Of a stretch of 64,000 nucleotides of DNA, positions 1-64,000 are shown in pieces (positions within the stretch are counted from its first letter, which is position 1; each line of letters starts with the position of its first letter). The position numbers were made by a program, and so were the translations under genes. The DNA comes from an uncultured Eubacteriales bacterium (GTDB lineage Bacteria > Bacillota > Clostridia > Peptostreptococcales > Anaerovoracaceae). The DNA is taken from positions 1 to 64,000 of the forward strand of contig CADADV010000001.1 of assembly GCA_902786815.1 (NCBI GenBank). The letters run 5' to 3'. A model generated the notes under the pieces. The model searched no databases. It was not told the origin of the DNA and saw only the letters and a program-made list of their open reading frames with translations.

Positions 1-1
1 A

Positions 2-1063
2 GAGTACACAGTTAATGTATCTGATGCCGGAAGCGGAACACTGACCGTCAAGTATAACGGGTCCACAGAATTTGCCACACCTGAATTCAGCAATGATTAT
101 GATGCCAAAGGCTCGATCAGTCTTGAAGGTACGAAGAAGTTTACTCATGGTTCATTTGATGATGAAATCTTCACCTTCAGCGTCTACAAGAAGAGTGATT
201 TTGAAGCAGCATCTTCCAAGCTTCTGGGCCTCAAAAAAGTGGAGCGCAACGAACTGGGATCCGACAAAGTCCTTCAGTCAAAGAAAGTTGCATCCGCAAC
301 GACAGAAGGCAAGACGCCTGATGAAAATGGCAAGATATCGTTCACATTTACACCAAACATCGAGTTCACTCTATCTGAACTCAAGCCTGAAGATAAGAAA
401 GAGGACGGATCATATGAGTATCATTATGTAGTTGTAGAAGATATACCGGCAAGCGCTGTCAAGAAGACTGTAGGAGATGAAACCTTCTACTACGACAGCG
501 AAAGGGATATCAAGTACGATGGTACTGTTTATGAAGTAACGATCACTGTCAGGGACAATGGCGATGGTACACTTGAAGTTACGGCTTCGGATAATAAGAC
601 TGAGTTCGGTTTCGAGAATGCTAAGGAGTACACCAAGCTGTTCCTGACCAAGTCGATAGACAAGTTCATCGGTGAGGATACGGACGGTGAGTATGTGAAT
701 GCCACACTCGTATTCAGACTCACATATGACGATCCTGTTACAGGTGAGAAGGGCAAGACGAGAGAGGTCAGCGTCCAGTTCGATAAGGACAATGTCACTT
801 CACAGACGATAGAGGTGGACAAAATACCAATCGATACGACTGTAGAGGTCAAGGAGATCTACAGCAGCAATTACAAACCGGGCGCCACGGTCAACGCGAC
901 CAAGAAAACCGATAAAAACGGATATCCGATATGGACAGTATCGATAGATAACCAGCAGATCAACACCACCACCGGAAGCGGTATCATCAACAACGTCGAC
1001 AAGAACGAAGCTGGTAAATACGAATGGAACGTCGGCGGAGAGTCGCCGGATGTGCCTAAGTGA
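2..1063 (+). CDS. Isopeptide pilin-domain surface protein (5' truncated)
   Basis: The reading frame is open from the first bases of the window, so the N-terminus lies outside; about 353 residues are visible. Repeated beta-rich modules match the streptococcal pilin isopeptide (Spy0128/FctA-type) family: YEYHYVVVEDIP is an E-box-like strand and is followed by FGFENAKEYTK. The C-terminus (GGESPDVPK) has no LPXTG signal and no membrane anchor, unlike sortase-anchored pilins. It lies 27 bases upstream of the first SipW-type protein, so it probably belongs to a fibre operon exported to the cell surface. The internal GTG at 239 is not a credible start because the family-like sequence continues upstream of it. 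The family call is by pattern and the function (structural fibre subunit) is inferred. Confidence 0.7.
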   Translation, partial: EYTVNVSDAGSGTLTVKYNGSTEFATPEFSNDYDAKGSISLEGTKKFTHGSFDDEIFTFSVYKKSDFEAASSKLLGLKKVERNELGSDKVLQSKKVASATTEGKTPDENGKISFTFTPNIEFTLSELKPEDKKEDGSYEYHYVVVEDIPASAVKKTVGDETFYYDSERDIKYDGTVYEVTITVRDNGDGTLEVTASDNKTEFGFENAKEYTKLFLTKSIDKFIGEDTDGEYVNATLVFRLTYDDPVTGEKGKTREVSVQFDKDNVTSQTIEVDKIPIDTTVEVKEIYSSNYKPGATVNATKKTDKNGYPIWTVSIDNQQINTTTGSGIINNVDKNEAGKYEWNVGGESPDVPK

Positions 1064-1090
1064 TAGGACGACAGAAAGGAGGACAAAACG

Positions 1091-1645
1091 ATGAAGAAGA
1101 AGATCAGCAACAAGATTTTGGTAATACTCGCTTTGGTGCTCTGCCTGTCGGCCTCGGTGGGGATGACTCTGGCGTATTTCAACGATTATGAGGATGCGTC
1201 GGGCGGAGCCACCCTGAATCTCGGCGGCAAAACGGAGCTGAGTGAAGGCGAGGACCATGATCAGAAGGACATCGTGATAAAAAACACCGGCAAAACCAAT
1301 ATGATCGTCAGAGTGGCTATCATGGGCGAAGGTGTCAGGTATTTCAAGAATGCTCCGAAATACGACTCTGACGATTGGGCCCTGGACACAGACAGCAACG
1401 GCATAACCTGGTACTACTATAAGAAGGTGCTTGCGCCTGGGGAGTCGACCTCTGATATCCTTGCCAAGATGGAGTTCAGCTGGGAAGGCGATGAACCGGA
1501 TTACAGCTTTGAAATAACGGTAGTGCATGAGAGCGCTCAGGCCGTATACAACGGCAGGACGCTGGCGTGCCCTGCCGGCTGGAAGCAGAGCATCGTGAAG
1601 AATATCAAAGTTCCGGCTGTAAACAGCGGAAAGGAGGGTGAGTGA
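1091..1645 (+). CDS. SipW-dependent-type secreted protein (TasA/camelysin-like)
   Basis: This 184-aa secreted protein has a leader of the SipW type: a hydrophobic core followed by GMTLAYFNDYEDA, the pattern seen at the mature N-terminus of TasA and camelysin relatives. The rest is a small beta-rich domain with DIVIKNTGKTNMIVRVAIMG, typical of TasA-like fibre subunits. A strong AAAGGAGG precedes the ATG. The stop overlaps the ribosome site of the next gene, so they are probably co-translated. Expected role is a structural subunit or adaptor of a surface fibre. No SipW peptidase gene is visible here; it may lie upstream of the window. Confidence 0.75.
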   Translation: MKKKISNKILVILALVLCLSASVGMTLAYFNDYEDASGGATLNLGGKTELSEGEDHDQKDIVIKNTGKTNMIVRVAIMGEGVRYFKNAPKYDSDDWALDTDSNGITWYYYKKVLAPGESTSDILAKMEFSWEGDEPDYSFEITVVHESAQAVYNGRTLACPAGWKQSIVKNIKVPAVNSGKEGE

Positions 1646-1646
1646 T

Positions 1647-2501
1647 ATGAAATTCAGAAATACCAAGCTCTCCAAGAGAACTCTGGCCCTCTTCGCGGCG
1701 ATGCTGGTCGCCCTGAGCGGCGGCCTGATCGGAACCCAGGCCAAACTGAGCATCTTCAGTGATTTTTACATCGCTGACTTCGAGCTGGATCACCTGCAGG
1801 TGCACCTGATCGAGAATGGCAAGGATGTCTGCCACGGGGAGAATGAAATGACTTCGGTCCACCGCTACGACAGCGGTGAAGCGAGGGACCAGAAGTACCA
1901 CGGCAATCTGGTTGAATACCTGGGCTATAAAAATGATACCCACTACGGTGATACGCCGGCTTACGAGCTGGGAACGCCGGGAAACATTGAGCCGGGCCGC
2001 ACCTATAAGGAAGAGATCAGCGCGAAGAACGGGCAGGACATCGATCAGTATGTACGTTTGACCGTGAAGAAATACTGGGTCGATCCGGACGGGAAAAAGG
2101 CAACTTACCTCGACCCGGCCCTGATCAGGCTGACCTACAATGGGAAGGCCTATAACAGCAGTGCCTGGCAGCGCAATAAAAAAGAGCACAGCGCAGAGTC
2201 TGAAACCTACTATCTGACGAGCATGCTCAAGGCCAACAAAAGATCCCCGCTTCTGTTCAATGAACTGACCATCGACAATTCCATCGTCAGTAAAGAGAAT
2301 ATGACTATAGAGACGAAGGAAAATAAAGAAGGCAACAAGATCACAAAAATCTACACCTACAGTTACGATTACGACAACTACACCTTCTATATCGAGGCCA
2401 GCGTCCAGGCGATCCAGACCCATAACGTCAACGACGCCATTGACAGCCTTTGGGGTGTAGAAAATGTATCAGCTAAGAACGGCAAGGTCACAGTGAAGTA
2501 A
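1647..2501 (+). CDS. Secreted SipW-type fibre-associated protein
   Basis: This 284-aa protein has a basic N-terminus, a hydrophobic segment and then GGLIGTQAKLSIFSDF, a looser version of the SipW-type cleavage region in the gene before. I chose the ATG at 1647 over the in-frame GTG at 1638 because AAGGAGG at 1631-1637 is correctly spaced for 1647. The mature part carries ELGTPGNIEPGRTYKEEI and DQYVRLTVKKYW, resembling the 'tail of the norm' strands of TasA-like subunits, but no known catalytic motif. Its position between two other exported proteins suggests a second fibre component. Exact function is unknown. Confidence 0.65.
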   Translation: MKFRNTKLSKRTLALFAAMLVALSGGLIGTQAKLSIFSDFYIADFELDHLQVHLIENGKDVCHGENEMTSVHRYDSGEARDQKYHGNLVEYLGYKNDTHYGDTPAYELGTPGNIEPGRTYKEEISAKNGQDIDQYVRLTVKKYWVDPDGKKATYLDPALIRLTYNGKAYNSSAWQRNKKEHSAESETYYLTSMLKANKRSPLLFNELTIDNSIVSKENMTIETKENKEGNKITKIYTYSYDYDNYTFYIEASVQAIQTHNVNDAIDSLWGVENVSAKNGKVTVK

Positions 2502-2513
2502 GGAGGCATGAAG

Positions 2514-3251
2514 ATGAGAATGAAACACACAATGATGATCCTCACCATGTCAGTCCTGCTTTTGCTGGGAATGACCATGAGTGTGAGTGCAGAAAGCCAG
2601 ACGGTCAACGGCCACTGCTGGTTCGACGGCGGCAGCACCATCGAATCAGACGACTTCGATTCCAATACCATAGCCACCAAGGTCCGGGGTCTGGAGCCGG
2701 GTGATGACGTCACCTTCCGGGTGGAATTCAAGAACGAGTATAAGGACACGACCTACTGGTATATGAAGAGTCAGGTCATGAAGACTCTGGAGCAGAGCTT
2801 TGACCGGAGCGAGAACGGCGGCTACACGTTTAAGCTGACTCATATCAAACCGAACGGCGACCGCCAGGTGCTCTTCAGTAACGAACAGGTCGGCGGTGAC
2901 GCCAAGGTCGCGGGCATGGAAGGCCTGCACCAGGCCACCAACGCGACCAAAGAATGGTTCTTCATCCAGAAGCTGAAACCGGGTCAGAAGGGCTATACGG
3001 AGCTTTACGTCAAGTTTGACGGAGAGACAGAGGTCAACGACTACATGGATACCTACGGCAAGCTGGAGGTCGCCTATGCAGTTGAACTTGAAAAGGCAGG
3101 AACGACCACGAATAAGACGCACGCGTCCACAAGGACCGGGGATGACTCTGATCCCTGGATGGCCCTGCTTCTGATGACGCTGGCGGGGATCCTGGCGCTG
3201 CTGACGATCCTGAGCTGGCTAAAAGACAGGAAGGCAGGTGATCAGGAATGA
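2514..3251 (+). CDS. Secreted protein with degenerate sortase-type C-terminus
   Basis: This 245-aa protein has a signal peptide ending near VSAES, a beta-rich extracellular domain, and a C-terminal hydrophobic segment followed by KDRK. Just before that segment is STRTGDDSDP, which looks like an LPXTG-type sorting signal (compare LPKTGDDS) that has lost Leu-Pro. I chose the ATG at 2514 because AGGAGG at 2501-2506 is too close to the ATG at 2508. It overlaps the next gene by four bases. Likely a cell-surface component of the fibre operon, anchored either by the membrane segment or by a sortase of altered specificity. No domain is recognised in the ectodomain. Confidence 0.6.
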   Translation: MRMKHTMMILTMSVLLLLGMTMSVSAESQTVNGHCWFDGGSTIESDDFDSNTIATKVRGLEPGDDVTFRVEFKNEYKDTTYWYMKSQVMKTLEQSFDRSENGGYTFKLTHIKPNGDRQVLFSNEQVGGDAKVAGMEGLHQATNATKEWFFIQKLKPGQKGYTELYVKFDGETEVNDYMDTYGKLEVAYAVELEKAGTTTNKTHASTRTGDDSDPWMALLLMTLAGILALLTILSWLKDRKAGDQE

Positions 3252-4171
3252 AAAGAACTATGAGGATCGCAGCGATCGCGCTGTCGCTGATACTGACCTT
3301 CGGCACCATCTGTTCCTTCGGAACAGTTGATAAATCCTCAGGCTACGGCTATACCGTCACCTTCTACGCGGGTCTGCAGGGACACTTCGGATCTGATCCG
3401 GACAACAAGACGGTCACTAAGGAATGCAAGGCGGGTGAGGAGATCACGATCAGTCTGGACGACCTGGACTTCCACCTTGACAACAATGAATATTATGCCA
3501 AAGGACTTCGCCAGACAGGTCATGACAACGACGAATACAAAGACATCAACTCGAAGACCATTACAGTAGATGAGGACATGGCATTTGAGGTGGCCTACGG
3601 CATCAAGGGCGGTATGGTTGCGTATACCGTCAACTATGTTTCCGCGAAGGACGGAGAAGAGCTGCATGACAGCGACACCTATTACGGCATGGTAGGCGAT
3701 AAGCCGGTCGTTTCCTATAAGTACGTCGAAAACTATCTGCCGGATGCCTACAACAAAGGCAAGACCCTCTCTGCGGATGAATCCCAGAACGTCTATACCT
3801 TTACCTATTCCTACACCGGAAGATCGGATAACGGCGGGGATAACGACGACAACGACAACAACGGGAACAATAATAACGGCAACAACGGAAACAACAACGG
3901 TGCAAATAATGGCGCTGCCAACGCAAATGCACCCGGCGGAAACGCTACAGCCAATGCCGACGGCACCAACATCGCGGACAACGATACGCCCCAGGCTGCC
4001 CCGAGTGATTTTGTCGATTTGGATGACCCGGACGCACCACTGGCTGACGGAAGCGATCAGGAAGGCAAAGACTCCGGCAGCAAACTTCCGTTCCTGATCG
4101 GCGGCGGTATAGGCGCTCTGCTGCTGGCGTGCATCGCGTACGCACTGGCCAGGAGAAGAAGAGAAGAGTAG
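3248..4171 (+). CDS. Membrane-anchored surface protein with Asn-rich stalk
   Basis: This 307-aa protein has a signal peptide (residues about 1-30) and two beta-rich segments (about 33-195), the second (YTVNYVSAKDGEEL) resembling MucBP-like modules. An Asn/Gly/Asp-rich low-complexity stalk follows (coding bases about 3834-3930), then an acidic segment containing DLDDPDAPLADG, and a C-terminal membrane helix ending ARRRREE. There is no LPXTG. It overlaps the preceding gene by four bases and is the last gene before a terminator. Probably a wall-spanning anchor or adaptor for the fibre encoded upstream; that role is inferred. Confidence 0.6.
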   Translation: MKRTMRIAAIALSLILTFGTICSFGTVDKSSGYGYTVTFYAGLQGHFGSDPDNKTVTKECKAGEEITISLDDLDFHLDNNEYYAKGLRQTGHDNDEYKDINSKTITVDEDMAFEVAYGIKGGMVAYTVNYVSAKDGEELHDSDTYYGMVGDKPVVSYKYVENYLPDAYNKGKTLSADESQNVYTFTYSYTGRSDNGGDNDDNDNNGNNNNGNNGNNNGANNGAANANAPGGNATANADGTNIADNDTPQAAPSDFVDLDDPDAPLADGSDQEGKDSGSKLPFLIGGGIGALLLACIAYALARRRREE

Positions 4172-4197
4172 CGATAATCGCATATGCGGGAATGGAG

Positions 4198-4224
4198 AGA
4201 GCAGGATTCGTACCTGCTCTTTTC
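4198..4224 (+). terminator. Intrinsic terminator of the surface-fibre operon
   Basis: An 8-bp perfect stem (AGAGCAGG, loop ATTCGTA, CCTGCTCT) runs straight into a T tract. It lies 26 bases after the stop at 4171 and separates the fibre operon from the larC-valS group. Confidence 0.85.
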
Positions 4225-4340
4225 TATTGGTGTAATACTGATGTAAAACAGCAGCCGTTCGAAGCCGCCCCGCCGGCACCAGCAAGCCCGTCCCATTCTT
4301 AAAATACTGTTAGAAAGCCCATTCCAGAGAGATTTCCTGT

Positions 4341-4359
4341 TATAATCACTGCGTATAAT
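4341..4359 (+). promoter_or_regulatory. Possible promoter -10 region(s) before the LarC-like gene
   Basis: Two TATAAT hexamers lie at 4341-4346 and 4354-4359, about 70-85 bases before the ATG at 4428. Neither has a convincing TTGACA-like -35 box at 16-18 bp. The stretch 4225-4427 otherwise shows nothing recognisable, and in particular no T-box consensus before the valS operon. Confidence 0.3.
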
Positions 4360-4427
4360 TGTACCCTTTTGTATTTGTGGTGCCTGTTTTACCGCAGGCA
4401 CATGAAGGAAACACGAAAGAGAAAACT

Positions 4428-5231
4428 ATGAAAACACTATATCTTGATTGCACCAACGGCGTCAGCGGGGACATGGTGCTTCGTGCGCTGGCGGAGCTTG
4501 CAGGATTCGACCATGACGCGTTAACACCCCTGCATATCCACGCCCATGAGCACAGCCATGGCGGTTACAGTCACAGCCACGAGCATATCCACGCGGATCA
4601 CAATCACGACCATGCGGATCATGCCCACGCGGATCACGATCACGAGCATGCGCACGAGCACGGCCACACACACAGCCACAACGACCACGGCCGCAGCTAC
4701 TCGGATGTCAAACACATCATCGATGCACAGGAAGCCTATACTGCAAAGGCAAGAGAGACTGCGAAGAACATCTATGCGGTGATCGCGAAGGCGGAAGCCA
4801 CCGTGCACGGAGAAACCCTGGAGACAGTTCACTTCCATGAGGTGGGCAGAGATCAGGCGATCGCGAACGCGCTGGGGATCGGCGCCGCGCTGGATGTGAT
4901 CGGACCCGGCAGGGTGATCGCATCGAAGATCAACGACGGCAGCGGATTCGTCGACTGCGCGCATGGGCGAATACCCGTACCTGTACCGGCCGTGCAGGCC
5001 ATGATGGATGAGTGCGGCAGAATCTATCCTGCCCTCCGGTTCGATACCTGCACGGATGTGGATACGGAAATGGTGACCCCTTCCGGCCTTGCGGCGGTGA
5101 TCGGCATCGGCGCTGCGCCGGCAGAAAGCGGGATGATGTTCATGAACGGACAGATCACCGGCGAGACAGAGGTCAAAGGAACCCGGGACACAGGCCGCGG
5201 AGGCCTTAGGGTTTACGTTATAGAAGATTAA
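4428..5231 (+). CDS. larC: LarC N-terminal-type (nickel insertion) protein, His-rich
   Basis: This 267-aa protein resembles the N-terminal half of LarC, the nickel chelatase that completes the Ni-pincer cofactor of lactate racemase: LDCTNGVSGDM at the start, VHFHEVGRDQAIA in the middle, then CAHGRIPVPVPA and a TPSGLAA motif. Residues 36-87 contain 23 histidines alternating with Asp, Glu and Ala, a metal-binding block. Full LarC is about 400 aa and in some species is made by ribosomal frameshifting from larC1 and larC2; no LarC2-like sequence fits between the stop at 5231 and valS. No larA, larB or larE is in the window. I chose the ATG at 4428 because the conserved N-terminus starts there. 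Could be a stand-alone nickel-handling paralogue. Confidence 0.75.
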   Translation: MKTLYLDCTNGVSGDMVLRALAELAGFDHDALTPLHIHAHEHSHGGYSHSHEHIHADHNHDHADHAHADHDHEHAHEHGHTHSHNDHGRSYSDVKHIIDAQEAYTAKARETAKNIYAVIAKAEATVHGETLETVHFHEVGRDQAIANALGIGAALDVIGPGRVIASKINDGSGFVDCAHGRIPVPVPAVQAMMDECGRIYPALRFDTCTDVDTEMVTPSGLAAVIGIGAAPAESGMMFMNGQITGETEVKGTRDTGRGGLRVYVIED

Positions 5232-5277
5232 GACAGAAGCATAAGTCATTAGCATCATTCGAATGTGAGGAATACCA

Positions 5278-8007
5278 ATGAAAAAGAATTTAGCAAAGAC
5301 ATACGATCCGAAAGACTTTGAGGATAGGATATATGAGGCGTGGGAGAGCAGCGGTGCGTTCCGGGCGGAACGTGATCCGGACAAGACGCCTTATACGATC
5401 GTGATGCCGCCTCCAAACATCACGGGGCAGCTTCACATGGGCCATGCGCTCGACCAGACACTGCAGGATGTGCTTACCAGATTCAAGAGACTGCAGGGAT
5501 ACAGCGCGCTGTGGCTTCCGGGAAGCGACCATGCGAGCATCGCCACCGAAGTCAAAGTCGTTAATAAAATCAGAGAAGAAGAAGGCAAGGAGAAGGAAGA
5601 CCTCGGACGTGAAGAATTCCTGAAGCGGGCCTGGGAGTGGAAGCGAGTCTACGGCGGCAAGATCACGAAGCAGTGCCGTAAGCTCGGCGACTCCTGCGAC
5701 TGGGAACGCGAACGTTTCACCATGGATGAAGGCTGCAACAAGGCAGTCCGCCACTTCTTCGTACAGCTTTACAACAAGGGACTCATTTACAGAGGCAACC
5801 GGCTCATCAACTGGTGCCCGACCTGCGGAACATCCCTTTCCGATGCAGAAGTCGAACATGAGGATCAGACAGGATCCTACTGGTACTTCCGGTATCCGGG
5901 CGTGGATGGAGGAGACGGGATCGTCGTCGCAACATCCAGACCGGAGACCATGTTCGGCGACGTTGCCATAGCAGTACACCCAAGTGACGAAAGATACAAG
6001 GATCTGGTAGGAAAGAAAGTTATCCTGCCGCTGGTAGGAAGGGAAATACCTGTCATCACAGACATCTATCCTGACCCTGAGAAGGGTACCGGCGCGGTCA
6101 AGATCACGCCGGCCCACGACGAGAACGACTTCATGGTCGGGCAGAGAAACGATCTGCCGATTGTCTGCTGTATCAATGAAGACGCCACCATGAATGAGGT
6201 CGCCGGGAAGTATGCGGGTATGGACCGCTACGAATGCCGGAAGGCCTGGGTCAAGGATCTGGAAGAGGCCGGCTACCTTGTCAAAATCGAAGAGATGGTC
6301 ATCCCGGCAGGAACCTGCTACAGATGCCATACGGTCGTCGAGCCGATGCTTTCCGACCAGTGGTTCGTCAAGATGGAAGACCTGGCGAAGCCGGCGATTG
6401 AGGCGGCGAAGAAGGGCGACCTGCGGCACGTGCCTGACAGATTCGAAAAGATCTACCTGCACTGGCTCGAAGAGATCAGAGACTGGTGCATTTCCCGGCA
6501 GCTGTGGTGGGGACACAGGATCCCTGCGTGGTACTGCCAGGACTGCGGCGAGCTGATCGTAGCAGAAGAGGATCCGACCAAGTGCCCGAAGTGCGGGAGC
6601 ACGAATCTGAAACAGGACGAGGATGTTCTGGACACATGGTTCTCATCGGCACTGTGGCCGTTCTCCACATTAGGATGGCCTGAAGAAACAGAGGACTTCA
6701 AATACTTCTATCCGACGAATGTGTTGGTTACCGGATACGATATCATCTTCTTCTGGGTCGTCAGAATGGTGTTCTCAGCTTTGGAAACAACAGGCCACGT
6801 GCCCTTTGACGACGTATACGTACACGGACTGGTTCGTGACGCCCAGGGAAGAAAGATGAGCAAATCCCTCGGCAACGGCATTGATCCGCTGGAGGTCATC
6901 GACCAGTACGGCGCGGACGCGCTGCGGTTCATGCTCACAACGGGCATCACCCCGGGCAACGACATGCGGTTCAAGGAGGACAGACTGGAGGCAGCCAGGA
7001 ATTTTGCCAATAAACTCTGGAACGCGTCCAGATTCGTCATTATGAATCTGCAGGACGAGGACGGGGAGTTTTTGCCTATGCTGAAATGCGGCGAGGACTG
7101 CTGCGGACACGCCTGCTGCAATGACGCGGCCCTGACAGGCAACCTGAAGGATGAGGACAAATGGATCCTAAGCAGAGTCAACGACGCGACGAAGTACATC
7201 ACGGACACGATGGAGCGTTACGACCTGGCGCTGGCAGGACAGAGAGCATACGACCTGATCTGGAACGAGTTCTGCGACTGGTACATCGAGATCGTCAAAG
7301 GCAGACTCTACGGGGACGATGAAGAAGACAAGCAGGTCGCAAGATACATTCTTGTCAGAGTGCTCAAGAGCGTCCTCACGCTGCTCCATCCGTTCATGCC
7401 GTTCATCACAGAGGAAATCTGGAGCTACCTGCCTCAGGCTGAAGCGACGGAATACAATCCGCACAATTTCATCATCAGAACAGACTGGCCGCAGTTCGAC
7501 GAACAGCTGACATATCCGGAAGAAACCGAAAAACTTGAAATGGCGATGTCCATCATCAAGGCCATCAGAAACATCCGGGCAGAGGCAGAGGCAGCGCCGA
7601 GCAAGAAACTGTCGGCAGTGATCCTCTCCGATGGAGAAAGAGAAGCGGTCGTCAAGGCAGGCGAACGGTATATCAAGAGCCTGGCCAATATCACGCAGAT
7701 CACGTTCATCTCTGATAAGAAGGACGTGCCGGAAGAGACCATGTCAGCAGTCGTCGACGGAGCTGAGGTCTACATCCCGCTCGATGAACTCATGGACTAC
7801 AGCGCTGAGCTCGACAGACTCACCAAGGAGAAGAAGCGCCTGGAGGGTGAGGTGAAGCGTGCAGCTGGCAAGCTCTCGAACGAAGGCTTCGTGAGCAAGG
7901 CTCCGGCTAAGGTCGTCGAAGAAGAAAAAGCTAAGAAGGCAATGTACGAAGAGATGCTGGCCAAGGTCGCAGACAGACTGGCGCTGGTGGAAGCGAAACT
8001 GAAATAA
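5278..8007 (+). CDS. valS: Valyl-tRNA synthetase
   Basis: This 909-aa class I aminoacyl-tRNA synthetase charges tRNA-Val in the cytoplasm. It has the HIGH-type signature in PPPNITGQLHMGHALD near residue 45, the KMSKS loop in GRKMSKSLGNGIDPLEVID, a CP1 editing domain with ATSRPETMFGD, zinc-binding-like Cys pairs (CPTCG and CQDCGELIV...CPKCG), and a C-terminal coiled-coil arm from about residue 835 rich in Lys and Glu. Length is normal for the family. It begins 46 bases after the LarC-like gene and is followed 4 bases later by folC, the common valS-folC order of Gram-positive bacteria. No T-box leader is visible upstream. Confidence 0.97.
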   Translation: MKKNLAKTYDPKDFEDRIYEAWESSGAFRAERDPDKTPYTIVMPPPNITGQLHMGHALDQTLQDVLTRFKRLQGYSALWLPGSDHASIATEVKVVNKIREEEGKEKEDLGREEFLKRAWEWKRVYGGKITKQCRKLGDSCDWERERFTMDEGCNKAVRHFFVQLYNKGLIYRGNRLINWCPTCGTSLSDAEVEHEDQTGSYWYFRYPGVDGGDGIVVATSRPETMFGDVAIAVHPSDERYKDLVGKKVILPLVGREIPVITDIYPDPEKGTGAVKITPAHDENDFMVGQRNDLPIVCCINEDATMNEVAGKYAGMDRYECRKAWVKDLEEAGYLVKIEEMVIPAGTCYRCHTVVEPMLSDQWFVKMEDLAKPAIEAAKKGDLRHVPDRFEKIYLHWLEEIRDWCISRQLWWGHRIPAWYCQDCGELIVAEEDPTKCPKCGSTNLKQDEDVLDTWFSSALWPFSTLGWPEETEDFKYFYPTNVLVTGYDIIFFWVVRMVFSALETTGHVPFDDVYVHGLVRDAQGRKMSKSLGNGIDPLEVIDQYGADALRFMLTTGITPGNDMRFKEDRLEAARNFANKLWNASRFVIMNLQDEDGEFLPMLKCGEDCCGHACCNDAALTGNLKDEDKWILSRVNDATKYITDTMERYDLALAGQRAYDLIWNEFCDWYIEIVKGRLYGDDEEDKQVARYILVRVLKSVLTLLHPFMPFITEEIWSYLPQAEATEYNPHNFIIRTDWPQFDEQLTYPEETEKLEMAMSIIKAIRNIRAEAEAAPSKKLSAVILSDGEREAVVKAGERYIKSLANITQITFISDKKDVPEETMSAVVDGAEVYIPLDELMDYSAELDRLTKEKKRLEGEVKRAAGKLSNEGFVSKAPAKVVEEEKAKKAMYEEMLAKVADRLALVEAKLK

Positions 8008-8011
8008 AACT

Positions 8012-9457
8012 ATGACAACAGCAGTAGATAAGTTCCACGAATTCGACAGATTCGGAAGCGTTCTGGGTCTGGAGAGAGTTCGTGAACTCTTAAAACGCTT
8101 GGGCGACCCCCACGAAGGCATGAAATACATCCACGTGGCGGGCACCAACGGCAAAGGCTCCACATGCAAGTTTCTGGAGAAGGGACTTGCCGGATGCGGA
8201 TACAAGGTAGGGCTTTATACATCGCCCTATATAGAAAAATTCAATGAGCGGATACAGTTTGACGGCCGGCAGATCACGGATGAAGAACTTGAGCTTTACG
8301 GAGATCAGGCGCTGGCGAAGGCTGCGGAGATGGTTGCTGACGGCCTGGATTCCCCGACGGAATTCGAGGTGGTCATGGCAACGGCATTCCTCTACTTCAA
8401 AAGCATGAATCCGGATATTGTCATCCTGGAAGTCGGCATGGGAGGGATCGGCGACGCGACCAACGTCATCGAGCAGCCCCTTGCCAGTGTGATCACAAGC
8501 ATCGGTTTCGACCATATGCATGTGCTGGGAGACACATTGGCTGAGATCGCGGTCAACAAAGCCGGGATCATCAAGAAAGGCTGTCCGGTGATATCCAACG
8601 TGAAAGATCATGACGCGGCAGCCGTGATCGCACGGAAAGCATACGAAACCGGCAGCAGACTGTACGACGTCTCAAAAATCAGATGTTCAACTGACTGGAT
8701 CTCACCGGAAGGCCAGCAGGTCAGCTGTGCGCTTTGGTACACAGACTACAGTGAGGTCGTGATCAGTATGATCGGACGACACCAGGCCGAAAATCTCAAG
8801 ACGGCCTTGGCGACCATAGAAGTTTTAAGACAGAACAGAGAGATCAATATCGAAAGAAGCAGACTCTACGCAGGACTAAAGGAAGCTGTGCAGCCGGGAC
8901 GCTTCGAGGTCATCTTCGGCCCGGAAAAGGGAGAAGACGGTCCGGAAGAAACGGCAGCCGACGACTGGTGCGGGGCGTACGTCGTACTTGACGGCGCGCA
9001 CAACGACGCAGGTGCAGAGGCGGTTCGGCAGGCTATGGGAGACGTTTTCCCGGGCAAGAAGACGCTGATCGTTGCCGGGATGGTGGAGAAGAAAGAAACC
9101 GATAAGGTGCTGGCGCATCTTGCAGGCATCAGCAGAGACTTCATCGCCACCCAGCCTGACTATGAAGGACGCGCCATGGACGCAGAAGTGTTCGCGGAGC
9201 ATATCAGGAAGGCAAGAGATGAGGCGGGGCAGCCGCTCAGCATACACAGGGTATGCGGCAGCCCGGCAGAGGCAGTCCGCGCGGCGCAGGAGGTGCTGCA
9301 GGAATCTGCGGAAACCGGAAACCGATACGATGTTGTTCTGTTCACAGGTTCGCTGTACCTGATCGGAGAAGTCAGGAGCATCCTCCGTGGGAGCACTGAC
9401 TACGATTATTACCGTACGCTGAAGTACGGGGACAGCAGAGAGGGTGGAGACAAATGA
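8012..9457 (+). CDS. folC: Folylpolyglutamate synthase / dihydrofolate synthase
   Basis: This 481-aa Mur-ligase-family enzyme adds glutamate to folates (and may join glutamate to dihydropteroate). The ATP-binding loop is in HVAGTNGKGSTCKFLE (about residues 47-62), followed by YTSPYIEKFNERIQ, the folate-pocket signature. LEVGMGGIGDATN is the second ATPase motif, and YVVLDGAHNDAGAEA opens the C-terminal domain. The length is slightly above average, with extra charged residues before the C-terminal domain. It follows valS by 4 bases and overlaps the next gene by 4 bases (ATGA), so it is probably transcribed with both. Confidence 0.93.
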   Translation: MTTAVDKFHEFDRFGSVLGLERVRELLKRLGDPHEGMKYIHVAGTNGKGSTCKFLEKGLAGCGYKVGLYTSPYIEKFNERIQFDGRQITDEELELYGDQALAKAAEMVADGLDSPTEFEVVMATAFLYFKSMNPDIVILEVGMGGIGDATNVIEQPLASVITSIGFDHMHVLGDTLAEIAVNKAGIIKKGCPVISNVKDHDAAAVIARKAYETGSRLYDVSKIRCSTDWISPEGQQVSCALWYTDYSEVVISMIGRHQAENLKTALATIEVLRQNREINIERSRLYAGLKEAVQPGRFEVIFGPEKGEDGPEETAADDWCGAYVVLDGAHNDAGAEAVRQAMGDVFPGKKTLIVAGMVEKKETDKVLAHLAGISRDFIATQPDYEGRAMDAEVFAEHIRKARDEAGQPLSIHRVCGSPAEAVRAAQEVLQESAETGNRYDVVLFTGSLYLIGEVRSILRGSTDYDYYRTLKYGDSREGGDK

Positions 9458-10371
9458 CCAAAATAGCAAAGAGCAAAGTGCTGCTCTTCTACAACGCCTA
9501 TTCCGGGAACGGCATGTTCAAGAACAACCTGGACCACATGATCGAGAAGTGCCAGGCTAAGGGCCTGCAGGTCATGACGATCAGGGCGCAAATGGGCGTC
9601 CAGATCGACAGGGCGCTTGAGAGCATCGATCAGGAGGAGTACAGCAGGATCATCGCCTGCGGAGGAGACGGAACACTCAATATTTGCGTCAACAGCATGA
9701 TGCGCAACGACATCCACCTGCCGCTGGGGATATTGCCCGCCGGAACAGCCAATGACTTCGCGTACTACTTCGAGCTGCCGTCCGACATTGAGAAGGCGAT
9801 GGATATCGCTCTTGGTGAGAAGACCACCAAAGCAGATGTCGGGGTAGTCAACGACAAATATTTCATCAATGTAGCGGCGCTGGGGAACATGGTCGACGTG
9901 AGCCAGAAAACCGATCCATATGTCAAGAACGCCATCGGACCGCTTGCCTACTATCTGAAAGCAGCAACAGAGCTCAATCAGGTGCATCCGATCAACGTCA
10001 AACTGACTACACCTGAGAAGGAATATGAAGAAGAAATCTTCTTCATGACAGTGTGCAATGGTGAATCGGCAGGAGGATTCCGGAAACTGTCGCCGGCTTC
10101 GAAGATGAACGACGGGAAACTGGACGTGATCGCCTTCCGCAAGATGCCGTGGCTGGAGTTCGGGCCTTTGCTGATGGAAGTGATCAACGGCAGACACCCG
10201 GAGAACAAGAACGTTCTCTACTTCCAGACGCCGAAGCTGATCATCGAGTCTGACGAAGATATCCCGACAGATATCGACGGGGAACACGGCGAGAAACTGC
10301 CTCTGCATTTCGACGTCCTGAAGCAAAGGCTGGATATCTTCGTAGATGAAGAAACATGGGTATATGGCTGA
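9454..10371 (+). CDS. YegS/BmrU-type lipid (diacylglycerol) kinase-like protein
   Basis: This 305-aa protein of the diacylglycerol-kinase catalytic superfamily probably phosphorylates a membrane lipid such as diacylglycerol. It has the nucleotide loop FYNAYSGNG near the N-terminus, ACGGDGTLN at about residues 68-76 (the GGDGT catalytic motif), and GILPAGTANDFAYYFELP, matching the conserved LPxGTxND motif. It starts inside the end of folC (ATGA overlap) and its stop overlaps the start of the GNAT gene. DgkB-like recycling of diacylglycerol from lipoteichoic acid synthesis would suit this envelope-rich neighbourhood, but the substrate cannot be read from the sequence. Confidence 0.85.
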   Translation: MTKIAKSKVLLFYNAYSGNGMFKNNLDHMIEKCQAKGLQVMTIRAQMGVQIDRALESIDQEEYSRIIACGGDGTLNICVNSMMRNDIHLPLGILPAGTANDFAYYFELPSDIEKAMDIALGEKTTKADVGVVNDKYFINVAALGNMVDVSQKTDPYVKNAIGPLAYYLKAATELNQVHPINVKLTTPEKEYEEEIFFMTVCNGESAGGFRKLSPASKMNDGKLDVIAFRKMPWLEFGPLLMEVINGRHPENKNVLYFQTPKLIIESDEDIPTDIDGEHGEKLPLHFDVLKQRLDIFVDEETWVYG

Positions 10372-10826
10372 TGAAAAATTATCTGATCAACGAAACAAAA
10401 GAATATGAAAAACTCGTCCCGTTCTTTATTGAGAACGAACTTGAGTTTACAGAAGAAGATGCCGAGGAGGTCCCGACTGATCTTGTCAAGTGCTGGCAGA
10501 TCACAGATGAGGACGGAAATCTCGCAGGAGCATTTGTGCTCGCCAAAAGAGAAGGCGAGTTCATCTGCGACGGCATCGCCATAGATGAGGAACTGAGGGG
10601 AACAGGACTGGGCAGCAAACTGCTCAGGCTTGGATTAGACGAAACGATCAATTCAGGCGGAACAAGAATGTACCTGGTTGCGAGAGCGCCGGAATTCTTC
10701 CGCAAAAACGGATTCGTCACAGTACCGCGTGAGGAAGCGCCGAATTTCTTCGAGTGTCTTACCTGCCCGCAGTACAGCGTGTCCTGTCATCCGGAGGTGA
10801 TGCGGATTGAACTTACAGACAACTAA
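10371..10826 (+). CDS. GNAT-family N-acetyltransferase
   Basis: This 151-aa protein fits the GNAT fold: ICDGIAIDEELRGTGLGSKLLRLGLDETI contains the acetyl-CoA pyrophosphate-binding motif (R-G-T-G-L-G) on the central strand-helix, and the C-terminal part FFRKNGFVTVPREE is the usual last helix and strand. I prefer the ATG at 10371, which overlaps the previous stop as ATGA; an in-frame ATG at 10356 is possible. The C-terminus overlaps the lysozyme start by 20 bases. Acceptor substrate unknown. Confidence 0.75.
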   Translation: MKNYLINETKEYEKLVPFFIENELEFTEEDAEEVPTDLVKCWQITDEDGNLAGAFVLAKREGEFICDGIAIDEELRGTGLGSKLLRLGLDETINSGGTRMYLVARAPEFFRKNGFVTVPREEAPNFFECLTCPQYSVSCHPEVMRIELTDN

Positions 10827-12633
10827 AAAAATCATTGCAGCGGTCCTGACAGCAGCCATGGCCATGTCGCCTGTCTTTGTGTCGCCCATTTCGGCGTCGG
10901 ACGGACAGGATGTAGAAGAATCGGCCAGCAGCTGGAGATATCAGGACGGGGATATTATTGCCGAAGAAGACGTGGATCCCTATGACGCTGACGCGGCAGA
11001 TTACGATCTGCAGGAGGACTTCAATTCCCAGATGGGAAGCAGCATGGAGGAGCAGCCGGAAGCAGACATCCAGCAGCCGGAAGCAGACATCCAGCAGCCG
11101 GACGAGAACTTATCGGACGGACAGTCTTTCGCTGCGCCGGATGAAGAACAAGCAGCGCCGGAAGGCGAAGAAGTGCAGCTCCTTCAGAATGACGAAAATC
11201 TTCAGGAAGACGCAGCAGTGCAGGAAGACGCAGCTGCACAGGATGAGGAACTTTCAGAGGAGCCGTCTGCTGAAGGCGGTACGCTGACGGCCCAGGCTCC
11301 TGACCAGACGCCGCAGGAAGTGCAGCAGGCGCCGGAAACATCGGTGCAGGATATGGACGATCCGACGGTCACTCTTATGTCTGCAACAACCAGAGACAGA
11401 TACTGGACCTGGTCCAAGGGAAAAGAGCGCAGAGGCCCAGGATACCTGAAGGGCATCGATGTCAGCTACTGGCAGGGCAAGATCGACTGGAAAAAAGTCA
11501 AAGCAGCAGGTGTTGATTTTGCAATCATAAGATGCGGATACGGGTCGAACAAGTCGTCGCAGGACGACAGCAAATTCGCGGCGAACGTCAAAGGATGCAT
11601 CGCGAACGGGATCCCGTACGGTGTATATCTCTACGCCCATGCCAACACGGTAGCAGAAGCGAAGAATGAAGCGGACCACGCCATCAGAGTGCTGAAGGCG
11701 AACAAATGCAAACTGGATTACCCGATTTATTACGATCTGGAAGACCGGGATGTTGCCAAGGCTTCAAACGCGACGATCTGCAAGATGGCGAACGCCTTCT
11801 GCAGCAAACTCAAGAACGCTGGCTATCCATCGGGCGTATACGCGAACCTGAACTGGTGGAACAACAAACTGTCAGGATTCAGCGGCTACGACAAGTGGGT
11901 CGCCCAGTGGGCGAAGAAATGCGACTACAAGAAGGCCTACAGCATCTGGCAGTGCACCAGCAGCACCACCGTCAGCGGCATCAGCGGCAGGGTCGACGCG
12001 AACCTGCTCATGTGCCCGCAGGCCAACATCGACAAATACATGAACAAGCCGGTCATTACGTACAAGTTCAAGACCATCGACGGCAAAGTCTATCTGGTCA
12101 GTTCCACCGGAAAGATCGTGAAGAACAAATACTTCAAACACGGCGTCTATCGCTACGTCTTTGATAAGGATGGCGTCATGCAGACCGGCAAGCTGTTCCG
12201 GATCGGTTATAAGAACTACAGGGTGGACAACAAAGGACGCGCGTATCTCTACATCGCGAAGACCACAGAGAAATCGCCATATTACGAAAAGCCGGGCAAA
12301 TACAAGAAGGGAAGTCTGAAGAAGGGCAAACAATTCTATGTCCTCAGGCCAAGCGTGAGCGGCAAGTGGGTCCAGATGGCCAACGGATACTGGATCAAGA
12401 GAAGCAAAATCAAGAAAACCTTTATTTACCCTTCGATCACACCATCCGAGAAGGTCAAGTACAAAGCGAAGTTAAAGGAAAAGACAAGAAGCTATTCCGG
12501 TCCTTCGAAGAATTACCTCAAGAAGAAGAAATTCAAGAAGGGCAAGACCGTAACAGTTATTGGAACCTATGGGAGCTGGTCCAAGGTGAGCACAGGACAG
12601 TGGCTGCCATCCAAGAAACTGAAGAAAAAATAG
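10807..12633 (+). CDS. Secreted GH25 lysozyme with acidic linker and wall-binding domains
   Basis: This 608-aa muramidase cleaves the MurNAc-GlcNAc bond of peptidoglycan. It starts at TTG 10807, six bases after GGAGGTGA. Order: signal peptide (about 1-30); acidic Glu/Gln/Asp/Pro-rich linker (about 35-190) with tandem repeats EADIQQP and QEDAA; GH25 domain (about 213-410) with GIDVSYWQGKIDW (Asp218) and YYDLED (Asp310 and Glu312, the catalytic D-x-E); a YG-rich cell-wall-binding-repeat-like segment (about 418-480); then two basic SH3-like modules. The linker ends in DDPTVTLM, a motif shared with two other secreted proteins in this window. Likely role is wall remodelling or separation. Confidence 0.9.
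   Translation: MNLQTTKKIIAAVLTAAMAMSPVFVSPISASDGQDVEESASSWRYQDGDIIAEEDVDPYDADAADYDLQEDFNSQMGSSMEEQPEADIQQPEADIQQPDENLSDGQSFAAPDEEQAAPEGEEVQLLQNDENLQEDAAVQEDAAAQDEELSEEPSAEGGTLTAQAPDQTPQEVQQAPETSVQDMDDPTVTLMSATTRDRYWTWSKGKERRGPGYLKGIDVSYWQGKIDWKKVKAAGVDFAIIRCGYGSNKSSQDDSKFAANVKGCIANGIPYGVYLYAHANTVAEAKNEADHAIRVLKANKCKLDYPIYYDLEDRDVAKASNATICKMANAFCSKLKNAGYPSGVYANLNWWNNKLSGFSGYDKWVAQWAKKCDYKKAYSIWQCTSSTTVSGISGRVDANLLMCPQANIDKYMNKPVITYKFKTIDGKVYLVSSTGKIVKNKYFKHGVYRYVFDKDGVMQTGKLFRIGYKNYRVDNKGRAYLYIAKTTEKSPYYEKPGKYKKGSLKKGKQFYVLRPSVSGKWVQMANGYWIKRSKIKKTFIYPSITPSEKVKYKAKLKEKTRSYSGPSKNYLKKKKFKKGKTVTVIGTYGSWSKVSTGQWLPSKKLKKK
11059..11100 (+). repeat. 21-bp perfect tandem duplication in lysozyme linker
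   Basis: Two identical adjacent 21-bp copies (11059-11079 and 11080-11100) encode EADIQQP twice in the acidic linker of the first GH25 lysozyme. The copies are identical at DNA level, so the duplication looks recent or prone to slippage. Confidence 0.9.
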
Positions 12634-12664
12634 AAGATATTATTCGTAAACAGAGGAAAAAGTC

Positions 12665-14221
12665 ATGAAAAAAATCGCAACGATCATATTCGCGTGCATC
12701 ATAGGATTGTCTATGACGCTTGCGCCAAACTTTTTGACCGGCAGCGCATTCGCTGACGATCAGGAAGGCGTCCAAGAGGAGGCGCAGGCTGTTGAAGACA
12801 CAGACAGTGAAGAATCATCCGACGGCGACATTTCAGCTGCAGAAGGATCTGCGCTGGAAGGACTGGGCGGAATGAATATCAGCGACATCGAAAATGACTC
12901 TGAGATCAGCTGGGTCCTGGATGACCCGACGTTCTACAGATACTATGAAGTCGATGAAGACGGACTGATCTCCGAGAAGAAAGTCGATCTTGACGAGGTC
13001 GAAGAATTCCTGATGAACGCGGACGCCAATGCGGACGGAATCGATGATACTGACAATGTCGAGACAGACGGCGACATCACCGCTATGGGCGGCGGCGTCA
13101 CAGGTCTCGGCAAAGCGCAGACACCATCCAAGTACAAGAGCTACACAAGATATCACTGCATCGACATTTCCTGGTGGCAGGGCAAGGTCAGCGACGCCAA
13201 CTGGAAAAAGATCAAGGCTGCAGGCGTGACACACGCCATCATCAGATGCGGCTACAGTACGCTGAAGGGCGGCGATCACAATTCGGACTCCACTTTTTCG
13301 AACAACATCAACGGCGCCTATAAAGCAGGCATCAAGGTCGGCGTGTACTACTATTCCACTGCAATTTCTGCAGCAGAGGCAAAGTCCGAAGCCCAGTACA
13401 CGGTTTCTTTGATCAAGAGCTACAAGAGCAAGATCACGCTTCCGGTCGTATTCGACTATGAGACAGGCGGCAGACTGACGGCAAAAGTCATGAAAAGCGT
13501 CGGAACAAAGTCCTGCATCGCATTCTGTGATACAATAAAGGCAGCAGGATATACCCCGATGGTATATGCGAACTACAATACACTCTGCAACTTCATCGAC
13601 TATAAGACGCTGCAGAGCAAGTACAAGATGTGGCTCGCAAACTACACGACGAACGGCGTTGCAACAACGTATCCGGGTGATTACTGGATGTGGCAGTACA
13701 GTTCCTCCGGCAGAGTGAACGGACTGAGCGGAAATATTGATATCAACTATGTCTTCGAGCCGAAGAGCCAGTCATCAACACCTGCGCCGGCACCGGCAGC
13801 ATCCCCATCATCCTCATCATCCTCTTCATCTTCGTCACAGTCATCTGCTGCGACAGCAAAACCCGCAGCAGCAGAACAGCACAAAGCCGTGACCACCTGC
13901 AAGATGAAGTACAGGAAGGGTCCAAGCAAGAAGAAAAAGAAAGTCGGCACCTATAAGAAGGGAACGACCATCTACATCAAGAGCTTCCACGGAAACTGGG
14001 CCAAGATGACTAACGGGTACTACATCAACAGAAGCCACCTGAAGTACAAGGCAGTCGTTGTGACGGATAAAGTGAACTACAGGAAAGGCCCGGGGAAAAA
14101 GTACAAGAAGAAGGGAAGCTACAAAGCCGGAAAGATCGTTACCATCGTGAAAGTCCATGACGGATGGGCCAAGATGGATAACGGCAGATGGCTGAAAGTA
14201 AAACACACGAAGATACTGTAA
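12665..14221 (+). CDS. Secreted GH25 lysozyme with Ser-rich linker and two SH3 domains
   Basis: This 518-aa secreted muramidase has a signal peptide ending near AFADD, an acidic N-terminal region to about residue 155, and a GH25 catalytic domain with CIDISWWQGKVS (Asp167) and VFDYETGG (Asp264, Glu266). A Pro/Ala/Ser linker with a run of serines (coding bases about 13780-13860) follows, then two SH3-like repeats, MKYRKGPSKKKKKVGTYK and NYRKGPGKKYKKKGSYK, which normally bind the wall. It follows the first lysozyme by 31 bases, so the two form a tandem pair with different linkers. Role: peptidoglycan hydrolysis at the cell surface. Confidence 0.9.
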   Translation: MKKIATIIFACIIGLSMTLAPNFLTGSAFADDQEGVQEEAQAVEDTDSEESSDGDISAAEGSALEGLGGMNISDIENDSEISWVLDDPTFYRYYEVDEDGLISEKKVDLDEVEEFLMNADANADGIDDTDNVETDGDITAMGGGVTGLGKAQTPSKYKSYTRYHCIDISWWQGKVSDANWKKIKAAGVTHAIIRCGYSTLKGGDHNSDSTFSNNINGAYKAGIKVGVYYYSTAISAAEAKSEAQYTVSLIKSYKSKITLPVVFDYETGGRLTAKVMKSVGTKSCIAFCDTIKAAGYTPMVYANYNTLCNFIDYKTLQSKYKMWLANYTTNGVATTYPGDYWMWQYSSSGRVNGLSGNIDINYVFEPKSQSSTPAPAPAASPSSSSSSSSSSQSSAATAKPAAAEQHKAVTTCKMKYRKGPSKKKKKVGTYKKGTTIYIKSFHGNWAKMTNGYYINRSHLKYKAVVVTDKVNYRKGPGKKYKKKGSYKAGKIVTIVKVHDGWAKMDNGRWLKVKHTKIL

Positions 14222-14242
14222 ACGAATACGAACCACATAGTT

Positions 14243-15751
14243 ATGGATGAGAGAGAAAGACAATATCGCGAATATCTGGCGCTGAGACAGCACGAACAGC
14301 AAGAGGAAATCAGCAGGGAGTACGAGAAGGAACAGGAAAGACTCCGCGAGGGAAGTCTGCGCAACAGCGGCGACGATAAGTACGGACAGTTTATGCCCGG
14401 CGAGAGATCGCACGTGCCCAACGTGAAACCGTATGTGCCCGACGAGAGGGAACAGACGAGAAGGATCTCCAACAAAGCCAAGAGAGTGTCTGCTGCAGAA
14501 AACCCATCCTACTCTGCTGACGGGATCCGTTCCCGAAGAGAGCGGGAAGCCCGGGACAGGGAGCTGCGGGACAGGCAGATGCAGGACTACATCGCAGCCA
14601 GAGAAGCGGACCGCAACGAGAGAGGTGTCAGGTCCGGTATCATACACGCTGATTACGATGAGTACGGCAGAGGCAGGAAAAAGCGCCGGCCGGGCAAGGG
14701 CCCTAACGGACACAGGAAGCGCAGGATCCCGGCACCGCTGCTGGCAGTACTGATCATACTGGTGCTCCTGGCGGCAACAGCACTTGGCGGTTTCGGAGTG
14801 GTGATGGCAACCGTTTCCAGCGCGCAGCACGTCGATCTGGATAAAGGCAATCTGGGAATCGATTCGACGGCAGCCGCCGCGATCGACAGTTACCGGAACA
14901 TCGCGATCCTCGGAACCGACGCCAGAGCGGACGATGATGATTCGCAGGTCAGAAGCGACGCCATCATTGTTGCAAGCATCAACGAAGAGACGAACGAGGT
15001 CAAGCTGTTCTCCGTCTTCAGAGATACACTTCTGGATGTAGGGGAAGAGGGTCTGGATAAGATCACCCACGCGTATTTCTACGGCGGTGCGCAGCAGTCG
15101 CTGTACACGCTGAACAAGAATCTCGACCTGAATATCGATGAGGTAGTAGTCATCAACTGGAAGACGGTAGCGGATGTGATCGACTCTGTCGGCGGCATAG
15201 AGATCGACGTGCAGGAATCAGAACTGGATGAGCTGAACAAGTACATCCACGAGACCGGTGTGAATGTCGACGGACCGACAGACAAAGTCAAAGAGCCGGG
15301 CAAGCAGACGCTCAACGGCGTTCAGGCAGTTACATACGCCAGAATCAGAAAGGACGCTGTCACAGGCGACTACAGAAGAAATGAGAGAATGAAGATCGTC
15401 TTCAGCCAGACTTTCAAGGCAGTCAAGCAGGCAGGACCGCTCAAGATGCTTTCAGTAGCAAGAAACGCGATGCCCGAGGTGAAGACCAATCTCAGCTCCA
15501 TGGATATCGTGAAGCTCATGGCGAATGTGAAATCCTTCGACATGACAGACTCGACCACAGGATTCCCATACGATGTGGGCAGCTGGACAGGCTATGCGGC
15601 AGCCGGCTATGCGTGGTACGGACCGCCAATCAACCTGACGAACAATGTCAGCAAACTGCACGAGCAGTTCTTTGATCAGAAAGAGTACACCCCGAGCGAA
15701 ACGGTTCAGGAAATCAGCGACAATATTTCCGCACTTACGGGGCTGTATTAG
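14243..15751 (+). CDS. LytR-CpsA-Psr family wall-polymer ligase with long charged N-terminus
   Basis: This 502-aa LCP protein belongs to the family that moves lipid-linked teichoic acid or polysaccharide onto peptidoglycan. Residues 1-168 form an Arg/Glu-rich, probably cytoplasmic and partly coiled region (RERQYREYLALRQHEQQEE). One membrane helix follows (about 170-192), then the extracellular LCP domain: NIAILGTDAR, SDAIIVASINEETNEVKLFSVFRD, the INWKTVADVIDSVGGIEIDV helix and YARIRKD with its conserved Arg residues. The long charged head is unusual, since most LCP proteins have a short cytosolic tail. The gene ends inside a 16-bp repeat preceding ddl. Confidence 0.88.
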   Translation: MDERERQYREYLALRQHEQQEEISREYEKEQERLREGSLRNSGDDKYGQFMPGERSHVPNVKPYVPDEREQTRRISNKAKRVSAAENPSYSADGIRSRREREARDRELRDRQMQDYIAAREADRNERGVRSGIIHADYDEYGRGRKKRRPGKGPNGHRKRRIPAPLLAVLIILVLLAATALGGFGVVMATVSSAQHVDLDKGNLGIDSTAAAAIDSYRNIAILGTDARADDDDSQVRSDAIIVASINEETNEVKLFSVFRDTLLDVGEEGLDKITHAYFYGGAQQSLYTLNKNLDLNIDEVVVINWKTVADVIDSVGGIEIDVQESELDELNKYIHETGVNVDGPTDKVKEPGKQTLNGVQAVTYARIRKDAVTGDYRRNERMKIVFSQTFKAVKQAGPLKMLSVARNAMPEVKTNLSSMDIVKLMANVKSFDMTDSTTGFPYDVGSWTGYAAAGYAWYGPPINLTNNVSKLHEQFFDQKEYTPSETVQEISDNISALTGLY

Positions 15752-15790
15752 GTAACTCAATTACTAGGTAACTCAATTACTAGGTAACGC
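15749..15790 (+). repeat. 16-bp tandem repeat, about 2.6 copies, between LCP gene and ddl
   Basis: The unit TAGGTAACTCAATTAC occurs at 15749-15764 and 15765-15780, then a partial third copy (TAGGTAAC) at 15781-15788. The first copy supplies the TAG stop of the LCP gene. The last copy places AGGT at 15782-15785, seven bases before the ddl ATG at 15793, and is the only Shine-Dalgarno-like site for ddl. Copy number could therefore alter the spacer between the two genes. Confidence 0.85.
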
Positions 15791-15792
15791 AA

Positions 15793-16845
15793 ATGGAAAA
15801 GAAGATTATCAAAATGATGCTCCTGTTCGGCGGGGTCTCTTCAGAACACGAGGTCTCGCGGGTCTCAGCCGCGTCCGTGCTGGAACATATCAACATGGAC
15901 AAGTATGAGATCATCAAGGTAGGCATCACCAAAGAAGGCAAATGGATGCAGACAGAGGCGGATGCGGCAGCCATTGCGGACGGAAGCTGGGAGGAGATGG
16001 AGTCGAACAAAGACGTCTATCTGATGCCCGGCGCGGGATTCGCAGGACTCGATGTGGATGTTGTCTTCCCGCTCCTGCACGGAAGAAACGGAGAGGATGG
16101 CAGGATGCAGGGATTTCTGGCGATCGCCGGGATCCCCTTCGTAGGACCCGATTCCACTGCTTCTGCAGCCTGCATGGACAAGGCGGTCACAAAAGCCGTC
16201 ATCGATCAGGCAGAAGCCTGTGACCAGGCGAAATGCTGCGTCGCACACAGAGGCTGTGATGTCGAGGATGCGGCAGGCGTCATCGACCAGTTTTTCGACG
16301 GGGAGTATCCGCTCTTCGTGAAGCCCGCCAACGCAGGATCCTCCGTAGGCATCAGCAAAGTCAAGAAAAAGGAAGGCATTCCCGAAGCACTGCAGGTTGC
16401 TTTTGCAGAAGATGATAAAGCGATCATCGAGGAAGCCATCGTGGGAAGAGAGATCGAAGTGGCTGTGCTGGGAAATGATGACCCCCAGGCCAGCTGCATC
16501 GGCGAGATCATATCAGCCAACGAATTCTATGACTACGTGGCGAAATACGACGATGTTGGATCTGTCACGTCGATCGTGACAGACATTCCGGAGCGGCTGC
16601 AGCAGCAAATCCGGCAGACGGCGGTGAGCATCTTCGAGATCATGGGCTGCAAAGGACTTTCCAGAGTGGATTTCTTCCTGCGGGAAGGCCCGGGCGGCGG
16701 ATATGACGAAGGCGAGCTGGTTTTCAATGAGATCAACACCATGCCCGGCTTCACCAAAATCAGCATGTATCCCCAGCTTTGGGAGGCTTCGGGGATCCCA
16801 TATGAAGACCTGATAGACAGACTTGTAGAACTGGCGCTGGAGTAA
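15793..16845 (+). CDS. ddl: D-alanine--D-alanine ligase
   Basis: This 350-aa ATP-grasp ligase makes the D-Ala-D-Ala terminus of peptidoglycan precursors. Visible family marks are LLFGGVSSEHEVSRVSA at the N-terminus, PLLHGRNGEDGRMQGFL, VKPANAGSSVGISKV in the ATP-grasp core, the omega-loop region NEFYDYVAKYDD, and FNEINTMPGFTKISMYPQL at the magnesium site. The YDY-xx-KY omega loop is the ordinary Ddl type, not the D-lactate type. The gene sits between LCP genes and ends in a short terminator, and its ribosome site comes from the upstream tandem repeat. Confidence 0.92.
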   Translation: MEKKIIKMMLLFGGVSSEHEVSRVSAASVLEHINMDKYEIIKVGITKEGKWMQTEADAAAIADGSWEEMESNKDVYLMPGAGFAGLDVDVVFPLLHGRNGEDGRMQGFLAIAGIPFVGPDSTASAACMDKAVTKAVIDQAEACDQAKCCVAHRGCDVEDAAGVIDQFFDGEYPLFVKPANAGSSVGISKVKKKEGIPEALQVAFAEDDKAIIEEAIVGREIEVAVLGNDDPQASCIGEIISANEFYDYVAKYDDVGSVTSIVTDIPERLQQQIRQTAVSIFEIMGCKGLSRVDFFLREGPGGGYDEGELVFNEINTMPGFTKISMYPQLWEASGIPYEDLIDRLVELALE

Positions 16846-16858
16846 CCGGCGCCTTTTT
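16833..16858 (+). terminator. Short intrinsic terminator at the end of ddl
   Basis: GGCGC at 16833-16837 pairs with GCGCC at 16849-16853 and five T residues follow immediately. The 5' arm lies inside the last codons of ddl. The stem is short but GC-only. Confidence 0.65.
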
Positions 16859-16878
16859 GTTTAAGAGCTTGTTTTCGT

Positions 16879-16906
16879 GGACTTGAAGTGGAGATTATTG
16901 TATAAT
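16879..16906 (+). promoter_or_regulatory. Candidate promoter of the lipoprotein-LCP group
   Basis: A perfect TATAAT at 16901-16906 lies about 38 bases before the ATG at 16944. The best -35 candidate at accepted spacing is TGGACT (16879-16884, 16-bp spacer), a weak match. It follows the ddl terminator, the position expected for a new transcription unit. Confidence 0.5.
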
Positions 16907-16943
16907 AACTATGTATATGACCAAACAAAGGAAGGGGAAGATA

Positions 16944-17459
16944 ATGGTGATGAAAAAGAGAATTATAAGCATATTTGCGAGCGTCGTTCTTGCTTTTGCA
17001 TTCTGCGTATGCTTTACGGCCTGCGGCGGTTCCGATGAGGAGCAGGCTGCGGATACAGAAACAAAGCAGGAAGCGACAGAGGAAGTCAACAAGGAAGACG
17101 AGATCGAAGAGGACGCTGAGCTGGAAGCGAAAGAAGAGGCGATGATCGAGGCCGAGGAAAACGCCGAGGAAACGCCGGTCAAGACAGATACGAAATATGA
17201 AGATTTTGTCGGAACCTGGAAGACCGTAACGGAAATGGCAGATGACGCGTTCGGGGGATTCGAGATCACTTTCCATAAGAATAAGAAATTCGATGCAGTT
17301 ATTACCGGAGAAGAAGAGAAGGGCAAATGCACCTTTGCAGACGGCGTGACGACAGCCCAGAACGAAGTAGTGAACGCGCAGTTCTGGTTCAATGACGAAG
17401 GGATCATGGTCGTCCTGGATGAGAACGGTGCTATGGCAATGCTGAAAAAGGTCAAATAA
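16944..17459 (+). CDS. Small acidic lipoprotein
   Basis: This 171-aa protein has a basic, hydrophobic leader ending in a lipobox-like CFTACGG, so the Cys before GG is the likely lipidated residue. A strongly acidic Glu/Ala-rich, probably helical stretch follows, then a C-terminal domain of about 85 residues beginning YEDFVGTWKTVTEMADDAFGGFEITFHKN, which looks like a small lipocalin- or calycin-type beta barrel. AAGGAAGGGG precedes the ATG at 16944. It heads the transcription unit of two LCP proteins. Function unknown; a surface protein bound to the outer face of the membrane is the safe reading. Confidence 0.6.
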   Translation: MVMKKRIISIFASVVLAFAFCVCFTACGGSDEEQAADTETKQEATEEVNKEDEIEEDAELEAKEEAMIEAEENAEETPVKTDTKYEDFVGTWKTVTEMADDAFGGFEITFHKNKKFDAVITGEEEKGKCTFADGVTTAQNEVVNAQFWFNDEGIMVVLDENGAMAMLKKVK

Positions 17460-17483
17460 GAGACCATCAGGCGATCAGAGAAC

Positions 17484-18629
17484 ATGAAACAGAAAACGCT
17501 TCAGATCCTGAATATGATCGGACGTGCGGCAGCCGTTCTTTTACTGCTCTTTCTTGAAGCAGTTTTTCTGTTGATTATGATGGTGCTCGATGTGCTGCCG
17601 ATGCAGTACTGGGTTGCCCTTCTGGCAGCTATGGCACTGGCCGATGTCTGTGGTATAATACTGATAAAGAGTTACAATATAACAAAGCAGTTGGCGGGCG
17701 CTGCAGTATGCATGGCAGTGTGCATTTTGCTATGCTCGGGATCCTATGTGATGGCCGAGACGTATGTGTCCCTGCAGAAGATCAGCGAGACCAGCGGGCT
17801 GCCGGAAGAAGAGCGGACTGCAGTGACAGAAGAGCCCTTCAATGTTTGCGTGACCGGAATCGATATATGGGGAGAGATCGACCAGGTCTCCAGGAGCGAT
17901 GTCAACATGGTCGTCACAGTGAATCCAAAGACGAGGAGCGTGATGCTGACGTCTGTGCCGCGGGATTCCTATGTCATCCTCCACTCTTTTGGCGAGTATG
18001 ACAAACTTACGCATTCAGGAGTGTGGGGCGTGGAGGAAACGGTCACGACCCTCGAGGACTGGCTGGATATCGACATCGACTATTACGTCAGAGTGAACTT
18101 CTCCATGCTGGTGGATATTGTCAATGCCATCGACGGGATCGACGTTTACTCGGATTACGCATTCAAGTCGGCGATCCACGACTGTTCCTATAAGAAGGGC
18201 TGGAACCATCTCAACGGGAAGCAGGCGCTGTACTTCGCCAGAGAGCGGAAGGCCTTCGAGGATCAGGATCAGCAGCGGATCAAGAATCAGCAGAAGGTCA
18301 TGAAGGCCTGCCTGAAGAAAGTCATGAGCAGCAGAGTGCTGCTGACCAACTATACGAAGCTGCTGGATGCCGTAGACGATGAGATGCAGACAGACATGTC
18401 GCAGAAAGAGATGACAAGCCTGGTCAAGATGCAGCTCGCCGATATGGACAGGAAATGGACGATCAAGACCCAGTCGGTCAAAGGAGACCTGACGATGAAG
18501 GGTACTTATACAATGGGCATGGGACGGGACCTGCTTGTCTCGATCCCGCGCGAAGAGTCAGTGGAAAAAGTCAAGAAAGGAATCGACAAGACATATCATC
18601 CGGAAAACTATCCTGAAGAAGAAAAGTGA
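17484..18629 (+). CDS. LytR-CpsA-Psr family protein (tandem copy 1)
   Basis: This 381-aa LCP protein has three predicted N-terminal membrane helices within residues 1-100, then an LCP domain: FNVCVTGIDIWGEID, SDVNMVVTVNPKTRSVMLTSVPRDSYV, DKLTHSG, a VNFSMLVDIVNAIDGIDVYS helix and YFARERKAF with the conserved arginines. The family transfers undecaprenyl-phosphate-linked polymers to peptidoglycan. It is followed four bases later by a longer, closely similar LCP gene, so the pair arose by tandem duplication. Their place at the head of a wall-polymer locus suggests they attach that polymer to the wall. Confidence 0.88.
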   Translation: MKQKTLQILNMIGRAAAVLLLLFLEAVFLLIMMVLDVLPMQYWVALLAAMALADVCGIILIKSYNITKQLAGAAVCMAVCILLCSGSYVMAETYVSLQKISETSGLPEEERTAVTEEPFNVCVTGIDIWGEIDQVSRSDVNMVVTVNPKTRSVMLTSVPRDSYVILHSFGEYDKLTHSGVWGVEETVTTLEDWLDIDIDYYVRVNFSMLVDIVNAIDGIDVYSDYAFKSAIHDCSYKKGWNHLNGKQALYFARERKAFEDQDQQRIKNQQKVMKACLKKVMSSRVLLTNYTKLLDAVDDEMQTDMSQKEMTSLVKMQLADMDRKWTIKTQSVKGDLTMKGTYTMGMGRDLLVSIPREESVEKVKKGIDKTYHPENYPEEEK

Positions 18630-18633
18630 GATT

Positions 18634-20235
18634 ATGAACGAATTATTAAACGAAAAATTCAAATTCAGGCTGATGCCGAGATCCCTGGGCCTGCGCATCG
18701 TAATGGGAATAGGACTGATCGCGGAAATCTTTTTCGTGGTCCTCCTGCTGGTGCTCGACATCCTGCCGGCAAGTTACACCTTCGCGATCCTGGCAGCGAT
18801 CGTGGCAGTCGACATTGTACTGATCCTGCTGATCAACGGTTCGAAAAAGACCAACATGATGCGGGTGACCGGCCTAATCATCTTCATGCTGCTTATGAAT
18901 TTGCTTTTGGTAGGTGATTTCTATATCTACAGCACCTATGACACCATGCAGAAAATCAGCAAATACAGAGCGACGTGGGAGATCTACAATGTCATCACGC
19001 TGCGCGGCGGCAAATACAACCAGATCGGCGACATCAACGGGCAGAAGGTCAAGGTCCTGGACATGGACTCGAAACAGCTGACGGAAGCAAAGGAGAGACT
19101 GGTCACGAAGGAAAACGTTTCTTATGAGAAGAGCAGCAACCTGATCGGCCTCGGACGGGAGATGCTTCCCGAAAAGGGCGACAAAAATGATGTGGTCATC
19201 ATGGCTACGAATCCGCAGTATAAGACGCTGAACAAACAGATCGCAGGCTTCAAAGAAAGCACCCAGAGTATCTACAAGATCAAAGTCAGGAAGAGATCTG
19301 ACGACAGTACGAAGCGGATCGACGTGCGTGTCGACTCCTTCAACGTACTCATCTCCGGCAAGGACATCTGGGGCAAGCTCAAGTCAGACAAGTCAGGACT
19401 TTCCGACGTCAATATGGTCATGACCGTCAATCCGAAGACGAAGCATGTACTCCTCACGTCCATCCCGAGAGACAGTTATGTGCCGCTCCACTCCTACGGG
19501 GCGAAGGACAAGCTGACACATACGGGTATCTACGGTGAAGAGGAGACGAAGAAGACCATCGAAGATTTCCTGGATATCGATATCAACTACGGGATCACCG
19601 TCAACTTCTCCATGCTGGTGGATCTGATCGACGCCATCGGCGGCATCGACGTGTATTCCGAGTATGAATTCGATTCTGCGATCCACGACTGCCACTATAA
19701 GAAAGGCTGGAACCACCTGAAGGGCAAGCCGGCACTGTACTTCGCCAGAGAGCGAAAAGCTTTCACCGACGGCGATATGCAGCGGAACAAGAACCAGCAG
19801 AAGGTCCTGAAGGCCACCATCGAGAAAGTCACGAGCAGCAAGGTCATCATGACCCGGTACAGCAGCATCCTCAATTCCGTCGAGGACAAGATGTACACAG
19901 ACCTTTCGGACAAGGATCTGAGAATGCTGGCACGGCTCACCATACGGAGCATGCACACCGGATGGAAGGTCGACACGGTGAATATCACAGGCGGAACAGG
20001 CGGAGCACCGTGCTTCAGCATGGGTAACCAGAATCTGTCCTGCGTATTCCCAAGCGAGGAGTCCGTAGAAGAAGCAAAGACCGCGATCCACGACACCATG
20101 TATCCGGTCGACAACACGATTCAGAAACCATCAGAGGAAAACAATACAGAAAACAGTACAGATAAAGCCGCAACAGAGGAAACAAAAGCGGAAGAAACCA
20201 AAGCGGAGGAAACCACAAGTGATCAAGTTCAATAA
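18634..20235 (+). CDS. LytR-CpsA-Psr family protein (tandem copy 2, extended)
   Basis: This 533-aa LCP protein is closely related to the copy upstream: both share SDVNMV-TVNPKT, PRDSYV-LHS, NFSMLVD, AIHDC-YKKGWNHL and ALYFARERKAF. It differs in carrying about 110 extra residues between the three N-terminal membrane helices and the LCP core (KYRATWEIYNVITLRGGKYN onward). It ends in an acidic Lys-Ala-Glu-Glu repeat tail (bases about 20176-20218). I placed the start at ATG 18634, just after the previous stop, rather than far upstream inside the previous gene. The last codons overlap the aminotransferase start. Confidence 0.87.
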   Translation: MNELLNEKFKFRLMPRSLGLRIVMGIGLIAEIFFVVLLLVLDILPASYTFAILAAIVAVDIVLILLINGSKKTNMMRVTGLIIFMLLMNLLLVGDFYIYSTYDTMQKISKYRATWEIYNVITLRGGKYNQIGDINGQKVKVLDMDSKQLTEAKERLVTKENVSYEKSSNLIGLGREMLPEKGDKNDVVIMATNPQYKTLNKQIAGFKESTQSIYKIKVRKRSDDSTKRIDVRVDSFNVLISGKDIWGKLKSDKSGLSDVNMVMTVNPKTKHVLLTSIPRDSYVPLHSYGAKDKLTHTGIYGEEETKKTIEDFLDIDINYGITVNFSMLVDLIDAIGGIDVYSEYEFDSAIHDCHYKKGWNHLKGKPALYFARERKAFTDGDMQRNKNQQKVLKATIEKVTSSKVIMTRYSSILNSVEDKMYTDLSDKDLRMLARLTIRSMHTGWKVDTVNITGGTGGAPCFSMGNQNLSCVFPSEESVEEAKTAIHDTMYPVDNTIQKPSEENNTENSTDKAATEETKAEETKAEETTSDQVQ

Positions 20236-21355
20236 AGCAAGTATAACGCAGCTCGAAGAGAAGTATCTGCTGGACGCGCTCCACGGAAACGTTCTGTCGG
20301 GGGACGGCAAATATACGGATATGGCCTACGAGGCGCTCGGCAAACGGTTCGGGTTTGAACGTATGCTGCTCACTACCTCCGGAACAGCGTCGCTGGAGAT
20401 GGCTTCGATCCTCTCCAGGATCGAACCCGGAGATGAGGTCATCGTGCCGTCGTTTACATTTTCATCGACGGTAAACGCCTTTCTGCTCAGAGGCGCGCAT
20501 CCGCTGTTCTGCGATATCCGCCCTGACACCTGCAACATAGATGAGATGCTGATCGAGGAACTGATCACGCCGAAGACAAAGGCCATCTGCGCAGTGGACT
20601 ATGCAGGCGTAGCTGCCGAAATGGATACCATCAACCGGATCGCGAAAGAACACGGATTGATGGTGATCGAAGACGCGGCGCAGGCACTGGGATCCACCTA
20701 CAAGGGCCGGTTTGCCGGAACGCTCAGTGAGCTGGGATGCTTCAGTTTCCATGAAACCAAGAATTACATCATGGGTGAAGGCGGCATGATCGTCGTGAAT
20801 GATGAGAGCCTTATGGACAGGGCTGAGATCATCCGTGAGAAAGGGACCAACAGAAGGCAGCTGATCCGGGGCGTTGTGGATAAGTACTCGTGGCATGACA
20901 TCGGATCATCCTTCCTGCCGTCGGACCTGCTGGCAGCGCTGCTGTACGCGCAGATACTGCGGTTCGATGAGATCATGGACAAGAGGATGCTTGTGTGGAA
21001 CACATATATGGAAGAACTGAAAGATCTGGAACAGCAGGGTCTTATAGGCCTTCCGCAGATACCGGAGCACTGTACGCACAATGCGCACATGTTCAATCTG
21101 CTCCTGCCGACGCCCGAGGCGCGCAACGAATTCGGCGACAGGATGAGGGAGAAGGGCATCCAGGCCCACATCTGTTATGTGCCGCTGCACTCCGCACCGA
21201 TGGGTCAGAGCCTGGGTTACCATGAGGGAATGCTTCCGGTCACGGAAAGCTACGGAAAGCGGCTCATCCGTCTGCCCCTGCACGCGGAACTGACAAAAGA
21301 AGACGCGCTGACCGTATGTGAGGAAGCCAGGAAGATCCTGTGCACGCTGGGATAA
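20219..21355 (+). CDS. dTDP-4-amino-4,6-dideoxyhexose transaminase (WecE/RffA-like)
   Basis: This 378-aa PLP enzyme of the DegT/DnrJ/EryC1/StrS family resembles the WecE/RffA branch, which aminates dTDP-4-keto-6-deoxyglucose. Family marks are IKFNKASITQLEEKYLLDAL then LSGDGKYTD, TTSGTASLEMA, EVIVPSFTFSSTVNAFLL, VIEDAAQALGSTYKG and SFHETKNYIMGEGG with the PLP-binding Lys181. It starts at GTG 20219 after GGAGG at 20204-20208, inside the end of the LCP gene. With RmlA and RmlB at 42994-44892 it would give dTDP-Fuc4N or its epimer dTDP-Qui4N. The 4-amino product is well supported; the epimer is not. Confidence 0.85.
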   Translation: MIKFNKASITQLEEKYLLDALHGNVLSGDGKYTDMAYEALGKRFGFERMLLTTSGTASLEMASILSRIEPGDEVIVPSFTFSSTVNAFLLRGAHPLFCDIRPDTCNIDEMLIEELITPKTKAICAVDYAGVAAEMDTINRIAKEHGLMVIEDAAQALGSTYKGRFAGTLSELGCFSFHETKNYIMGEGGMIVVNDESLMDRAEIIREKGTNRRQLIRGVVDKYSWHDIGSSFLPSDLLAALLYAQILRFDEIMDKRMLVWNTYMEELKDLEQQGLIGLPQIPEHCTHNAHMFNLLLPTPEARNEFGDRMREKGIQAHICYVPLHSAPMGQSLGYHEGMLPVTESYGKRLIRLPLHAELTKEDALTVCEEARKILCTLG

Positions 21356-21364
21356 ACAACTCCG

Positions 21365-22654
21365 ATGCTCGCAGGAATAAGAAAACTATTAGAAAAAACA
21401 AATAATCCGGAGCGCAGCGCGTATCTCTGGAACGCCATCAACGCAGCGCTGGCCGCGGTGGAATGTCCGGTCATCCTTATGGTCATGACCAGGACCAACG
21501 GCATGTACGATGCGGGCGTGTTCAGCATCGCTTATGCAGTAGCCAGCCTGATGATGTATCTGGGGCAGTACGGGCTCAGAAGATACCAGTCCTCCGACGT
21601 GCTTGAGAAGTTCTCCTTCCGGGAGTATCACGGCGTAAGGTTCCTGACCTGTTCGGTGATGGTTCTGGCGAGTCTGGGATACTGCATATACGGAACACTG
21701 ATGCTCCATTACAACCTCAGCAAGTTCCTGGTCATCATGATCGTGTGCATGCTGAAATATGTACAGGCGTATACAGATGTGTTCCACGGCAGGATGCAGC
21801 AAAAGGGGAGACTGGATGTTGCGACGAAGTGTTCGGCGGCCAGATATGTGCTGGAGATGCTGACCTGCTGCCTGTTCCTGGTGTTCACAAAGAATATGCT
21901 GCTGGCTGCAAGCGCCTGCCTGGCTGTATCCGTGGCAGAAGCCATGCTGACCAGCGTCAATGAAGGCAAACACTTCGGGGGCAGCCTGAAGCCCGCCTTC
22001 AGCGGAGAAAAAACGAAGATGCTGATGATCGAGGGTTTCCCGATCTTCGTCAGCCTTTTCCTGAACGTGTATATCGGCAACGCGCCGAAGTATGCGATCG
22101 ACGCATGCCTGACAGAAGAGATACAGGCTTACTACAATTTCATATTCATGCCGGCTTTCGTCGTTGGGCTGATCGCGCACTTTATTTTCAACCCGATCAT
22201 CACGACTTACGCAAAACTTTGGGTGGCAAATGAGAAGGATCAGTTCGTGAAGCTTGTCAAACTGATCCGCAAACAGTGCTATATCATACTGGGCATCACG
22301 GCCCTCGGCCTGGCGGTGGCGTTCACCATCGGGATCCCGCTGATCTCCTTTGTGTTCGGTGCGGATGTGTCGGACTACAAACGGGAACTCGTGATCATCA
22401 TGGTGGGCGGCGGGATGCTCGCCTACGCGACCTTCTTCGCCACGGTGCTGACGATCATCAGAAAGCAGCGGGTGATGCTGATATGCTACGCTGTGGCAGC
22501 CGCATCAGCCTTCCTGGTTTCAAGGCCCATGGTCATCCGTTTCGGAATGACGGGCGCGGCCGTGCTGTACGCGATCATCATGACGGTGCTCGCGGTAATG
22601 CTGTTCATAACACTTTACGTTGGAATAAAGAAAGAGAGGAAAAAAGTCAAATGA
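21365..22654 (+). CDS. Wzx-like polysaccharide flippase (MOP superfamily)
   Basis: This 429-aa polytopic membrane protein shows about twelve hydrophobic segments spread over its whole length, the layout of O-antigen and capsule flippases. Membrane segments include ECPVILMVMTRTNGMYDAGV, FVVGLIAHFIFNPIITTYAK and the terminal AVLYAIIMTVLAVMLFITLY. These proteins move undecaprenyl-pyrophosphate-linked oligosaccharide across the membrane. It directly follows the sugar aminotransferase and overlaps the TagD-like gene by four bases. A separate TagGH-type ABC exporter is encoded later in the same locus, so two export routes are present. Confidence 0.8.
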   Translation: MLAGIRKLLEKTNNPERSAYLWNAINAALAAVECPVILMVMTRTNGMYDAGVFSIAYAVASLMMYLGQYGLRRYQSSDVLEKFSFREYHGVRFLTCSVMVLASLGYCIYGTLMLHYNLSKFLVIMIVCMLKYVQAYTDVFHGRMQQKGRLDVATKCSAARYVLEMLTCCLFLVFTKNMLLAASACLAVSVAEAMLTSVNEGKHFGGSLKPAFSGEKTKMLMIEGFPIFVSLFLNVYIGNAPKYAIDACLTEEIQAYYNFIFMPAFVVGLIAHFIFNPIITTYAKLWVANEKDQFVKLVKLIRKQCYIILGITALGLAVAFTIGIPLISFVFGADVSDYKRELVIIMVGGGMLAYATFFATVLTIIRKQRVMLICYAVAAASAFLVSRPMVIRFGMTGAAVLYAIIMTVLAVMLFITLYVGIKKERKKVK

Positions 22655-23046
22655 AAAAGGTTCTTACAGTAGGTGTATTCGATTATTTCCACCTGGGACA
22701 TCTGCGTCTCTTCAAGAACGCCAAGAAGCTGGGCGATTATCTCATCGTCGCCGTGCAGGACGGAGATTTCATCCTGAAATTCAAACCGGACGCCAAGGTA
22801 CTCTACACGACAGAGCAGAGACTGGAGATCGTAAGTGCTTTAAAGCCGGTTGACGAAGTCATCACGTACACAGCGATCGACGAGGATATCAAGAAGGTGG
22901 ACTTCGATGTATTCGCCATCGGCGGAGACCAGAACCACGCAGGATTCCAGAGAGCGGTAAAATGGTGTGAAGAGAACGGCAAAGAAGTCATTCGTCTTCC
23001 GAGAACGCCCGGCATCGCATCATCGGAGATCAAGAAAAACCTGTAA
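22651..23046 (+). CDS. tagD: TagD-like cytidylyltransferase (glycerol-3-phosphate type)
   Basis: This 131-aa nucleotidyltransferase has the size and motifs of TagD/GCT, which makes CDP-glycerol from glycerol-3-phosphate and CTP. VGVFDYFHLGHLRLF contains the HxGH site (His14 and His17). The C-terminus RTPGIASSEIKKNL corresponds to the RTEGISTTxIK signature. I chose the ATG at 22651, which overlaps the flippase stop; the longer in-frame upstream extension lies inside the flippase and has no family-like sequence. Related enzymes use phosphocholine or phosphoethanolamine, so the substrate is inferred from the CDP-glycerol transferases that follow. Confidence 0.8.
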   Translation: MKKVLTVGVFDYFHLGHLRLFKNAKKLGDYLIVAVQDGDFILKFKPDAKVLYTTEQRLEIVSALKPVDEVITYTAIDEDIKKVDFDVFAIGGDQNHAGFQRAVKWCEENGKEVIRLPRTPGIASSEIKKNL

Positions 23047-24194
23047 TGGGAATCTCAGGCAAAATCAGGACTGCCTCACGTGTCCTGAAGTTCATAAGTG
23101 AATACAAACGTGCGGGAGCAGGATCGAAGATCGATCCGGATGCGGTGTTTTTCGTGACGGATGTCAGCGATACGCTGACGGGGAACTTAAAGTGCGTTTA
23201 CGACCTTACGCCGGCGCGGTTCACGAAGCACGTTTATGCCAAAAACAAGCACATACATGCCCAGACCGATGAGGATATCCGCCTCATCGCGAGGGGCCTG
23301 GCTTGCTGCGGGCGAGTGTTCCTGGAAGATGTGCTGGACTTCACGGAGTTTATGAACGTTCCGGAAGGACAGCAGATCATCCAGCTCTGGCACGGCTGCG
23401 GCGCCTACAAGCAGTTCGGATTCGCACGGCCGGACGGACAGACCGGCGGCGTGCGGGTCAGCAAAGGCCACCGCAAGTATACGGGTGCCATCGTGAGCGC
23501 CGAGGAAATCCGGCAATGCTATGCGGACGCCTACGATATCCCTCTGGAGCGTGTGCATGCGACCGGGATCCCCCGGACGGATGTGTTCTTCGATGAGGCC
23601 TGCAGGGAGCAGGCAGCAGAGAGGATCCTGCGCAAGTTCCCGCAGCTTGAGGGCCGGAAGAAGATCCTGTTCGCCCCCACCTACAGGGGGACGAGGATCG
23701 CCGACGCGACCTATGATTTCAGCAGACTGGATCCTGAGCAGTTCATCAGGCAGCTGGGAGAAGGGTATACGCTGATGCTCAAATGGCATCCTGCCATGGC
23801 GGGCAATCTGAAAAAGGGCGCGCCGTATCCTTATGAAAAGAGTGTGGATGGCCTTTGCATCATCGATGTTTCAGAGGAGGACATCAATGATCTGATGATG
23901 GTGTCGGATATGATGATCACGGACTACTCCTCTGCCATATTCGAGTATCTGCTCACAGGAAAGCCTATCATATACTATGTGTATGATAGAGAAGAGTACG
24001 CGGATACGCGGGGGCTGTTCTACAGCTTTGAAGATTATGTATATGGAGAGACTGCCGTGGATCAGGACGAACTGATCCGGGCGGTGAAGAAGGAAAACTT
24101 GATGGCGGATAGGCGCGAGGTCTTCCGCAGCAGGTTTATGTCTGCCTGTGACGGACACGCAGGTGAGAGAGTGTGCGAACGCTTTCTCAGGTGA
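23046..24194 (+). CDS. CDP-glycerol glycerophosphotransferase family protein (1)
   Basis: This 382-aa protein belongs to the TagB/TagF/TarL family, which moves glycerol-phosphate or ribitol-phosphate from a CDP-polyol to a wall-polymer acceptor at the inner membrane face. Signature segments are IQLWHGCGAYKQFGFA (catalytic-type His), IPRTDVFFDE, ILFAPTYRGTRI, LMLKWHP and VSDMMITDYSSAIFEYLLTGKP. It overlaps the TagD-like gene by one base and is followed closely by a second family member. The short, single-domain length fits a primase-like or linker enzyme better than a processive polymerase, but this is only suggestive. Confidence 0.87.
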   Translation: MGISGKIRTASRVLKFISEYKRAGAGSKIDPDAVFFVTDVSDTLTGNLKCVYDLTPARFTKHVYAKNKHIHAQTDEDIRLIARGLACCGRVFLEDVLDFTEFMNVPEGQQIIQLWHGCGAYKQFGFARPDGQTGGVRVSKGHRKYTGAIVSAEEIRQCYADAYDIPLERVHATGIPRTDVFFDEACREQAAERILRKFPQLEGRKKILFAPTYRGTRIADATYDFSRLDPEQFIRQLGEGYTLMLKWHPAMAGNLKKGAPYPYEKSVDGLCIIDVSEEDINDLMMVSDMMITDYSSAIFEYLLTGKPIIYYVYDREEYADTRGLFYSFEDYVYGETAVDQDELIRAVKKENLMADRREVFRSRFMSACDGHAGERVCERFLR

Positions 24195-24204
24195 TGAGGC
24201 AACT

Positions 24205-25338
24205 ATGCTTGGAACACTGATAAAAATCGGCACAGGAGTGCTCAATGCTGTATACAGCATCATGAAGATCGCTCCGGTGAAAAACAGAATCGTATTCTTA
24301 AGCAGGCAGAGCAATAAGCCTTCCTATGATATCAGGGCCCTGGACGAATGGTTTCAGAAGCAGGGCTTCGAAACGGTCGTGCTTTGCAAAGAGATGGGGC
24401 ACGGGCCTGCCGCCTACGCAGGGTACATGCTGCATATGCTCAAGCAGATGCGTTGCATGGCGACATCAAAGATGGTGATCCTGGATACCTACTGCATCGC
24501 GGCGTGCCTGCTCAGGCACAGGGACGAGCTGATCATCGCGCAGATGTGGCACGCGCTGGGATCCCTCAAGAAGTTCAGCCTGAGCATTCTGGACCAGGCC
24601 GGAGGACGCAGCAGCGGGACAGCAAATATCATGCATATGCATGAACAATATGATATCATATTCACAAGCAGCGAGGCGAGCCGCAGTGCTTTTGCGGAAG
24701 CCTTCGGATATGATGAAGAAGCGTTGACGGTCATGAGTCTGCCGCGGGTGGACGCGATCCTTGACCAGCAGCGAGACGAGAAAAACAAAGAGAAAATCAG
24801 GGACGCCTATCCCGGGATCGCAGAAGGCGGCAGGAAGGTGCTTCTTTACGCGCCGACCTTCCGCAAAGGAAAGGATATCTCAGAGGACGTCAGACGGCTG
24901 ATCGACACGGTCGATTACAGCAGGTACGACCTGATCGTGAAACTGCATCCGCTGGATGCGGCGCTGATCGAAGGCGGGCAGGCTATCGTGGACAGGAAAT
25001 TCTCCACGATGGATATGCTCAGTATCTGCGATGTGGTGATCACGGACTACTCTGCAGTGACCTATGAAGCGGCGCTCAAGGGAAGACCTCTGGTATTCTA
25101 TGCGTTTGATATCGGGGAATACATAGCGGGAAGGGATTTTTATCTGGATTATAACAGCGAAATGCCGGGACCTGTGGTGACCAGTGCGGCGGATGTGATG
25201 AAAGTCATCGATGCGGAAGACTGGCAGCCGGACAGGGTGCGGCAGTTTGCTGAGAAGTATATTGAAAAACGTGAGCACTGTACGGAAGAGATGGGACAGT
25301 ACCTTCTCGACCGAATCAATGATTGGAGGAGTTTATGA
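24205..25338 (+). CDS. CDP-glycerol glycerophosphotransferase family protein (2)
   Basis: This 377-aa protein is a second family member in tandem. It carries KNRIVFLSRQSNKPSYD near the N-terminus, IAQMWHALGSLKKFSLS (the HG/HA site), LPRVDAIL, VLLYAPTFRKGKDIS, LIVKLHPLD and ICDVVITDYSAVTYEAALKGRP. I placed the start at ATG 24205 rather than at an in-frame ATG inside the preceding gene. It overlaps TarI by four bases, so it is translationally linked to CDP-ribitol synthesis and may use CDP-ribitol, as TarK/TarL do. Acceptor and donor cannot be read from the sequence. Confidence 0.85.
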   Translation: MLGTLIKIGTGVLNAVYSIMKIAPVKNRIVFLSRQSNKPSYDIRALDEWFQKQGFETVVLCKEMGHGPAAYAGYMLHMLKQMRCMATSKMVILDTYCIAACLLRHRDELIIAQMWHALGSLKKFSLSILDQAGGRSSGTANIMHMHEQYDIIFTSSEASRSAFAEAFGYDEEALTVMSLPRVDAILDQQRDEKNKEKIRDAYPGIAEGGRKVLLYAPTFRKGKDISEDVRRLIDTVDYSRYDLIVKLHPLDAALIEGGQAIVDRKFSTMDMLSICDVVITDYSAVTYEAALKGRPLVFYAFDIGEYIAGRDFYLDYNSEMPGPVVTSAADVMKVIDAEDWQPDRVRQFAEKYIEKREHCTEEMGQYLLDRINDWRSL

Positions 25339-26042
25339 ATTTCGGAGTAATACTGGCAGGCGGAGTTGGACACAGAATGGGCGCAGACAAGCCAAAGCAG
25401 TTTTTGCACATCGGCGAGAAACCGATCATTGTGCACACGGTAGAGAAGTTTGCGTTGTACAGAGGCTTTGAGAAGGTGATCGTGCTCACCCCGGAAGAAT
25501 GGATCGAATACACAAAGGATGTGTTCGAAAAGTATCTTGGCAACATGGACAATATCGTTGTCATCCAGGGCGGCGCAGTCAGAAATGAAACGATCATGAA
25601 CGCCGTCAGGTATATCGAAGAAAACTACGGTCTGGACGACGCAGTCATCGTAACGCATGACGCAGTGCGCCCCTTCGTTACATACAGGATCATCGAGGAG
25701 AACATAGCGGCGGCGACGGAGTTTGGCGCCTGCGACACTGTCATCCCGGCCACGGATACGATCGTAGAGTCCGATGACGGGCAGGCCCTCAGCTGCATTC
25801 CGGACAGAAGCAAGCTGTACCAGGGGCAGACCCCGCAGAGCTTTAAGGCAGCAGAGCTGAAGGCGACTTACGAAGCCCTGACCGAAGAGGAAAAAGAGAT
25901 CCTCACGGACGCATGTAAGATCTACGTGATCAAAGGCAAGCCTGTGCATATCGTCAAGGGCGAGCCGTTCAATATCAAAGTGACGTATCCGTATGACCTT
26001 ACTGTAGCAGAGACACTGATGAAAGGCGGAAGAGATGTTTAA
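25335..26042 (+). CDS. tarI: Ribitol-5-phosphate cytidylyltransferase
   Basis: This 235-aa IspD-superfamily nucleotidyltransferase makes CDP-ribitol from ribitol-5-phosphate and CTP. Motifs are VILAGGVGHRMGADKPKQFL (CTP-binding loop with catalytic-type Arg and Lys), VTHDAVRPFVT, and YQGQTPQSFKA then PFNIKVTYPYDL near the end. IspD has nearly the same motifs; I prefer TarI because the next gene, overlapping by eight bases, is TarJ, and because of the surrounding teichoic-acid genes. GGAGGA precedes the ATG at 25335, which overlaps the upstream stop. Confidence 0.9.
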   Translation: MNFGVILAGGVGHRMGADKPKQFLHIGEKPIIVHTVEKFALYRGFEKVIVLTPEEWIEYTKDVFEKYLGNMDNIVVIQGGAVRNETIMNAVRYIEENYGLDDAVIVTHDAVRPFVTYRIIEENIAAATEFGACDTVIPATDTIVESDDGQALSCIPDRSKLYQGQTPQSFKAAELKATYEALTEEEKEILTDACKIYVIKGKPVHIVKGEPFNIKVTYPYDLTVAETLMKGGRDV

Positions 26043-27060
26043 TACCATATACAGACTCGTCAAACCGAGAAAATTCGAAACAGAGTTTACCGACATTGAC
26101 CTGAATCAGGACGTCGTGGTCGTCAGACCGACGCATCTTTCGATCTGCAATGCCGACCAGCGTTACTATCAGGGCAAGCGTGCTCCGGAAGTGCTGAAGA
26201 AAAAGCTGCCGATGGCGCTGATCCATGAAGGCATCGGCAAAGTCGTCTACGACAGCAAAGGCGAATTCACGGAGGGAGAGTGCGTTGTCATGATCCCGAA
26301 TACGCCGGTGGAAGAAGACGATATCATAGCGGAGAACTATCTGCGCAGCAGCAAGTTCCGGGCAAGCGGGTTTGACGGATTCATGCAGGACAACGTTCCG
26401 ATGAGACGGGACAGACTTGTTCGGCTGCCGGACGGCATCAACAAGGAAGTAGCTGCATTCACGGAGATCGCATCGGTCAGCTACCATGCCATTTCCAGAT
26501 TCCAGAGGTTCTCCCACGAGAGGAGAAATCATATCGCCGTATGGGGCGACGGGAACCTGGCGTTCATCACATCCCTGTTCATCAAGTACAGGATCCCTGA
26601 TGTGAAGCTGAGCATCTTCGGAATCGACGATGATAAAATGAGCGAGTTCACCTTCGCGGACGGAACCTATCATGTGGACGAGATCCCGGAGGATATGGCC
26701 TTTGACCACGCGTTCGAATGTGTCGGCAATATGGCGTCCGGCACAGCGATCAACCAGATCATCGATTACATCAATCCGGAAGGAACGATCTCGATCCTGG
26801 GCGTATCAGAGGATCCGGTCCCGATCAATACGAGAATGGTTCTGGAGAAGGGCCTCAGGATCTTCGGCAGCAGCAGAAGCGGCCGGAAGGATTTCGAGGA
26901 GATCGTGCAGTTCTATGCGGACAATCCGGAAGTCGTGAATTATCTGGAGCGTATCGTCGGCGAAGTCTTCGACGTTAGGGAAATCGAAGATTTCACAAAG
27001 GCGTTTGAAGCAGATATCCATAAAGCCGGTGGTAAAACCATCATGATCTGGAACAAGTAA
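26035..27060 (+). CDS. tarJ: Ribulose-5-phosphate reductase (NADPH)
   Basis: This 341-aa zinc-containing medium-chain dehydrogenase reduces ribulose-5-phosphate to ribitol-5-phosphate, the partner step of TarI. It has THLSICNADQRYYQG near the N-terminus (catalytic zinc Cys), ALIHEGIGKVVYD (zinc ligand His-Glu), the acidic GFDGFMQDNV segment, and a Rossmann-type core with IAVWGDGNLAFITSLF. The tarI-tarJ overlap indicates translational coupling. Together they supply CDP-ribitol for the polymer made by the phosphotransferases in this locus. Confidence 0.92.
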   Translation: MFNTIYRLVKPRKFETEFTDIDLNQDVVVVRPTHLSICNADQRYYQGKRAPEVLKKKLPMALIHEGIGKVVYDSKGEFTEGECVVMIPNTPVEEDDIIAENYLRSSKFRASGFDGFMQDNVPMRRDRLVRLPDGINKEVAAFTEIASVSYHAISRFQRFSHERRNHIAVWGDGNLAFITSLFIKYRIPDVKLSIFGIDDDKMSEFTFADGTYHVDEIPEDMAFDHAFECVGNMASGTAINQIIDYINPEGTISILGVSEDPVPINTRMVLEKGLRIFGSSRSGRKDFEEIVQFYADNPEVVNYLERIVGEVFDVREIEDFTKAFEADIHKAGGKTIMIWNK

Positions 27061-27075
27061 TGGAGATAGAGTAAA

Positions 27076-27882
27076 GTGGGTACAATAAAAACAATAGTGG
27101 GCGAACATGTCGAGTGGAGGTCACAGATATTAAAGCTCGCGAAAGCAGATATCATAAAAACATACAGCGGCGCGGCCCTCGGCTGGTCGTGGGCACTGGT
27201 CAGACCAGTGATCATGATCTCCGTATTCTGGTTTGCGTTCACCTACGGGCTGAGAGGCGGCAAACCGATCGAGGGATTCCCCTTCATCCTTTGGATGATC
27301 CCGGGATTCATCTCCTGGTTCTACATGAGCGATATGCTGACACAGGGAGCAGGCTGTATCCGGAAATATAAATTCCTCGTCACGAAGATGAAGTTCCCGG
27401 TATCGACGATCCCGACATTCATGAGTATGTCCAAGCTGGCGATCCACCTGGTCCTCATGTGTATCGTGGTGTTCATCTTCGTCATCACAGGGCATTTCCC
27501 GGATGTCTACTGGCTGCAGCTTCCGTTCTACATGCTGTGTATGATCGCGTTCTTTACAGCGTGGGCGCTGTTCGCGTCCCTGCTGGCAGCTATGAGCGTG
27601 GACTTCCTGAATCTGGTCAAGTCCGTGACCCAGGCGATCTTCTGGCTCTCGGGCATCATGTGGGATATCAACAGGATCAACAGCCCAAAAATCCAGTTTA
27701 TCATGCATTTCAATCCGGTCACCTATGTAGCGACCGGATACAGGAACTGCTTCATCTACAAAGTGTGGTTCTGGGAACAGGCAGACAGGCTGGCGATCTT
27801 CGTGATCGTGCTGATCGTCATGATCATCCTGGCGCTTTGGGCCTACAAGAAACTAATCAAAGAAATCCCTGATGTACTGTAG
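27076..27882 (+). CDS. tagG: ABC-2 type polysaccharide/teichoic acid export permease (TagG-like)
   Basis: This 268-aa integral membrane protein has six hydrophobic segments and the ABC-2 permease pattern. It starts with a short amphipathic head (ILKLAKADIIKTYSGAALGW), has GFISWFYMSDMLTQGAGCI and KMKFPVSTIPTFMSMSKLA in mid-protein, and ends with helices around LAIFVIVLIVMIILALW. It pairs with the ATPase encoded next. TagGH exporters move finished, lipid-linked teichoic acid across the membrane. Start is GTG 27076. Confidence 0.88.
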   Translation: MGTIKTIVGEHVEWRSQILKLAKADIIKTYSGAALGWSWALVRPVIMISVFWFAFTYGLRGGKPIEGFPFILWMIPGFISWFYMSDMLTQGAGCIRKYKFLVTKMKFPVSTIPTFMSMSKLAIHLVLMCIVVFIFVITGHFPDVYWLQLPFYMLCMIAFFTAWALFASLLAAMSVDFLNLVKSVTQAIFWLSGIMWDINRINSPKIQFIMHFNPVTYVATGYRNCFIYKVWFWEQADRLAIFVIVLIVMIILALWAYKKLIKEIPDVL

Positions 27883-27898
27883 GAGATATGTTAGTGCA

Positions 27899-28642
27899 AT
27901 GGATAGTAATAAAGTTGTAATCGAATTCAAGAACGTAACAAAGAGATACAAACTCTACAAAAACGACAAACAGCGTTTGTTTGCGGTTTTTTCCAAGCGC
28001 GTCAAATATAAGGAAAAGCTTGCCGTCAACGATGTGAGCTTCCAGATCCGCCAGGGCGAATCTGTCGCATTCCTCGGCAAGAACGGAGCCGGCAAATCCA
28101 CCATCCTCAAGATGATGACGGAGGTCGCATTCCCGACAAGCGGTGAGATCATGATCGACGGCAGAGTCAGCGCGCTGCTGGAGCTGAGCTCCGGATTCGA
28201 CATGGAGATGACCGGCCGCGACAACATCTACCTCAAAGGACAGCTCTACGGCCTTAAAAACAGTGAGATCGCGGAGCTCGAGGATACTATTGTGGAGTTT
28301 GCGGAGCTCGACGAATACATCGACCAGCCGGTCAGGACCTATTCCAGCGGTATGCGTGCGAGATTGGGATTTGCAGTAAGCATCAACATCCGGCCGGAGA
28401 TCCTCATCGTTGACGAGGCGCTCAGCGTCGGAGATAAAGAGTTCCGTAAGAAGTGCCGCCAGAAGGTGAACGAGATCATTGAGAAGAACAATGTCACCCT
28501 TGTTTTCGTAACACACTCTATCAGTATGGCAAAGGAGTTCTGCAAGCGGGGAATCGTCATGAAGAAGGGCAAGCTTGTGTACGACAGCGACATCAACGAC
28601 GCCATCAAGTTCTACGATCCGCCAAAGACCGCAAAGAAGTAA
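27899..28642 (+). CDS. tagH: ABC transporter ATPase for teichoic acid/polysaccharide export (TagH-like)
   Basis: This 247-aa ATPase is of the TagH/RfbE/Wzt type. It has a Walker A (LGKNGAGKSTILKMM), the ELSSGFDMEMTGRDNIYLKG segment typical of polysaccharide exporters, the signature YSSGMRARLGFAVS, a Walker B (ILIVDEALSVGDKEF) and the switch His in FVTHS. It lacks the long C-terminal extracellular part of Bacillus TagH. The ATG at 27899 gives the normal N-terminus; an in-frame ATG at 27872, inside the permease gene, would add nine residues. It powers the permease encoded immediately upstream. Confidence 0.9.
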   Translation: MDSNKVVIEFKNVTKRYKLYKNDKQRLFAVFSKRVKYKEKLAVNDVSFQIRQGESVAFLGKNGAGKSTILKMMTEVAFPTSGEIMIDGRVSALLELSSGFDMEMTGRDNIYLKGQLYGLKNSEIAELEDTIVEFAELDEYIDQPVRTYSSGMRARLGFAVSINIRPEILIVDEALSVGDKEFRKKCRQKVNEIIEKNNVTLVFVTHSISMAKEFCKRGIVMKKGKLVYDSDINDAIKFYDPPKTAKK

Positions 28643-28654
28643 GGAGACCGACCT

Positions 28655-31603
28655 GTGCCGAAAGTTTCAGTAATCATACCAATTGACAATCAAGCAAAGG
28701 AACTGGATCAGACACTGCAGTCTCTGCAAAGCCAGTCTTTCAGAGACCTGGAGGTCATCGCAGTTGAGAATGGAGTATCGGAGGAAGTCCGGTCCGCCAT
28801 CGAAAAGTACTGTGCAGAGGACAAGCGGTTCACCTGCATCCATCAGGAAGAGCCGGGGTTTTATCTTGCCGGGAACGCGGGCCTGGAGAAGGCGGCCGGC
28901 GAGTTTGTCCTGTTCGCGGAAGCAGGCGACACGATGCCGGAGCGTGCCCTCACGGATCTGCACGGCGCTGCGAAGAAGCAGTTTGCCGATCTGGTCATAG
29001 GCCTTTCGGAGACCGAGCAGATCGACGGCGTTCACGTGCCGGCGTATCTGACAGCGCTCGCGGAGAAGGAAAAGATCGACAAGTATGATCCGGCTCTGCA
29101 CCTGTCGACTGAACTCTGGGGAAAACTGTTCCGCAGAGAAGTCATTGAGAATGAAGGCATCCGCTTCCCTGAGATCACCCATATGGCGGATGCTGTATTT
29201 GTATATCGTTTTTCACAGAGCTGCCGGTCTATCGCAGGCTGCGGCAGTCCTGTGTACAGGCATTTCGAGCAGGCTGACTTCAAGGATCCGTCCATGAAGG
29301 AGACGATCGGGGAGGAGACTGTCAGGGAATTCTTCACTGCTTTTGATATGATCGAAGAGACGGTCGAAACATCATATGCAAACGAAGAAAACCAGCGCCG
29401 CTCCCAGGGTGCTCCCGATAATGAAATGGATGAACTGGCATGCCGGTACAGGCTGTTCCGTGAAGATATGTATGTCCGGTTTGTTCAGGACAGACTGCTG
29501 GGCGATCTGTACCGCCGTTTGTGGCGGCTGGACAGCAGGAGCCTGCAGGCGATCGAAGAGAAGATCCGTACATACCGGACCAGGATTTTCCCGTCCAATT
29601 GGGAAAAGACCATCGACGGGCTGAACGGGGATCTGGCGATCCACAAAAAAATCATGACGAGCCCGGAGGAGCTGGCGGAAGAGCCGATCCTCAGCGTCGT
29701 TATTTCATCGAAGGTGGCGCCGGATATGGCGGACGCCGTCGTTACGAGCCTGTACAATCAGAAGTACCCTTCCTTCGAAGCTGTTGTGGACGAGACGCTT
29801 TCTGACAGCATCGATGAAATCTGGAAGAGCAAAATCAATTATTCTGAAGTGAAACATATAGACAATCTGTCCCACTTCATCAGAGACACCGTGAAAGTGT
29901 TAAAGGGAAGATATGTCATCTTCGTGGATGAAACAGTTCTGTTCCCGGAGCATCTGATCAAGGGAATGTACGACGGGGTCATCAGCAAACCAAGAAATCT
30001 GGAGAATCACTTCGTGTCTGTTCCTCTGCGCCGACTGACGGAGCACGGGAGCATCCCTATCGAAGCGAACAGCACTCCCTTTATCAACGAGCTGGATAAA
30101 ATCAGACTCAGATCCATCTACAATCAGCTGGATTATTTCTGGTGCAACAAGATGTTCAGCGTCGTGTACCTGCGGGGAAAGAAGGTCCTCTCAAGAGGAG
30201 ACGCCGTAACGGATATCGCGAAGCTGTACAACAACTCAAACTATACGAAACTCCCGCATCTGGCACAGATCACCACTGCCGGAGAGAAAGACTCCCTGAG
30301 CCGCGTTTCAAATCCATGGGTCAAATGGAATTACAGGCGCAAAATCAGACAGGACGAGAAGATCAAAGAATTCATTGCCAAACAGGATATCCGCATCACG
30401 ACCAACGCGCAGAAGTTCAAGAACTGGCGGCTGCAGAGAATGCGGTTCACATTCCGTTTCCTGACCCGGAAGATCCTTTATCCGCTCTGCTACCGCTGGT
30501 ACGCGAGGAAACCGGTCGATGAGAAGAAGGTCATCTTCATCGAACCGAGACTGGATAAGCTGACCAACAGCATCATGGAAATCTATGATTACTTCAAGGA
30601 GTCCGGAGAGTATACGATCCATGAACATTATCTGCGCGACCGTTACGCGAGGTACCGCGTGCAGTACAAGAGATCCATGGACTTCATCAAGGATTTCGCC
30701 ACGGCGAAGTATGCGGTGGTCGCAGAAGCGAACAACACTTTAGGTTGTCTTCCGAAGCGCCGGGAAACCATTGTCTGCAATACCTGGCACGGATGCGGCG
30801 CGTTCAAGCGGTTCGGCTTCAGCACTGCAGATAAGATATTCGGCGGAAGCATGAAAGAAAAGCTCAAGTATCCGCTGTACAAGAATCTCGATATCGTTAC
30901 CGTAAGCAGCCCGGAAGCAGTCTGGGCCTTTGAAGAGGCGATGGGCCTCGAGGGAAAAGGCGTCGTGCAGCCTTTGGGCGTGAGCAGGACAGATGTGTTC
31001 TTCGATGAGGATTACATCAAGGCATCCGTGGATCGGGTCCACGAAGCCGTTCCCGCATCGAAGGATAAGAAAATCATATTCTATGCGCCGACCTTCCGCG
31101 GAAGGATCGCCACGGCAGTGGGACCGGATGCGCTGGATGTAGACAGGATGGCGCGGGAACTGTCTGATGAGTACGTACTCATCATCAAGCACCATCCGCT
31201 CGTGAAACGTCCGCCGCTGCTGTCGCCGGACATCAAGGATGTCTTTGCATTTGACCTGACGAGGAACGGCAGCATCGACGATCTGATCTGCGCCAGCGAC
31301 ATCTGCATATCGGATTATTCCTCGCTGGTATTTGAATACTCCCTGTTTGAGCGTCCGATGATATTCTTCGCCTACGACCTGGATGACTACTTCGACTGGA
31401 GAGGGTTCTACTATGATTACGAAGAACTCACGCCGGGACCGATCGTCACGGGCACAGAAGAAATCATCCACTATATCAAGAATATCGACACGCTCTTCGA
31501 CCGGCAGCAGGTCATAGATTTCCGTCAGCGGTTCATGTCCTGCTGCGATGGACATGCAACAGAGCGGATCATTGAAAAAATGAAAGAAATGGGTGCATCG
31601 TGA
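28655..31603 (+). CDS. Trimodular GT-A/GT-A/CDP-glycerol phosphotransferase fusion
   Basis: This 982-aa cytosolic-face enzyme starts at GTG 28655 after AAGGAG. Module 1 (about 1-230) is a GT2-type domain opening with VSVIIPIDNQAKELDQTL, but where a D-x-D metal motif is expected it reads FAEAGDTMPE. Module 2 (about 345-560) repeats the fold: PILSVVISSKVAPDMADAVV then GRYVIFVDETVLFPEHLI. Module 3 (about 600-975) is a phosphotransferase domain: NTWHGCGAFKRFGFS, LGVSRTDVFFDED, IIFYAPTFRGRI, IIKHHPLV and ISDYSSLVFEYSLFERP. Module 3 is strongly similar to the next gene. Such fusions can add a sugar and a polyol phosphate in alternation; specificity unknown. Confidence 0.85.
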   Translation: MPKVSVIIPIDNQAKELDQTLQSLQSQSFRDLEVIAVENGVSEEVRSAIEKYCAEDKRFTCIHQEEPGFYLAGNAGLEKAAGEFVLFAEAGDTMPERALTDLHGAAKKQFADLVIGLSETEQIDGVHVPAYLTALAEKEKIDKYDPALHLSTELWGKLFRREVIENEGIRFPEITHMADAVFVYRFSQSCRSIAGCGSPVYRHFEQADFKDPSMKETIGEETVREFFTAFDMIEETVETSYANEENQRRSQGAPDNEMDELACRYRLFREDMYVRFVQDRLLGDLYRRLWRLDSRSLQAIEEKIRTYRTRIFPSNWEKTIDGLNGDLAIHKKIMTSPEELAEEPILSVVISSKVAPDMADAVVTSLYNQKYPSFEAVVDETLSDSIDEIWKSKINYSEVKHIDNLSHFIRDTVKVLKGRYVIFVDETVLFPEHLIKGMYDGVISKPRNLENHFVSVPLRRLTEHGSIPIEANSTPFINELDKIRLRSIYNQLDYFWCNKMFSVVYLRGKKVLSRGDAVTDIAKLYNNSNYTKLPHLAQITTAGEKDSLSRVSNPWVKWNYRRKIRQDEKIKEFIAKQDIRITTNAQKFKNWRLQRMRFTFRFLTRKILYPLCYRWYARKPVDEKKVIFIEPRLDKLTNSIMEIYDYFKESGEYTIHEHYLRDRYARYRVQYKRSMDFIKDFATAKYAVVAEANNTLGCLPKRRETIVCNTWHGCGAFKRFGFSTADKIFGGSMKEKLKYPLYKNLDIVTVSSPEAVWAFEEAMGLEGKGVVQPLGVSRTDVFFDEDYIKASVDRVHEAVPASKDKKIIFYAPTFRGRIATAVGPDALDVDRMARELSDEYVLIIKHHPLVKRPPLLSPDIKDVFAFDLTRNGSIDDLICASDICISDYSSLVFEYSLFERPMIFFAYDLDDYFDWRGFYYDYEELTPGPIVTGTEEIIHYIKNIDTLFDRQQVIDFRQRFMSCCDGHATERIIEKMKEMGAS

Positions 31604-32793
31604 AAGTAAAAGAACGAATCAGATATATCATCTTCAAACAGATCCTCATCAGGATCTACAATTTCATCACACTGAAAATGATCTATCCCCGCACGTACAG
31701 GAAGTATGCTAAGCGTCCTGTGAAAAAGGGCAAGGTCATTCTCCTGGAACCGAGATTTCCGGAGACAACAGACAGTCTGCTCAGAATCAAGGCAGAACTT
31801 GAGCGCAGAGGCGGATTTGAGATCAAAGAAATGTCTCTGGGGCTTGAGATGCTGCGCATCAAACAGCAGTACCGGAAGATCATGGCGTTTCTCAAGGAAT
31901 TTGCGGATGCGGAGTTCGTGTTCACAACAGATTCCAACAAGACCGTCGGCGGTTTTGATAAACGTCCTGAGACGAAGGTCGTACAGGTCTGGCATGCGTG
32001 CGGCGCCTTCAAGCGCTTCGGTTTCAGCACTGCCAAGCAGGAATTCGGGCAGAGCAAATTCAAGCAGAATCTTTATCCGCTGCACCACAACTATGACATC
32101 GTGACAGTCAGCAGCCCCGAAGTCGTATGGGCCTATGAAGAGGCGATGGGACTGGAAGGGCAGGGCATCGTGCAGCCTCTCGGCGTGAGCAGGACAGACG
32201 CATTCTTCGATGAAGCCGTCATCTCTTCAGCCAGGGAGAAACTCCTGTCCGTATGTCCGCAGGCAGCCGGCCGTAAGGTCATTCTCTATGCGCCGACATT
32301 CCGCGGCCGCGTTCTGCAGGCGGAATCACCGGATGAGATGGATCTGCCGGAAATGATGCAGCAGCTGGGCGATGACTATGTGATCCTGATGAAGCATCAT
32401 CCTTTCGTGAAGGAGAGACCTGTGATCGATGAACGGTGCAACCAGTTTGCTTTTGATGTAACAGATGAGATGGAAATCGAAGAGCTTCTCTGCACGGCAG
32501 ACATCTGCATCTCCGATTACTCATCCCTGATTTTTGAGTACTCCCTCTTCCAGAAGCCGATGATCTTCTTCGCTTACGATCTGGACGAGTACTTTGACCA
32601 CAGAGGTTTTTATTACGATTATGATGAGATGACGCCGGGACCGATCGTGAAGGATCCGCATGAGCTGATCCGCGCGATCAAGGAAATCGACGCAGACTTC
32701 GATCCGGCGGAAGTAGCCGCTTTTAGAGAGAAGTTTATGAGTGCCTGCGATGGCAATGCAACAGCGAGGATCATAGACACGATATGCAGTTAA
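31600..32793 (+). CDS. CDP-glycerol glycerophosphotransferase family protein (3)
   Basis: This 397-aa protein is a single phosphotransferase domain close to the C-terminal third of the preceding fusion. Both have AFKRFGFSTA, DIVTVSSPE, EEAMGLEG, VQPLGVSRTD, YAPTFRGR, ICISDYSSL-FEYSLF and PMIFFAYDLD. Here the active-site segment reads VWHACGAFKRFGF, with Ala in place of the usual Gly after His. It starts at GTG 31600 overlapping the previous stop, and overlaps the YfhO-like gene by ten bases. The pair looks like a tandem duplication in which one copy gained (or the other lost) the GT-A modules. Confidence 0.87.
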   Translation: MKVKERIRYIIFKQILIRIYNFITLKMIYPRTYRKYAKRPVKKGKVILLEPRFPETTDSLLRIKAELERRGGFEIKEMSLGLEMLRIKQQYRKIMAFLKEFADAEFVFTTDSNKTVGGFDKRPETKVVQVWHACGAFKRFGFSTAKQEFGQSKFKQNLYPLHHNYDIVTVSSPEVVWAYEEAMGLEGQGIVQPLGVSRTDAFFDEAVISSAREKLLSVCPQAAGRKVILYAPTFRGRVLQAESPDEMDLPEMMQQLGDDYVILMKHHPFVKERPVIDERCNQFAFDVTDEMEIEELLCTADICISDYSSLIFEYSLFQKPMIFFAYDLDEYFDHRGFYYDYDEMTPGPIVKDPHELIRAIKEIDADFDPAEVAAFREKFMSACDGNATARIIDTICS

Positions 32794-35651
32794 CAGAAGA
32801 AAGACTGGACCAAAAAAATACATTCTTCAGGAATCTCGCGATATACACCGTTCTGTTTGCGGTCATCGCTGCAGGCGCGTATATCCAGTACCTGTACTTC
32901 GGACGTACCCTGCTTGTGAACGGGCAGGGTAATATTGACGGATGGGCGCAGCAGTATCCGATCTATGTCCAGATCAAACAGACCATCGCAGAGATGACAG
33001 CCGGGCATGGCTTTTGTTTCTGGGCGTGGGACTTCGGCCTGGGCGATGATGTCTGGATGCTGCTCAAGAGCAGGTTCCTGGATCCCCTCTCATATATCGT
33101 GATCGCATTCCCGGTAGATAAGATCGACATCGGATACAGCATCATGGTCATCGTACGTCAGTATCTGACGGGCGTTTCATTCATGGCGTTTGCCGGTTAT
33201 ATCAGGTTCAGCAGAGAACAGATCGTCTTCGGAGCGCTTTGCTATGCTTTTTCGGGCTGGGCGATCGAGGCGACGAACACACAGGGGACATTTGCTACGG
33301 CGATGATCCTGTTCCCGCTTCTGGTTCTGGGCGTTGACAAGCTCCTCAAAGATCATTCCCCATGGGTATTCTCGATCTCGGTGGCACTGCTGCTGATCTT
33401 CAGCACGTTGTGGGCCTACATTTCCGGGATCGTTATCTTCCTGTACTTTATTGTCCGGTACTTCCACTACAGAAAGCCGGCAGTCAAAGAATTCCTCTGC
33501 CACTTCGCGTCATTTATCGTGTTCGGCATATTGGGATTCATGCTGTCCGCTTTTTCGTTCCTGCAGACGTTTATCAAAACGACAGGAGCCACGATGGAAT
33601 CGACCGTTGAGGATCCTACCCTGTACAGCCTGATGGAATACCTGCGCATGCCGGCGGATCTGTTTACCCTGTCCAATGTCACGACAGGTTTCAGCCAGAT
33701 CTTCCTGGCAAGCCTTCTGCTGGTCTTCCTTCCTGTCGCTGTTCTCAACATCAGGAAGAAGAGCACAGCTGCCATCATGATGACGCTCTTTCTCATTGCA
33801 GGTCTTTTCCCTATAACGGGCAGCATCTTCAACGGGTTCAGCTACACAACGGGCAGGTGGTATTTCGTCCTGACCTTCTTCATGGTCTGGGCAACGGTGG
33901 AATGCCTGAACCGGGAAACGCTGCAGAAAAAGAGCAACCTCATTCTGATGGCGCTTTTCCTCGCGGCGCTCTGCGCATGGAGCCTGTGGGCATGTTACGG
34001 CTATCTGCAGATCATCCCCAAAGTCACCGCAGTCAACGTGGTGATCGGCGGGACCATCGGGATCCTGGCCATTGCAGTCTACGCGATCCGGACAAAGCTG
34101 TTCGATCAGAAAATCTGGCGGGGGCTCTGCACATGCGTCCTTGCGGCCCTTCTGATCGCAAATGTCGTGCTTGTCGTCAATGCCAAACTCATGCCCGGAC
34201 TGGGTGAAGAAATCTACAGATATCAGGAAACAGGCAAGACGTACAAAGATTATGAAGGATCCTGCCAGCGGGCCGCCAAGGAGATCCAGGCAGAGGACAC
34301 TTCGTTCTTCAGAAGCGAGCGCATCGCTGAGACGAAGGTGCCGCCCAACAAGAACATCTACCACGATATGCGGTCCATCTATACCTACTTCTCCACGATC
34401 AAGAGATCCTGGCATATGTACAACAAGGTCATGGGGAACAATTGCGGATACTTTGACCGGACAGCCAGCTTCTCCAATGGAAACAGGGTAGGGCTGGACA
34501 CGCTGATGGGCGTCAAATATTACCTGATCGATCCGTCGGATTCCGGCAGGAAGCAGGAAGAATACGTTCCGTTCGGATATGATTTCCTGGAGACAACGGT
34601 CGACGGCATTGATATCTATAAGAACAAGTACAGCATTGGGCTGGGCGCAGCCTATGATGGTTATATCACCGAGTCGGAGCTGATGGAGTATCCTTATCTG
34701 GAGCGGGAACAGGTCGTGATGCAGACTGCAGTCATTCCGGACGACCGTACAGATCAGGTAAAGGGGATCCGGCACTTCAGCCCTGACGAAATCAAAACAG
34801 GCATAGAAGACATCGATTATGAGATCGCAGGAACAGACGGCATCGACCTTGACGGAAATGACTTCGCCTGCAGAAGCGAAGAGGGGACCATCACCATCAG
34901 CATCCCGGAAGTCAAGGACAGAGAAATCGTGATTGCTTTTGAAAACCTGACAAGGAAAAAGTGCTCCTTTGACGATTATCACGAGCTGATGGGAACTGGT
35001 ACGACCGCGAAGAACAGCAAGGCGGAATACCTGAAGCGGCAGGGCTTCGAAGATGACGAGAAGTTCAAGATCGCAGTGAAGAAAAACGGCATCAAGCAGA
35101 TCGTATCCAACCGCAAAGGCAAGAACCAGGGCTTTGGAGACGTTGTCGATTTCAACGTGAATCTGGGATATTTCGATACTGTTTCGGGGGATATCAAGAT
35201 CACTTTCGACAATATTGGATATTACAGTTTTGATGCACTCCACGTATATGCTGTTCCGATGGATCTCTATGAGCAATCGGCGAAGAAGCTTGCAAAGAGC
35301 CAGCTGAAGATCGACAGCTTTGACGATGATATGATCACCGGCACTGTGGATGCAAAGACAGACTCCTTGGTCTATATGTCGATTCTGGGAACGCCGGGAT
35401 GGAATGTTTTCCTGGACGGCAAGCAGGTGAAAAAGCTTGACGATGTGAACATCTCGTTCATCGGATTCCCGGTAACTGCGGGCAGTCATCAGCTTGAAAT
35501 GCACTACAAATCGCCGGGACTTGAGAAGGGCATTCTCGTATCTGCCGCAGGGCTTCTGATCCTGCTGATCCTGGCGACCGGCAGGCTGATCCAGGTCCTC
35601 AGGCACAAGCGGAGAAAGCCGGAAGAAGCGGGTGAAAAGACAGAACATTAA
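32784..35651 (+). CDS. YfhO-family membrane protein (GT-C-type polymer glycosyltransferase)
   Basis: This 955-aa protein has an N-terminal helix, an extracellular loop with GNIDGWAQQYPIY (the family's acidic loop), about twelve membrane segments to residue about 475, a large extracellular domain (about 480-910), and a last membrane helix (ILVSAAGLLILLILATGRLI) followed by a basic tail. This is the YfhO/GT-C layout. Characterised YfhO-type proteins glycosylate lipoteichoic acid outside the cell using a lipid-phosphate sugar. It is the last gene before a leader with a strong promoter, so it probably ends the main transport and synthesis operon. Confidence 0.82.
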   Translation: MQLTEERLDQKNTFFRNLAIYTVLFAVIAAGAYIQYLYFGRTLLVNGQGNIDGWAQQYPIYVQIKQTIAEMTAGHGFCFWAWDFGLGDDVWMLLKSRFLDPLSYIVIAFPVDKIDIGYSIMVIVRQYLTGVSFMAFAGYIRFSREQIVFGALCYAFSGWAIEATNTQGTFATAMILFPLLVLGVDKLLKDHSPWVFSISVALLLIFSTLWAYISGIVIFLYFIVRYFHYRKPAVKEFLCHFASFIVFGILGFMLSAFSFLQTFIKTTGATMESTVEDPTLYSLMEYLRMPADLFTLSNVTTGFSQIFLASLLLVFLPVAVLNIRKKSTAAIMMTLFLIAGLFPITGSIFNGFSYTTGRWYFVLTFFMVWATVECLNRETLQKKSNLILMALFLAALCAWSLWACYGYLQIIPKVTAVNVVIGGTIGILAIAVYAIRTKLFDQKIWRGLCTCVLAALLIANVVLVVNAKLMPGLGEEIYRYQETGKTYKDYEGSCQRAAKEIQAEDTSFFRSERIAETKVPPNKNIYHDMRSIYTYFSTIKRSWHMYNKVMGNNCGYFDRTASFSNGNRVGLDTLMGVKYYLIDPSDSGRKQEEYVPFGYDFLETTVDGIDIYKNKYSIGLGAAYDGYITESELMEYPYLEREQVVMQTAVIPDDRTDQVKGIRHFSPDEIKTGIEDIDYEIAGTDGIDLDGNDFACRSEEGTITISIPEVKDREIVIAFENLTRKKCSFDDYHELMGTGTTAKNSKAEYLKRQGFEDDEKFKIAVKKNGIKQIVSNRKGKNQGFGDVVDFNVNLGYFDTVSGDIKITFDNIGYYSFDALHVYAVPMDLYEQSAKKLAKSQLKIDSFDDDMITGTVDAKTDSLVYMSILGTPGWNVFLDGKQVKKLDDVNISFIGFPVTAGSHQLEMHYKSPGLEKGILVSAAGLLILLILATGRLIQVLRHKRRKPEEAGEKTEH

Positions 35652-35683
35652 TAAATTTTAACAAACACCTAAATCCACGTTAA

Positions 35684-35712
35684 TTGACACAAAAAATACG
35701 CACCGATATAAT
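35684..35712 (+). promoter_or_regulatory. Strong sigma-A-type promoter
   Basis: TTGACA (35684-35689) and TATAAT (35707-35712) are both perfect consensus and are separated by 17 bp. Transcription would start near 35719, giving a leader of about 58 bases before the ATG at 35777. It is the best promoter in the window and sits in the middle of the polymer locus. Confidence 0.92.
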
Positions 35713-35727
35713 TTTTGTGTACCGTTG

Positions 35728-35752
35728 TATGCACTTTTTCTGCATATTTTTT
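35728..35752 (+). terminator. Terminator-like hairpin in the leader downstream of the strong promoter
   Basis: TATGCA (35728-35733) pairs with TGCATA (35741-35746) across a seven-base pyrimidine-rich loop and is followed by six T residues. The stem is short and AT-rich. It lies after the promoter, so it could be the terminator of the upstream operon or an attenuator within the new leader. Confidence 0.4.
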
Positions 35753-35776
35753 CGGAACAGATTTGTGAGGTAGCGT

Positions 35777-37180
35777 ATGTTTAGTAAGACAAAAGGAATC
35801 ATAGTAGTTTTATGTATTACAGCGTTGGTTGCTGTATCTATGACACCATTGTATCTGGATAAAACCTACAGTGCGTCTCTGCCATCGCTGTCGGATAAAT
35901 CCATCTACTATCTGGGAGACAATGTGGCCGGCCACCAATGCCTGATCGCATCGAATTTCTTCATGCTCAGGCGTATCGCAGTCATTGTTGGATCATCGAA
36001 ATGGAAAACCGTTACGTTCAGCAATGTGAGATCCAAGGGCATCAAGTATAAAGAGTACCGCTATACCAATGACGGGTATACGTACCATGTGAACAAGTAC
36101 AAGAAGTTTTCCAACACAACCGTGGCCGGTGTGAAGAAACAGCTGATACAGCTCCTGAGTGACAGACCGGAGGGCGTGATCATATACGGCGACAAAGCCC
36201 AGGATAAGGACAGGGCAGCAGGCAAGGCTTCCGATCACGGCATCCTGATCACGGAGTACAAGAACGGTACGTTCTACGGGATCGATCCGTCCCACAACAG
36301 GAACGGCAAGAGCAAAGGCATCGAAAAGCTATCGGCGACAACGATCGTGACGCTTAAGGGAGTCACCCACTACATGTGCATTCAGGATATCACCTACACG
36401 GAGCCGACGCCGACGCAGGCGACGACGAAACCTGCAAGCACGACCACAACAAAGCCTGCAGGTACGACGACGAAGCCTGCGGGTACGACGACGAAAACGA
36501 CAACCAAGACAACGACCAAGCCAACGACCAAGACGACTACAAAAGCAACAACAGCAGCTGCTTCAACTCTGAAGATCAAGAGCTATTCCTATCCGAAACT
36601 CATCTATCAGGGTGCGATGTTCGATGTCAAGGGAGTGATCTCGTCGAACTATAAAATCACGAAGGTCACGGTCAGCATCATCAGCTCCAAGGGCAAGACT
36701 GCGATCAGCAAGTCTGCCAAACCGAACGCGAAGAAGTACAATCTGTTAAAGATCGATAACGACATCAAGTTCGGCAAGCTGAAGGCCGGCAAGTACACAT
36801 ATAAGATCGTAGCCAAAGACGGGAAGAAAACAAAGACACTGGTCAGCAAGAAGTTCACGGTAAGCCCGTCATCGAAGATCACGATTTCAGGCGCCACCTA
36901 TCCAAAAGAACTGAAACAGGGTCAGATGTTCACCATCAGAGGCAAGATCACATCGAACTACAGTCTGAAGAAGGTAACGGCAGGTGTCTATACAACTTCC
37001 GGCAAAGCGAAGACAACGGGCACCAAGACACTGAAGACTGCGAAAACATACGACGTGTACGGACTCGACGATGATGTCCTGTTCGGGACTCTGGCCAAGG
37101 GAACTTATTATTACAAAGTGACAGCCAAGAATTCGAAGAAGACCGTGACACTGCTGAACAAGAAGTTTGTCGTGAAATAA
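35777..37180 (+). CDS. Secreted papain/C39-like cysteine peptidase candidate with Thr-rich stalk
   Basis: This 467-aa exported protein has a signal peptide (about 1-34), then a domain to about residue 205 with GHQCLIASNFFMLRR (Cys55), ASDHGILI (His154) and GIDPSHN (Asp170). That order and spacing fit a C39/papain-like Cys-His-Asp triad. A Thr/Lys/Pro-rich linker follows (bases about 36406-36560), then two homologous beta-rich repeats of about 95 residues, starting at YPKLIYQGAMFDVKGVISSN and YPKELKQGQMFTIRGKITSN, probably Ig-like wall-binding modules. It has its own strong promoter. The peptidase assignment is from motif pattern only; an amidase or transglutaminase-like activity is possible. 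Confidence 0.55.
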   Translation: MFSKTKGIIVVLCITALVAVSMTPLYLDKTYSASLPSLSDKSIYYLGDNVAGHQCLIASNFFMLRRIAVIVGSSKWKTVTFSNVRSKGIKYKEYRYTNDGYTYHVNKYKKFSNTTVAGVKKQLIQLLSDRPEGVIIYGDKAQDKDRAAGKASDHGILITEYKNGTFYGIDPSHNRNGKSKGIEKLSATTIVTLKGVTHYMCIQDITYTEPTPTQATTKPASTTTTKPAGTTTKPAGTTTKTTTKTTTKPTTKTTTKATTAAASTLKIKSYSYPKLIYQGAMFDVKGVISSNYKITKVTVSIISSKGKTAISKSAKPNAKKYNLLKIDNDIKFGKLKAGKYTYKIVAKDGKKTKTLVSKKFTVSPSSKITISGATYPKELKQGQMFTIRGKITSNYSLKKVTAGVYTTSGKAKTTGTKTLKTAKTYDVYGLDDDVLFGTLAKGTYYYKVTAKNSKKTVTLLNKKFVVK

Positions 37181-37195
37181 CAGAGGAGTTTTCTG

Positions 37196-39646
37196 ATGAA
37201 ACTATCCGAAGTATGCGTAGCTGATCTGCGGCTTTCTGCAGAGCAGCTCAATGAGCTGATTTACGGGACGGATCTTCCCTACATCGTGTTTGCGGAAGAT
37301 CCGGAGGACAAGACCGGACTGGAGCATTTTCTTGCGGCCATTCCGCCGGAGGCAGTGAAGGACAATGTGCCGCGGATCTCCGGCAAGTCCAAATTCCTGG
37401 ACGGGGGGAACAAGGTCCGGGATCTGTCGCTGTACCGGAAATTCCCCGATAAGAGCGGCATGGTCGATATGACCAAAGACTTCCACTGCGTTCCCGTGGT
37501 TTTCCAGGCGTCTGTATTCAGCACAGCTGCAATCAGAGAAGCAGGCTTGAAATTTGACAGTAGATTTGAGTTCCTGAAAGAGGAACTCTTTTCTGTACAG
37601 TTTTCAATAAAATATCCGAAGTATTATTTCATCAGTAAGCATATATATCAGTCTAAGAGAAAGCCGGACGAGAATCTGTCCCCGCCGCAGGCTTATGAGG
37701 CAGGATGGTATCTGGAAGCGGCCAGACCACTTTGGAATGAGATCTGCAATACAGAAGAAGGAGGGGCAGCTTCCAAGAGAGCGCAGTATGCCTATCTGTA
37801 TCTGAATATGCAGCGCTTCCAGTCCAACAGGAAAGAAGCCGGCAAACAGATCTTCGAAAGCGGCGAGGATCTGCAGAGCTATCTCGCCGAGGTCAAAGAT
37901 GTGATGAGCCGTTTGGACGGCGACGTCATCGCAAAAGCAGGCAGAAGCCTCAATCTGACCCTGGGCGACCTCGAATTCATGACGGGCAAACGCGCGCAGA
38001 CCGTGGATGATATCGACACGGTCCATGTCAAATCGCTGCGGTATGTCGAAGATGGAGAGGCGGGTCCGTGTCTGGAATTCTTCCTGTACACCAGAGACTC
38101 TGCGGAAGAGACATTCGAATTCTATATCCGGGAAGAAGAAGGCGGAAAGAAGCTGGACATCAAAGCGGAGCTTACGCCGGTCATGACGGATATGATCACC
38201 TTCTTTTCGAAGGACGCTTATGAGCTCCACGCTTACCACGTGTTCGTTCCGATGCCGAAAGGCTGCCGCAAGCAGCTTGCATTTGTGATCAAAGACCCGA
38301 ATGGGAAGACGAAGATCTGCAAGATGGGATTCGATGGAAACTGGCAGAGCAGACTGCTCAAAAACAGCAAGGGCGCTTACTGGGCAGCCGGAGGAAATCT
38401 GCTCCGTTGCAGCAAGGACCGGATCCTTATCGAACCGGGCGGGGGACTGAAACACTTCGCTGCGGAGATCCGGATGCTCCTGTATCTCGCATATAAGAAA
38501 TATGCGAAAAAGGATCTGCCGCCTAATGTCCTCAAGTGGAGAATCAACTACTGGCTTACAAGGCCGAAATACAGGAACCGCCGCATCTGGCTCTACTATG
38601 ATAAACTCAACGATGCGGGCGACAACGCGGAGTACGCATTCCGGTACGCCCACGCTCAAAATGACGGCATTGAGAAGTACTACTTCCAGAACGAGGGGAC
38701 CCGTGACTACAAGCGGCTGTCTGCAGAAGGCTACAAACTGCTCAAGAGAGGGTCCAAGGAAGCTGTTATGCTGGCCCTCAACTCGGAGGCGCTGTATATG
38801 ACGCATCTTCCGCCGTTTAAGAAGACGGGCATCAGCTGGCAGCAGCTCCAGTATCTGAAGGGTCTGATCAATACGAAGATCATCCGCCTGTATCATGGAT
38901 TCGCGGGGACAAAGCAGGGCAACTACACCCAGATCAAGGATGATGTTATCTGCGTCGTCGTCGGCTCCACATGGGAGAGAGATTTCTATCTGCAGCCGGA
39001 ATACGGATATACAGAGGACATGATCACTTCCAGCGGCATGCCGCGCTACGATGAACTGGTCGACCGAAGCAAGAAGCAGATCATGTTCGCGCCGACATGG
39101 ACACCTGCACTGCGGGACGCCGGCAAGAACTTCAAATACACCAGTTACTTCGAGACTTATTCCAGGATCCTGACGGATGAACGTCTGCAGGAAACAGCGC
39201 GTAAGGGCGGTTATAAGCTCGCCATGTTCCTCCATCCGATGCTGGCAACGCGCACGAAGGATTTTGAACCCATAACAAACGACGTTGTGATCGCGGTCAA
39301 CAGCCTGAAAGACAGCAACTATGTGACGATGATGTCAGAGAGCAATCTGATGGTCACGGACTACAGCAGCGTGCACTTCGACTTCGCCTACATGCGCAAG
39401 CCGGTCGTCTACTATCAGGATCCACGTCTGACGCCTTGGAGAGAACATTCCTTCAAGTATGAGGAATGGGGATTCGGAGAAGTATGCTACGATCCTGAAA
39501 CTCTGGTCGACATCCTGTGCAAGTACATCGAAAACGACTGCCGGATGGGCGAGGAGTACAAGCAGCGCGCCAACAGCTTCTTCCTCCATGATGATGGGTT
39601 TGCGTCGAAGAGGCTGTATGAGGATGTACGGAAACGTTTAGGATAG
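37196..39646 (+). CDS. CDP-glycerol phosphotransferase with partial GT-A-like N-terminus
   Basis: This 816-aa protein's C-terminal part (about 410-816) is a phosphotransferase domain with RLYHGFAGTKQGNYTQI, SSGMPRYDELVDRS, IMFAPTWTPALRD, MFLHPML and NLMVTDYSSVHFDFAYMRKP. The N-terminal part keeps what looks like the acceptor half of a GT-A domain (YIVFAEDPED; FEFLKEELFSVQFSIKYPKYY) but has no VSVIIP-type nucleotide-binding start and no D-x-D. The middle (about 170-400) is helical then beta-rich and unrecognised. It follows the secreted peptidase gene by 15 bases. Likely a cytosolic teichoic-acid polymerase or branching enzyme; the N-terminal part may serve only acceptor binding. Confidence 0.8.
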   Translation: MKLSEVCVADLRLSAEQLNELIYGTDLPYIVFAEDPEDKTGLEHFLAAIPPEAVKDNVPRISGKSKFLDGGNKVRDLSLYRKFPDKSGMVDMTKDFHCVPVVFQASVFSTAAIREAGLKFDSRFEFLKEELFSVQFSIKYPKYYFISKHIYQSKRKPDENLSPPQAYEAGWYLEAARPLWNEICNTEEGGAASKRAQYAYLYLNMQRFQSNRKEAGKQIFESGEDLQSYLAEVKDVMSRLDGDVIAKAGRSLNLTLGDLEFMTGKRAQTVDDIDTVHVKSLRYVEDGEAGPCLEFFLYTRDSAEETFEFYIREEEGGKKLDIKAELTPVMTDMITFFSKDAYELHAYHVFVPMPKGCRKQLAFVIKDPNGKTKICKMGFDGNWQSRLLKNSKGAYWAAGGNLLRCSKDRILIEPGGGLKHFAAEIRMLLYLAYKKYAKKDLPPNVLKWRINYWLTRPKYRNRRIWLYYDKLNDAGDNAEYAFRYAHAQNDGIEKYYFQNEGTRDYKRLSAEGYKLLKRGSKEAVMLALNSEALYMTHLPPFKKTGISWQQLQYLKGLINTKIIRLYHGFAGTKQGNYTQIKDDVICVVVGSTWERDFYLQPEYGYTEDMITSSGMPRYDELVDRSKKQIMFAPTWTPALRDAGKNFKYTSYFETYSRILTDERLQETARKGGYKLAMFLHPMLATRTKDFEPITNDVVIAVNSLKDSNYVTMMSESNLMVTDYSSVHFDFAYMRKPVVYYQDPRLTPWREHSFKYEEWGFGEVCYDPETLVDILCKYIENDCRMGEEYKQRANSFFLHDDGFASKRLYEDVRKRLG

Positions 39647-39650
39647 AATA

Positions 39651-40778
39651 ATGACAAAGACGGTATTGATTCCCGGGGCGGGGTGGCCTCAGATCGATGC
39701 AATTGAATACTGTAAGGGCAAAGGCTGCAAGGTCGCGGGCTGCAGCTATACGTCCGGGGATCCGGGCGAGCATCTGCTGGACGAGTTCAAACTGGTCGAC
39801 ATCAAGGATGCGGACGGTATGACACAGTGGGCCGCAGAGTGCGGGGCGGCGCTGATCTATACGGCCGGATCGGATCTGGCTGTGCCGACGGTGATGGAGG
39901 CCAGCGAGCGGCTGGGTCTGCCGCACTTCATTTCACCGGAGACTGCACACATCTGCCACGCCAAGCACAGGATGCGGCAGGCGCTGGGAGAAGACTTTCA
40001 GGGGAATGTTCCCTTCGGCGTGTATGAGACCCTTGAAGACGCACTTCAGTTTACGGACTTTCCGGGAATGATGAAGCCGGTGGACTCTCAGGGGCAGCGC
40101 GGATGCTTCCGTGTGGACAGCGCGGACGACATCGCGGAGCACTTTGATGTTTCCTTGGACTATTCCATCGAAGGGAAGGTCATCATCGAAGCGTTCATCA
40201 CAGGCGAGGAGATATCCGTAAACGGATATATGGCAGGGGGCGAGCTTGTCTTCGCAGCCATCTCCGACCGCTATGCATTTGATGAATATCCGGGCGGGAT
40301 CATCAAGGAACATATTCTGCCGAGCCGGCGCGCAACCGGACAGATCGCCGTTGAAGTGAGAGATCTGGTGAAGCGCGCATCGCAGAAGCTGGGCGTCACA
40401 GACGGACCTTGCTACTGCCAGATCATGATCGGTACGGATGGACATCCCTATATGATCGAGATCGCGCCCAGGCTCGACGGCTGCCACATGTGGCGGCTGA
40501 TCAGATACAGCTGCGGCGTGGATCTGCTGGACTGGTGTTTTTCGCATCTGGCGGAAGGCGCCTGGCCGGGCAAGGCCGGGGAAGCAGAGGCTGCGGAGGC
40601 GGCAATGAAGGATTGCCGTCTGACCTTCATGAGCGGTCTGACCGGCAGCAGGGTCGACAGATCTGCCTTCGACTGTTCCGGTGCGGACTATGTCTGCTGG
40701 TACTATGAAACGGGAGATACAGTGAGAAAACTGAACGGATATATTGAGAAGTGCGGCTACATGATATGCCCACGCTAA
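39651..40778 (+). CDS. ATP-grasp ligase of the polysaccharide locus
   Basis: This 375-aa protein has an N-terminal pre-ATP-grasp Rossmann-like domain (TVLIPGAGWPQIDAIEYCKG), then an ATP-grasp fold: GMMKPVDSQGQRGCFRV (nucleotide loop), VIIEAFITGEEISVNGYM and YMIEIAPRLDGCHMW with metal-site Glu and Asn-like positions near the end. Family members form amide or thioester-type bonds between a carboxylate and an amine through an acyl-phosphate. It sits four bases after a phosphotransferase gene and 16 bases before a PaaK-like adenylating enzyme, so a carboxylate-containing decoration is plausible. Substrates unknown. Confidence 0.78.
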   Translation: MTKTVLIPGAGWPQIDAIEYCKGKGCKVAGCSYTSGDPGEHLLDEFKLVDIKDADGMTQWAAECGAALIYTAGSDLAVPTVMEASERLGLPHFISPETAHICHAKHRMRQALGEDFQGNVPFGVYETLEDALQFTDFPGMMKPVDSQGQRGCFRVDSADDIAEHFDVSLDYSIEGKVIIEAFITGEEISVNGYMAGGELVFAAISDRYAFDEYPGGIIKEHILPSRRATGQIAVEVRDLVKRASQKLGVTDGPCYCQIMIGTDGHPYMIEIAPRLDGCHMWRLIRYSCGVDLLDWCFSHLAEGAWPGKAGEAEAAEAAMKDCRLTFMSGLTGSRVDRSAFDCSGADYVCWYYETGDTVRKLNGYIEKCGYMICPR

Positions 40779-40794
40779 AAAAGGAGACAGAGAA

Positions 40795-42102
40795 GTGAGT
40801 CTACAGAAGAAACTGAAAAATGTGTATACGACCTGGTATTTGATGACTTTGCGCAAGGATCTCGGCGGAGACCCGGCGAAGATCAAGAAGGACCAGAACA
40901 AAAAGATCCACAAGCTCATGAAACGGGCGTATGAGATCCCGTTCTACAGAGCGAAGTTCGAGGAATCGGGGACCACGCCTGACGATTATCACTGCAGTGA
41001 GGATCTGGTGAAATTCCCGACGACGACCAAGGCGGAACTCAGAAAGTGGATGATGCAGACCTGGCAGGACAATCCGGACAAACAGAAGGACTGGAATGTG
41101 CTCAGCACAAGCGGTTCCTCCGGCGTGCCCCTGAAGATCCTGTACACCCAGAGAGAGCAGGCGTTCTCGGACGCCAACTGGGCCAGATCCCTGATGGCCG
41201 GCGGATACGATGCGCTCCGCGGCAAGATGTATTCCTTCCAGACGAGCCACAAGGATCCGAACCCGAAGGGATATGACTCCATTGTGCAGAAATTCGGACT
41301 CATGCGCCGCAAGGTCATGTCCGAGGACTACTGCGTGGGAGACGGCATCGCCGACTACATCCGGGACATCAACGAGTACAAACCTGACATGCTCTGCTTC
41401 CGCCGGAACTGTCTGGTGCGTATCGTTGCCTACGCCCGTCAGCACGACATGGAACTGTGGAAACCGAAATACTACGTGCCCGTCAGCGAGATGGTCGATG
41501 ACGTGACCCGTCAGATGCTCACCGAAGCGCTGGGACCGGGACTCATCGATTCCTACGGCGTCACGGAAATGGGCAGCTGCATGTACAAATATCCGGGAGA
41601 CGACTTCTTCCATGTCTGCAATGACATGTCTGTCGTGAACATCTACGATGACAACGATCAGCTGGCAGACAACGGGCGCATCATTCTGACCGCCCTCTAC
41701 AAGCTGGACTTCCCGATCATCAACTATGAGATCCTCGACCTGGCCAAATCCTATGTCAAGGACGGCATCCGGTACGTGACGGAGATCGAGGGCAGGATGA
41801 ACGACCTGATCAAGCACGAGGACGGCGTGGAATCGTCAGCCCTCATGCTCATGCGGATCGCCAACCATACGACGGGGCTGTCTCAGTTCCGGTTCATCGA
41901 GGAGACTTACCACGATATGCTCATCCAGCTGGCACCGGATCCGTACAACACGGAAAAGTCCAGGGAAGAAATCGAACAGCATTTTATCCACGAAGTAGAG
42001 AAACTCTTCGGGGACGAGTTCCGTATCCGCATCGAGTGGATGGATATCCTCCCGCCGGACAAGACAGGCAAGCAGCGCTGCTTCGTGTGCAACGTTGAGT
42101 AG
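40795..42102 (+). CDS. PaaK/CapK-like adenylate-forming enzyme
   Basis: This 435-aa protein is of the phenylacetate-CoA-ligase-like ANL family found in capsule clusters (CapK). It has LSTSGSSGVPLKI, the phosphate-binding loop, SYGVTEMGSCMY, the acyl-site A5-like motif, YEILDLAKS near the hinge, and DKTGKQRCFVCNVE at the C-terminus with the usual late Lys. It starts at GTG 40795 after AAGGAGA. Such enzymes activate a carboxylic acid as acyl-AMP and pass it to CoA or another thiol. It stands between an ATP-grasp ligase and a sugar epimerase, suggesting a carboxylated or acylated sugar. The substrate is not evident. Confidence 0.8.
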   Translation: MSLQKKLKNVYTTWYLMTLRKDLGGDPAKIKKDQNKKIHKLMKRAYEIPFYRAKFEESGTTPDDYHCSEDLVKFPTTTKAELRKWMMQTWQDNPDKQKDWNVLSTSGSSGVPLKILYTQREQAFSDANWARSLMAGGYDALRGKMYSFQTSHKDPNPKGYDSIVQKFGLMRRKVMSEDYCVGDGIADYIRDINEYKPDMLCFRRNCLVRIVAYARQHDMELWKPKYYVPVSEMVDDVTRQMLTEALGPGLIDSYGVTEMGSCMYKYPGDDFFHVCNDMSVVNIYDDNDQLADNGRIILTALYKLDFPIINYEILDLAKSYVKDGIRYVTEIEGRMNDLIKHEDGVESSALMLMRIANHTTGLSQFRFIEETYHDMLIQLAPDPYNTEKSREEIEQHFIHEVEKLFGDEFRIRIEWMDILPPDKTGKQRCFVCNVE

Positions 42103-42110
42103 GAACGGAT

Positions 42111-42989
42111 ATGAAGATCGCAGTGACCGGCGCGAGCGGATTTGTCGGAAGATCCGTCGCGGAGAAGTTAATAGAAAGCGGCATTGAAGTCATTCCGGTG
42201 TCCCGCAGCAATACGGATTATTCCGTGGAGAGCCTGGTGCAGATCCTGCAGGGAGCAGATAAAGTGATCCACCTGGCGGCTGTGCGGGGCGGCGACGGCT
42301 CCATGTCTGACTACCATGATAACGAACGTATTACAGAGAATCTGCTGAACGCTATGGCGGAAGGGGATGCGGACCGGATCATCTACGCGTCCAGCCGGAT
42401 GGTCTACTCCGGGGAGGATGCGATCCCGTGGAAGGAGACGGATATCCCCGCGCCGAACAGCCTGTACGGCGTATCCAAGCTGGAAGGCGAGAATCTGTGC
42501 AGCTACTACAGCAGGAAACACGGATTTGGGAGCACCTGTGTCAGGATCGCCCAGGTCATGGGGACCGGCGAGAAGGTCCGGAACATGATGAGTGTATTTC
42601 TGGAGAAGGCAGCACGCGGCGAGCAGCTGAAAGTCGTCGGCAAAAGCCAGGCAAAGCGGCAGTACATCTATGTGAAAGATCTGGCGGAAGTCATTTGCCG
42701 GCTGGCACTGGACAGCAGCGTGGCAGCAGGAAGCGCAGTTCAGGAAGTGATCAACGCCGGCATGGAGCAGGCGTACACGAACCTCGAGATCGCGCAGGCG
42801 TTCAGCGAAGTGTTCGGCCTTCCGGCGCCGGAATATGATGACAGCAAGCCGGAGACTATCACGCCATCCATCATGGATGTAAGCAAGATGTTCGAACGGA
42901 CCGGCTTCAAACCGCGGGATATGCATGCGGCACTTGAAGCGATCCATCAGGAAATCAATCAGGAAATCCAGCAGGAACAAGTGAGGTAG
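42111..42989 (+). CDS. NAD-dependent sugar epimerase/dehydratase (extended SDR)
   Basis: This 292-aa extended short-chain dehydrogenase has the Rossmann motif AVTGASGFVGRSVAEKL at its N-terminus, VIHLAAVRG, and YASSRMVYSG with the catalytic pair in NSLYGVSKLEGEN (YxxxK). The C-terminal substrate part includes RQYIYVKDLAEVICRLAL. GalE, RmlD-like reductases and 4-reductases all belong here, so the exact reaction on a nucleotide-sugar is open. It overlaps nothing but is only eight bases after the PaaK-like gene and four before rmlA. It could convert the RmlB product to a 4-reduced sugar or epimerise another precursor. Confidence 0.82.
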   Translation: MKIAVTGASGFVGRSVAEKLIESGIEVIPVSRSNTDYSVESLVQILQGADKVIHLAAVRGGDGSMSDYHDNERITENLLNAMAEGDADRIIYASSRMVYSGEDAIPWKETDIPAPNSLYGVSKLEGENLCSYYSRKHGFGSTCVRIAQVMGTGEKVRNMMSVFLEKAARGEQLKVVGKSQAKRQYIYVKDLAEVICRLALDSSVAAGSAVQEVINAGMEQAYTNLEIAQAFSEVFGLPAPEYDDSKPETITPSIMDVSKMFERTGFKPRDMHAALEAIHQEINQEIQQEQVR

Positions 42990-42993
42990 GACT

Positions 42994-43869
42994 ATGAAAG
43001 GAATCATACTGGCAGGAGGGAAGGGTACAAGACTGTACCCGATCACAAAGGCGATATCAAAGCAGCTTTTGCCCATCTATGATAAACCGCTGATCTATTA
43101 TCCGATCTCGGTGCTTTTGCTTGCCGGGATCCGGGAGATCCTGATCATTTCCACACCGGAAGATATCGGGGATTACGAAGATCTGCTGGGAAGCGGTGAG
43201 GACTGGGGCGTCAGCTTCAGCTACAAGATCCAGGAGCAGCCGAGAGGACTTGCGGAAGCATTCATCCTCGGGGAAGAGTTCATCGGCGATGATGATGTCT
43301 GCCTGGTGCTGGGAGACAATGTGTTCTTCGGACAGGACCTGTCGGGCGTGCTCGCGAGGGCGATGGACCGGATCGAAACGAACAGGGGCGCCTGCATCTT
43401 CGGCTATCCGGTCAGAGACGCCAGGTCGTTCGGAGTCGTTGAATTTGATGATGAAAGAAACGTTGTATCGATAGAAGAAAAACCGGAAAAGCCAAAGTCC
43501 AATTATGCGGTTCCGGGACTGTACTTCTACGACAACGATGTCATAGAGATCTCGAAAAATGTGGAGCCTTCCGCCAGAGGAGAGCTGGAGATCACCTCTG
43601 TCAACAATGCGTATCTTGACCGGAAGAAACTGAAGGTCGTGCTCATGGGCCGTGGAATGGCATGGCTCGACACCGGTACGCCGGAAGGAATGCTCAAAGC
43701 GGCAGAATTCGTTGAGACCGTGCAGGCCAGACAGGGATTCTACATTTCCTGTCCGGAGGAGATCTGCTGGAGAAAAGGCTTCATCGATGACGCGCAGCTG
43801 AAGAAGCTGGGTGAAAGCCTCAGGAATACAGACTACGGCAGCTATCTGCTGTCACTGCTGGAGGGATAA
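42994..43869 (+). CDS. rmlA: Glucose-1-phosphate thymidylyltransferase
   Basis: This 291-aa nucleotidyltransferase makes dTDP-glucose from glucose-1-phosphate and dTTP, the entry step to dTDP-deoxysugars. It opens with GIILAGGKGTRLYPITKAIS then KQLLPIYDKPLIYYP, has EDWGVSFSYKIQEQPRGLAEAF and LGDNVFFGQDLS, and GRGMAWLDTGTPEGML near the C-terminus. Length is standard. It is followed three bases later by rmlB. No rmlC or rmlD is found nearby, which argues against L-rhamnose as the product of this pair here. Confidence 0.95.
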   Translation: MKGIILAGGKGTRLYPITKAISKQLLPIYDKPLIYYPISVLLLAGIREILIISTPEDIGDYEDLLGSGEDWGVSFSYKIQEQPRGLAEAFILGEEFIGDDDVCLVLGDNVFFGQDLSGVLARAMDRIETNRGACIFGYPVRDARSFGVVEFDDERNVVSIEEKPEKPKSNYAVPGLYFYDNDVIEISKNVEPSARGELEITSVNNAYLDRKKLKVVLMGRGMAWLDTGTPEGMLKAAEFVETVQARQGFYISCPEEICWRKGFIDDAQLKKLGESLRNTDYGSYLLSLLEG

Positions 43870-43872
43870 GAC

Positions 43873-44892
43873 ATGAAACTACTAGTGACCGGCGGAGCCG
43901 GATTTATCGGAGCGAACTTTATATTCCACATGCTGGACGCACATCCGGACGACGAGATCGTATGTCTGGATGCGCTGACCTATGCGGGCAATCTGGAGAC
44001 GCTGGAGCCGGCCGCAGATAATCCGAACTTCACCTTCGTGAAAGCTGATGTTGCGGACCGGGAGGCGGTCTACGGCATATTCGAGAAGGAGAAGCCGGAT
44101 GTAGTGGTGAACTTCGCAGCGGAGTCTCATGTGGACCGTTCCATCGAAGACCCGGGTGTGTTCCTGCGGACGAACATCATCGGCACACAGGTGCTCATGG
44201 ACGCCTGCAATAAATTCGGGATCAGCAGATTCCATCAGGTGGGCACAGACGAGGTCTATGGGGATCTGCCACTGGACAGACCGGACCTGTTCTTTACAGA
44301 AGAAACGCCGATCACAGCTTCCAGTCCGTATTCCGCATCAAAAGCATCGGCGGATCTGTTGGCGATGGCTTATCACAGGACATACGGACTGCCGGTGACC
44401 ATCAGCAGATGCTCCAACAACTACGGACCGTATCAGTTCCCGGAGAAACTGATCCCGCTGATGATCGCAAACGCGCTGGCGGACAAGGAACTGCCTGTGT
44501 ACGGAACCGGCGAAAACGTCAGAGACTGGCTCTATGTGGAAGACCACTGCAGAGCCATTGACATGATACTTCAAAACGGCAGAGTGGGTGAGGTGTACAA
44601 CATCGGCGGCCATAATGAGAAAAACAATCTCCAGGTCGTGAAGATCATTCTGGAGAAGCTCGGAAAGCCCGAAAGCCTCATCAGATTCGTCACAGACCGG
44701 AAGGGGCACGATCTGCGGTACGCCATCGATCCTGCCAAGATCCACGCAGAACTTGGATGGCTTCCGGAGACGAAGTTCGAAGATGGGATCAGGAAGACCA
44801 TCGACTGGTACCTGGATAACAAACCGTGGTGGGAGAATATTATTTCAGGAGAGTACAGGGATTACTATGAGAAGATGTATGCTAACAGATAG
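43873..44892 (+). CDS. rmlB: dTDP-glucose 4,6-dehydratase
   Basis: This 339-aa extended SDR turns dTDP-glucose into dTDP-4-keto-6-deoxyglucose. It carries LVTGGAGFIGANFIFHML, NFAAESHVDRSIEDPG, the TDEVYGDL active-site Asp-Glu pair, and SPYSASKASADLLAMAY with the YxxxK catalytic residues, then SNNYGPYQFPEKLIP. All are normal for RmlB. The 4-keto product is the substrate of the WecE-like aminotransferase at 20219, about 23 kb upstream in the same locus. The 3' end overlaps the start of a secreted-protein gene. Confidence 0.96.
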   Translation: MKLLVTGGAGFIGANFIFHMLDAHPDDEIVCLDALTYAGNLETLEPAADNPNFTFVKADVADREAVYGIFEKEKPDVVVNFAAESHVDRSIEDPGVFLRTNIIGTQVLMDACNKFGISRFHQVGTDEVYGDLPLDRPDLFFTEETPITASSPYSASKASADLLAMAYHRTYGLPVTISRCSNNYGPYQFPEKLIPLMIANALADKELPVYGTGENVRDWLYVEDHCRAIDMILQNGRVGEVYNIGGHNEKNNLQVVKIILEKLGKPESLIRFVTDRKGHDLRYAIDPAKIHAELGWLPETKFEDGIRKTIDWYLDNKPWWENIISGEYRDYYEKMYANR

Positions 44893-46888
44893 GAGAGTGG
44901 TCGCACTCATCATATCCTTCGCTATGCTGGCCTCGACATTTTATGTAGGGCCTGCTTTTGCTGCCGAAAACACCGACAGCACCGATTCAGATGTGAATGC
45001 GGAATATACAGTTCCGGAGGAAGGACTGCAGGAAGAGCCGGCTGGGGACGGCGAGGAGGTTCTCGAGCCCGAGGAGGGACCGGATCAGGATGCGCAGGGT
45101 ATGGAAGAAAGCACTGAGCCTGAAACTGAGCCGGAAGCAGAGCCTGAAGCAGAAGAAACGGAGGCAGTGCAGGAAGAAACCGAAGCTGAAGATCCTACGG
45201 TCCAGCTGATGGCATCAGCGAAGTCACGCCAGACGATCAGGGTCGTTGTGGCACTGAGTTCAACAAAGCGTGTTCTGCTCAAACCGGATGCCAGCGGAAC
45301 ATACACATTGAAGACAAGCGTTTCCAAAATCAGAAACAGCAAAAAAATCAGGATCATGATTTCCAATCCTGCGGAATGCCCGCTGACCTATTCCAAACAG
45401 AGCGTCGCATCGAATATAGGCGGCTCATTCCTGGATACTTCATTTGTCGGATGTACGATCAACTCGCCCGGGAAGATCAAGCTGATGAGTGACACCATGG
45501 AAGAGGCCGGCGTGGAGATGGTTGAAGCGGAGCCGATTCTCGAAGGCGAAGGCGGAGAAGGCGGTGAAGAACCGGGCAGCGGAGATGAACCGGGCGTTGA
45601 GCCGGGCGATGAACCGGGCGGCGGCGATGAACCGGGCGTTGAACCGGGCGGCGGTGATGATCCGGATCCCGGACAGGATGAGCCTGTCATCGGACCTGAT
45701 GATGTGCAGGTGACAGAGGTCGCGGTCAGAGTGAACGGGACCGGCGAGGCGAAATTCTATTTCAGCGCAAAGGCCGGAACAGACTTTACTTCAGCGAAGG
45801 GAAGAATCGTGATCAAGCAGACACGGCCTACATCTGTGCTCAGCAGAACGGCCAAGGTCAGGACAAAGACCGGCAAGCCAAAGACGATTCCGAGAAAATA
45901 TAAAGAGAGATACTTCAAGATCGTCAAAAAAGGAGATAACGAAAAGGCATTATACAAGTACAGAAAAGTCACCGCGCCATTTGAGATCAAGCGTGCATCC
46001 GGCATCAGCGAATCCGGTTACCGGGCCAACCAGGGCGGAGGAACGGACGGAACGTACAGCTACAATTGCCTCTGCAAAATAGGGAGCAAAACCTACGTGA
46101 AGATCGTTAAAACGAGGCTCAGGGATATGAAAGTCGTCAAAGTATCCAAGGACCTCAAGCTCAACCATGCGAACGATGTGACCTATGATCCTGTGCACAA
46201 GAGACTGGTGGTCACCCACAACGATGTGAAGAGAAAGAGAGTGACCTTTGTCAATACCAGGACACTTAAATCGATGGGGTACAAAGACATCAAGATTCCG
46301 AGCACTCTGAAGGGAGCGACGAAGAAACAGCTGTCTGCAATCAAAGGCTTCGCCAGCGTCACCTACATGAGGGGCGGAAAGTATGCCGGGAACTATATTG
46401 GCGTTATCAGCGGCAACCACAATTTCCTGGTGCTTAATAAGAAATTCAAGCCGATCGAATACATAACCGTAGACAAGAAGATCAACGGCGCACAGATCTA
46501 CTACCAGGGTGCGGACAATATCGGCGACAAACTGTATATCGCAGTATACCCGAGAAAAAAGAGCCGCAGGGATTTCATCGTCGCCTATGACATGGATGGC
46601 AATTTCCTCGGCAAGATCAACCTGCGCAAGGGATATGAAACGGAGAACATCTTCCATACGAAGAAGTATATGTACATGACACTGTACAAACCGGTCACGA
46701 AGGTCTGGTACACAGCGGAGCCTGTGGAGAAAAAGGTCAAGCTCACGAAGAAAGAGCGGCTGCTTGCCAAGAAGAACAAGGACGGCAAGAAACCGAAATA
46801 CAAGACTGTGATCAAAATCGTCAAGGTCAAGCACACGAAGAGTGTGAAACGCAGTTTTATCTTCAGAATGAACAAGGTGACACTATGA
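44879..46888 (+). CDS. Secreted protein of unknown function with acidic linker
   Basis: I do not recognise this 669-aa protein. Its ATG at 44879 overlaps the rmlB stop; an in-frame ATG at 44867 is an alternative. It has a signal peptide ending near AFAAEN, an acidic Glu/Pro linker ending in EDPTVQLMAS, and a first basic beta-rich domain. A Gly/Asp/Glu/Pro repeat spacer follows, then a long C-terminal part (about 330-669). That part has repeated strand pairs such as HANDVTYDPVHKRLVVTHND, ISGNHNFLVLNKKFKPIEYI and VAYDMDGNFLGKINLRKG, which resemble blades of a beta-propeller. The last 60 residues are very basic. Probably wall-associated, since its gene ends by overlapping an acyl-carrier gene inside the polymer locus. 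Confidence 0.55.
   Translation: MLTDRRVVALIISFAMLASTFYVGPAFAAENTDSTDSDVNAEYTVPEEGLQEEPAGDGEEVLEPEEGPDQDAQGMEESTEPETEPEAEPEAEETEAVQEETEAEDPTVQLMASAKSRQTIRVVVALSSTKRVLLKPDASGTYTLKTSVSKIRNSKKIRIMISNPAECPLTYSKQSVASNIGGSFLDTSFVGCTINSPGKIKLMSDTMEEAGVEMVEAEPILEGEGGEGGEEPGSGDEPGVEPGDEPGGGDEPGVEPGGGDDPDPGQDEPVIGPDDVQVTEVAVRVNGTGEAKFYFSAKAGTDFTSAKGRIVIKQTRPTSVLSRTAKVRTKTGKPKTIPRKYKERYFKIVKKGDNEKALYKYRKVTAPFEIKRASGISESGYRANQGGGTDGTYSYNCLCKIGSKTYVKIVKTRLRDMKVVKVSKDLKLNHANDVTYDPVHKRLVVTHNDVKRKRVTFVNTRTLKSMGYKDIKIPSTLKGATKKQLSAIKGFASVTYMRGGKYAGNYIGVISGNHNFLVLNKKFKPIEYITVDKKINGAQIYYQGADNIGDKLYIAVYPRKKSRRDFIVAYDMDGNFLGKINLRKGYETENIFHTKKYMYMTLYKPVTKVWYTAEPVEKKVKLTKKERLLAKKNKDGKKPKYKTVIKIVKVKHTKSVKRSFIFRMNKVTL
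45567..45670 (+). repeat. Degenerate Gly-Asp-Glu-Pro coding repeat
   Basis: Short repeats of the type GDEPGVEPG occur about five times in a row and encode an acidic, proline-rich spacer between the two domains of the 669-aa secreted protein. DNA copies are near-identical, so the tract could vary in length between strains. Confidence 0.75.
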
Positions 46889-47112
46889 GAGAAGAAGTAA
46901 TGGCAATACTGACAGAGATCAGGAAAGACGTCGATTTCGAGAATGAAACGAAACTGATCGATGACAGCATATTAGCGTCTTTGGATATCGTGGCGATCGT
47001 CGGTGAGTTCAACGATACGTTCGATGTTGAAATCTCTGTTGAGGATCTCATTCCGGAGAACTTTAACTCCGTCGACGCGATGGTCGCACTGATCGAAAGC
47101 GCGCAGGAATAA
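46885..47112 (+). CDS. Acyl carrier protein-like (ACP-1, upstream of MBOAT)
   Basis: This 75-aa acidic, helical protein has the carrier-protein size and the phosphopantetheine site SILASLDIV, with Ser32 as the attachment residue. The ATG overlaps the stop of the secreted-protein gene (ATGA), and an MBOAT gene follows 23 bases later. It is similar to the third carrier of this region (54041): both have LTEIR at 10-14, the Ser at 32 followed by Leu/Phe-Asp-Ile-Val, and PENF near the end. By analogy with DltC/DltB, it may carry an acyl or aminoacyl group for the MBOAT. The cargo is unknown. Confidence 0.8.
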   Translation: MREEVMAILTEIRKDVDFENETKLIDDSILASLDIVAIVGEFNDTFDVEISVEDLIPENFNSVDAMVALIESAQE

Positions 47113-47135
47113 GTTGCTGAAGAGGTTACCGGCAA

Positions 47136-48752
47136 ATGGCGTTTACATCATTGTACTTCTTAATATTTGCCGCGGTAACCGTAGGCGTCTACTACATCAT
47201 ACCGTCGGGCTTCCGGTGGATCTGGCTGCTGATCGCCAGCTACGCCTTTTATCTGCTGTCCAGCCCGGCGACGTTCATTTTTCTCCTGCTTACGACTGCA
47301 ACGACTTTTCTGGGAGGGCTGTATATCGGCGGCGTGAACCGCAGCCATAAGGCTTACATGGACGCCCATAAACAGGAGATGTCCCGCGAGGAAAAGAAAG
47401 CGGCTAAGGCTGCTTCCCAGTCCAAGAAAAAAAGAATGACTGCCCTGATCCTGGTGCTTGATTTTGGTGTGCTGGCAGTCCTCAAATACTTCCGATACTA
47501 CCTGCAGGCAGCAGGTATTTTTGATACAGGAGAACTTCTGATCCCGCTGGGAATCTCATTTTATACGTTCCAGTCTGCCGCATATATATTTGACCTGTAC
47601 AGGAACAAGATCGAGCCGGATCGGAACATCGCGAAGTTCGCCCTGTTCACATCCTTCTTCCCGCAGATCATTCAAGGGCCGATCAGCCGGTATGACCAGC
47701 TGGCAGGACAGCTCTATGAAGGGCATCGGTTCGAATATGAGAATCTGACCCACGGAGCGCAGCTCATTCTGTGGGGATTCTTCAAGAAACTGATCATCGC
47801 AGACCGGGCAGCGGTGCTTGTAAATGAAGTTTACGGCAATTACACGGAGTATACAGGGGGCGTGGTATTCATAGGGGTGCTGTTCTATATGATCCAGATC
47901 TACGCGGACTTCAGCGGCGGCATCGACATCGCCAGAGGCGTCGCCCGGTGCATGGGCATCCGCATGACGCACAACTTCCTGCGGCCGTATTTCGCCCATG
48001 ACTTGTCAGAATTCTGGAACAGATGGCATATCTCATTAAGCCACTGGTGCCGCGACTATATCTTCTATCCGGTTGCCATGTCCAAATTCTTCGGCAAGGC
48101 AGGCAAAAGCCTCCGGTCCGTTCTGGGCGACAGGGTGGGGAAACTCTTCCCGGTGATCATCGCCCAGTACTGCACATTCCTGACCATCGGAATGTGGCAC
48201 GGCGCGGAATTCAAATACATCGCATTCGGACTCTACAATGGCACGGTCATTGTGCTGGGGCTTTTGCTTGAGCCCGTGCTGAAGAAGATGACAGGCGCAA
48301 TCACAGGCGCGCTGCATATCGAGAAGCAGGGGCGGCTGTGGCAGGGCTTTCGGATCGTGCGCACCTTTTTTGTTGTATTGGCAGGAAGAGTATTCCCGAA
48401 GGCAGTCTCTTTCACTGCAGCAGTGAGCATGTTTTTCTCCATGTTCGTGCCCAACAGAGGGACGCCGTTTATGGAGACCGTCCTGAGCCTGGGATTAACG
48501 GGGGCGGATTATCTGATCATCGCAGGCGGATGCGCGGTCTGGTTCATCATCAGTTTCTGTGAAGAACGATACGCTGCCGCGGCAGGAACAGGAGGGATCG
48601 CTGCAGGAGCGGAAGCTGTCCGCAACCGGCTGGACGAGAAGCCGCTCGCTGTCAGATGGGCCCTGCTTCTGGCGGCCTTTGCATTCGTGCTGACATTCGG
48701 CATTTACGGGCCGGGATATGATGCTGCGGCATTTATTTACAGGGGTTTTTAG
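47136..48752 (+). CDS. MBOAT-family O-acyltransferase (DltB/AlgI/PatA-like)
   Basis: This 538-aa membrane-bound O-acyltransferase has about eleven hydrophobic segments. Family marks are IPLGISFYTFQSAAYIFDLY, FFPQIIQGPISRYDQ, DFSGGIDIARGVARCMGI, EFWNRWHISLSHWCRDYIFYP and IGMWHGAEFKYIAFGLYNG, where His355 is the conserved catalytic-type His. The C-terminal 130 residues are an extra hydrophobic region beyond a minimal DltB. The pairing with a carrier protein gene directly upstream resembles dltBC, but no DltA or DltD is next to it. Expected role is transfer of an acyl group to a hydroxyl of the exported polymer at the outer membrane face. Confidence 0.87.
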   Translation: MAFTSLYFLIFAAVTVGVYYIIPSGFRWIWLLIASYAFYLLSSPATFIFLLLTTATTFLGGLYIGGVNRSHKAYMDAHKQEMSREEKKAAKAASQSKKKRMTALILVLDFGVLAVLKYFRYYLQAAGIFDTGELLIPLGISFYTFQSAAYIFDLYRNKIEPDRNIAKFALFTSFFPQIIQGPISRYDQLAGQLYEGHRFEYENLTHGAQLILWGFFKKLIIADRAAVLVNEVYGNYTEYTGGVVFIGVLFYMIQIYADFSGGIDIARGVARCMGIRMTHNFLRPYFAHDLSEFWNRWHISLSHWCRDYIFYPVAMSKFFGKAGKSLRSVLGDRVGKLFPVIIAQYCTFLTIGMWHGAEFKYIAFGLYNGTVIVLGLLLEPVLKKMTGAITGALHIEKQGRLWQGFRIVRTFFVVLAGRVFPKAVSFTAAVSMFFSMFVPNRGTPFMETVLSLGLTGADYLIIAGGCAVWFIISFCEERYAAAAGTGGIAAGAEAVRNRLDEKPLAVRWALLLAAFAFVLTFGIYGPGYDAAAFIYRGF

Positions 48753-48772
48753 GAGAATCAAAGAAACTGTGT

Positions 48773-48778
48773 TATCAT
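48773..48778 (+). promoter_or_regulatory. Possible extended -10 promoter before the ATP-grasp pair
   Basis: TGTTATCAT gives an extended -10 (TG-N-TATCAT) about 38 bases before the ATG at 48816. No good -35 box is seen at proper distance. The DNA from here on is clearly more AT-rich than upstream. Confidence 0.3.
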
Positions 48779-48815
48779 AGAACAAATGGCATTATATAGA
48801 ATGGGAGACTGAAAA

Positions 48816-50099
48816 ATGATATTTGGTAAGAAAAAAAGATATCCGGGACCAATTCTGCAGGCCTGCAGAGCACTTGAATTGCAGTTGCCAAAGAACGCCA
48901 GTCCGGAGAACCCTCCTTCATACTATGTTCAGTTAGGGGGAAAAGAGAATTATAAAGGCTATCGAAAACACCTGGCAGTGGAAGTTCCCGATGTTCCGGA
49001 GGAGGAAATCAGAGAATCATTTTTTTACTTTAAGTCTTTGTTTTTGGATCATGAACCGGCAGAGTATACTTTCACGGATCAGGCAGTCTACTTTACTGAC
49101 TGGCTGCTGTTTGCCAGAAGGAAGGGGTTCAGCGTTGATGACTATTTTGATTATGAACTCTATGCAAAAGACGTAAAGGCTCGAAATGATTTTTTCAATC
49201 ATGAGCAGCGTTTTTTGATTATGTATGCGACGTCCGTGACAAGCGGACGTGTCTATATGAACAATAAGGCTATTTTTTATAGCCAGTTTCATAAATATGT
49301 CCACAGAGATTGGATCAATACATATACTTGTGAGTTTGATGAGTTCGAGGCATTTCTCAGGAAGCATTCAAACGAACGAGTCTTTGCCAAACCTGTCATT
49401 GGGGGAGGAGGAAGTGGTTCCGGTGCGTTACAGCTTAGTGATTACAAACCAGGAGAGTTGTTTGAAATATGCAAGGACAATAAATATGTGCTGGAAGAGT
49501 TCATCCACCAGCATGAAACGATGGCTAAGTTTAACAGGGATTCTGTGAATACGGTACGAATCGTGACGTTTCTTCCTTCGGATAACAAGCCCAGAGTCAT
49601 GGCGGCCTGTGTCCGCTTTGGTACACCGGGCAGTGTAGTGGACAACTATATTGCCGGGGGCGTCTGTACGGTCCTTGACACTGAAACCGGCAAACCAACA
49701 GTTCCGCTGATCAATAAAAGGCATCAAAGAACAATGATTCACCCGTATTCAGGAGAGAGCATTGAAAACTTCCAGGTACCATATTGGGATAAAGTGAGAG
49801 AAGCTGTTCTGGAGTGTCAGGCTTTGATGACAGAATGCAGACATGTCGGATGGGATGTCACGATCACCGACAAAGGCGAAGTAGAGTTTGTGGAGGGAAA
49901 TTGCGGCCCTGACTTTGATGTGGTGCAGGCGGCGGATTCTATTGGAAAGTTTCCGCTGTACGAACCGTTTCTCAGAGATATTCCGGAAGCGGAAAAGTTA
50001 CTTGCGCTGCATGATGAACCATGGGATTCGAACTACTATGAACTGCCGGAACTGAAAACGCATCAGTCGGGCGGGATCATCGATCGCTTGATGCGTTAA
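48816..50099 (+). CDS. Sugar-transfer-associated-type ATP-grasp protein (copy 1)
   Basis: This 427-aa protein resembles the sugar-transfer-associated ATP-grasp group. An N-terminal helical region has KGFSVDDYFDYELY; then NNKAIFYSQFHKYVHRDW. The ATP-grasp core includes VFAKPVIGGGGSGSGAL (nucleotide loop), YVLEEFIHQHETMAKFNRDS, VNTVRIVTF, DNYIAGGVCTVLD and GWDVTITDKGEVEFVEGN with the metal-site Glu and Asn. The next gene is a paralogue. Codon choice is clearly AT-biased compared with flanking genes (49261-49320 has 18 G/C in 60), suggesting separate origin. Such enzymes probably ligate a carboxylate to an amine; the substrate is unknown. Confidence 0.78.
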   Translation: MIFGKKKRYPGPILQACRALELQLPKNASPENPPSYYVQLGGKENYKGYRKHLAVEVPDVPEEEIRESFFYFKSLFLDHEPAEYTFTDQAVYFTDWLLFARRKGFSVDDYFDYELYAKDVKARNDFFNHEQRFLIMYATSVTSGRVYMNNKAIFYSQFHKYVHRDWINTYTCEFDEFEAFLRKHSNERVFAKPVIGGGGSGSGALQLSDYKPGELFEICKDNKYVLEEFIHQHETMAKFNRDSVNTVRIVTFLPSDNKPRVMAACVRFGTPGSVVDNYIAGGVCTVLDTETGKPTVPLINKRHQRTMIHPYSGESIENFQVPYWDKVREAVLECQALMTECRHVGWDVTITDKGEVEFVEGNCGPDFDVVQAADSIGKFPLYEPFLRDIPEAEKLLALHDEPWDSNYYELPELKTHQSGGIIDRLMR

Positions 50100-50116
50100 A
50101 TGAAAGGAGACTAGAA

Positions 50117-51262
50117 ATGATAAGTAAGAACCGTATGTTGTCAGAGGACTGTAAAGAAGTGTGCAGATCGTTGGGATATGATGTTTCCGGCAACGATAAC
50201 GATAAGCAGATGCCGTCATCCTATGCGTCCGGCGAAACGCTCCCCTATGACAAGGCATATATCTTTGTTTTAAATAAACTTGGTCTGAAGGCAAATCCGC
50301 AATTCGAACAGTTATTTGAATTATTCCAATCAAGGTATGAGAGATTTGTTGATCAAAATCAGAATGCTGCAGATCTGTCAGTCCTTTTCATGGATTGGTA
50401 TCAGCATGCAAATACAGAAGGGTTTACACCCGGAGAGTACTTTTATTATGAACTCTTCAATAAGGATGCAGAAGAACGCAGGACCTTTATCAGCAGCCGG
50501 GATAAGGCGGCGCTGAAAAAATTGAATGATCCTTTACGTTTTGCATACCTCAGCAACAGGGCGATATTCAATGAGCATTTTTCCGATCAGATAACAAGAG
50601 AATGGGTCAATGGGGTTACACGAGGAAGACAGGAAATACAGGAATTTATCGCGAAACATCAGGTTTTCTTCGTCAAGGCATCCAACGCAAACTACAAATA
50701 CAAGCCGGCAATCATCGACAGCAGCAAGTACCAGGAAAATGTACTGTTTGAACTGATGCATTACAAAGGCCTGCTGGCGGAGACGATCATTGAGCAGCAT
50801 GAGCAGCTTGCAGAGATCAACCCATCTTCACTCAACACCGTACGGGCAGTTGTTCGTTCTGATGGACAGGAGGCAAAAGTGGTGGCAGCCGCTGCGTCCT
50901 TTGGTAAAGATGGGGATGTGTATGACAGTTTTACCAGAACAGGTTTGGCTGCATCAGTAGATGTTGAGAGTGGCACGATCAATTCGCCGCTTGTGGACAA
51001 GTACAATAATGTATATGAGAAACATCCTGACACAAATGCATCGATTATAGGAATGGTTTATCCGGCGTGGAATCAGATATGTGATGTGGTCTGCAAAGCA
51101 ATGCTTGATTTCCCGGAACTAGTCAATGCCGGATGGGATGTCGCAGTCAGAAAAGACGGAGGCGTTGAGCTGATGGGAGGTGTGGCAGGCAACAACTACA
51201 TTGCCATGCAGATGCCGAATCAGCGGGGAATTCGAAACCTGTACGAAGATGTTCTGGAGTAG
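50117..51262 (+). CDS. Sugar-transfer-associated-type ATP-grasp protein (copy 2)
   Basis: This 381-aa paralogue of the preceding protein shows the same order: GFTPGEYFYYELF, NRAIFNEHFSDQITREWV, VFFVKASNANYKYKP, LLAETIIEQHEQLAEINPSS, LNTVRAVVRS and GWDVAVRKDGGVELMGG. The glycine-rich nucleotide loop of copy 1 (GGGGSGSG) is here replaced by SNANYKYK, and the C-terminal motif reads MGGVAGNN rather than VEGN. It may therefore have different or weakened ATP chemistry. The gene is also AT-rich. A GGAGA-type ribosome site precedes the ATG, and it is separated from the next gene by about 200 bases with a promoter. Confidence 0.68.
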   Translation: MISKNRMLSEDCKEVCRSLGYDVSGNDNDKQMPSSYASGETLPYDKAYIFVLNKLGLKANPQFEQLFELFQSRYERFVDQNQNAADLSVLFMDWYQHANTEGFTPGEYFYYELFNKDAEERRTFISSRDKAALKKLNDPLRFAYLSNRAIFNEHFSDQITREWVNGVTRGRQEIQEFIAKHQVFFVKASNANYKYKPAIIDSSKYQENVLFELMHYKGLLAETIIEQHEQLAEINPSSLNTVRAVVRSDGQEAKVVAAAASFGKDGDVYDSFTRTGLAASVDVESGTINSPLVDKYNNVYEKHPDTNASIIGMVYPAWNQICDVVCKAMLDFPELVNAGWDVAVRKDGGVELMGGVAGNNYIAMQMPNQRGIRNLYEDVLE

Positions 51263-51339
51263 TCCGCGATTATATGGAACCGCACACAGAAAGCAGGGAT
51301 GTGAAGGACTGTTCCATTATAAATCTATGTTTAGAATAA

Positions 51340-51368
51340 TTGAAATAAACAGTGAAATATGGTATTAT
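51340..51368 (+). promoter_or_regulatory. Candidate promoter of the carrier/adenylation/condensation group
   Basis: TTGAAA (51340-51345) and TATTAT (51363-51368) are spaced by 17 bp and lie about 98 bases before the ATG at 51466. The 51263-51465 gap is very AT-rich and holds no convincing gene. A small imperfect hairpin (AAGTTC / GGACTT) lies at about 51384-51403. The start codon is preceded by a strong GAGGAGGT. Confidence 0.6.
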
Positions 51369-51465
51369 TATGCCAAATATCAAAAGTTCTTTTTTAAAGG
51401 ACTTACTTTTGTTATTAGTAAATAACCTTCAATAGTTTAAAGCGTGTTAATTCGAGGAGGTAAGA

Positions 51466-51681
51466 ATGGATATCAAAGAAAAAATCGCGAAGATTGAAGA
51501 GCTGCTTGATGTTGATGAAGGCACCCTTACAGAGGATACAGTGCTTGCGGAACTGGATGAATGGGATTCCATGTCGATTCTCTCCCTGATCGTCTATTTT
51601 GATGAAGAATGCGGGAAGAATATCTCCGGCGAAGAAATCAAGGATTTCGAGATAGTTAAGGACATTATGGATTTGATGTAA
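51466..51681 (+). CDS. Acyl/peptidyl carrier protein (ACP-2)
   Basis: This 71-aa acidic carrier protein has its phosphopantetheine site in LDEWDSMSILSLIVYF, with Ser35 as the attachment residue. The EWDSMS form is typical of stand-alone carriers paired with an adenylating enzyme. It has a strong ribosome site and is 31 bases upstream of the adenylation gene, its likely loading partner. It is distinct from the other two carriers in this region, which resemble each other. Confidence 0.88.
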   Translation: MDIKEKIAKIEELLDVDEGTLTEDTVLAELDEWDSMSILSLIVYFDEECGKNISGEEIKDFEIVKDIMDLM

Positions 51682-51712
51682 TCAGAAATAAGGCCAAACA
51701 GAGGAGAGTTTT

Positions 51713-53257
51713 ATGTACACCAGTTATATTGATTATTTTGAAGCAACGTTGCAGCGATGCCCTGACAAAACGGCGATCGTTGAAGAAGGAGTCAAATACG
51801 ATTTTAAGACGACTGCGGAGAACGCCCGCAAATTAGCGGCGGCGATCATCGGCAAAGTCGGAGAGACCAGGAACGAGCCGATTGCTGTATTTATGAAAAA
51901 GTCTGCGAATACTGCGTTCTCAGATATCGGGATCCTGTACAGTGCCAACGCATTTATGAATCTTGATATCAAAACGCCGATCGACCGTATCGGAGCGATC
52001 ATAGATCTGATCCAGCCGGCGTTGATCATCACAGACAAGTCGCAGTTTGAAAAGATCAGCGGCGAGGCAGGAGACCGCGTCGGCGTTCTGTGCGTCGAAG
52101 ACGTATTTGACGGGGCACCTGCTTCAGATGAAGATATGGAGTGCATCCGTGCCCGTCTGGCGATGCAGATCGACACCGATCCGTCATGTGTCATCAACAC
52201 ATCCGGTTCAACAGGAGTTCCGAAGGGCGTCGTGCTCAATCACAAGAGCTTCTTTGATTTTCTCGACTGGTCGGTCATCACATTCGGTCTTGACGAGACA
52301 GCCAATATGGGAAGCCTTTCACCGGCAGTCTTTGACATATTTGTTTATGAGCTGTGGCTGATGGCAGGAAAAGGCGCGACCATCACGCTTCTGAATGATG
52401 CGATGTCGATGTTCCCGGCGAGACTTCTCGAACAGCTGCGCGACGAGCATGTCAACTTTATCTTCTGGGTTCCGTCGATCATGGTCAATATCGCGAATAT
52501 GGATCTTCTGTCGAAAATCCAGCTGCCTGATCTGAGGCTGGTCTGGTTCGCCGGAGAAGTATTCCCGACGAAGCAGTTCAACTACTGGAGAAAAATGCTT
52601 CCGCAGACGAAGTTTGCGAACCTGTACGGACCGATTGAAATCACACTGGACTGCACGTTCTATGTTGTGGAGAGAGAGTTCGAGGACAGCGAGCCGCTGC
52701 CGATCGGATATGCCTGCAAGAATACAGATGTGCTGATCCTCAACGAGGACGACCAGCTGTGCAAACCGGGAGAGGAAGGCGAACTTTGCGTCAGAGGAAC
52801 CTCTCTGGCAATGGGATATTACAACAATCCGGAAAAGACTGCAGCAGCGTTCACACAGAACCCGCTCAACACGAAGTATCCGGAACTGATCTACAGGACC
52901 GGGGATGTCGTATTCGTCAACGAATTGGGCGAGATCGTGTTCAAGGGCCGCAAGGACAGCCTGATCAAGCACATGGGCTACAGGATCGAGCTTGGCGAGA
53001 TCGAACATGCGGTCATCAATAAACTGAAGATCGTAGAGTACTGCTGCGTTGTATATAACAAGCAGAAGAAGGAAATCACACTGATCTATGAATCACCGGA
53101 TGACGTTTCTCCGGGCACGATCAGAAAAGAACTCACGAAACTGTTCCCGAAGTATATGATCCCTGTGAAATACATCCGCAAGGATCAGCTTCCGAGAAAT
53201 ACGAACGGAAAGATCGACAGGAACAAGCTCAGTGAGGAGGTCAATCAGAATGACTGA
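51713..53257 (+). CDS. Amino-acid adenylation enzyme (stand-alone A domain, DltA-like)
   Basis: This 514-aa ANL-family enzyme activates a carboxylate as acyl-AMP and loads it on a carrier thiol. NRPS-type core motifs: A3 NTSGSTGVPKGVV (162-174), A4 VFDIFVYELW with Asp208, A5 NLYGPIEITLDC, A7 YRTGDVV, A8 GRKDSLIKHMGYRIELGEIE and A10 PRNTNGKIDRNKL with catalytic Lys500. Asp208 is the residue that binds the alpha-amino group in amino-acid-activating A domains, so an amino acid is the likely substrate. There is no condensation or thioesterase domain. ACP-2, immediately upstream, is the probable partner. It could be a DltA-type D-alanine ligase or one for another amino acid. Confidence 0.85.
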   Translation: MYTSYIDYFEATLQRCPDKTAIVEEGVKYDFKTTAENARKLAAAIIGKVGETRNEPIAVFMKKSANTAFSDIGILYSANAFMNLDIKTPIDRIGAIIDLIQPALIITDKSQFEKISGEAGDRVGVLCVEDVFDGAPASDEDMECIRARLAMQIDTDPSCVINTSGSTGVPKGVVLNHKSFFDFLDWSVITFGLDETANMGSLSPAVFDIFVYELWLMAGKGATITLLNDAMSMFPARLLEQLRDEHVNFIFWVPSIMVNIANMDLLSKIQLPDLRLVWFAGEVFPTKQFNYWRKMLPQTKFANLYGPIEITLDCTFYVVEREFEDSEPLPIGYACKNTDVLILNEDDQLCKPGEEGELCVRGTSLAMGYYNNPEKTAAAFTQNPLNTKYPELIYRTGDVVFVNELGEIVFKGRKDSLIKHMGYRIELGEIEHAVINKLKIVEYCCVVYNKQKKEITLIYESPDDVSPGTIRKELTKLFPKYMIPVKYIRKDQLPRNTNGKIDRNKLSEEVNQND

Positions 53258-54014
53258 TCAGGCGGAAAGAAAATATGTCCTTATCACGGGGGCGGCATCA
53301 GATGTCGGTCGTGTGCTGGCACTGGATCTTTCCTCTGAGTATGACCTTCTGCTGACGGATTATGATGTAGAAGAATTGGAGAACACTGCGAAGGCGATCC
53401 GTGAGCATTCATCAGCGAATGTGATCCTTTGGGAACAGGATCTGCTGGATGGAGAGACCATTGAGACTTCTTTAGCAGAGGTCCTGAAAGATCATGGCAT
53501 CACTGTCAGCAAGTTCATCCATCTGGCGGGCTTTTGCAGGAAAGCGCCGCTCAAAATGATGCGCCATTCTGACTATAATGACGCATTCAAGCTTATGGTT
53601 ACGTCGGCTGCGATGATCATCAAGAGCCTGACAAGCAGAAAAATCAATGCGCGGGCACTGGACGCTGCACTTCTGGTCTCGAGCAGTTCTGCGATCAGAG
53701 GCGTGAAGACGTTCAGTGCTTACGGTGCTGCAAAAGCTGCAATGAACGGGCTGATGCGCAATCTTGCTATTGAACTCGCGCCGAGGGTCAGAGTGAATTC
53801 GATTCTTCCGGGTGGGATGATCACACGGGCTACCGAAGCTCTGTACGAAGATGAGGCGTTTCGCTCCCGGGCTGAAAAGCTGTATCCGCTCGGGATCGGC
53901 ACACCGGATAAACTTAAGGGCATGGTAAGGCTGCTGCTTTCGGATGATGCGGACTGGATCACCGGTCAGGAGATCGTCATCGACGGCGGCCGCACAACAG
54001 ATGGCACTGAGTAA
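53250..54014 (+). CDS. Short-chain dehydrogenase/reductase (FabG-like)
   Basis: This 254-aa SDR has a Rossmann motif varying the usual TGxxxGIG as ITGAASDVGRVLAL, the HLAG segment of the family, a Ser-rich LLVSSSSAIRG strand, and the catalytic pair Tyr158 and Lys162 in AYGAAKAAMNGLMRNLA. It ends with ITGQEIVIDGGRTTDG, the normal SDR C-terminus. I chose the ATG at 53250, eight bases after GAGGAGGT, over the GTG at 53232. It overlaps the adenylation gene by eight bases. Next to a carrier and a condensing enzyme, a 3-ketoacyl-carrier reductase role is likely. Confidence 0.85.
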   Translation: MTDQAERKYVLITGAASDVGRVLALDLSSEYDLLLTDYDVEELENTAKAIREHSSANVILWEQDLLDGETIETSLAEVLKDHGITVSKFIHLAGFCRKAPLKMMRHSDYNDAFKLMVTSAAMIIKSLTSRKINARALDAALLVSSSSAIRGVKTFSAYGAAKAAMNGLMRNLAIELAPRVRVNSILPGGMITRATEALYEDEAFRSRAEKLYPLGIGTPDKLKGMVRLLLSDDADWITGQEIVIDGGRTTDGTE

Positions 54015-54040
54015 TTTGATAACAATAAAGGAGAGTTGCA

Positions 54041-54265
54041 ATGGAGAATAAACTACTGGAAATGCTGACCGAGATCAGACCGGAATTCGATTTTAATGAA
54101 AGTGATGATTATGTAGCGGATGGATATCTGGATTCTTTTGATATCGTTACATTGATCAGCATGATAGAAGAAGAGCTTGGCGTCTCGATCGATGGCCTGG
54201 ATATCGTTCCGGAAAACTTCAAAAATCTTGAGTCCATCACTGCAATGATTCAGAGGAGCAAATAA
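54041..54265 (+). CDS. Acyl carrier protein-like (ACP-3, upstream of KAS III)
   Basis: This 74-aa acidic carrier protein has the attachment site in GYLDSFDIV with Ser32. It is a paralogue of ACP-1 (46885): LTEIR, the Ser at the same residue number, DIV, and VPENF near the C-terminus are shared. AAAGGAGAG precedes the start. It lies between the SDR and the KAS III-type gene (3 bases upstream of the latter), so it probably carries the extender or product of that condensing enzyme. Confidence 0.87.
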   Translation: MENKLLEMLTEIRPEFDFNESDDYVADGYLDSFDIVTLISMIEEELGVSIDGLDIVPENFKNLESITAMIQRSK

Positions 54266-54268
54266 ATA

Positions 54269-55339
54269 ATGAAGACGATATTCAAGGGGAAAAAGATCTC
54301 CGGCATTCTGGGCATCCTGCCGGAGACCGTGTCATATTTCGATGATGAGGTCAACAACTACACTTTCCCGGTAAAGCAGACAAAAAGACTGAAGAAAATC
54401 ATGGGCTTCGAGTCGCACAGACTTTCCAAGCCTGAAAGTTTTGCTTCGGATTTTTGCATGTTTGGGGTTCGTTATCTGCTGGATAACGAACTTATCAAAA
54501 AAGAAGAGATCGGAGCAGTACTGGTAGTCACTCTTTCTCCGGATTATTATCTGCCGCAGATCAGCAATACGATCCAGGGAGAATTAGAACTTCCGCAGGA
54601 TGTGATCTGCATGGATATCCCGCAGGGATGCTGCGGATATCTGCTGGGATTGATGCAGTCGTTTATGCTCCTTGATCATATGCCGGACAAAAAGATCGTT
54701 CTGTGCAATGTAGATGTTCTGAGTAAAAAAGTATCAAAGCAGGATCGGAACGATTTCCCGCTGATCGGAGACGGTGCGTCCGTATCTGTCATTGAGAACG
54801 ATCCGTCTGCACCGGATATTTACTACACGATGTATACGGACGGAACAAGAAGGGATGCGCTCAGGATACCTGCCGGCGGATTCCGCATGCCTTGTTCTGA
54901 AGAAACAGGGAAGGTCGTTGATATCGGAGACGGAAACCTTCGTGCACTCGACCATATGCACATGGATGGAAGTGCTGTATTCTCTTTCGTACAGGAGGAA
55001 GTTCCTCCGTGTATCGAGGAGATCCTGGAGTATGCGGGACAGACCAAAGAGTCGATCGACTATTATATGTTCCACCAGCCAAACCGCTTTATGGTTCGGA
55101 AACTCCGCGAAAAGATCGAGGTACCAGCAGAGAAGATGCCGGACGATCTTGTAACGAAATACGGCAACCCGAGCGGTGTTTCCATTCCTCTGGTGATTAC
55201 AGATTCAGTAGGCGAAGCTTTAGAGAAAGATAAATATACATGCTGCCTTTCAGCCTTTGGCTCAGGACTGGCATGGGGTGCAATGATCATGGAATTGGGT
55301 GATCTGGGATTTTGCAAACTGGTAGAATCCGATCTCTAA
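54269..55339 (+). CDS. KAS III-type (FabH-like) ketoacyl synthase
   Basis: This 356-aa thiolase-fold condensing enzyme has a complete KAS III triad: Cys121 in DIPQGCCGYLLGLM, His269 in YMFHQPNRFMV and Asn300 in KYGNPSGVSIP. The C-terminus has the usual glycine-rich AFGSGLAWGAMIMEL. It is longer and more divergent than housekeeping FabH (about 310-330 aa), and there is no other fatty-acid gene except the dedicated carrier and SDR. Related stand-alone enzymes make short beta-ketoacyl groups for sugar acylation or specialised metabolites. Starter and extender cannot be read; a starter from the adenylation enzyme or an acyl-CoA is possible. Confidence 0.88.
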   Translation: MKTIFKGKKISGILGILPETVSYFDDEVNNYTFPVKQTKRLKKIMGFESHRLSKPESFASDFCMFGVRYLLDNELIKKEEIGAVLVVTLSPDYYLPQISNTIQGELELPQDVICMDIPQGCCGYLLGLMQSFMLLDHMPDKKIVLCNVDVLSKKVSKQDRNDFPLIGDGASVSVIENDPSAPDIYYTMYTDGTRRDALRIPAGGFRMPCSEETGKVVDIGDGNLRALDHMHMDGSAVFSFVQEEVPPCIEEILEYAGQTKESIDYYMFHQPNRFMVRKLREKIEVPAEKMPDDLVTKYGNPSGVSIPLVITDSVGEALEKDKYTCCLSAFGSGLAWGAMIMELGDLGFCKLVESDL

Positions 55340-55349
55340 GGAGGCATGC

Positions 55350-56141
55350 ATGGATCATTCAAAAGAATATATTCTGGAAAAAGCGGGTCAGATCAGGAAG
55401 AGCAAGCAGGATTTTTACTTCTCGAATCTCTACACTTTGACGCAGGATCCGATCGTCGTTGCTGAAACGGAACAGGCGATTGCGTTTGCAGTGCAGGACA
55501 GAGATGTCAAGAGAGTATTCTTCTCTGCGGCGTCTCCCGAAGCACTGACGGAAGTGCTGAAACAGATGCCGGAGAAATCAGGTATCGAGATCATGGGCCG
55601 CACACTCGATGAGAGGGCAAAGCAGGCCATCCTGGATGCAGGGTATGGTCTGTTTGCCACGTATTTGCGTGCAACAAATGCGAAATTAAAAGACACTTAC
55701 AGCAGCAACATCCCGGATCGGTTCAAAGGCATCGATTTGGATTCATATGTTTCTGAACCGACAGAGGAGCAGATCGACGAGATCCGCGCGCTGCTTTACA
55801 GCAAGTTCAGGCCGCTGACAAGCCACATCCAGACAAAGGAAGAGCTTGCGCAGCAGAACCGTGAAAAGTGTGTTCTGGTATCAGTTCGGGACGGGGAGAT
55901 CGTCACATTGCTCACCCATTTCAGGCAGGGAAAGAAACTGTACATGGAGCATATGATCAACGTCGGCGAAAGCGAACGGATGCACGCCTTGTATTTCAAG
56001 GTGCTGCAGGATGCGGTCGATGACGGGATCAATTATGCTTACACATGGATGAGAACGGACAACACAAGAGCGCATGCTTTTGCAGGAAGATACGGGCTTG
56101 TCGATGACAAAATGAGAAATTTCGTCTTTGAAAAGGCATAA
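55350..56141 (+). CDS. GNAT-like acyltransferase candidate
   Basis: This 263-aa protein starts at ATG 55350 after AAGGAGG. The C-terminal half (about 160-263) looks like a GNAT fold: CVLVSVRDGEIVTLLTHFRQ, LYMEHMINVGESERMHALYFKVLQDAVDDG and WMRTDNTRAHAFAGRYGLVDD, where the last segment is the family's final helix-strand. The N-terminal half has mixed alpha/beta pattern and may be a second degenerate GNAT. The ordinary R/Q-x-x-G-x-G/A acetyl-CoA loop is not clear, so the donor may be a carrier protein. Given the condensing enzyme directly upstream, acyl transfer from ACP-3 is plausible. Confidence 0.55.
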   Translation: MDHSKEYILEKAGQIRKSKQDFYFSNLYTLTQDPIVVAETEQAIAFAVQDRDVKRVFFSAASPEALTEVLKQMPEKSGIEIMGRTLDERAKQAILDAGYGLFATYLRATNAKLKDTYSSNIPDRFKGIDLDSYVSEPTEEQIDEIRALLYSKFRPLTSHIQTKEELAQQNREKCVLVSVRDGEIVTLLTHFRQGKKLYMEHMINVGESERMHALYFKVLQDAVDDGINYAYTWMRTDNTRAHAFAGRYGLVDDKMRNFVFEKA

Positions 56142-56173
56142 GGCATAAAACCGGGGCTTAAAAGGAAAGATAG

Positions 56174-56830
56174 ATGCAAATACGCACTTATACATACGAA
56201 CTGATCGACTCCAAGATGTACATAATGATAGAAGGCAGCGAGGCGTTGATCATCGATCCGTGCATTTCTGAGGAAGCGGTCACAATGCTGAGATCCGAGG
56301 AAGTGGACAATGTTTTGATACTCCTGACACATGAGCATTATGATCATATGTCAGGGCTGGAGCTGTTCAGAGATGCATTCAGCTCCTGCCGTGTATTAGT
56401 ATCAGAGATATGTAATACGTATATGCAAAAGCCGACCAGAAACGGTTCCAAATACTTCAAGGCATTGTTTATAGACAAAGAGAGTGACCGTATCGAGGAG
56501 GCAGGACAAGTACCTGCGGTTTCCTATACGGGAGATGAGTTCTTTACCGGGGAGACACAGTTCGACTGGCAGGAGCATAAGATTTTTATCCGTGAAACAC
56601 CGGGTCATTCTCCGGGCAGTGTGTGCATCATCATCGATGACAGCATCCTGTTTACAGGGGATTCCCTGCTCAAAGATGATCCCGTGGTGGTCAAACTTCC
56701 GGGCGGCAACCGGAAAGATTACAATGAATATACTGTGCCGTATCTCCAATCGCTGGACGAAGAACTGATGGTTTATCCCGGCCATGGAGAAAGCGGTGTT
56801 CTGAAGGAGTTTAAGATAGGAGAGGTTTAA
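56174..56830 (+). CDS. Metallo-beta-lactamase-fold hydrolase
   Basis: This 218-aa protein has a full MBL metal site: THEHYDHM with His53, His55, Asp57 and His58, HSPG then LFTGDSLLKDD, and YPGHGE near the C-terminus. It is the size of glyoxalase II-like thioesterases. A thioesterase editing or releasing acyl groups from one of the three carrier proteins fits the neighbourhood, but the fold alone does not decide between thioester and other hydrolase activity. It is followed by a GNAT gene one base after its stop. Confidence 0.87.
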   Translation: MQIRTYTYELIDSKMYIMIEGSEALIIDPCISEEAVTMLRSEEVDNVLILLTHEHYDHMSGLELFRDAFSSCRVLVSEICNTYMQKPTRNGSKYFKALFIDKESDRIEEAGQVPAVSYTGDEFFTGETQFDWQEHKIFIRETPGHSPGSVCIIIDDSILFTGDSLLKDDPVVVKLPGGNRKDYNEYTVPYLQSLDEELMVYPGHGESGVLKEFKIGEV

Positions 56831-56831
56831 A

Positions 56832-57635
56832 TTGAAAAAAGTAACAGACAAAGCAACAGAAGCGAGAATACTTGATTACATCAGACCGCATCTGGGAGAA
56901 TGCATCTATCTGTATATCGATGTTTCGGTTTATGGGATAGACAGTCCGTTTTTGGATCTTTGGTATGATGAAGACGAGGATGGTATCTGTTTCGTCGTTA
57001 TGAGATATCATGATTCTCTCCAGATCTACAGTCACAAGGACGACTGGGATAAAGGCGCCCTGATGGACATTATCCGTGAATACGATATCCAGGCGGTCAA
57101 TGCGAAGGGAAGTATGCTTGACGCACTTGACGAAGAGCTGGGCGACAGCTATGAGAAGCGGACAGGCTGGATCCTGAAAGGCAAGTCAATGGCCGATCTT
57201 AAAGTTGACGGTCTGATGGAAGTCGAAGTAGCAGGCGTAGAGGATACAGAAGAAATCGCTGAACTGATGCAGTCCCACCAGCACTGGAAAAAGATGTATC
57301 CGAACAAAGAAAAACTTGCAGGTCAGCTTGCCGAAAGAATCGAGAGCGGGATGGGCCGCAGCCTGGTGATCAGAGATAAGGGAAGAATCGTTGCGCATGA
57401 TGCGACATTCGCAGAAACGGATGATATAGCAATGGGTTCCGGCTTGATCGTTCTGGATGAATATGTCGACCGGATGTGCAATGTTGCACTGGCTGTCGCT
57501 ATGGATAAGATGATGCGGGAGGAAGGAAAAGAAAAGTATTTCCATCTCTCAGATCCCCATCGCATGAAAGCATTTAAGAAAATAGGAAATACTGTTGTTG
57601 CAGAAACAGGAAAGTGGATGAAGAAAAATGGCTAA
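56832..57635 (+). CDS. GNAT-family acyltransferase
   Basis: This 267-aa protein starts at TTG 56832, directly after AGGAGAGG. The C-terminal half resembles GNAT: VEVAGVEDTEEIAELMQSHQ begins the fold, LVIRDKGRIVAHDATFAET and IAMGSGLIVLDEYVDR form the central strands, and FHLSDPHRMKAFKKIGNTVV the final part. The N-terminal half (FVVMRYHDSLQIYSHKDDWD) looks like a second GNAT-like or FemX-type lobe. It overlaps the LicD-like gene by eight bases. Expected to N-acylate an amine, perhaps the 4-amino sugar; unproven. Confidence 0.65.
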   Translation: MKKVTDKATEARILDYIRPHLGECIYLYIDVSVYGIDSPFLDLWYDEDEDGICFVVMRYHDSLQIYSHKDDWDKGALMDIIREYDIQAVNAKGSMLDALDEELGDSYEKRTGWILKGKSMADLKVDGLMEVEVAGVEDTEEIAELMQSHQHWKKMYPNKEKLAGQLAERIESGMGRSLVIRDKGRIVAHDATFAETDDIAMGSGLIVLDEYVDRMCNVALAVAMDKMMREEGKEKYFHLSDPHRMKAFKKIGNTVVAETGKWMKKNG

Positions 57636-58836
57636 CATACAGGAGAGAATCGCTGAACTGATGAGTGAGATCCATGCGATCTGCGTGGCAAACGGGATCA
57701 CATATTATCTGGATGAACAACTTGCCGTACAAGCGGAGGTCAATCATGCCCTTGACGCGAATGTGACTACCGGAAGAGTTTTGATGACGGCAGAGGATCT
57801 GAAAAAGTTCATTGCGGCTTTTGAAGAATCTCCGGCAGAGAACAGGGAAATAGAATATCTGAAAACCAACGGATTCTATCCGGCCTTTAATGTGAAATAC
57901 GTGGATGCGAGTTCTGTATTTTACAATATGAGGAGACTGGCATGTGAACGCTGCATGGGGCTGTATGTCATCATCAGCGTGCTCAAACCTGTCGGCCTGA
58001 AGAGCAAGGTTCACCAGACGATCGAACAGACATGGGAAAGTCTGTCACATGATGAGAAAATCATCGGCAGAAGACTCGGCCCTGTTGTAGCGTACAGATT
58101 CAGACGCAGTATCGTGAAACAGGGACGGAACAAGACAGCCTCGGATCTGTTCGATTATCTTCTTGAAGAGTATTCCGGAGAATCCCGCAGGAATGAATAC
58201 TGGACCGTCAAGAAGACCGGCAAGAAGGTGGCAAAGCGCAGTATGGTCATTCCCGCCAAACGTACTATGGTGGAACTATACGGGCATCAGTTATATACAT
58301 TTGAAACTGATACAGAACTGTTCCAGGAACTGAAAGAAAAGTACATGCGCAAGAAGAAAAAAGAGTTTATCAACAGTGAGATGCACTTTGCGGATGCGGA
58401 CGTTTCTTATAAAGATCTGGATCTGGACCAGTTCAGAGATATCATACGCCCGATGAGCGCGGAGAGCGTCGACATCAGAAGACCGGCGGTGCGTATCCGC
58501 AAGAAGAGGCGTAAATACTTTAACAAACTGCGCAAGACCCACTTAAGGTATTATTACGGACTGTTGTTTGAGGATCAGATCGACGACCTTGAACGAATGC
58601 TGAAAGAGGGACAGTTCGAACAGCTGGAAGAGATCATGGATCCTTATGTGGAAGATCTCCGGAAGTTAAAGAACATCTATATCAGTGAACGTATCAATAA
58701 CATACTAAGGGAACACTATGATATTGATACGGAAGAGATGTTTTCTGATTACCAGGAGTTTTATAAGGAAGGCATCAAAATCTACGATTACAAAGGCAAC
58801 TATATTAGAACAGTAGCGGGGACGAAAGATGAGTGA
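57628..58836 (+). CDS. LicD-like protein lacking the catalytic aspartates
   Basis: This 402-aa protein starts like LicD phosphotransferases: RIAELMSEIHAICVANGITYYLDEQ matches the entry helix and strand of the intact LicD encoded next, residue for residue in spacing (ANGI-YYL at 21-28). Where LicD has GGT-LGA-RH-GFIPWDDDVD, this protein reads AVQAEVNHALDANVTTGRVL at 33-52, with no WDDD. It is therefore probably inactive. The C-terminal half is basic and helical (VRIRKKRRKYFNKLRK). It overlaps the intact LicD gene by eight bases, suggesting a heteromer or scaffold role. Confidence 0.65.
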   Translation: MANIQERIAELMSEIHAICVANGITYYLDEQLAVQAEVNHALDANVTTGRVLMTAEDLKKFIAAFEESPAENREIEYLKTNGFYPAFNVKYVDASSVFYNMRRLACERCMGLYVIISVLKPVGLKSKVHQTIEQTWESLSHDEKIIGRRLGPVVAYRFRRSIVKQGRNKTASDLFDYLLEEYSGESRRNEYWTVKKTGKKVAKRSMVIPAKRTMVELYGHQLYTFETDTELFQELKEKYMRKKKKEFINSEMHFADADVSYKDLDLDQFRDIIRPMSAESVDIRRPAVRIRKKRRKYFNKLRKTHLRYYYGLLFEDQIDDLERMLKEGQFEQLEEIMDPYVEDLRKLKNIYISERINNILREHYDIDTEEMFSDYQEFYKEGIKIYDYKGNYIRTVAGTKDE

Positions 58837-60622
58837 ACTTCAATTGATTTTATACGGGTTACTGTGCCGCTTTGATGATATATGCCGGAAGAACGGTATC
58901 AAATACTATCTGAGCGGCGGCACGAACTTAGGAGCGCTGCGACACAAAGGATTTATTCCATGGGATGACGATGTTGATGTCAGAATGCCGCGGAAAGAAT
59001 ACGAAAAGCTGGAAGCGGTTTTTGACGAGGCGAAAGAAGACGACTCGATTGAACTCGTCAGCCGCATCAGGTATCCCGGACAGTACTGCAGCCCGATTCC
59101 GCGTGTGATGGATATGCATACGACTTCTGTTACGAAAGGAAGAATGGCAGATGGCACGCCCCATGGTGTTTTCCTTGACATTCTGATTCTGGATCCGATT
59201 CCGCGTGATGAGGAGCGCCTGTTACAGTGGAAAAAAGACCATTATGTTTATTGCGAACTTCTGGAACAGCCGCTTCAGGTCGCTGCGCGCGCGGCTAACT
59301 GGGAAGGTATCGATATCCCGTATTACCGCGAGATCAAAGAAAGAGCTGACATAGAAGGCAGGGAACCGGTCTTAAAGGAACTGGAAGAGAGGCTGTTCTG
59401 CATTGACGAGGAAGATGCAGATAAATACTGCATGCGTTTCGGAGCGACCTGGCTGGGCATCACGCCGATCGAGTGGTACGGAGAACCAAGAGACGTCCAG
59501 TTCGAGGACAGAGTATTCTATGCAGCAAGCAAGGCGGAATTCTGCGCCTACACCAATTATGGATATGAGTGGAGATATATCCCGAATATCGAGAAAAGGA
59601 CAGGCCATACGACATTCAAGCTCCTCGATGTTGATTCCGGGAACCTTGAACGTGAGTATTCGCAGTTCGTAGACTTTGAGAAGCTTTATGCGACGCATGT
59701 CAGGTATAAAAATGCGAGAATCAATTATTACGAACTGAAGCATCGGATCTGTGCCGACAGAGTCAAACCTTATGTGCACTATATCAACTTCAAACTCGAT
59801 CGGGACATCCGGAAGCTGGGTGAGGATTATATCAGGCAGAATACAGCAGAAGGCCTGGCTCTGTTTGCTGAATACACTAAGCTCCAGATGCGTATGGAGT
59901 TCTTCCGCAATAAGATATATATCGATTTGTCAGACCGTAACGCGGATCTGTTATCCTATCTGTGTTATCATGAGAATAAACTGACAGTACTTGAGGCGAT
60001 CCTGAACATTCGAAACCATGAACTGGGAGGCCTCAGCGAGTACCAGAAATCGATCTTTGATTTCTGCACAGACGCCATCGCCATGATGATGAATATCGAC
60101 GTCAAGGAATTCGATGCCGCCGATGCTCTGTACAGGAAACAGGAAGAGGAACATCGTGATCAGCTGACGATGGTCAAAGCCAGGATCCAGATCGATTTGG
60201 CAAAAGCAGAAAACCCGGAAGATTATGAAAAGATCAAAGCCTTCGCGGAGCACGCATTGACCCTTTATCCGGGCAATGGGGAACTGCTGAAGTATTACGG
60301 GGATGCATATGAAGGAACCGGTGATACAGCAAAGGCAGCAGAACTGTACGATGAAGCCCTTGACACGATCAACAATGGACTTCTCCTTGTCGAATTAATG
60401 GAAAAAGGTGTTCAGAAAGCGTTCGACAGGATGGAAGATCTGTGTAACATAACGGAAGATATGGGTGAAGATGATGCCGACGACGCAGAGATGACGCAGG
60501 AGGATGAACTCATCGCAACAACCGAGAGGGAATCCGGAGGCGAAGCCGAAACGGAAACGGAAACTGAATCCGAGGCAGAATCCGAAGCAGACGAAACAGA
60601 AACTGAAAAAGAAACCGAGTAA
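58829..60622 (+). CDS. LicD-family phosphotransferase with helical and acidic tail
   Basis: This 597-aa protein has an intact LicD domain (about 1-270): YYLSGGTNLGALRHKGFIPW, then DDDVDV with Asp46, Asp47, Asp48 and Asp50, and GVFLDILILDPIPRD. LicD proteins transfer phosphocholine or related phospho-groups from a CDP carrier to sugars of teichoic acids or glycans. Residues about 280-540 are helical, with a TPR-like pair near LYPGNGELLKYYGDAYEGTG. The last about 60 residues are an acidic Glu-Thr/Ser-Glu repeat (bases about 60541-60618). No licA or licC is recognisable in the window, so the group transferred need not be choline. Confidence 0.85.
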   Translation: MSELQLILYGLLCRFDDICRKNGIKYYLSGGTNLGALRHKGFIPWDDDVDVRMPRKEYEKLEAVFDEAKEDDSIELVSRIRYPGQYCSPIPRVMDMHTTSVTKGRMADGTPHGVFLDILILDPIPRDEERLLQWKKDHYVYCELLEQPLQVAARAANWEGIDIPYYREIKERADIEGREPVLKELEERLFCIDEEDADKYCMRFGATWLGITPIEWYGEPRDVQFEDRVFYAASKAEFCAYTNYGYEWRYIPNIEKRTGHTTFKLLDVDSGNLEREYSQFVDFEKLYATHVRYKNARINYYELKHRICADRVKPYVHYINFKLDRDIRKLGEDYIRQNTAEGLALFAEYTKLQMRMEFFRNKIYIDLSDRNADLLSYLCYHENKLTVLEAILNIRNHELGGLSEYQKSIFDFCTDAIAMMMNIDVKEFDAADALYRKQEEEHRDQLTMVKARIQIDLAKAENPEDYEKIKAFAEHALTLYPGNGELLKYYGDAYEGTGDTAKAAELYDEALDTINNGLLLVELMEKGVQKAFDRMEDLCNITEDMGEDDADDAEMTQEDELIATTERESGGEAETETETESEAESEADETETEKETE

Positions 60623-60637
60623 CTGGGAGGTTTGAGT

Positions 60638-61369
60638 ATGGGCGATGTCTTATCTAACAAGATGGATGATTATGTGATCGGTATCGTTGGCGGCATGGGG
60701 TCCTATGCAACGGTCAAATTTTTTGAACGTATCATAGATTCCTATCCTGTCGAAAGAGAATGGGAGCGTCCGAGAATCGTGATCGACAATAAATGCACGA
60801 TGCCGAGCCGCGTTAGGTCTATTCTCTATGATGAGAATACAGAGCTGCTGATCAGTGAGCTGACAGATTCTGTCCGCGGACTGATGGATATGGGCGCGAC
60901 AAAGATCGTGCTGGCGTGCAACACGTCACATTGTTTCCTGCCGGAGGTTTTGAAGAATGTCCCGGAAGCGGAAGACAAGATCGTTCATATTATCACTTCC
61001 TGTGCGGAAATGATAAAGCGTGATGGGCTGAACAAGGTGTTCCTGATGGCTACCGAGGGGACGCTGCTATCGAAGATCTATGAGAACACCTTTGAGCCGT
61101 ACGGCATCGAGTGTGTTGCGGCGACAGAAGATGATTTCCCGATCATGCGGGAATATATCGAAGCAGTAAAGCAGAAGCAAATCACCGATGAGATGAAAGA
61201 CGATTTCGTCAATTACATCAATAATGCTGAAACCGATGCTGTGATCCTGGGATGTACAGAGCTTCCGATCCTGTATGCGGAACTGGGAGACAAAAAAGCT
61301 GAAATCACCAAGAAAATCTATGATCCGCTGGATGCAGCACTGCTTAAGATCAAGAACGGAACGGTATAG
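60638..61369 (+). CDS. Aspartate/glutamate racemase-family protein
   Basis: This 243-aa protein has the two-cysteine racemase pattern: LACNTSHCFLPEV with Cys94 and VILGCTELPIL with Cys206, plus the N-terminal IGIVGGMGSYATVKFFERI typical of aspartate racemase. Both catalytic cysteines are present, so racemisation of Asp, Glu or a related amino acid is likely. I chose the ATG at 60638, seven bases after GGGAGG, over a TTG at 60632. It is the last gene before a terminator and ends the region with the adenylation enzyme; a supply of D-amino acid for polymer decoration is inferred. Confidence 0.87.
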   Translation: MGDVLSNKMDDYVIGIVGGMGSYATVKFFERIIDSYPVEREWERPRIVIDNKCTMPSRVRSILYDENTELLISELTDSVRGLMDMGATKIVLACNTSHCFLPEVLKNVPEAEDKIVHIITSCAEMIKRDGLNKVFLMATEGTLLSKIYENTFEPYGIECVAATEDDFPIMREYIEAVKQKQITDEMKDDFVNYINNAETDAVILGCTELPILYAELGDKKAEITKKIYDPLDAALLKIKNGTV

Positions 61370-61391
61370 CAAGACTAGAGGACAGTGAAGT

Positions 61392-61423
61392 GCGGAGGAC
61401 AGTTCATGCTGCCTCCGCTTTTT
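61392..61423 (+). terminator. Intrinsic terminator ending the acyl-decoration group
   Basis: GCGGAGG (61392-61398) pairs with CCTCCGC (61412-61418) and runs into five T residues. It lies 23 bases after the racemase stop. The rest of the gap to 61525 is AT-rich; TATACT at 61473-61478 is a possible -10 of the next gene but has no good -35 box at normal spacing. Confidence 0.88.
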
Positions 61424-61524
61424 GTGTGAGGGCATAGAAAACAGTTGCTATTCTTGTAATGTAATTGTAAAATATACTATGTATATTGATGATTATTATG
61501 GTTTTGAAAAGAGGTTAGAGAAAC

Positions 61525-63594
61525 ATGAAAGCAAACAAAAAGAAGTTATTAAGCATCCTGACAGCATTTGTCATGGCATTCACGGTGTTCGGATGCACGG
61601 GGTGGGCGTTTGCTGAAGAGACGACGGGCGATGATCCCGAGGTCCAGCTGATGGATGAAGGGGAACCTGCTGTTGTTTATACAGAGGAACCTGCAGAGGA
61701 GCCTGCAGAGGCTGCAGCCCCCGAAGAGGAAGGCAATGTTGAGCTGATGGGTGTGCTGAACCCGGAAGGTTCTGCAGCGGCAAAAACCGCTACACTGACA
61801 TGGACTGCCGTTGATCCGTCACTGGTTACAGAAGGATGGACCGCATTCTATGTTGTGAAAAACGGATCAAAGACTGTTGCTGAGCCAGAGGAAACGACCT
61901 ACGAGGTGACAGGCCTGAAGCCAAACAGAGAGTATACGTTCACGATCGAAGCCTGGGAAAAGAAGGATGATCAGAAGCAGAAGATCGAAGGTGTTGATCC
62001 TGAAACAGTTACTGTAAAAACAGAAGTCGCCCAGGTTGCTGCGCCGGCAGCAAAAACAACAACAAAAGCTTACAGGGCGCTCACATTCAACTGGGCGAAG
62101 GTTTCACCGGTCAACGGCGGAACGCTGTACTATGAGATCTACACTTCCGATGAAGAAACTGCTAAGCCGATCAAAACACTGAGTGCAAAGACACTCACCT
62201 GGAAAAGGTCAGGCCTTTCACCAAGAGCCAAGAAGTATACGTATTACGTCAAGGCGGTCGAAAAAGATGCCAGCGGCGCGGTTATTGAAGGCTCAAGATC
62301 AGAGGCTACTAAGCTCACAGGCACACCGCTTGGTTTCCAGACCCGTAAACTGACAGGTCTCGTATCCGACCCTGGTTACAAGGCAGTGCTTCTGCAGTGG
62401 AACAAGATCGATGGAGCGACAGGATATAAGATCTACTGGAGAAAAGGCGGCGAGAGAGGCAATATCGACACTGTCGGCAGAGACTCTGACGGTCACTGGA
62501 TGAAGACCTTCAGATCCAGCAAGACAAAGAAGTATGTCATGCCGAAAAAGCCGGGCAAGTATACTTACCTGACAACGGTCAAGCAGCCGACAAGCGGCAA
62601 GCTGGTCAAATTTGATAAGCGCAACCTGGATATCATGAACCACACCTATGTATACTTCTATCAGTTCATGATCATCCCGTACTATGATGATGATGAAGGA
62701 GATGCGATCTATACGAGTGCAGTTCCTGAAAATACGTACAAATCAGCGGCGCTCAATAAGACCACGAACGCAGCCGCAGCCAAATCAAATCTGAAGTACA
62801 ACATTGTCAGAAACAACACGGTTCTGCCGATGTATGTATATGAAACAGCGAAGTACAACAAGCCGATCTACAAGACCAGCAGCATGAATGACGGCAAGAA
62901 GAGAGGCAGACTGCACAAAGGCCATAAGTTCATCTGTTGGGATAAGGCAAACGGAAGAGTCAAGTTCTACGGAAAGAAGGACGGCTCAGGACAGCCGGGT
63001 GAAACCTACTGGTTCGCTCAGAAGAACGCCCACACGATCCAGGGATACTACATGGACAACTGCAGATACGGCGGAAAGACCAATCTCAAGAGAAAAGACT
63101 GGCAGACAGGCTACTCCAAGAAGACTGTACTGGACTATGTAAACCACTGCGGAATCAAGAGCAAGACGAAGTATTTCGTCTGGGCCAGCAAGTATGCGCA
63201 GCACGTATACATTCTGAAGAAGGGTTCCGATGGTAAGTGGGCGCTGCTGGACGGCGGCAAGAACAGAATCCCGACGAACACAAAGGGATGCTGGTCAAAT
63301 CTGTGTGCTACCGGCAAGGTATCCATCCAGTCCAGAAACGGACATTATGTGATCTTCGGAAAGCAGTACAAGGCCAACAGAAGCGCATATGACTACTTCT
63401 GCCTGTCCAAGCTGCACAAGACAGTCAGACTGCATTCGCTCCTTTACAAGAACGGAAAGAAGTTCAGTTCCTTCCAGTTCAAGAACAAGGTACTCGGCAA
63501 TCCGATCTCAAAGGGATGCATCAGACTCAGACCATATGCAGCACAGTGGATCTACAAGAATGTACCTAAGAAGACAAGAACATTAGTCTACTAG
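61525..63594 (+). CDS. Secreted L,D-transpeptidase (YkuD) with fibronectin-like domains
   Basis: This 689-aa exported protein has a signal peptide ending near AFAEE, an acidic linker containing DPEVQLMDEG and GNVELMG, and two or three Fn3-like domains (about 75-360, e.g. TTYEVTGLKPNREYTFTIEA and GATGYKIYWRKGG). A middle beta-rich region (about 415-525) looks like SH3 wall binding. The C-terminal YkuD domain (about 545-689) has FVWASKYAQHVYILKK, the motif His637 (LHSLLYKN) and ISKGCIRLRP with Cys665. The usual SHGC reads SKGC here. YkuD enzymes make 3-3 peptidoglycan crosslinks or attach proteins. It stands alone between two terminators. Confidence 0.87.
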   Translation: MKANKKKLLSILTAFVMAFTVFGCTGWAFAEETTGDDPEVQLMDEGEPAVVYTEEPAEEPAEAAAPEEEGNVELMGVLNPEGSAAAKTATLTWTAVDPSLVTEGWTAFYVVKNGSKTVAEPEETTYEVTGLKPNREYTFTIEAWEKKDDQKQKIEGVDPETVTVKTEVAQVAAPAAKTTTKAYRALTFNWAKVSPVNGGTLYYEIYTSDEETAKPIKTLSAKTLTWKRSGLSPRAKKYTYYVKAVEKDASGAVIEGSRSEATKLTGTPLGFQTRKLTGLVSDPGYKAVLLQWNKIDGATGYKIYWRKGGERGNIDTVGRDSDGHWMKTFRSSKTKKYVMPKKPGKYTYLTTVKQPTSGKLVKFDKRNLDIMNHTYVYFYQFMIIPYYDDDEGDAIYTSAVPENTYKSAALNKTTNAAAAKSNLKYNIVRNNTVLPMYVYETAKYNKPIYKTSSMNDGKKRGRLHKGHKFICWDKANGRVKFYGKKDGSGQPGETYWFAQKNAHTIQGYYMDNCRYGGKTNLKRKDWQTGYSKKTVLDYVNHCGIKSKTKYFVWASKYAQHVYILKKGSDGKWALLDGGKNRIPTNTKGCWSNLCATGKVSIQSRNGHYVIFGKQYKANRSAYDYFCLSKLHKTVRLHSLLYKNGKKFSSFQFKNKVLGNPISKGCIRLRPYAAQWIYKNVPKKTRTLVY

Positions 63595-63620
63595 AAATAA
63601 AAGATACCAGAAATAAGAAA

Positions 63621-63653
63621 GAAGACTCCGATCAACCGATGATCGGAGTCTTC
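63621..63653. terminator. Strong bidirectional terminator between convergent genes
   Basis: A perfect 14-bp inverted repeat (63621-63634 with 63640-63653, loop ACCGA) lies between the transpeptidase stop (63594) and the end of the minus-strand gene (63680). An A-rich tract precedes it and T-rich runs follow, so it can work in both directions. Confidence 0.88.
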
Positions 63654-63679
63654 TGGCTATCCATAGTCTTTTTTGTTGT

Positions 63680-64000
63680 TTATTTTTTGTTGTCCAGATA
63701 TTCTTTTATTACATATTGCGGGTAATTGCCCATTCCCAGGAACATTCGGCCGATGTACTCTCCGATCAGCCCAAGGAAGATCATGATCACCCCTGAGAAG
63801 AACCAGATGGAGACCATGACGGACGCCCATCCAATGGCCATGGTCGGCACGAGCAGTTTGCGGATGAACACGACCAGAGCGCCGATCAGTCCGGCGATGG
63901 AAAGTATGATTCCCAGATTTCGTGCGATGCGCAGAGGCACGATACTGAATCCCATGATGTTGGACCACAGACTCACCAGACTCTTGAAGGTGTAGCCGGA
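63680..64000 (-). CDS. GtrB-like membrane glycosyltransferase, C-terminal part (truncated)
   Basis: About 106 C-terminal residues are visible on the minus strand; the frame stays open to the window edge, so the real start is outside. Two membrane helices (NLGIILSIAGLIGALVVFI and ASVMVSIWFFSGVIMIFLGL) are followed by GEYIGRMFLGMGNYPQYVIKEYLDN, the end typical of polyprenyl-phosphate glucosyltransferases of the GtrB/DPM family, which make the lipid-phosphate sugar used by GT-C enzymes. A GtrB partner would suit the YfhO-type enzyme at 32784. The catalytic GT-A part is not visible. Confidence 0.82.
   Translation of the reverse strand, partial: SGYTFKSLVSLWSNIMGFSIVPLRIARNLGIILSIAGLIGALVVFIRKLLVPTMAIGWASVMVSIWFFSGVIMIFLGLIGEYIGRMFLGMGNYPQYVIKEYLDNKK

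What the first reader, a model, noticed from the sequence alone, without database searches (positions are those of the whole stretch)
46885..61369. Carrier-protein-based acyl/aminoacyl decoration module inside a wall-polymer locus
Seen: three carrier proteins, an MBOAT, an amino-acid-type A domain, a FabG-like SDR, a KAS III with intact Cys121-His269-Asn300, two GNAT-like proteins, an MBL hydrolase, a LicD pair and a racemase, mostly tightly spaced. Known: dltABCD uses an A domain, a carrier and an MBOAT, and flagellin viosamine islands use a KAS III, SDR and carrier to acylate a 4-aminosugar. Inference: this module combines both chemistries to make an unusual (hydroxy)acyl or aminoacyl group for the polymer. 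I know of no described teichoic acid system with this full set.
Basis: partly seen in the sequence, partly recalled or inferred. Interest (0 to 1): 0.87.

Follow-up and report, generated by a model that had tools for sequence, protein, structure and literature searches.

The report
Amino-acid-primed sugar-acylation gene cassette
A wall-polymer gene region of an unnamed bacterium carries a small, probably mobile set of genes that may build an unusual amino-acid-derived group and hang it on a surface sugar, next to a second acylation gene pair that seems to belong to a different system.

Summary
The genes are there: three carriers, MBOAT, A domain, SDR, KAS III with Cys121-His269-Asn300, one LicD plus a degenerate partner, an MBL protein, a racemase, and one well-supported (one doubtful) GNAT. 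But this is not one module. (1) CP1-MBOAT (46885-48752) is a Dlt-like pair found at 63-75% (MBOAT) and 73-85% (CP1) identity in all four other genus genomes searched, none with a KAS III at E<=1e-20; its likely loader is a non-amino-acid-type adenylating enzyme about 100 kb away. (2) CP2-A-SDR-CP3-KAS III-GNATa (51466-56141) is a separate cassette. KAS III relatives 38-76% identical occur in Bacillota, Campylobacterota, Bacteroidota and Fibrobacterota; in 24 such loci an A domain lies within 10 kb in 22, a CP3-like carrier in 23, an MBOAT in 2. RmlA, RmlB and a WecE-type transaminase in the window would give dTDP-4-amino-4,6-dideoxygalactose, a natural acceptor; GNATa models as a double GNAT with WecD among its matches. 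Most likely the A domain loads an amino acid on CP3, KAS III extends it, the SDR reduces it and GNATa amidates the sugar. The cargo is unknown. The nearest described relative, the viosamine pathway, has no A domain: a new variant of a known kind.

The parts
46885..47112 (+). CP1, DltC-like carrier protein of the CP1-MBOAT pair (separate system)
   Evidence: PP-binding 1.7e-4; 73-85% identical copies directly upstream of the MBOAT in four other genus genomes; 31% to CP3
47136..48752 (+). MBOAT, DltB-like O-acyltransferase (separate system)
   Evidence: Pfam MBOAT 2.3e-12; TIGR04091 DltB 154 bits, cut-off 375; only MBOAT found in the genome
48816..50099 (+). ATP-grasp (ATPgrasp_ST) protein 1, role unknown
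   Evidence: Pfam 8.3e-44
50117..51262 (+). ATP-grasp (ATPgrasp_ST) protein 2, role unknown
   Evidence: Pfam 5e-29
51340..51368 (+). promoter-like site in the 203-bp gap before the cassette
   Evidence: TTGAAA-17-TATTAT with TG before it; consensus match only, no excess over shuffles
51466..51681 (+). CP2, carrier protein of the cassette (probable extender carrier)
   Evidence: PP-binding 0.0021, under the cut-off; 68% identical to the L032 carrier next to the 74% identical A domain
51713..53257 (+). A domain, alpha-amino-acid type, probable loader of CP3
   Evidence: AMP-binding 1.1e-56; pocket code DIYIWALLDK, with D208 and K500 at the places of GrsA D235 and K517 (GrsA numbering recalled)
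53232..54014 (+). SDR, FabG-like reductase
   Evidence: adh_short_C2 1.3e-37; YxxxK motif in the translation
54041..54265 (+). CP3, carrier protein of the cassette, partner of A domain and KAS III
   Evidence: PP-binding 3.5e-5; CP3/CP1/F14-type carrier within 10 kb of 23 of 24 related KAS III genes, mostly touching
54269..55339 (+). KAS III with C121-H269-N300
   Evidence: Pfam ACP_syn_III and _C; triad; one of 24 rows on one side of a tree branch, SH-aLRT 89, not starred
55350..56141 (+). GNATa, double-GNAT N-acyltransferase, proposed to amidate the aminosugar
   Evidence: AlphaFold2 pLDDT 89.4; Foldseek matches include VipF, mycothiol synthase and WecD; homologue near 9 of 24 related KAS III genes
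56174..56830 (+). MBL-fold hydrolase, possible thioesterase
   Evidence: Lactamase_B 7.7e-18; homologue near 5 of 24 related KAS III genes; thioesterase role is a guess
56832..57635 (+). possible second GNAT (unsure)
   Evidence: Acetyltransf_6 E 0.015; poor model
57628..58836 (+). degenerate LicD-like protein
   Evidence: 24% over 125 aa to the next gene, E 8e-5
58829..60622 (+). LicD family phosphotransferase
   Evidence: Pfam LicD 1.2e-34
60632..61369 (+). Asp/Glu-type amino-acid racemase
   Evidence: Pfam 1.3e-21; TIGR00035 130 bits over cut-off 93.1
20219..21355 (+). WecE-type transaminase making dTDP-4-amino-4,6-dideoxygalactose
   Evidence: PRK11706 513 bits (cut-off 375), TIGR02379 463 (cut-off 434.85); PDB hits 4piw, 6blg
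42994..43869 (+). RmlA
   Evidence: TIGR01207 454 bits, cut-off 360.65
43873..44892 (+). RmlB
   Evidence: TIGR01181 493 bits, cut-off 365.1

Best explanation
Two carrier-protein acylation systems lie side by side. The second, 51466-56141, is a probably horizontally acquired, free-standing mini assembly line. Step 1 (inferred from the pocket code and gene order): the A domain activates an alpha-amino acid and loads it on CP3. Step 2 (inferred): KAS III, whose condensing triad is intact, takes the aminoacyl group from CP3 and condenses it with malonyl, supplied by the cell's fatty-acid pathway, probably on CP2. Step 3 (inferred): the SDR reduces the new keto group, giving a hydroxylated, amino-acid-derived acyl thioester. 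Step 4 (inferred): GNATa, a double GNAT, transfers it to the 4-amino group of dTDP-4-amino-4,6-dideoxygalactose made by RmlA, RmlB and the WecE-type transaminase (families shown). The acylated sugar then goes into the wall polymer or another surface glycan of this locus. The CP1-MBOAT pair next door is an older Dlt-like O-acylation pair with its own, non-amino-acid adenylating enzyme elsewhere in the genome. The two-system split is well supported (I put it at about 0.85 alone); the exact chemistry is inference.
For: Of 24 loci holding a KAS III of the same kind (window left out), 22 have an A domain, 23 a CP3/CP1/F14-type carrier (the 24th, L045, has it fused to a formyl transferase), 17 a CP2-type carrier, 17 an SDR and 20 at least one of three N-acyltransferase types (my union of the printed rows) within 10 kb. 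Control: 15 loci with only other KAS IIIs; an A domain in 4 (L053, L057, L137, L139). The window's KAS III and 23 of the 24 (the split one of L043 left out) form one side of a branch, SH-aLRT 89, not starred. Cys-His-Asn in all 39 KAS IIIs aligned, window included. A-domain code DI[YF]IWALLDK in window, L032, L036, L039, L040, L041. RmlA, RmlB and WecE-type enzymes over their curated cut-offs. WecD among GNATa's Foldseek matches. Some relatives (L034-L036) carry a carboxyltransferase or a FabD-like malonyl transferase; this genome has FabD, two KAS II and an ACP on contig 12 and one phosphopantetheinyl transferase. L143-L145 sit with NeuB, i.e. nonulosonic-acid aminosugars. CP1-MBOAT without KAS III in 4 of 4 other genus genomes. 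Among the genes measured GC3 falls from 0.66-0.79 (DegT to RmlB) to 0.47-0.65 (ATP-grasp pair to racemase).
Against: No cargo, acceptor or polymer was tested. The sugar genes lie about 7 to 30 kb from the cassette, not inside it; a DegT aminotransferase is within 10 kb of only 9 of 24 relatives. The nearest relative L032 and seven others hold a second KAS III that the window genome lacks at E<=1e-20, so the window cassette may be incomplete or work differently. GNATa's homologues among relatives are only 18-43% identical; WecD ranks 17th by E-value with TM 0.50/0.59. A free amino group beside the thioester could cyclise to a lactam; the formyl transferase that might mask it in 6 of 24 relatives has no counterpart among the window genes scanned with Pfam. 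The A domains counted include weak or partial ones (L051 and L052 at 27-30%; a 92-aa end piece in L033; L034 and L035 nearest at 22-23%, with a 41-42% one 6-7 kb off) and two on the other strand (L037, L143). The 24 loci are not independent (L034/35, L040/41, L042/43/46/47, L049/50 and L051/52 are close kin), and one search's peptide seeds favour near relatives. GC3 is also moderate in genes outside the cassette (CP1 0.59, the gene before it 0.62, the one after the racemase 0.60).
Confidence: 0.45

Rival explanations
1. The group moved is a plain aminoacyl (perhaps N-acylated) unit: the A domain loads CP3 and the KAS III acts as a transacylase or relay rather than making a C-C bond.
For: A-domain/CP3/KAS III are the most constant trio (22 and 23 of 24), while CP2 and SDR are each missing in 7; formyl transferase sits between A domain and CP3 in L042 and L048 and is fused to a CP3-like carrier in L045, as if capping an aminoacyl group.
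Against: All 39 KAS IIIs aligned keep the full Cys-His-Asn set, expected for decarboxylative condensation (recalled); SDR accompanies 17 of 24 and malonyl-supply genes some.
Confidence: 0.25
2. One reading: the A domain loads CP1 as well, and MBOAT moves the KAS III-made or aminoacyl group to the polymer outside.
For: CP1 and CP3 are homologous (31%); the genes are neighbours; this is the only MBOAT found in the genome, whereas sister genomes G127 and G162 have a second, shorter one (464-aa frame); an A domain-carrier-MBOAT trio with an amino-acid-type pocket exists in G190 (L120).
Against: CP1-MBOAT exists without the cassette in four of four other genus genomes; acyl-type A domains, 48-64% identical to a LysR-fused enzyme at C1:149245-151701, lie near it in four of nine relatives' loci; MBOAT near 2 of 24 relatives of the KAS III.
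Confidence: 0.12
3. The cassette makes a small soluble peptide-polyketide metabolite, not a glycan substituent.
For: Its parts are typical of such pathways; the best PDB matches of the A domain are linear gramicidin synthase; some Bacteroidota relatives lie near SusE and other non-glycan genes.
Against: Among 127 neighbours (core genes taken out, 160 aa or more) of 20 relative loci the three commonest Pfam families at E<=1e-10 are glycosyltransferase 2 (8), DegT aminotransferase (7) and sugar transferase (4); NeuB in L143-L145.
Confidence: 0.12
4. The KAS III is the cell's FabH, starting fatty acids.
For: The contig-12 fab operon shows no FabH and this is the only KAS III found at E<=1e-20.
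Against: The four other genus genomes have no KAS III at that threshold either; the gene sits with dedicated carriers and an A domain.
Confidence: 0.04

Closest known systems
Viosamine island (vioS, vioR, acp, vioB) of Pseudomonas syringae flagellin (PMC3927599, passages read)
   Same: KAS III, SDR, small carrier, N-acyltransferase and a dTDP-4-aminosugar made with a DegT-type aminotransferase; hydroxyacyl amide on the 4-amino group
   Different: No A domain among its seven genes; flagellin rather than wall locus; sugar is viosamine rather than a WecE-type product; a methyltransferase (vioM) that I did not find among the cassette genes
Campylobacterota sugar loci with KAS III, carriers, A domain or FkbH (ten fetched, L137-L146; likeness to the Campylobacter flagellin locus around Cj1293-Cj1317 is by recall)
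   Same: L143-L145 have the same kind of KAS III (38-41%) with A domain, carrier, SDR and N-acyltransferases, next to NeuB
   Different: Acceptor route is nonulosonic acid; FkbH instead of an A domain in 5 of the 10; L137 and L139 have only more distant KAS IIIs (25-32%); a flagellin motif search in the fetched loci found none
dltABCD teichoic acid D-alanylation
   Same: Loader enzyme, carrier and MBOAT; CP1-MBOAT is DltC/DltB-like
   Different: All parts score under the Dlt cut-offs; CP1-MBOAT's presumed loader has no amino-acid-type pocket
Enterobacterial common antigen WecE-WecD
   Same: WecE-type transaminase over cut-off; WecD fold among GNATa's matches
   Different: WecD uses acetyl-CoA (recalled); here an amino-acid-derived thioester is proposed
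Linear gramicidin synthase LgrA initiation (A domain, formylation; role recalled)
   Same: Best PDB match of the A domain; some relatives pair A domain, formyl transferase and carrier
   Different: Free-standing proteins, KAS III instead of condensation domain, glycan setting; no formyl transferase among the window genes scanned

Membership tests
dltABCD system | DltA-type ligase | tested here: not met
   277.6 and 269 bits against cut-offs 476 and 559.85
dltABCD system | DltB | tested here: not met
   154 bits, cut-off 375; nonetheless an MBOAT
dltABCD system | DltC | tested here: not met
   CP1 31.0 bits (cut-off 68) and 20.3 (cut-off 52.35); CP3 matches no DltC model at 1e-5
dltABCD system | DltD | not tested
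   DltD model not searched in the genome; no such Pfam match among the window genes scanned
dltABCD system | D-alanine on the polymer | not testable with these tools
   -
Viosamine-type carrier acylation | KAS III with intact condensing triad | tested here: met
Viosamine-type carrier acylation | SDR and dedicated carrier beside it | tested here: met
Viosamine-type carrier acylation | dTDP-4-aminosugar genes | tested here: met
   RmlA, RmlB, WecE type in the window, over cut-offs; but about 7 to 30 kb away and WecE rather than VioA
Viosamine-type carrier acylation | N-acyltransferase for the 4-amino group | tested here: inconclusive
   GNATa double-GNAT fold, WecD among matches
Viosamine-type carrier acylation | no amino-acid loader | tested here: not met
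   A domain inside the cassette; none among the seven genes tabled in PMC3927599
Amino-acid-activating A domain | Asp at the GrsA D235 place and Lys at the K517 place | tested here: met
   D208 and K500; GrsA numbering recalled, mapped by motif
Cross-phylum KAS III cassette described here | KAS III in the same tree group, with A domain and CP3-like carrier beside it | tested here: met
   group support 89, not starred

The most novel reading that the evidence does not exclude
A cross-phylum family of free-standing, amino-acid-primed mini polyketide lines for glycans: a fixed chassis (CP3 and its KAS III) with an exchangeable starter loader (A domains with at least four pocket types, FkbH in the sister KAS III lines) and exchangeable transferases (GNATa, AAC-like, PglD-like, formyl transferase), making statine-like gamma-amino-beta-hydroxyacyl groups on aminosugars, here for a Gram-positive wall polymer.
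Probability: 0.25. Interest if true: 0.78.

Novelty: new variant of a known kind. Interest (0 to 1): 0.55.

Why it matters
If right, it shows how bacteria of four phyla diversify surface sugars with amino-acid-derived acyl groups by swapping loader and transferase genes around one condensing enzyme, and it makes the cargo of a set of A-domain/KAS III genes directly testable with purified carriers. It also separates a second, Dlt-like O-acylation pair whose loader appears not to use an amino acid.

Tried and rejected
Rejected: one unified module; KAS III as FabH; racemase, second GNAT and ATP-grasp pair as cassette parts (0 of 24). Led nowhere: PDB sequence search of the two GNAT candidates (none; one match at E 0.083, unrelated by name); single-sequence model of the second GNAT candidate; naming the amino acid from the pocket code, since no code that I can recall matches; a flagellin motif search in the fetched loci (none). 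Literature: ten searches, whose listings showed no teichoic acid system with this set and no A-domain/KAS III glycan cassette; the library holds open-licence PMC papers only, so this is weak evidence of absence. I read passages of PMC3927599, PMC3283744, PMC2846917 and PMC3068675; all other papers only as search listings. Rows dropped: the KAS III of L043, split into two frames, left out of the tree by length and absent from the 39 rows; its locus is counted in the 24. Of 13 genomes with a hit among 199 of the order of the Helicobacter record ten loci were fetched, three of which fall in the group; G329 and G338 were not fetched and G202 is the genome of L037. Gene kinds are best BLAST hits to window or representative proteins, not curated names.
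Full report
Setting. The window lies in a 2.2-Mb draft genome of 45 contigs, 92% complete, not named to me. Between about 14 and 42 kb it holds a ribitol-type wall-polymer locus: three LytR-CpsA-Psr proteins, TarI, a TarJ-like dehydrogenase, TagG, TagH, five proteins with a TagF-type domain and YfhO. It also holds RmlA, RmlB and a transaminase over the curated cut-off of the dTDP-4-amino-4,6-dideoxygalactose (WecE) families (PDB matches 4piw and 6blg).

Observation. The KAS III triad C121-H269-N300 is exact. The region has two tight blocks, split at 51263-51465 by 203 bp of 31% G+C with a promoter-like site (21 such sites in the region against 22.0 in shuffles, so only its place speaks for it).

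First system: CP1-MBOAT. The window MBOAT is the only one found in its genome. Homologues at E<=1e-15 occur in 161 of 197 family genomes, own included, and in all four other genus genomes at 63-75% identity, while none of these four has a KAS III at E<=1e-20; overall 32 of 197, own included, do. I fetched nine loci of relatives' best MBOATs (L111-L117, L121, L122); CP1 is directly upstream in seven (68-85% identical), 3 kb off in one (48%) and absent from a short contig in one; no best hit to KAS III, SDR, CP3 or GNATa was found in any. In four of the nine a divergent A domain lies near the pair (L113, L114, L115, L122). Its pocket letters (for example SHRIQGFCSK) lack the aspartate of amino-acid activators, and its homologue in this genome, 57-64% identical to three of them and 48% to the fourth, lies at contig 1, 149245-151701, about 100 kb downstream, fused to a LysR-type N-terminus (LysR by eye, not by a model). 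NCBIfam places such enzymes nearest acyl-CoA synthetases, under every cut-off shown. So this pair most likely has its own, non-amino-acid loader. Three further fetched loci hold second MBOATs: L118 and L119 without CP1, and L120 (G190) with an A domain (31% to the window's, pocket DVKAMSLCHK, amino-acid type), carrier (50% to CP1) and MBOAT (32%) in a row, which looks like a true Dlt-type trio apart from that genome's CP1-MBOAT.

Second system: the cassette. A scan of genome contigs with the KAS III gave 21 loci at 42-76% identity, by title in Lachnospiraceae and other Clostridiales, Helicobacter, Fibrobacter and Bacteroidota. A search of 199 genomes of the order of the Helicobacter record gave 13 with hits at E<=1e-50; ten of those loci were fetched and three of them fall in the same group. 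In these 24 loci, within 10 kb of the KAS III: A domain 22, CP3/CP1/F14-type carrier 23 (and in L045 a carrier fused to a formyl transferase), CP2-type carrier 17, SDR 17, GNATa 9, AAC-like 9, PglD-like 9, DegT 9, a second KAS III 8, formyl transferase 6, MBL 5, LicD 3, TarI/J-like 2, MBOAT 2, and none with the racemase, second GNAT, ATP-grasp pair or the four TagF-type proteins asked for. Loci are cut at contig ends (L032, L049 and L050 most), so counts are lower bounds; several loci are close kin; some A domains are weak, partial or on the other strand (listed under evidence against). In 15 loci fetched with only other KAS IIIs (L053-L060, L137-L142, L146), an A domain appeared in 4. All ten KAS IIIs labelled as beside FkbH fall outside the group in the tree. 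The nearest relative, L032, reads KAS III-SDR-CP2-A-SDR-CP3-KAS III-GNATa with the last KAS III at 76%, A domain at 74% and CP2 at 68%. The window has the same order less the first KAS III and SDR. Absence from sister species, spread over phyla at high identity and a drop in GC3 (0.66-0.79 from DegT to RmlB against 0.47-0.65 from the ATP-grasp pair to the racemase; selected genes) suggest horizontal arrival.

Chemistry. D208 and K500 mark an amino-acid A domain; the ten-letter code DI[YF]IWALLDK is shared by six loci including the window, and other loci have DNL[VA][LFI]ALVDK (L038, L042-L045, one of three in L037), DMLVLGMGTK (L046, L047), DIQAMGVVNK (L034, L035) or DVQMITFIYK (L051, L052). 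So the loader's substrate probably varies while the chassis stays. All 39 KAS IIIs aligned keep Cys-His-Asn. L034-L036 bring a carboxyltransferase and L035-L036 a FabD-like protein (F13, F16), which speaks for malonyl extension. Formyl transferase lies between A domain and CP3 in L042 and L048 and is fused to the carrier in L045; it could mask the amine. GNATa has a confident model; Foldseek returns tandem GNATs such as VipF and mycothiol synthase and, at rank 17, WecD, the TDP-fucosamine acetyltransferase (TM 0.50 by query, 0.59 by target). As WecD's substrate is what RmlA, RmlB and the WecE-type enzyme make, an acyl amide on that sugar is my best reading. In L143-L145 the same kind of KAS III sits with NeuB, and in P. 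syringae KAS III, reductase and carrier genes lie in the viosamine island, where loss of vioR removed modified viosamine from the flagellin glycan (PMC3927599, passages). Neither has been shown to involve an A domain in anything I read.

What is not shown. No loading, condensation, reduction or transfer was tested; the cargo amino acid is not named; that the product ends in the wall polymer is inferred from position only. The window cassette lacks the second KAS III and first SDR of its nearest relative, and may be reduced. The KAS III group support is 89, not starred, from a quick tree with some long branches.

Verdict. A real and coherent cassette, new in its combination as far as I could search, but not the hybrid described: the MBOAT and CP1 most likely belong elsewhere. 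It would work like viosamine-type carrier acylation with an added amino-acid loader; it is not a member of the Dlt system.

Noticed in passing
G000 contig 1, 149245-151701 (L106, L123): An 818-aa frame joins a LysR-like N-terminus (by eye) to an acyl-type adenylating domain 48-64% identical to enzymes near CP1-MBOAT in four other genomes.
   Followed up: partly
L112 11881-13299; L114 1096-3615: Genes near CP1-MBOAT in relatives include a DASS-like anion symporter and a sulfonate/taurine-like ABC importer (all under the NCBIfam cut-offs), as if the O-acyl acid were taken up.
   Followed up: no
G000 contig 12, 4225-10038 (L071): The fab operon has carrier, FabD, two KAS II and (by eye) FabK, FabG and FabZ but no FabH; no other KAS III in the genome at E<=1e-20.
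   Followed up: partly
G000 contig 19, 2408-3786 (L073): A further small carrier sits between a MaoC-like (by eye) and an MBL-like (by eye) protein, another carrier/MBL pair.
   Followed up: no
L120 (G190 contig 65), 10078-13388: A domain, carrier and MBOAT in a row with an amino-acid-type pocket: a Dlt-like trio in a sister genome, separate from its CP1-MBOAT.
   Followed up: partly
window 39651-42102: An ATP-grasp protein and a phenylacetate-CoA-ligase-like protein (PaaK models far under cut-off) lie together just before the rml genes: a possible further activation route.
   Followed up: no
L053-L056, L138, L140-L142, L146: FkbH-like proteins beside KAS III, in sister KAS III lines: a possible glyceryl-type starter loader in the place of the A domain.
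   Followed up: partly
L043 9989-11056: The KAS III of this Winogradskyella locus is split into two frames.
   Followed up: no
L040 and L041: Three KAS III-like proteins and four carriers in one locus. LuxC- and LuxE-type proteins were found among the neighbours of the 20 loci (which loci was not printed).
   Followed up: no
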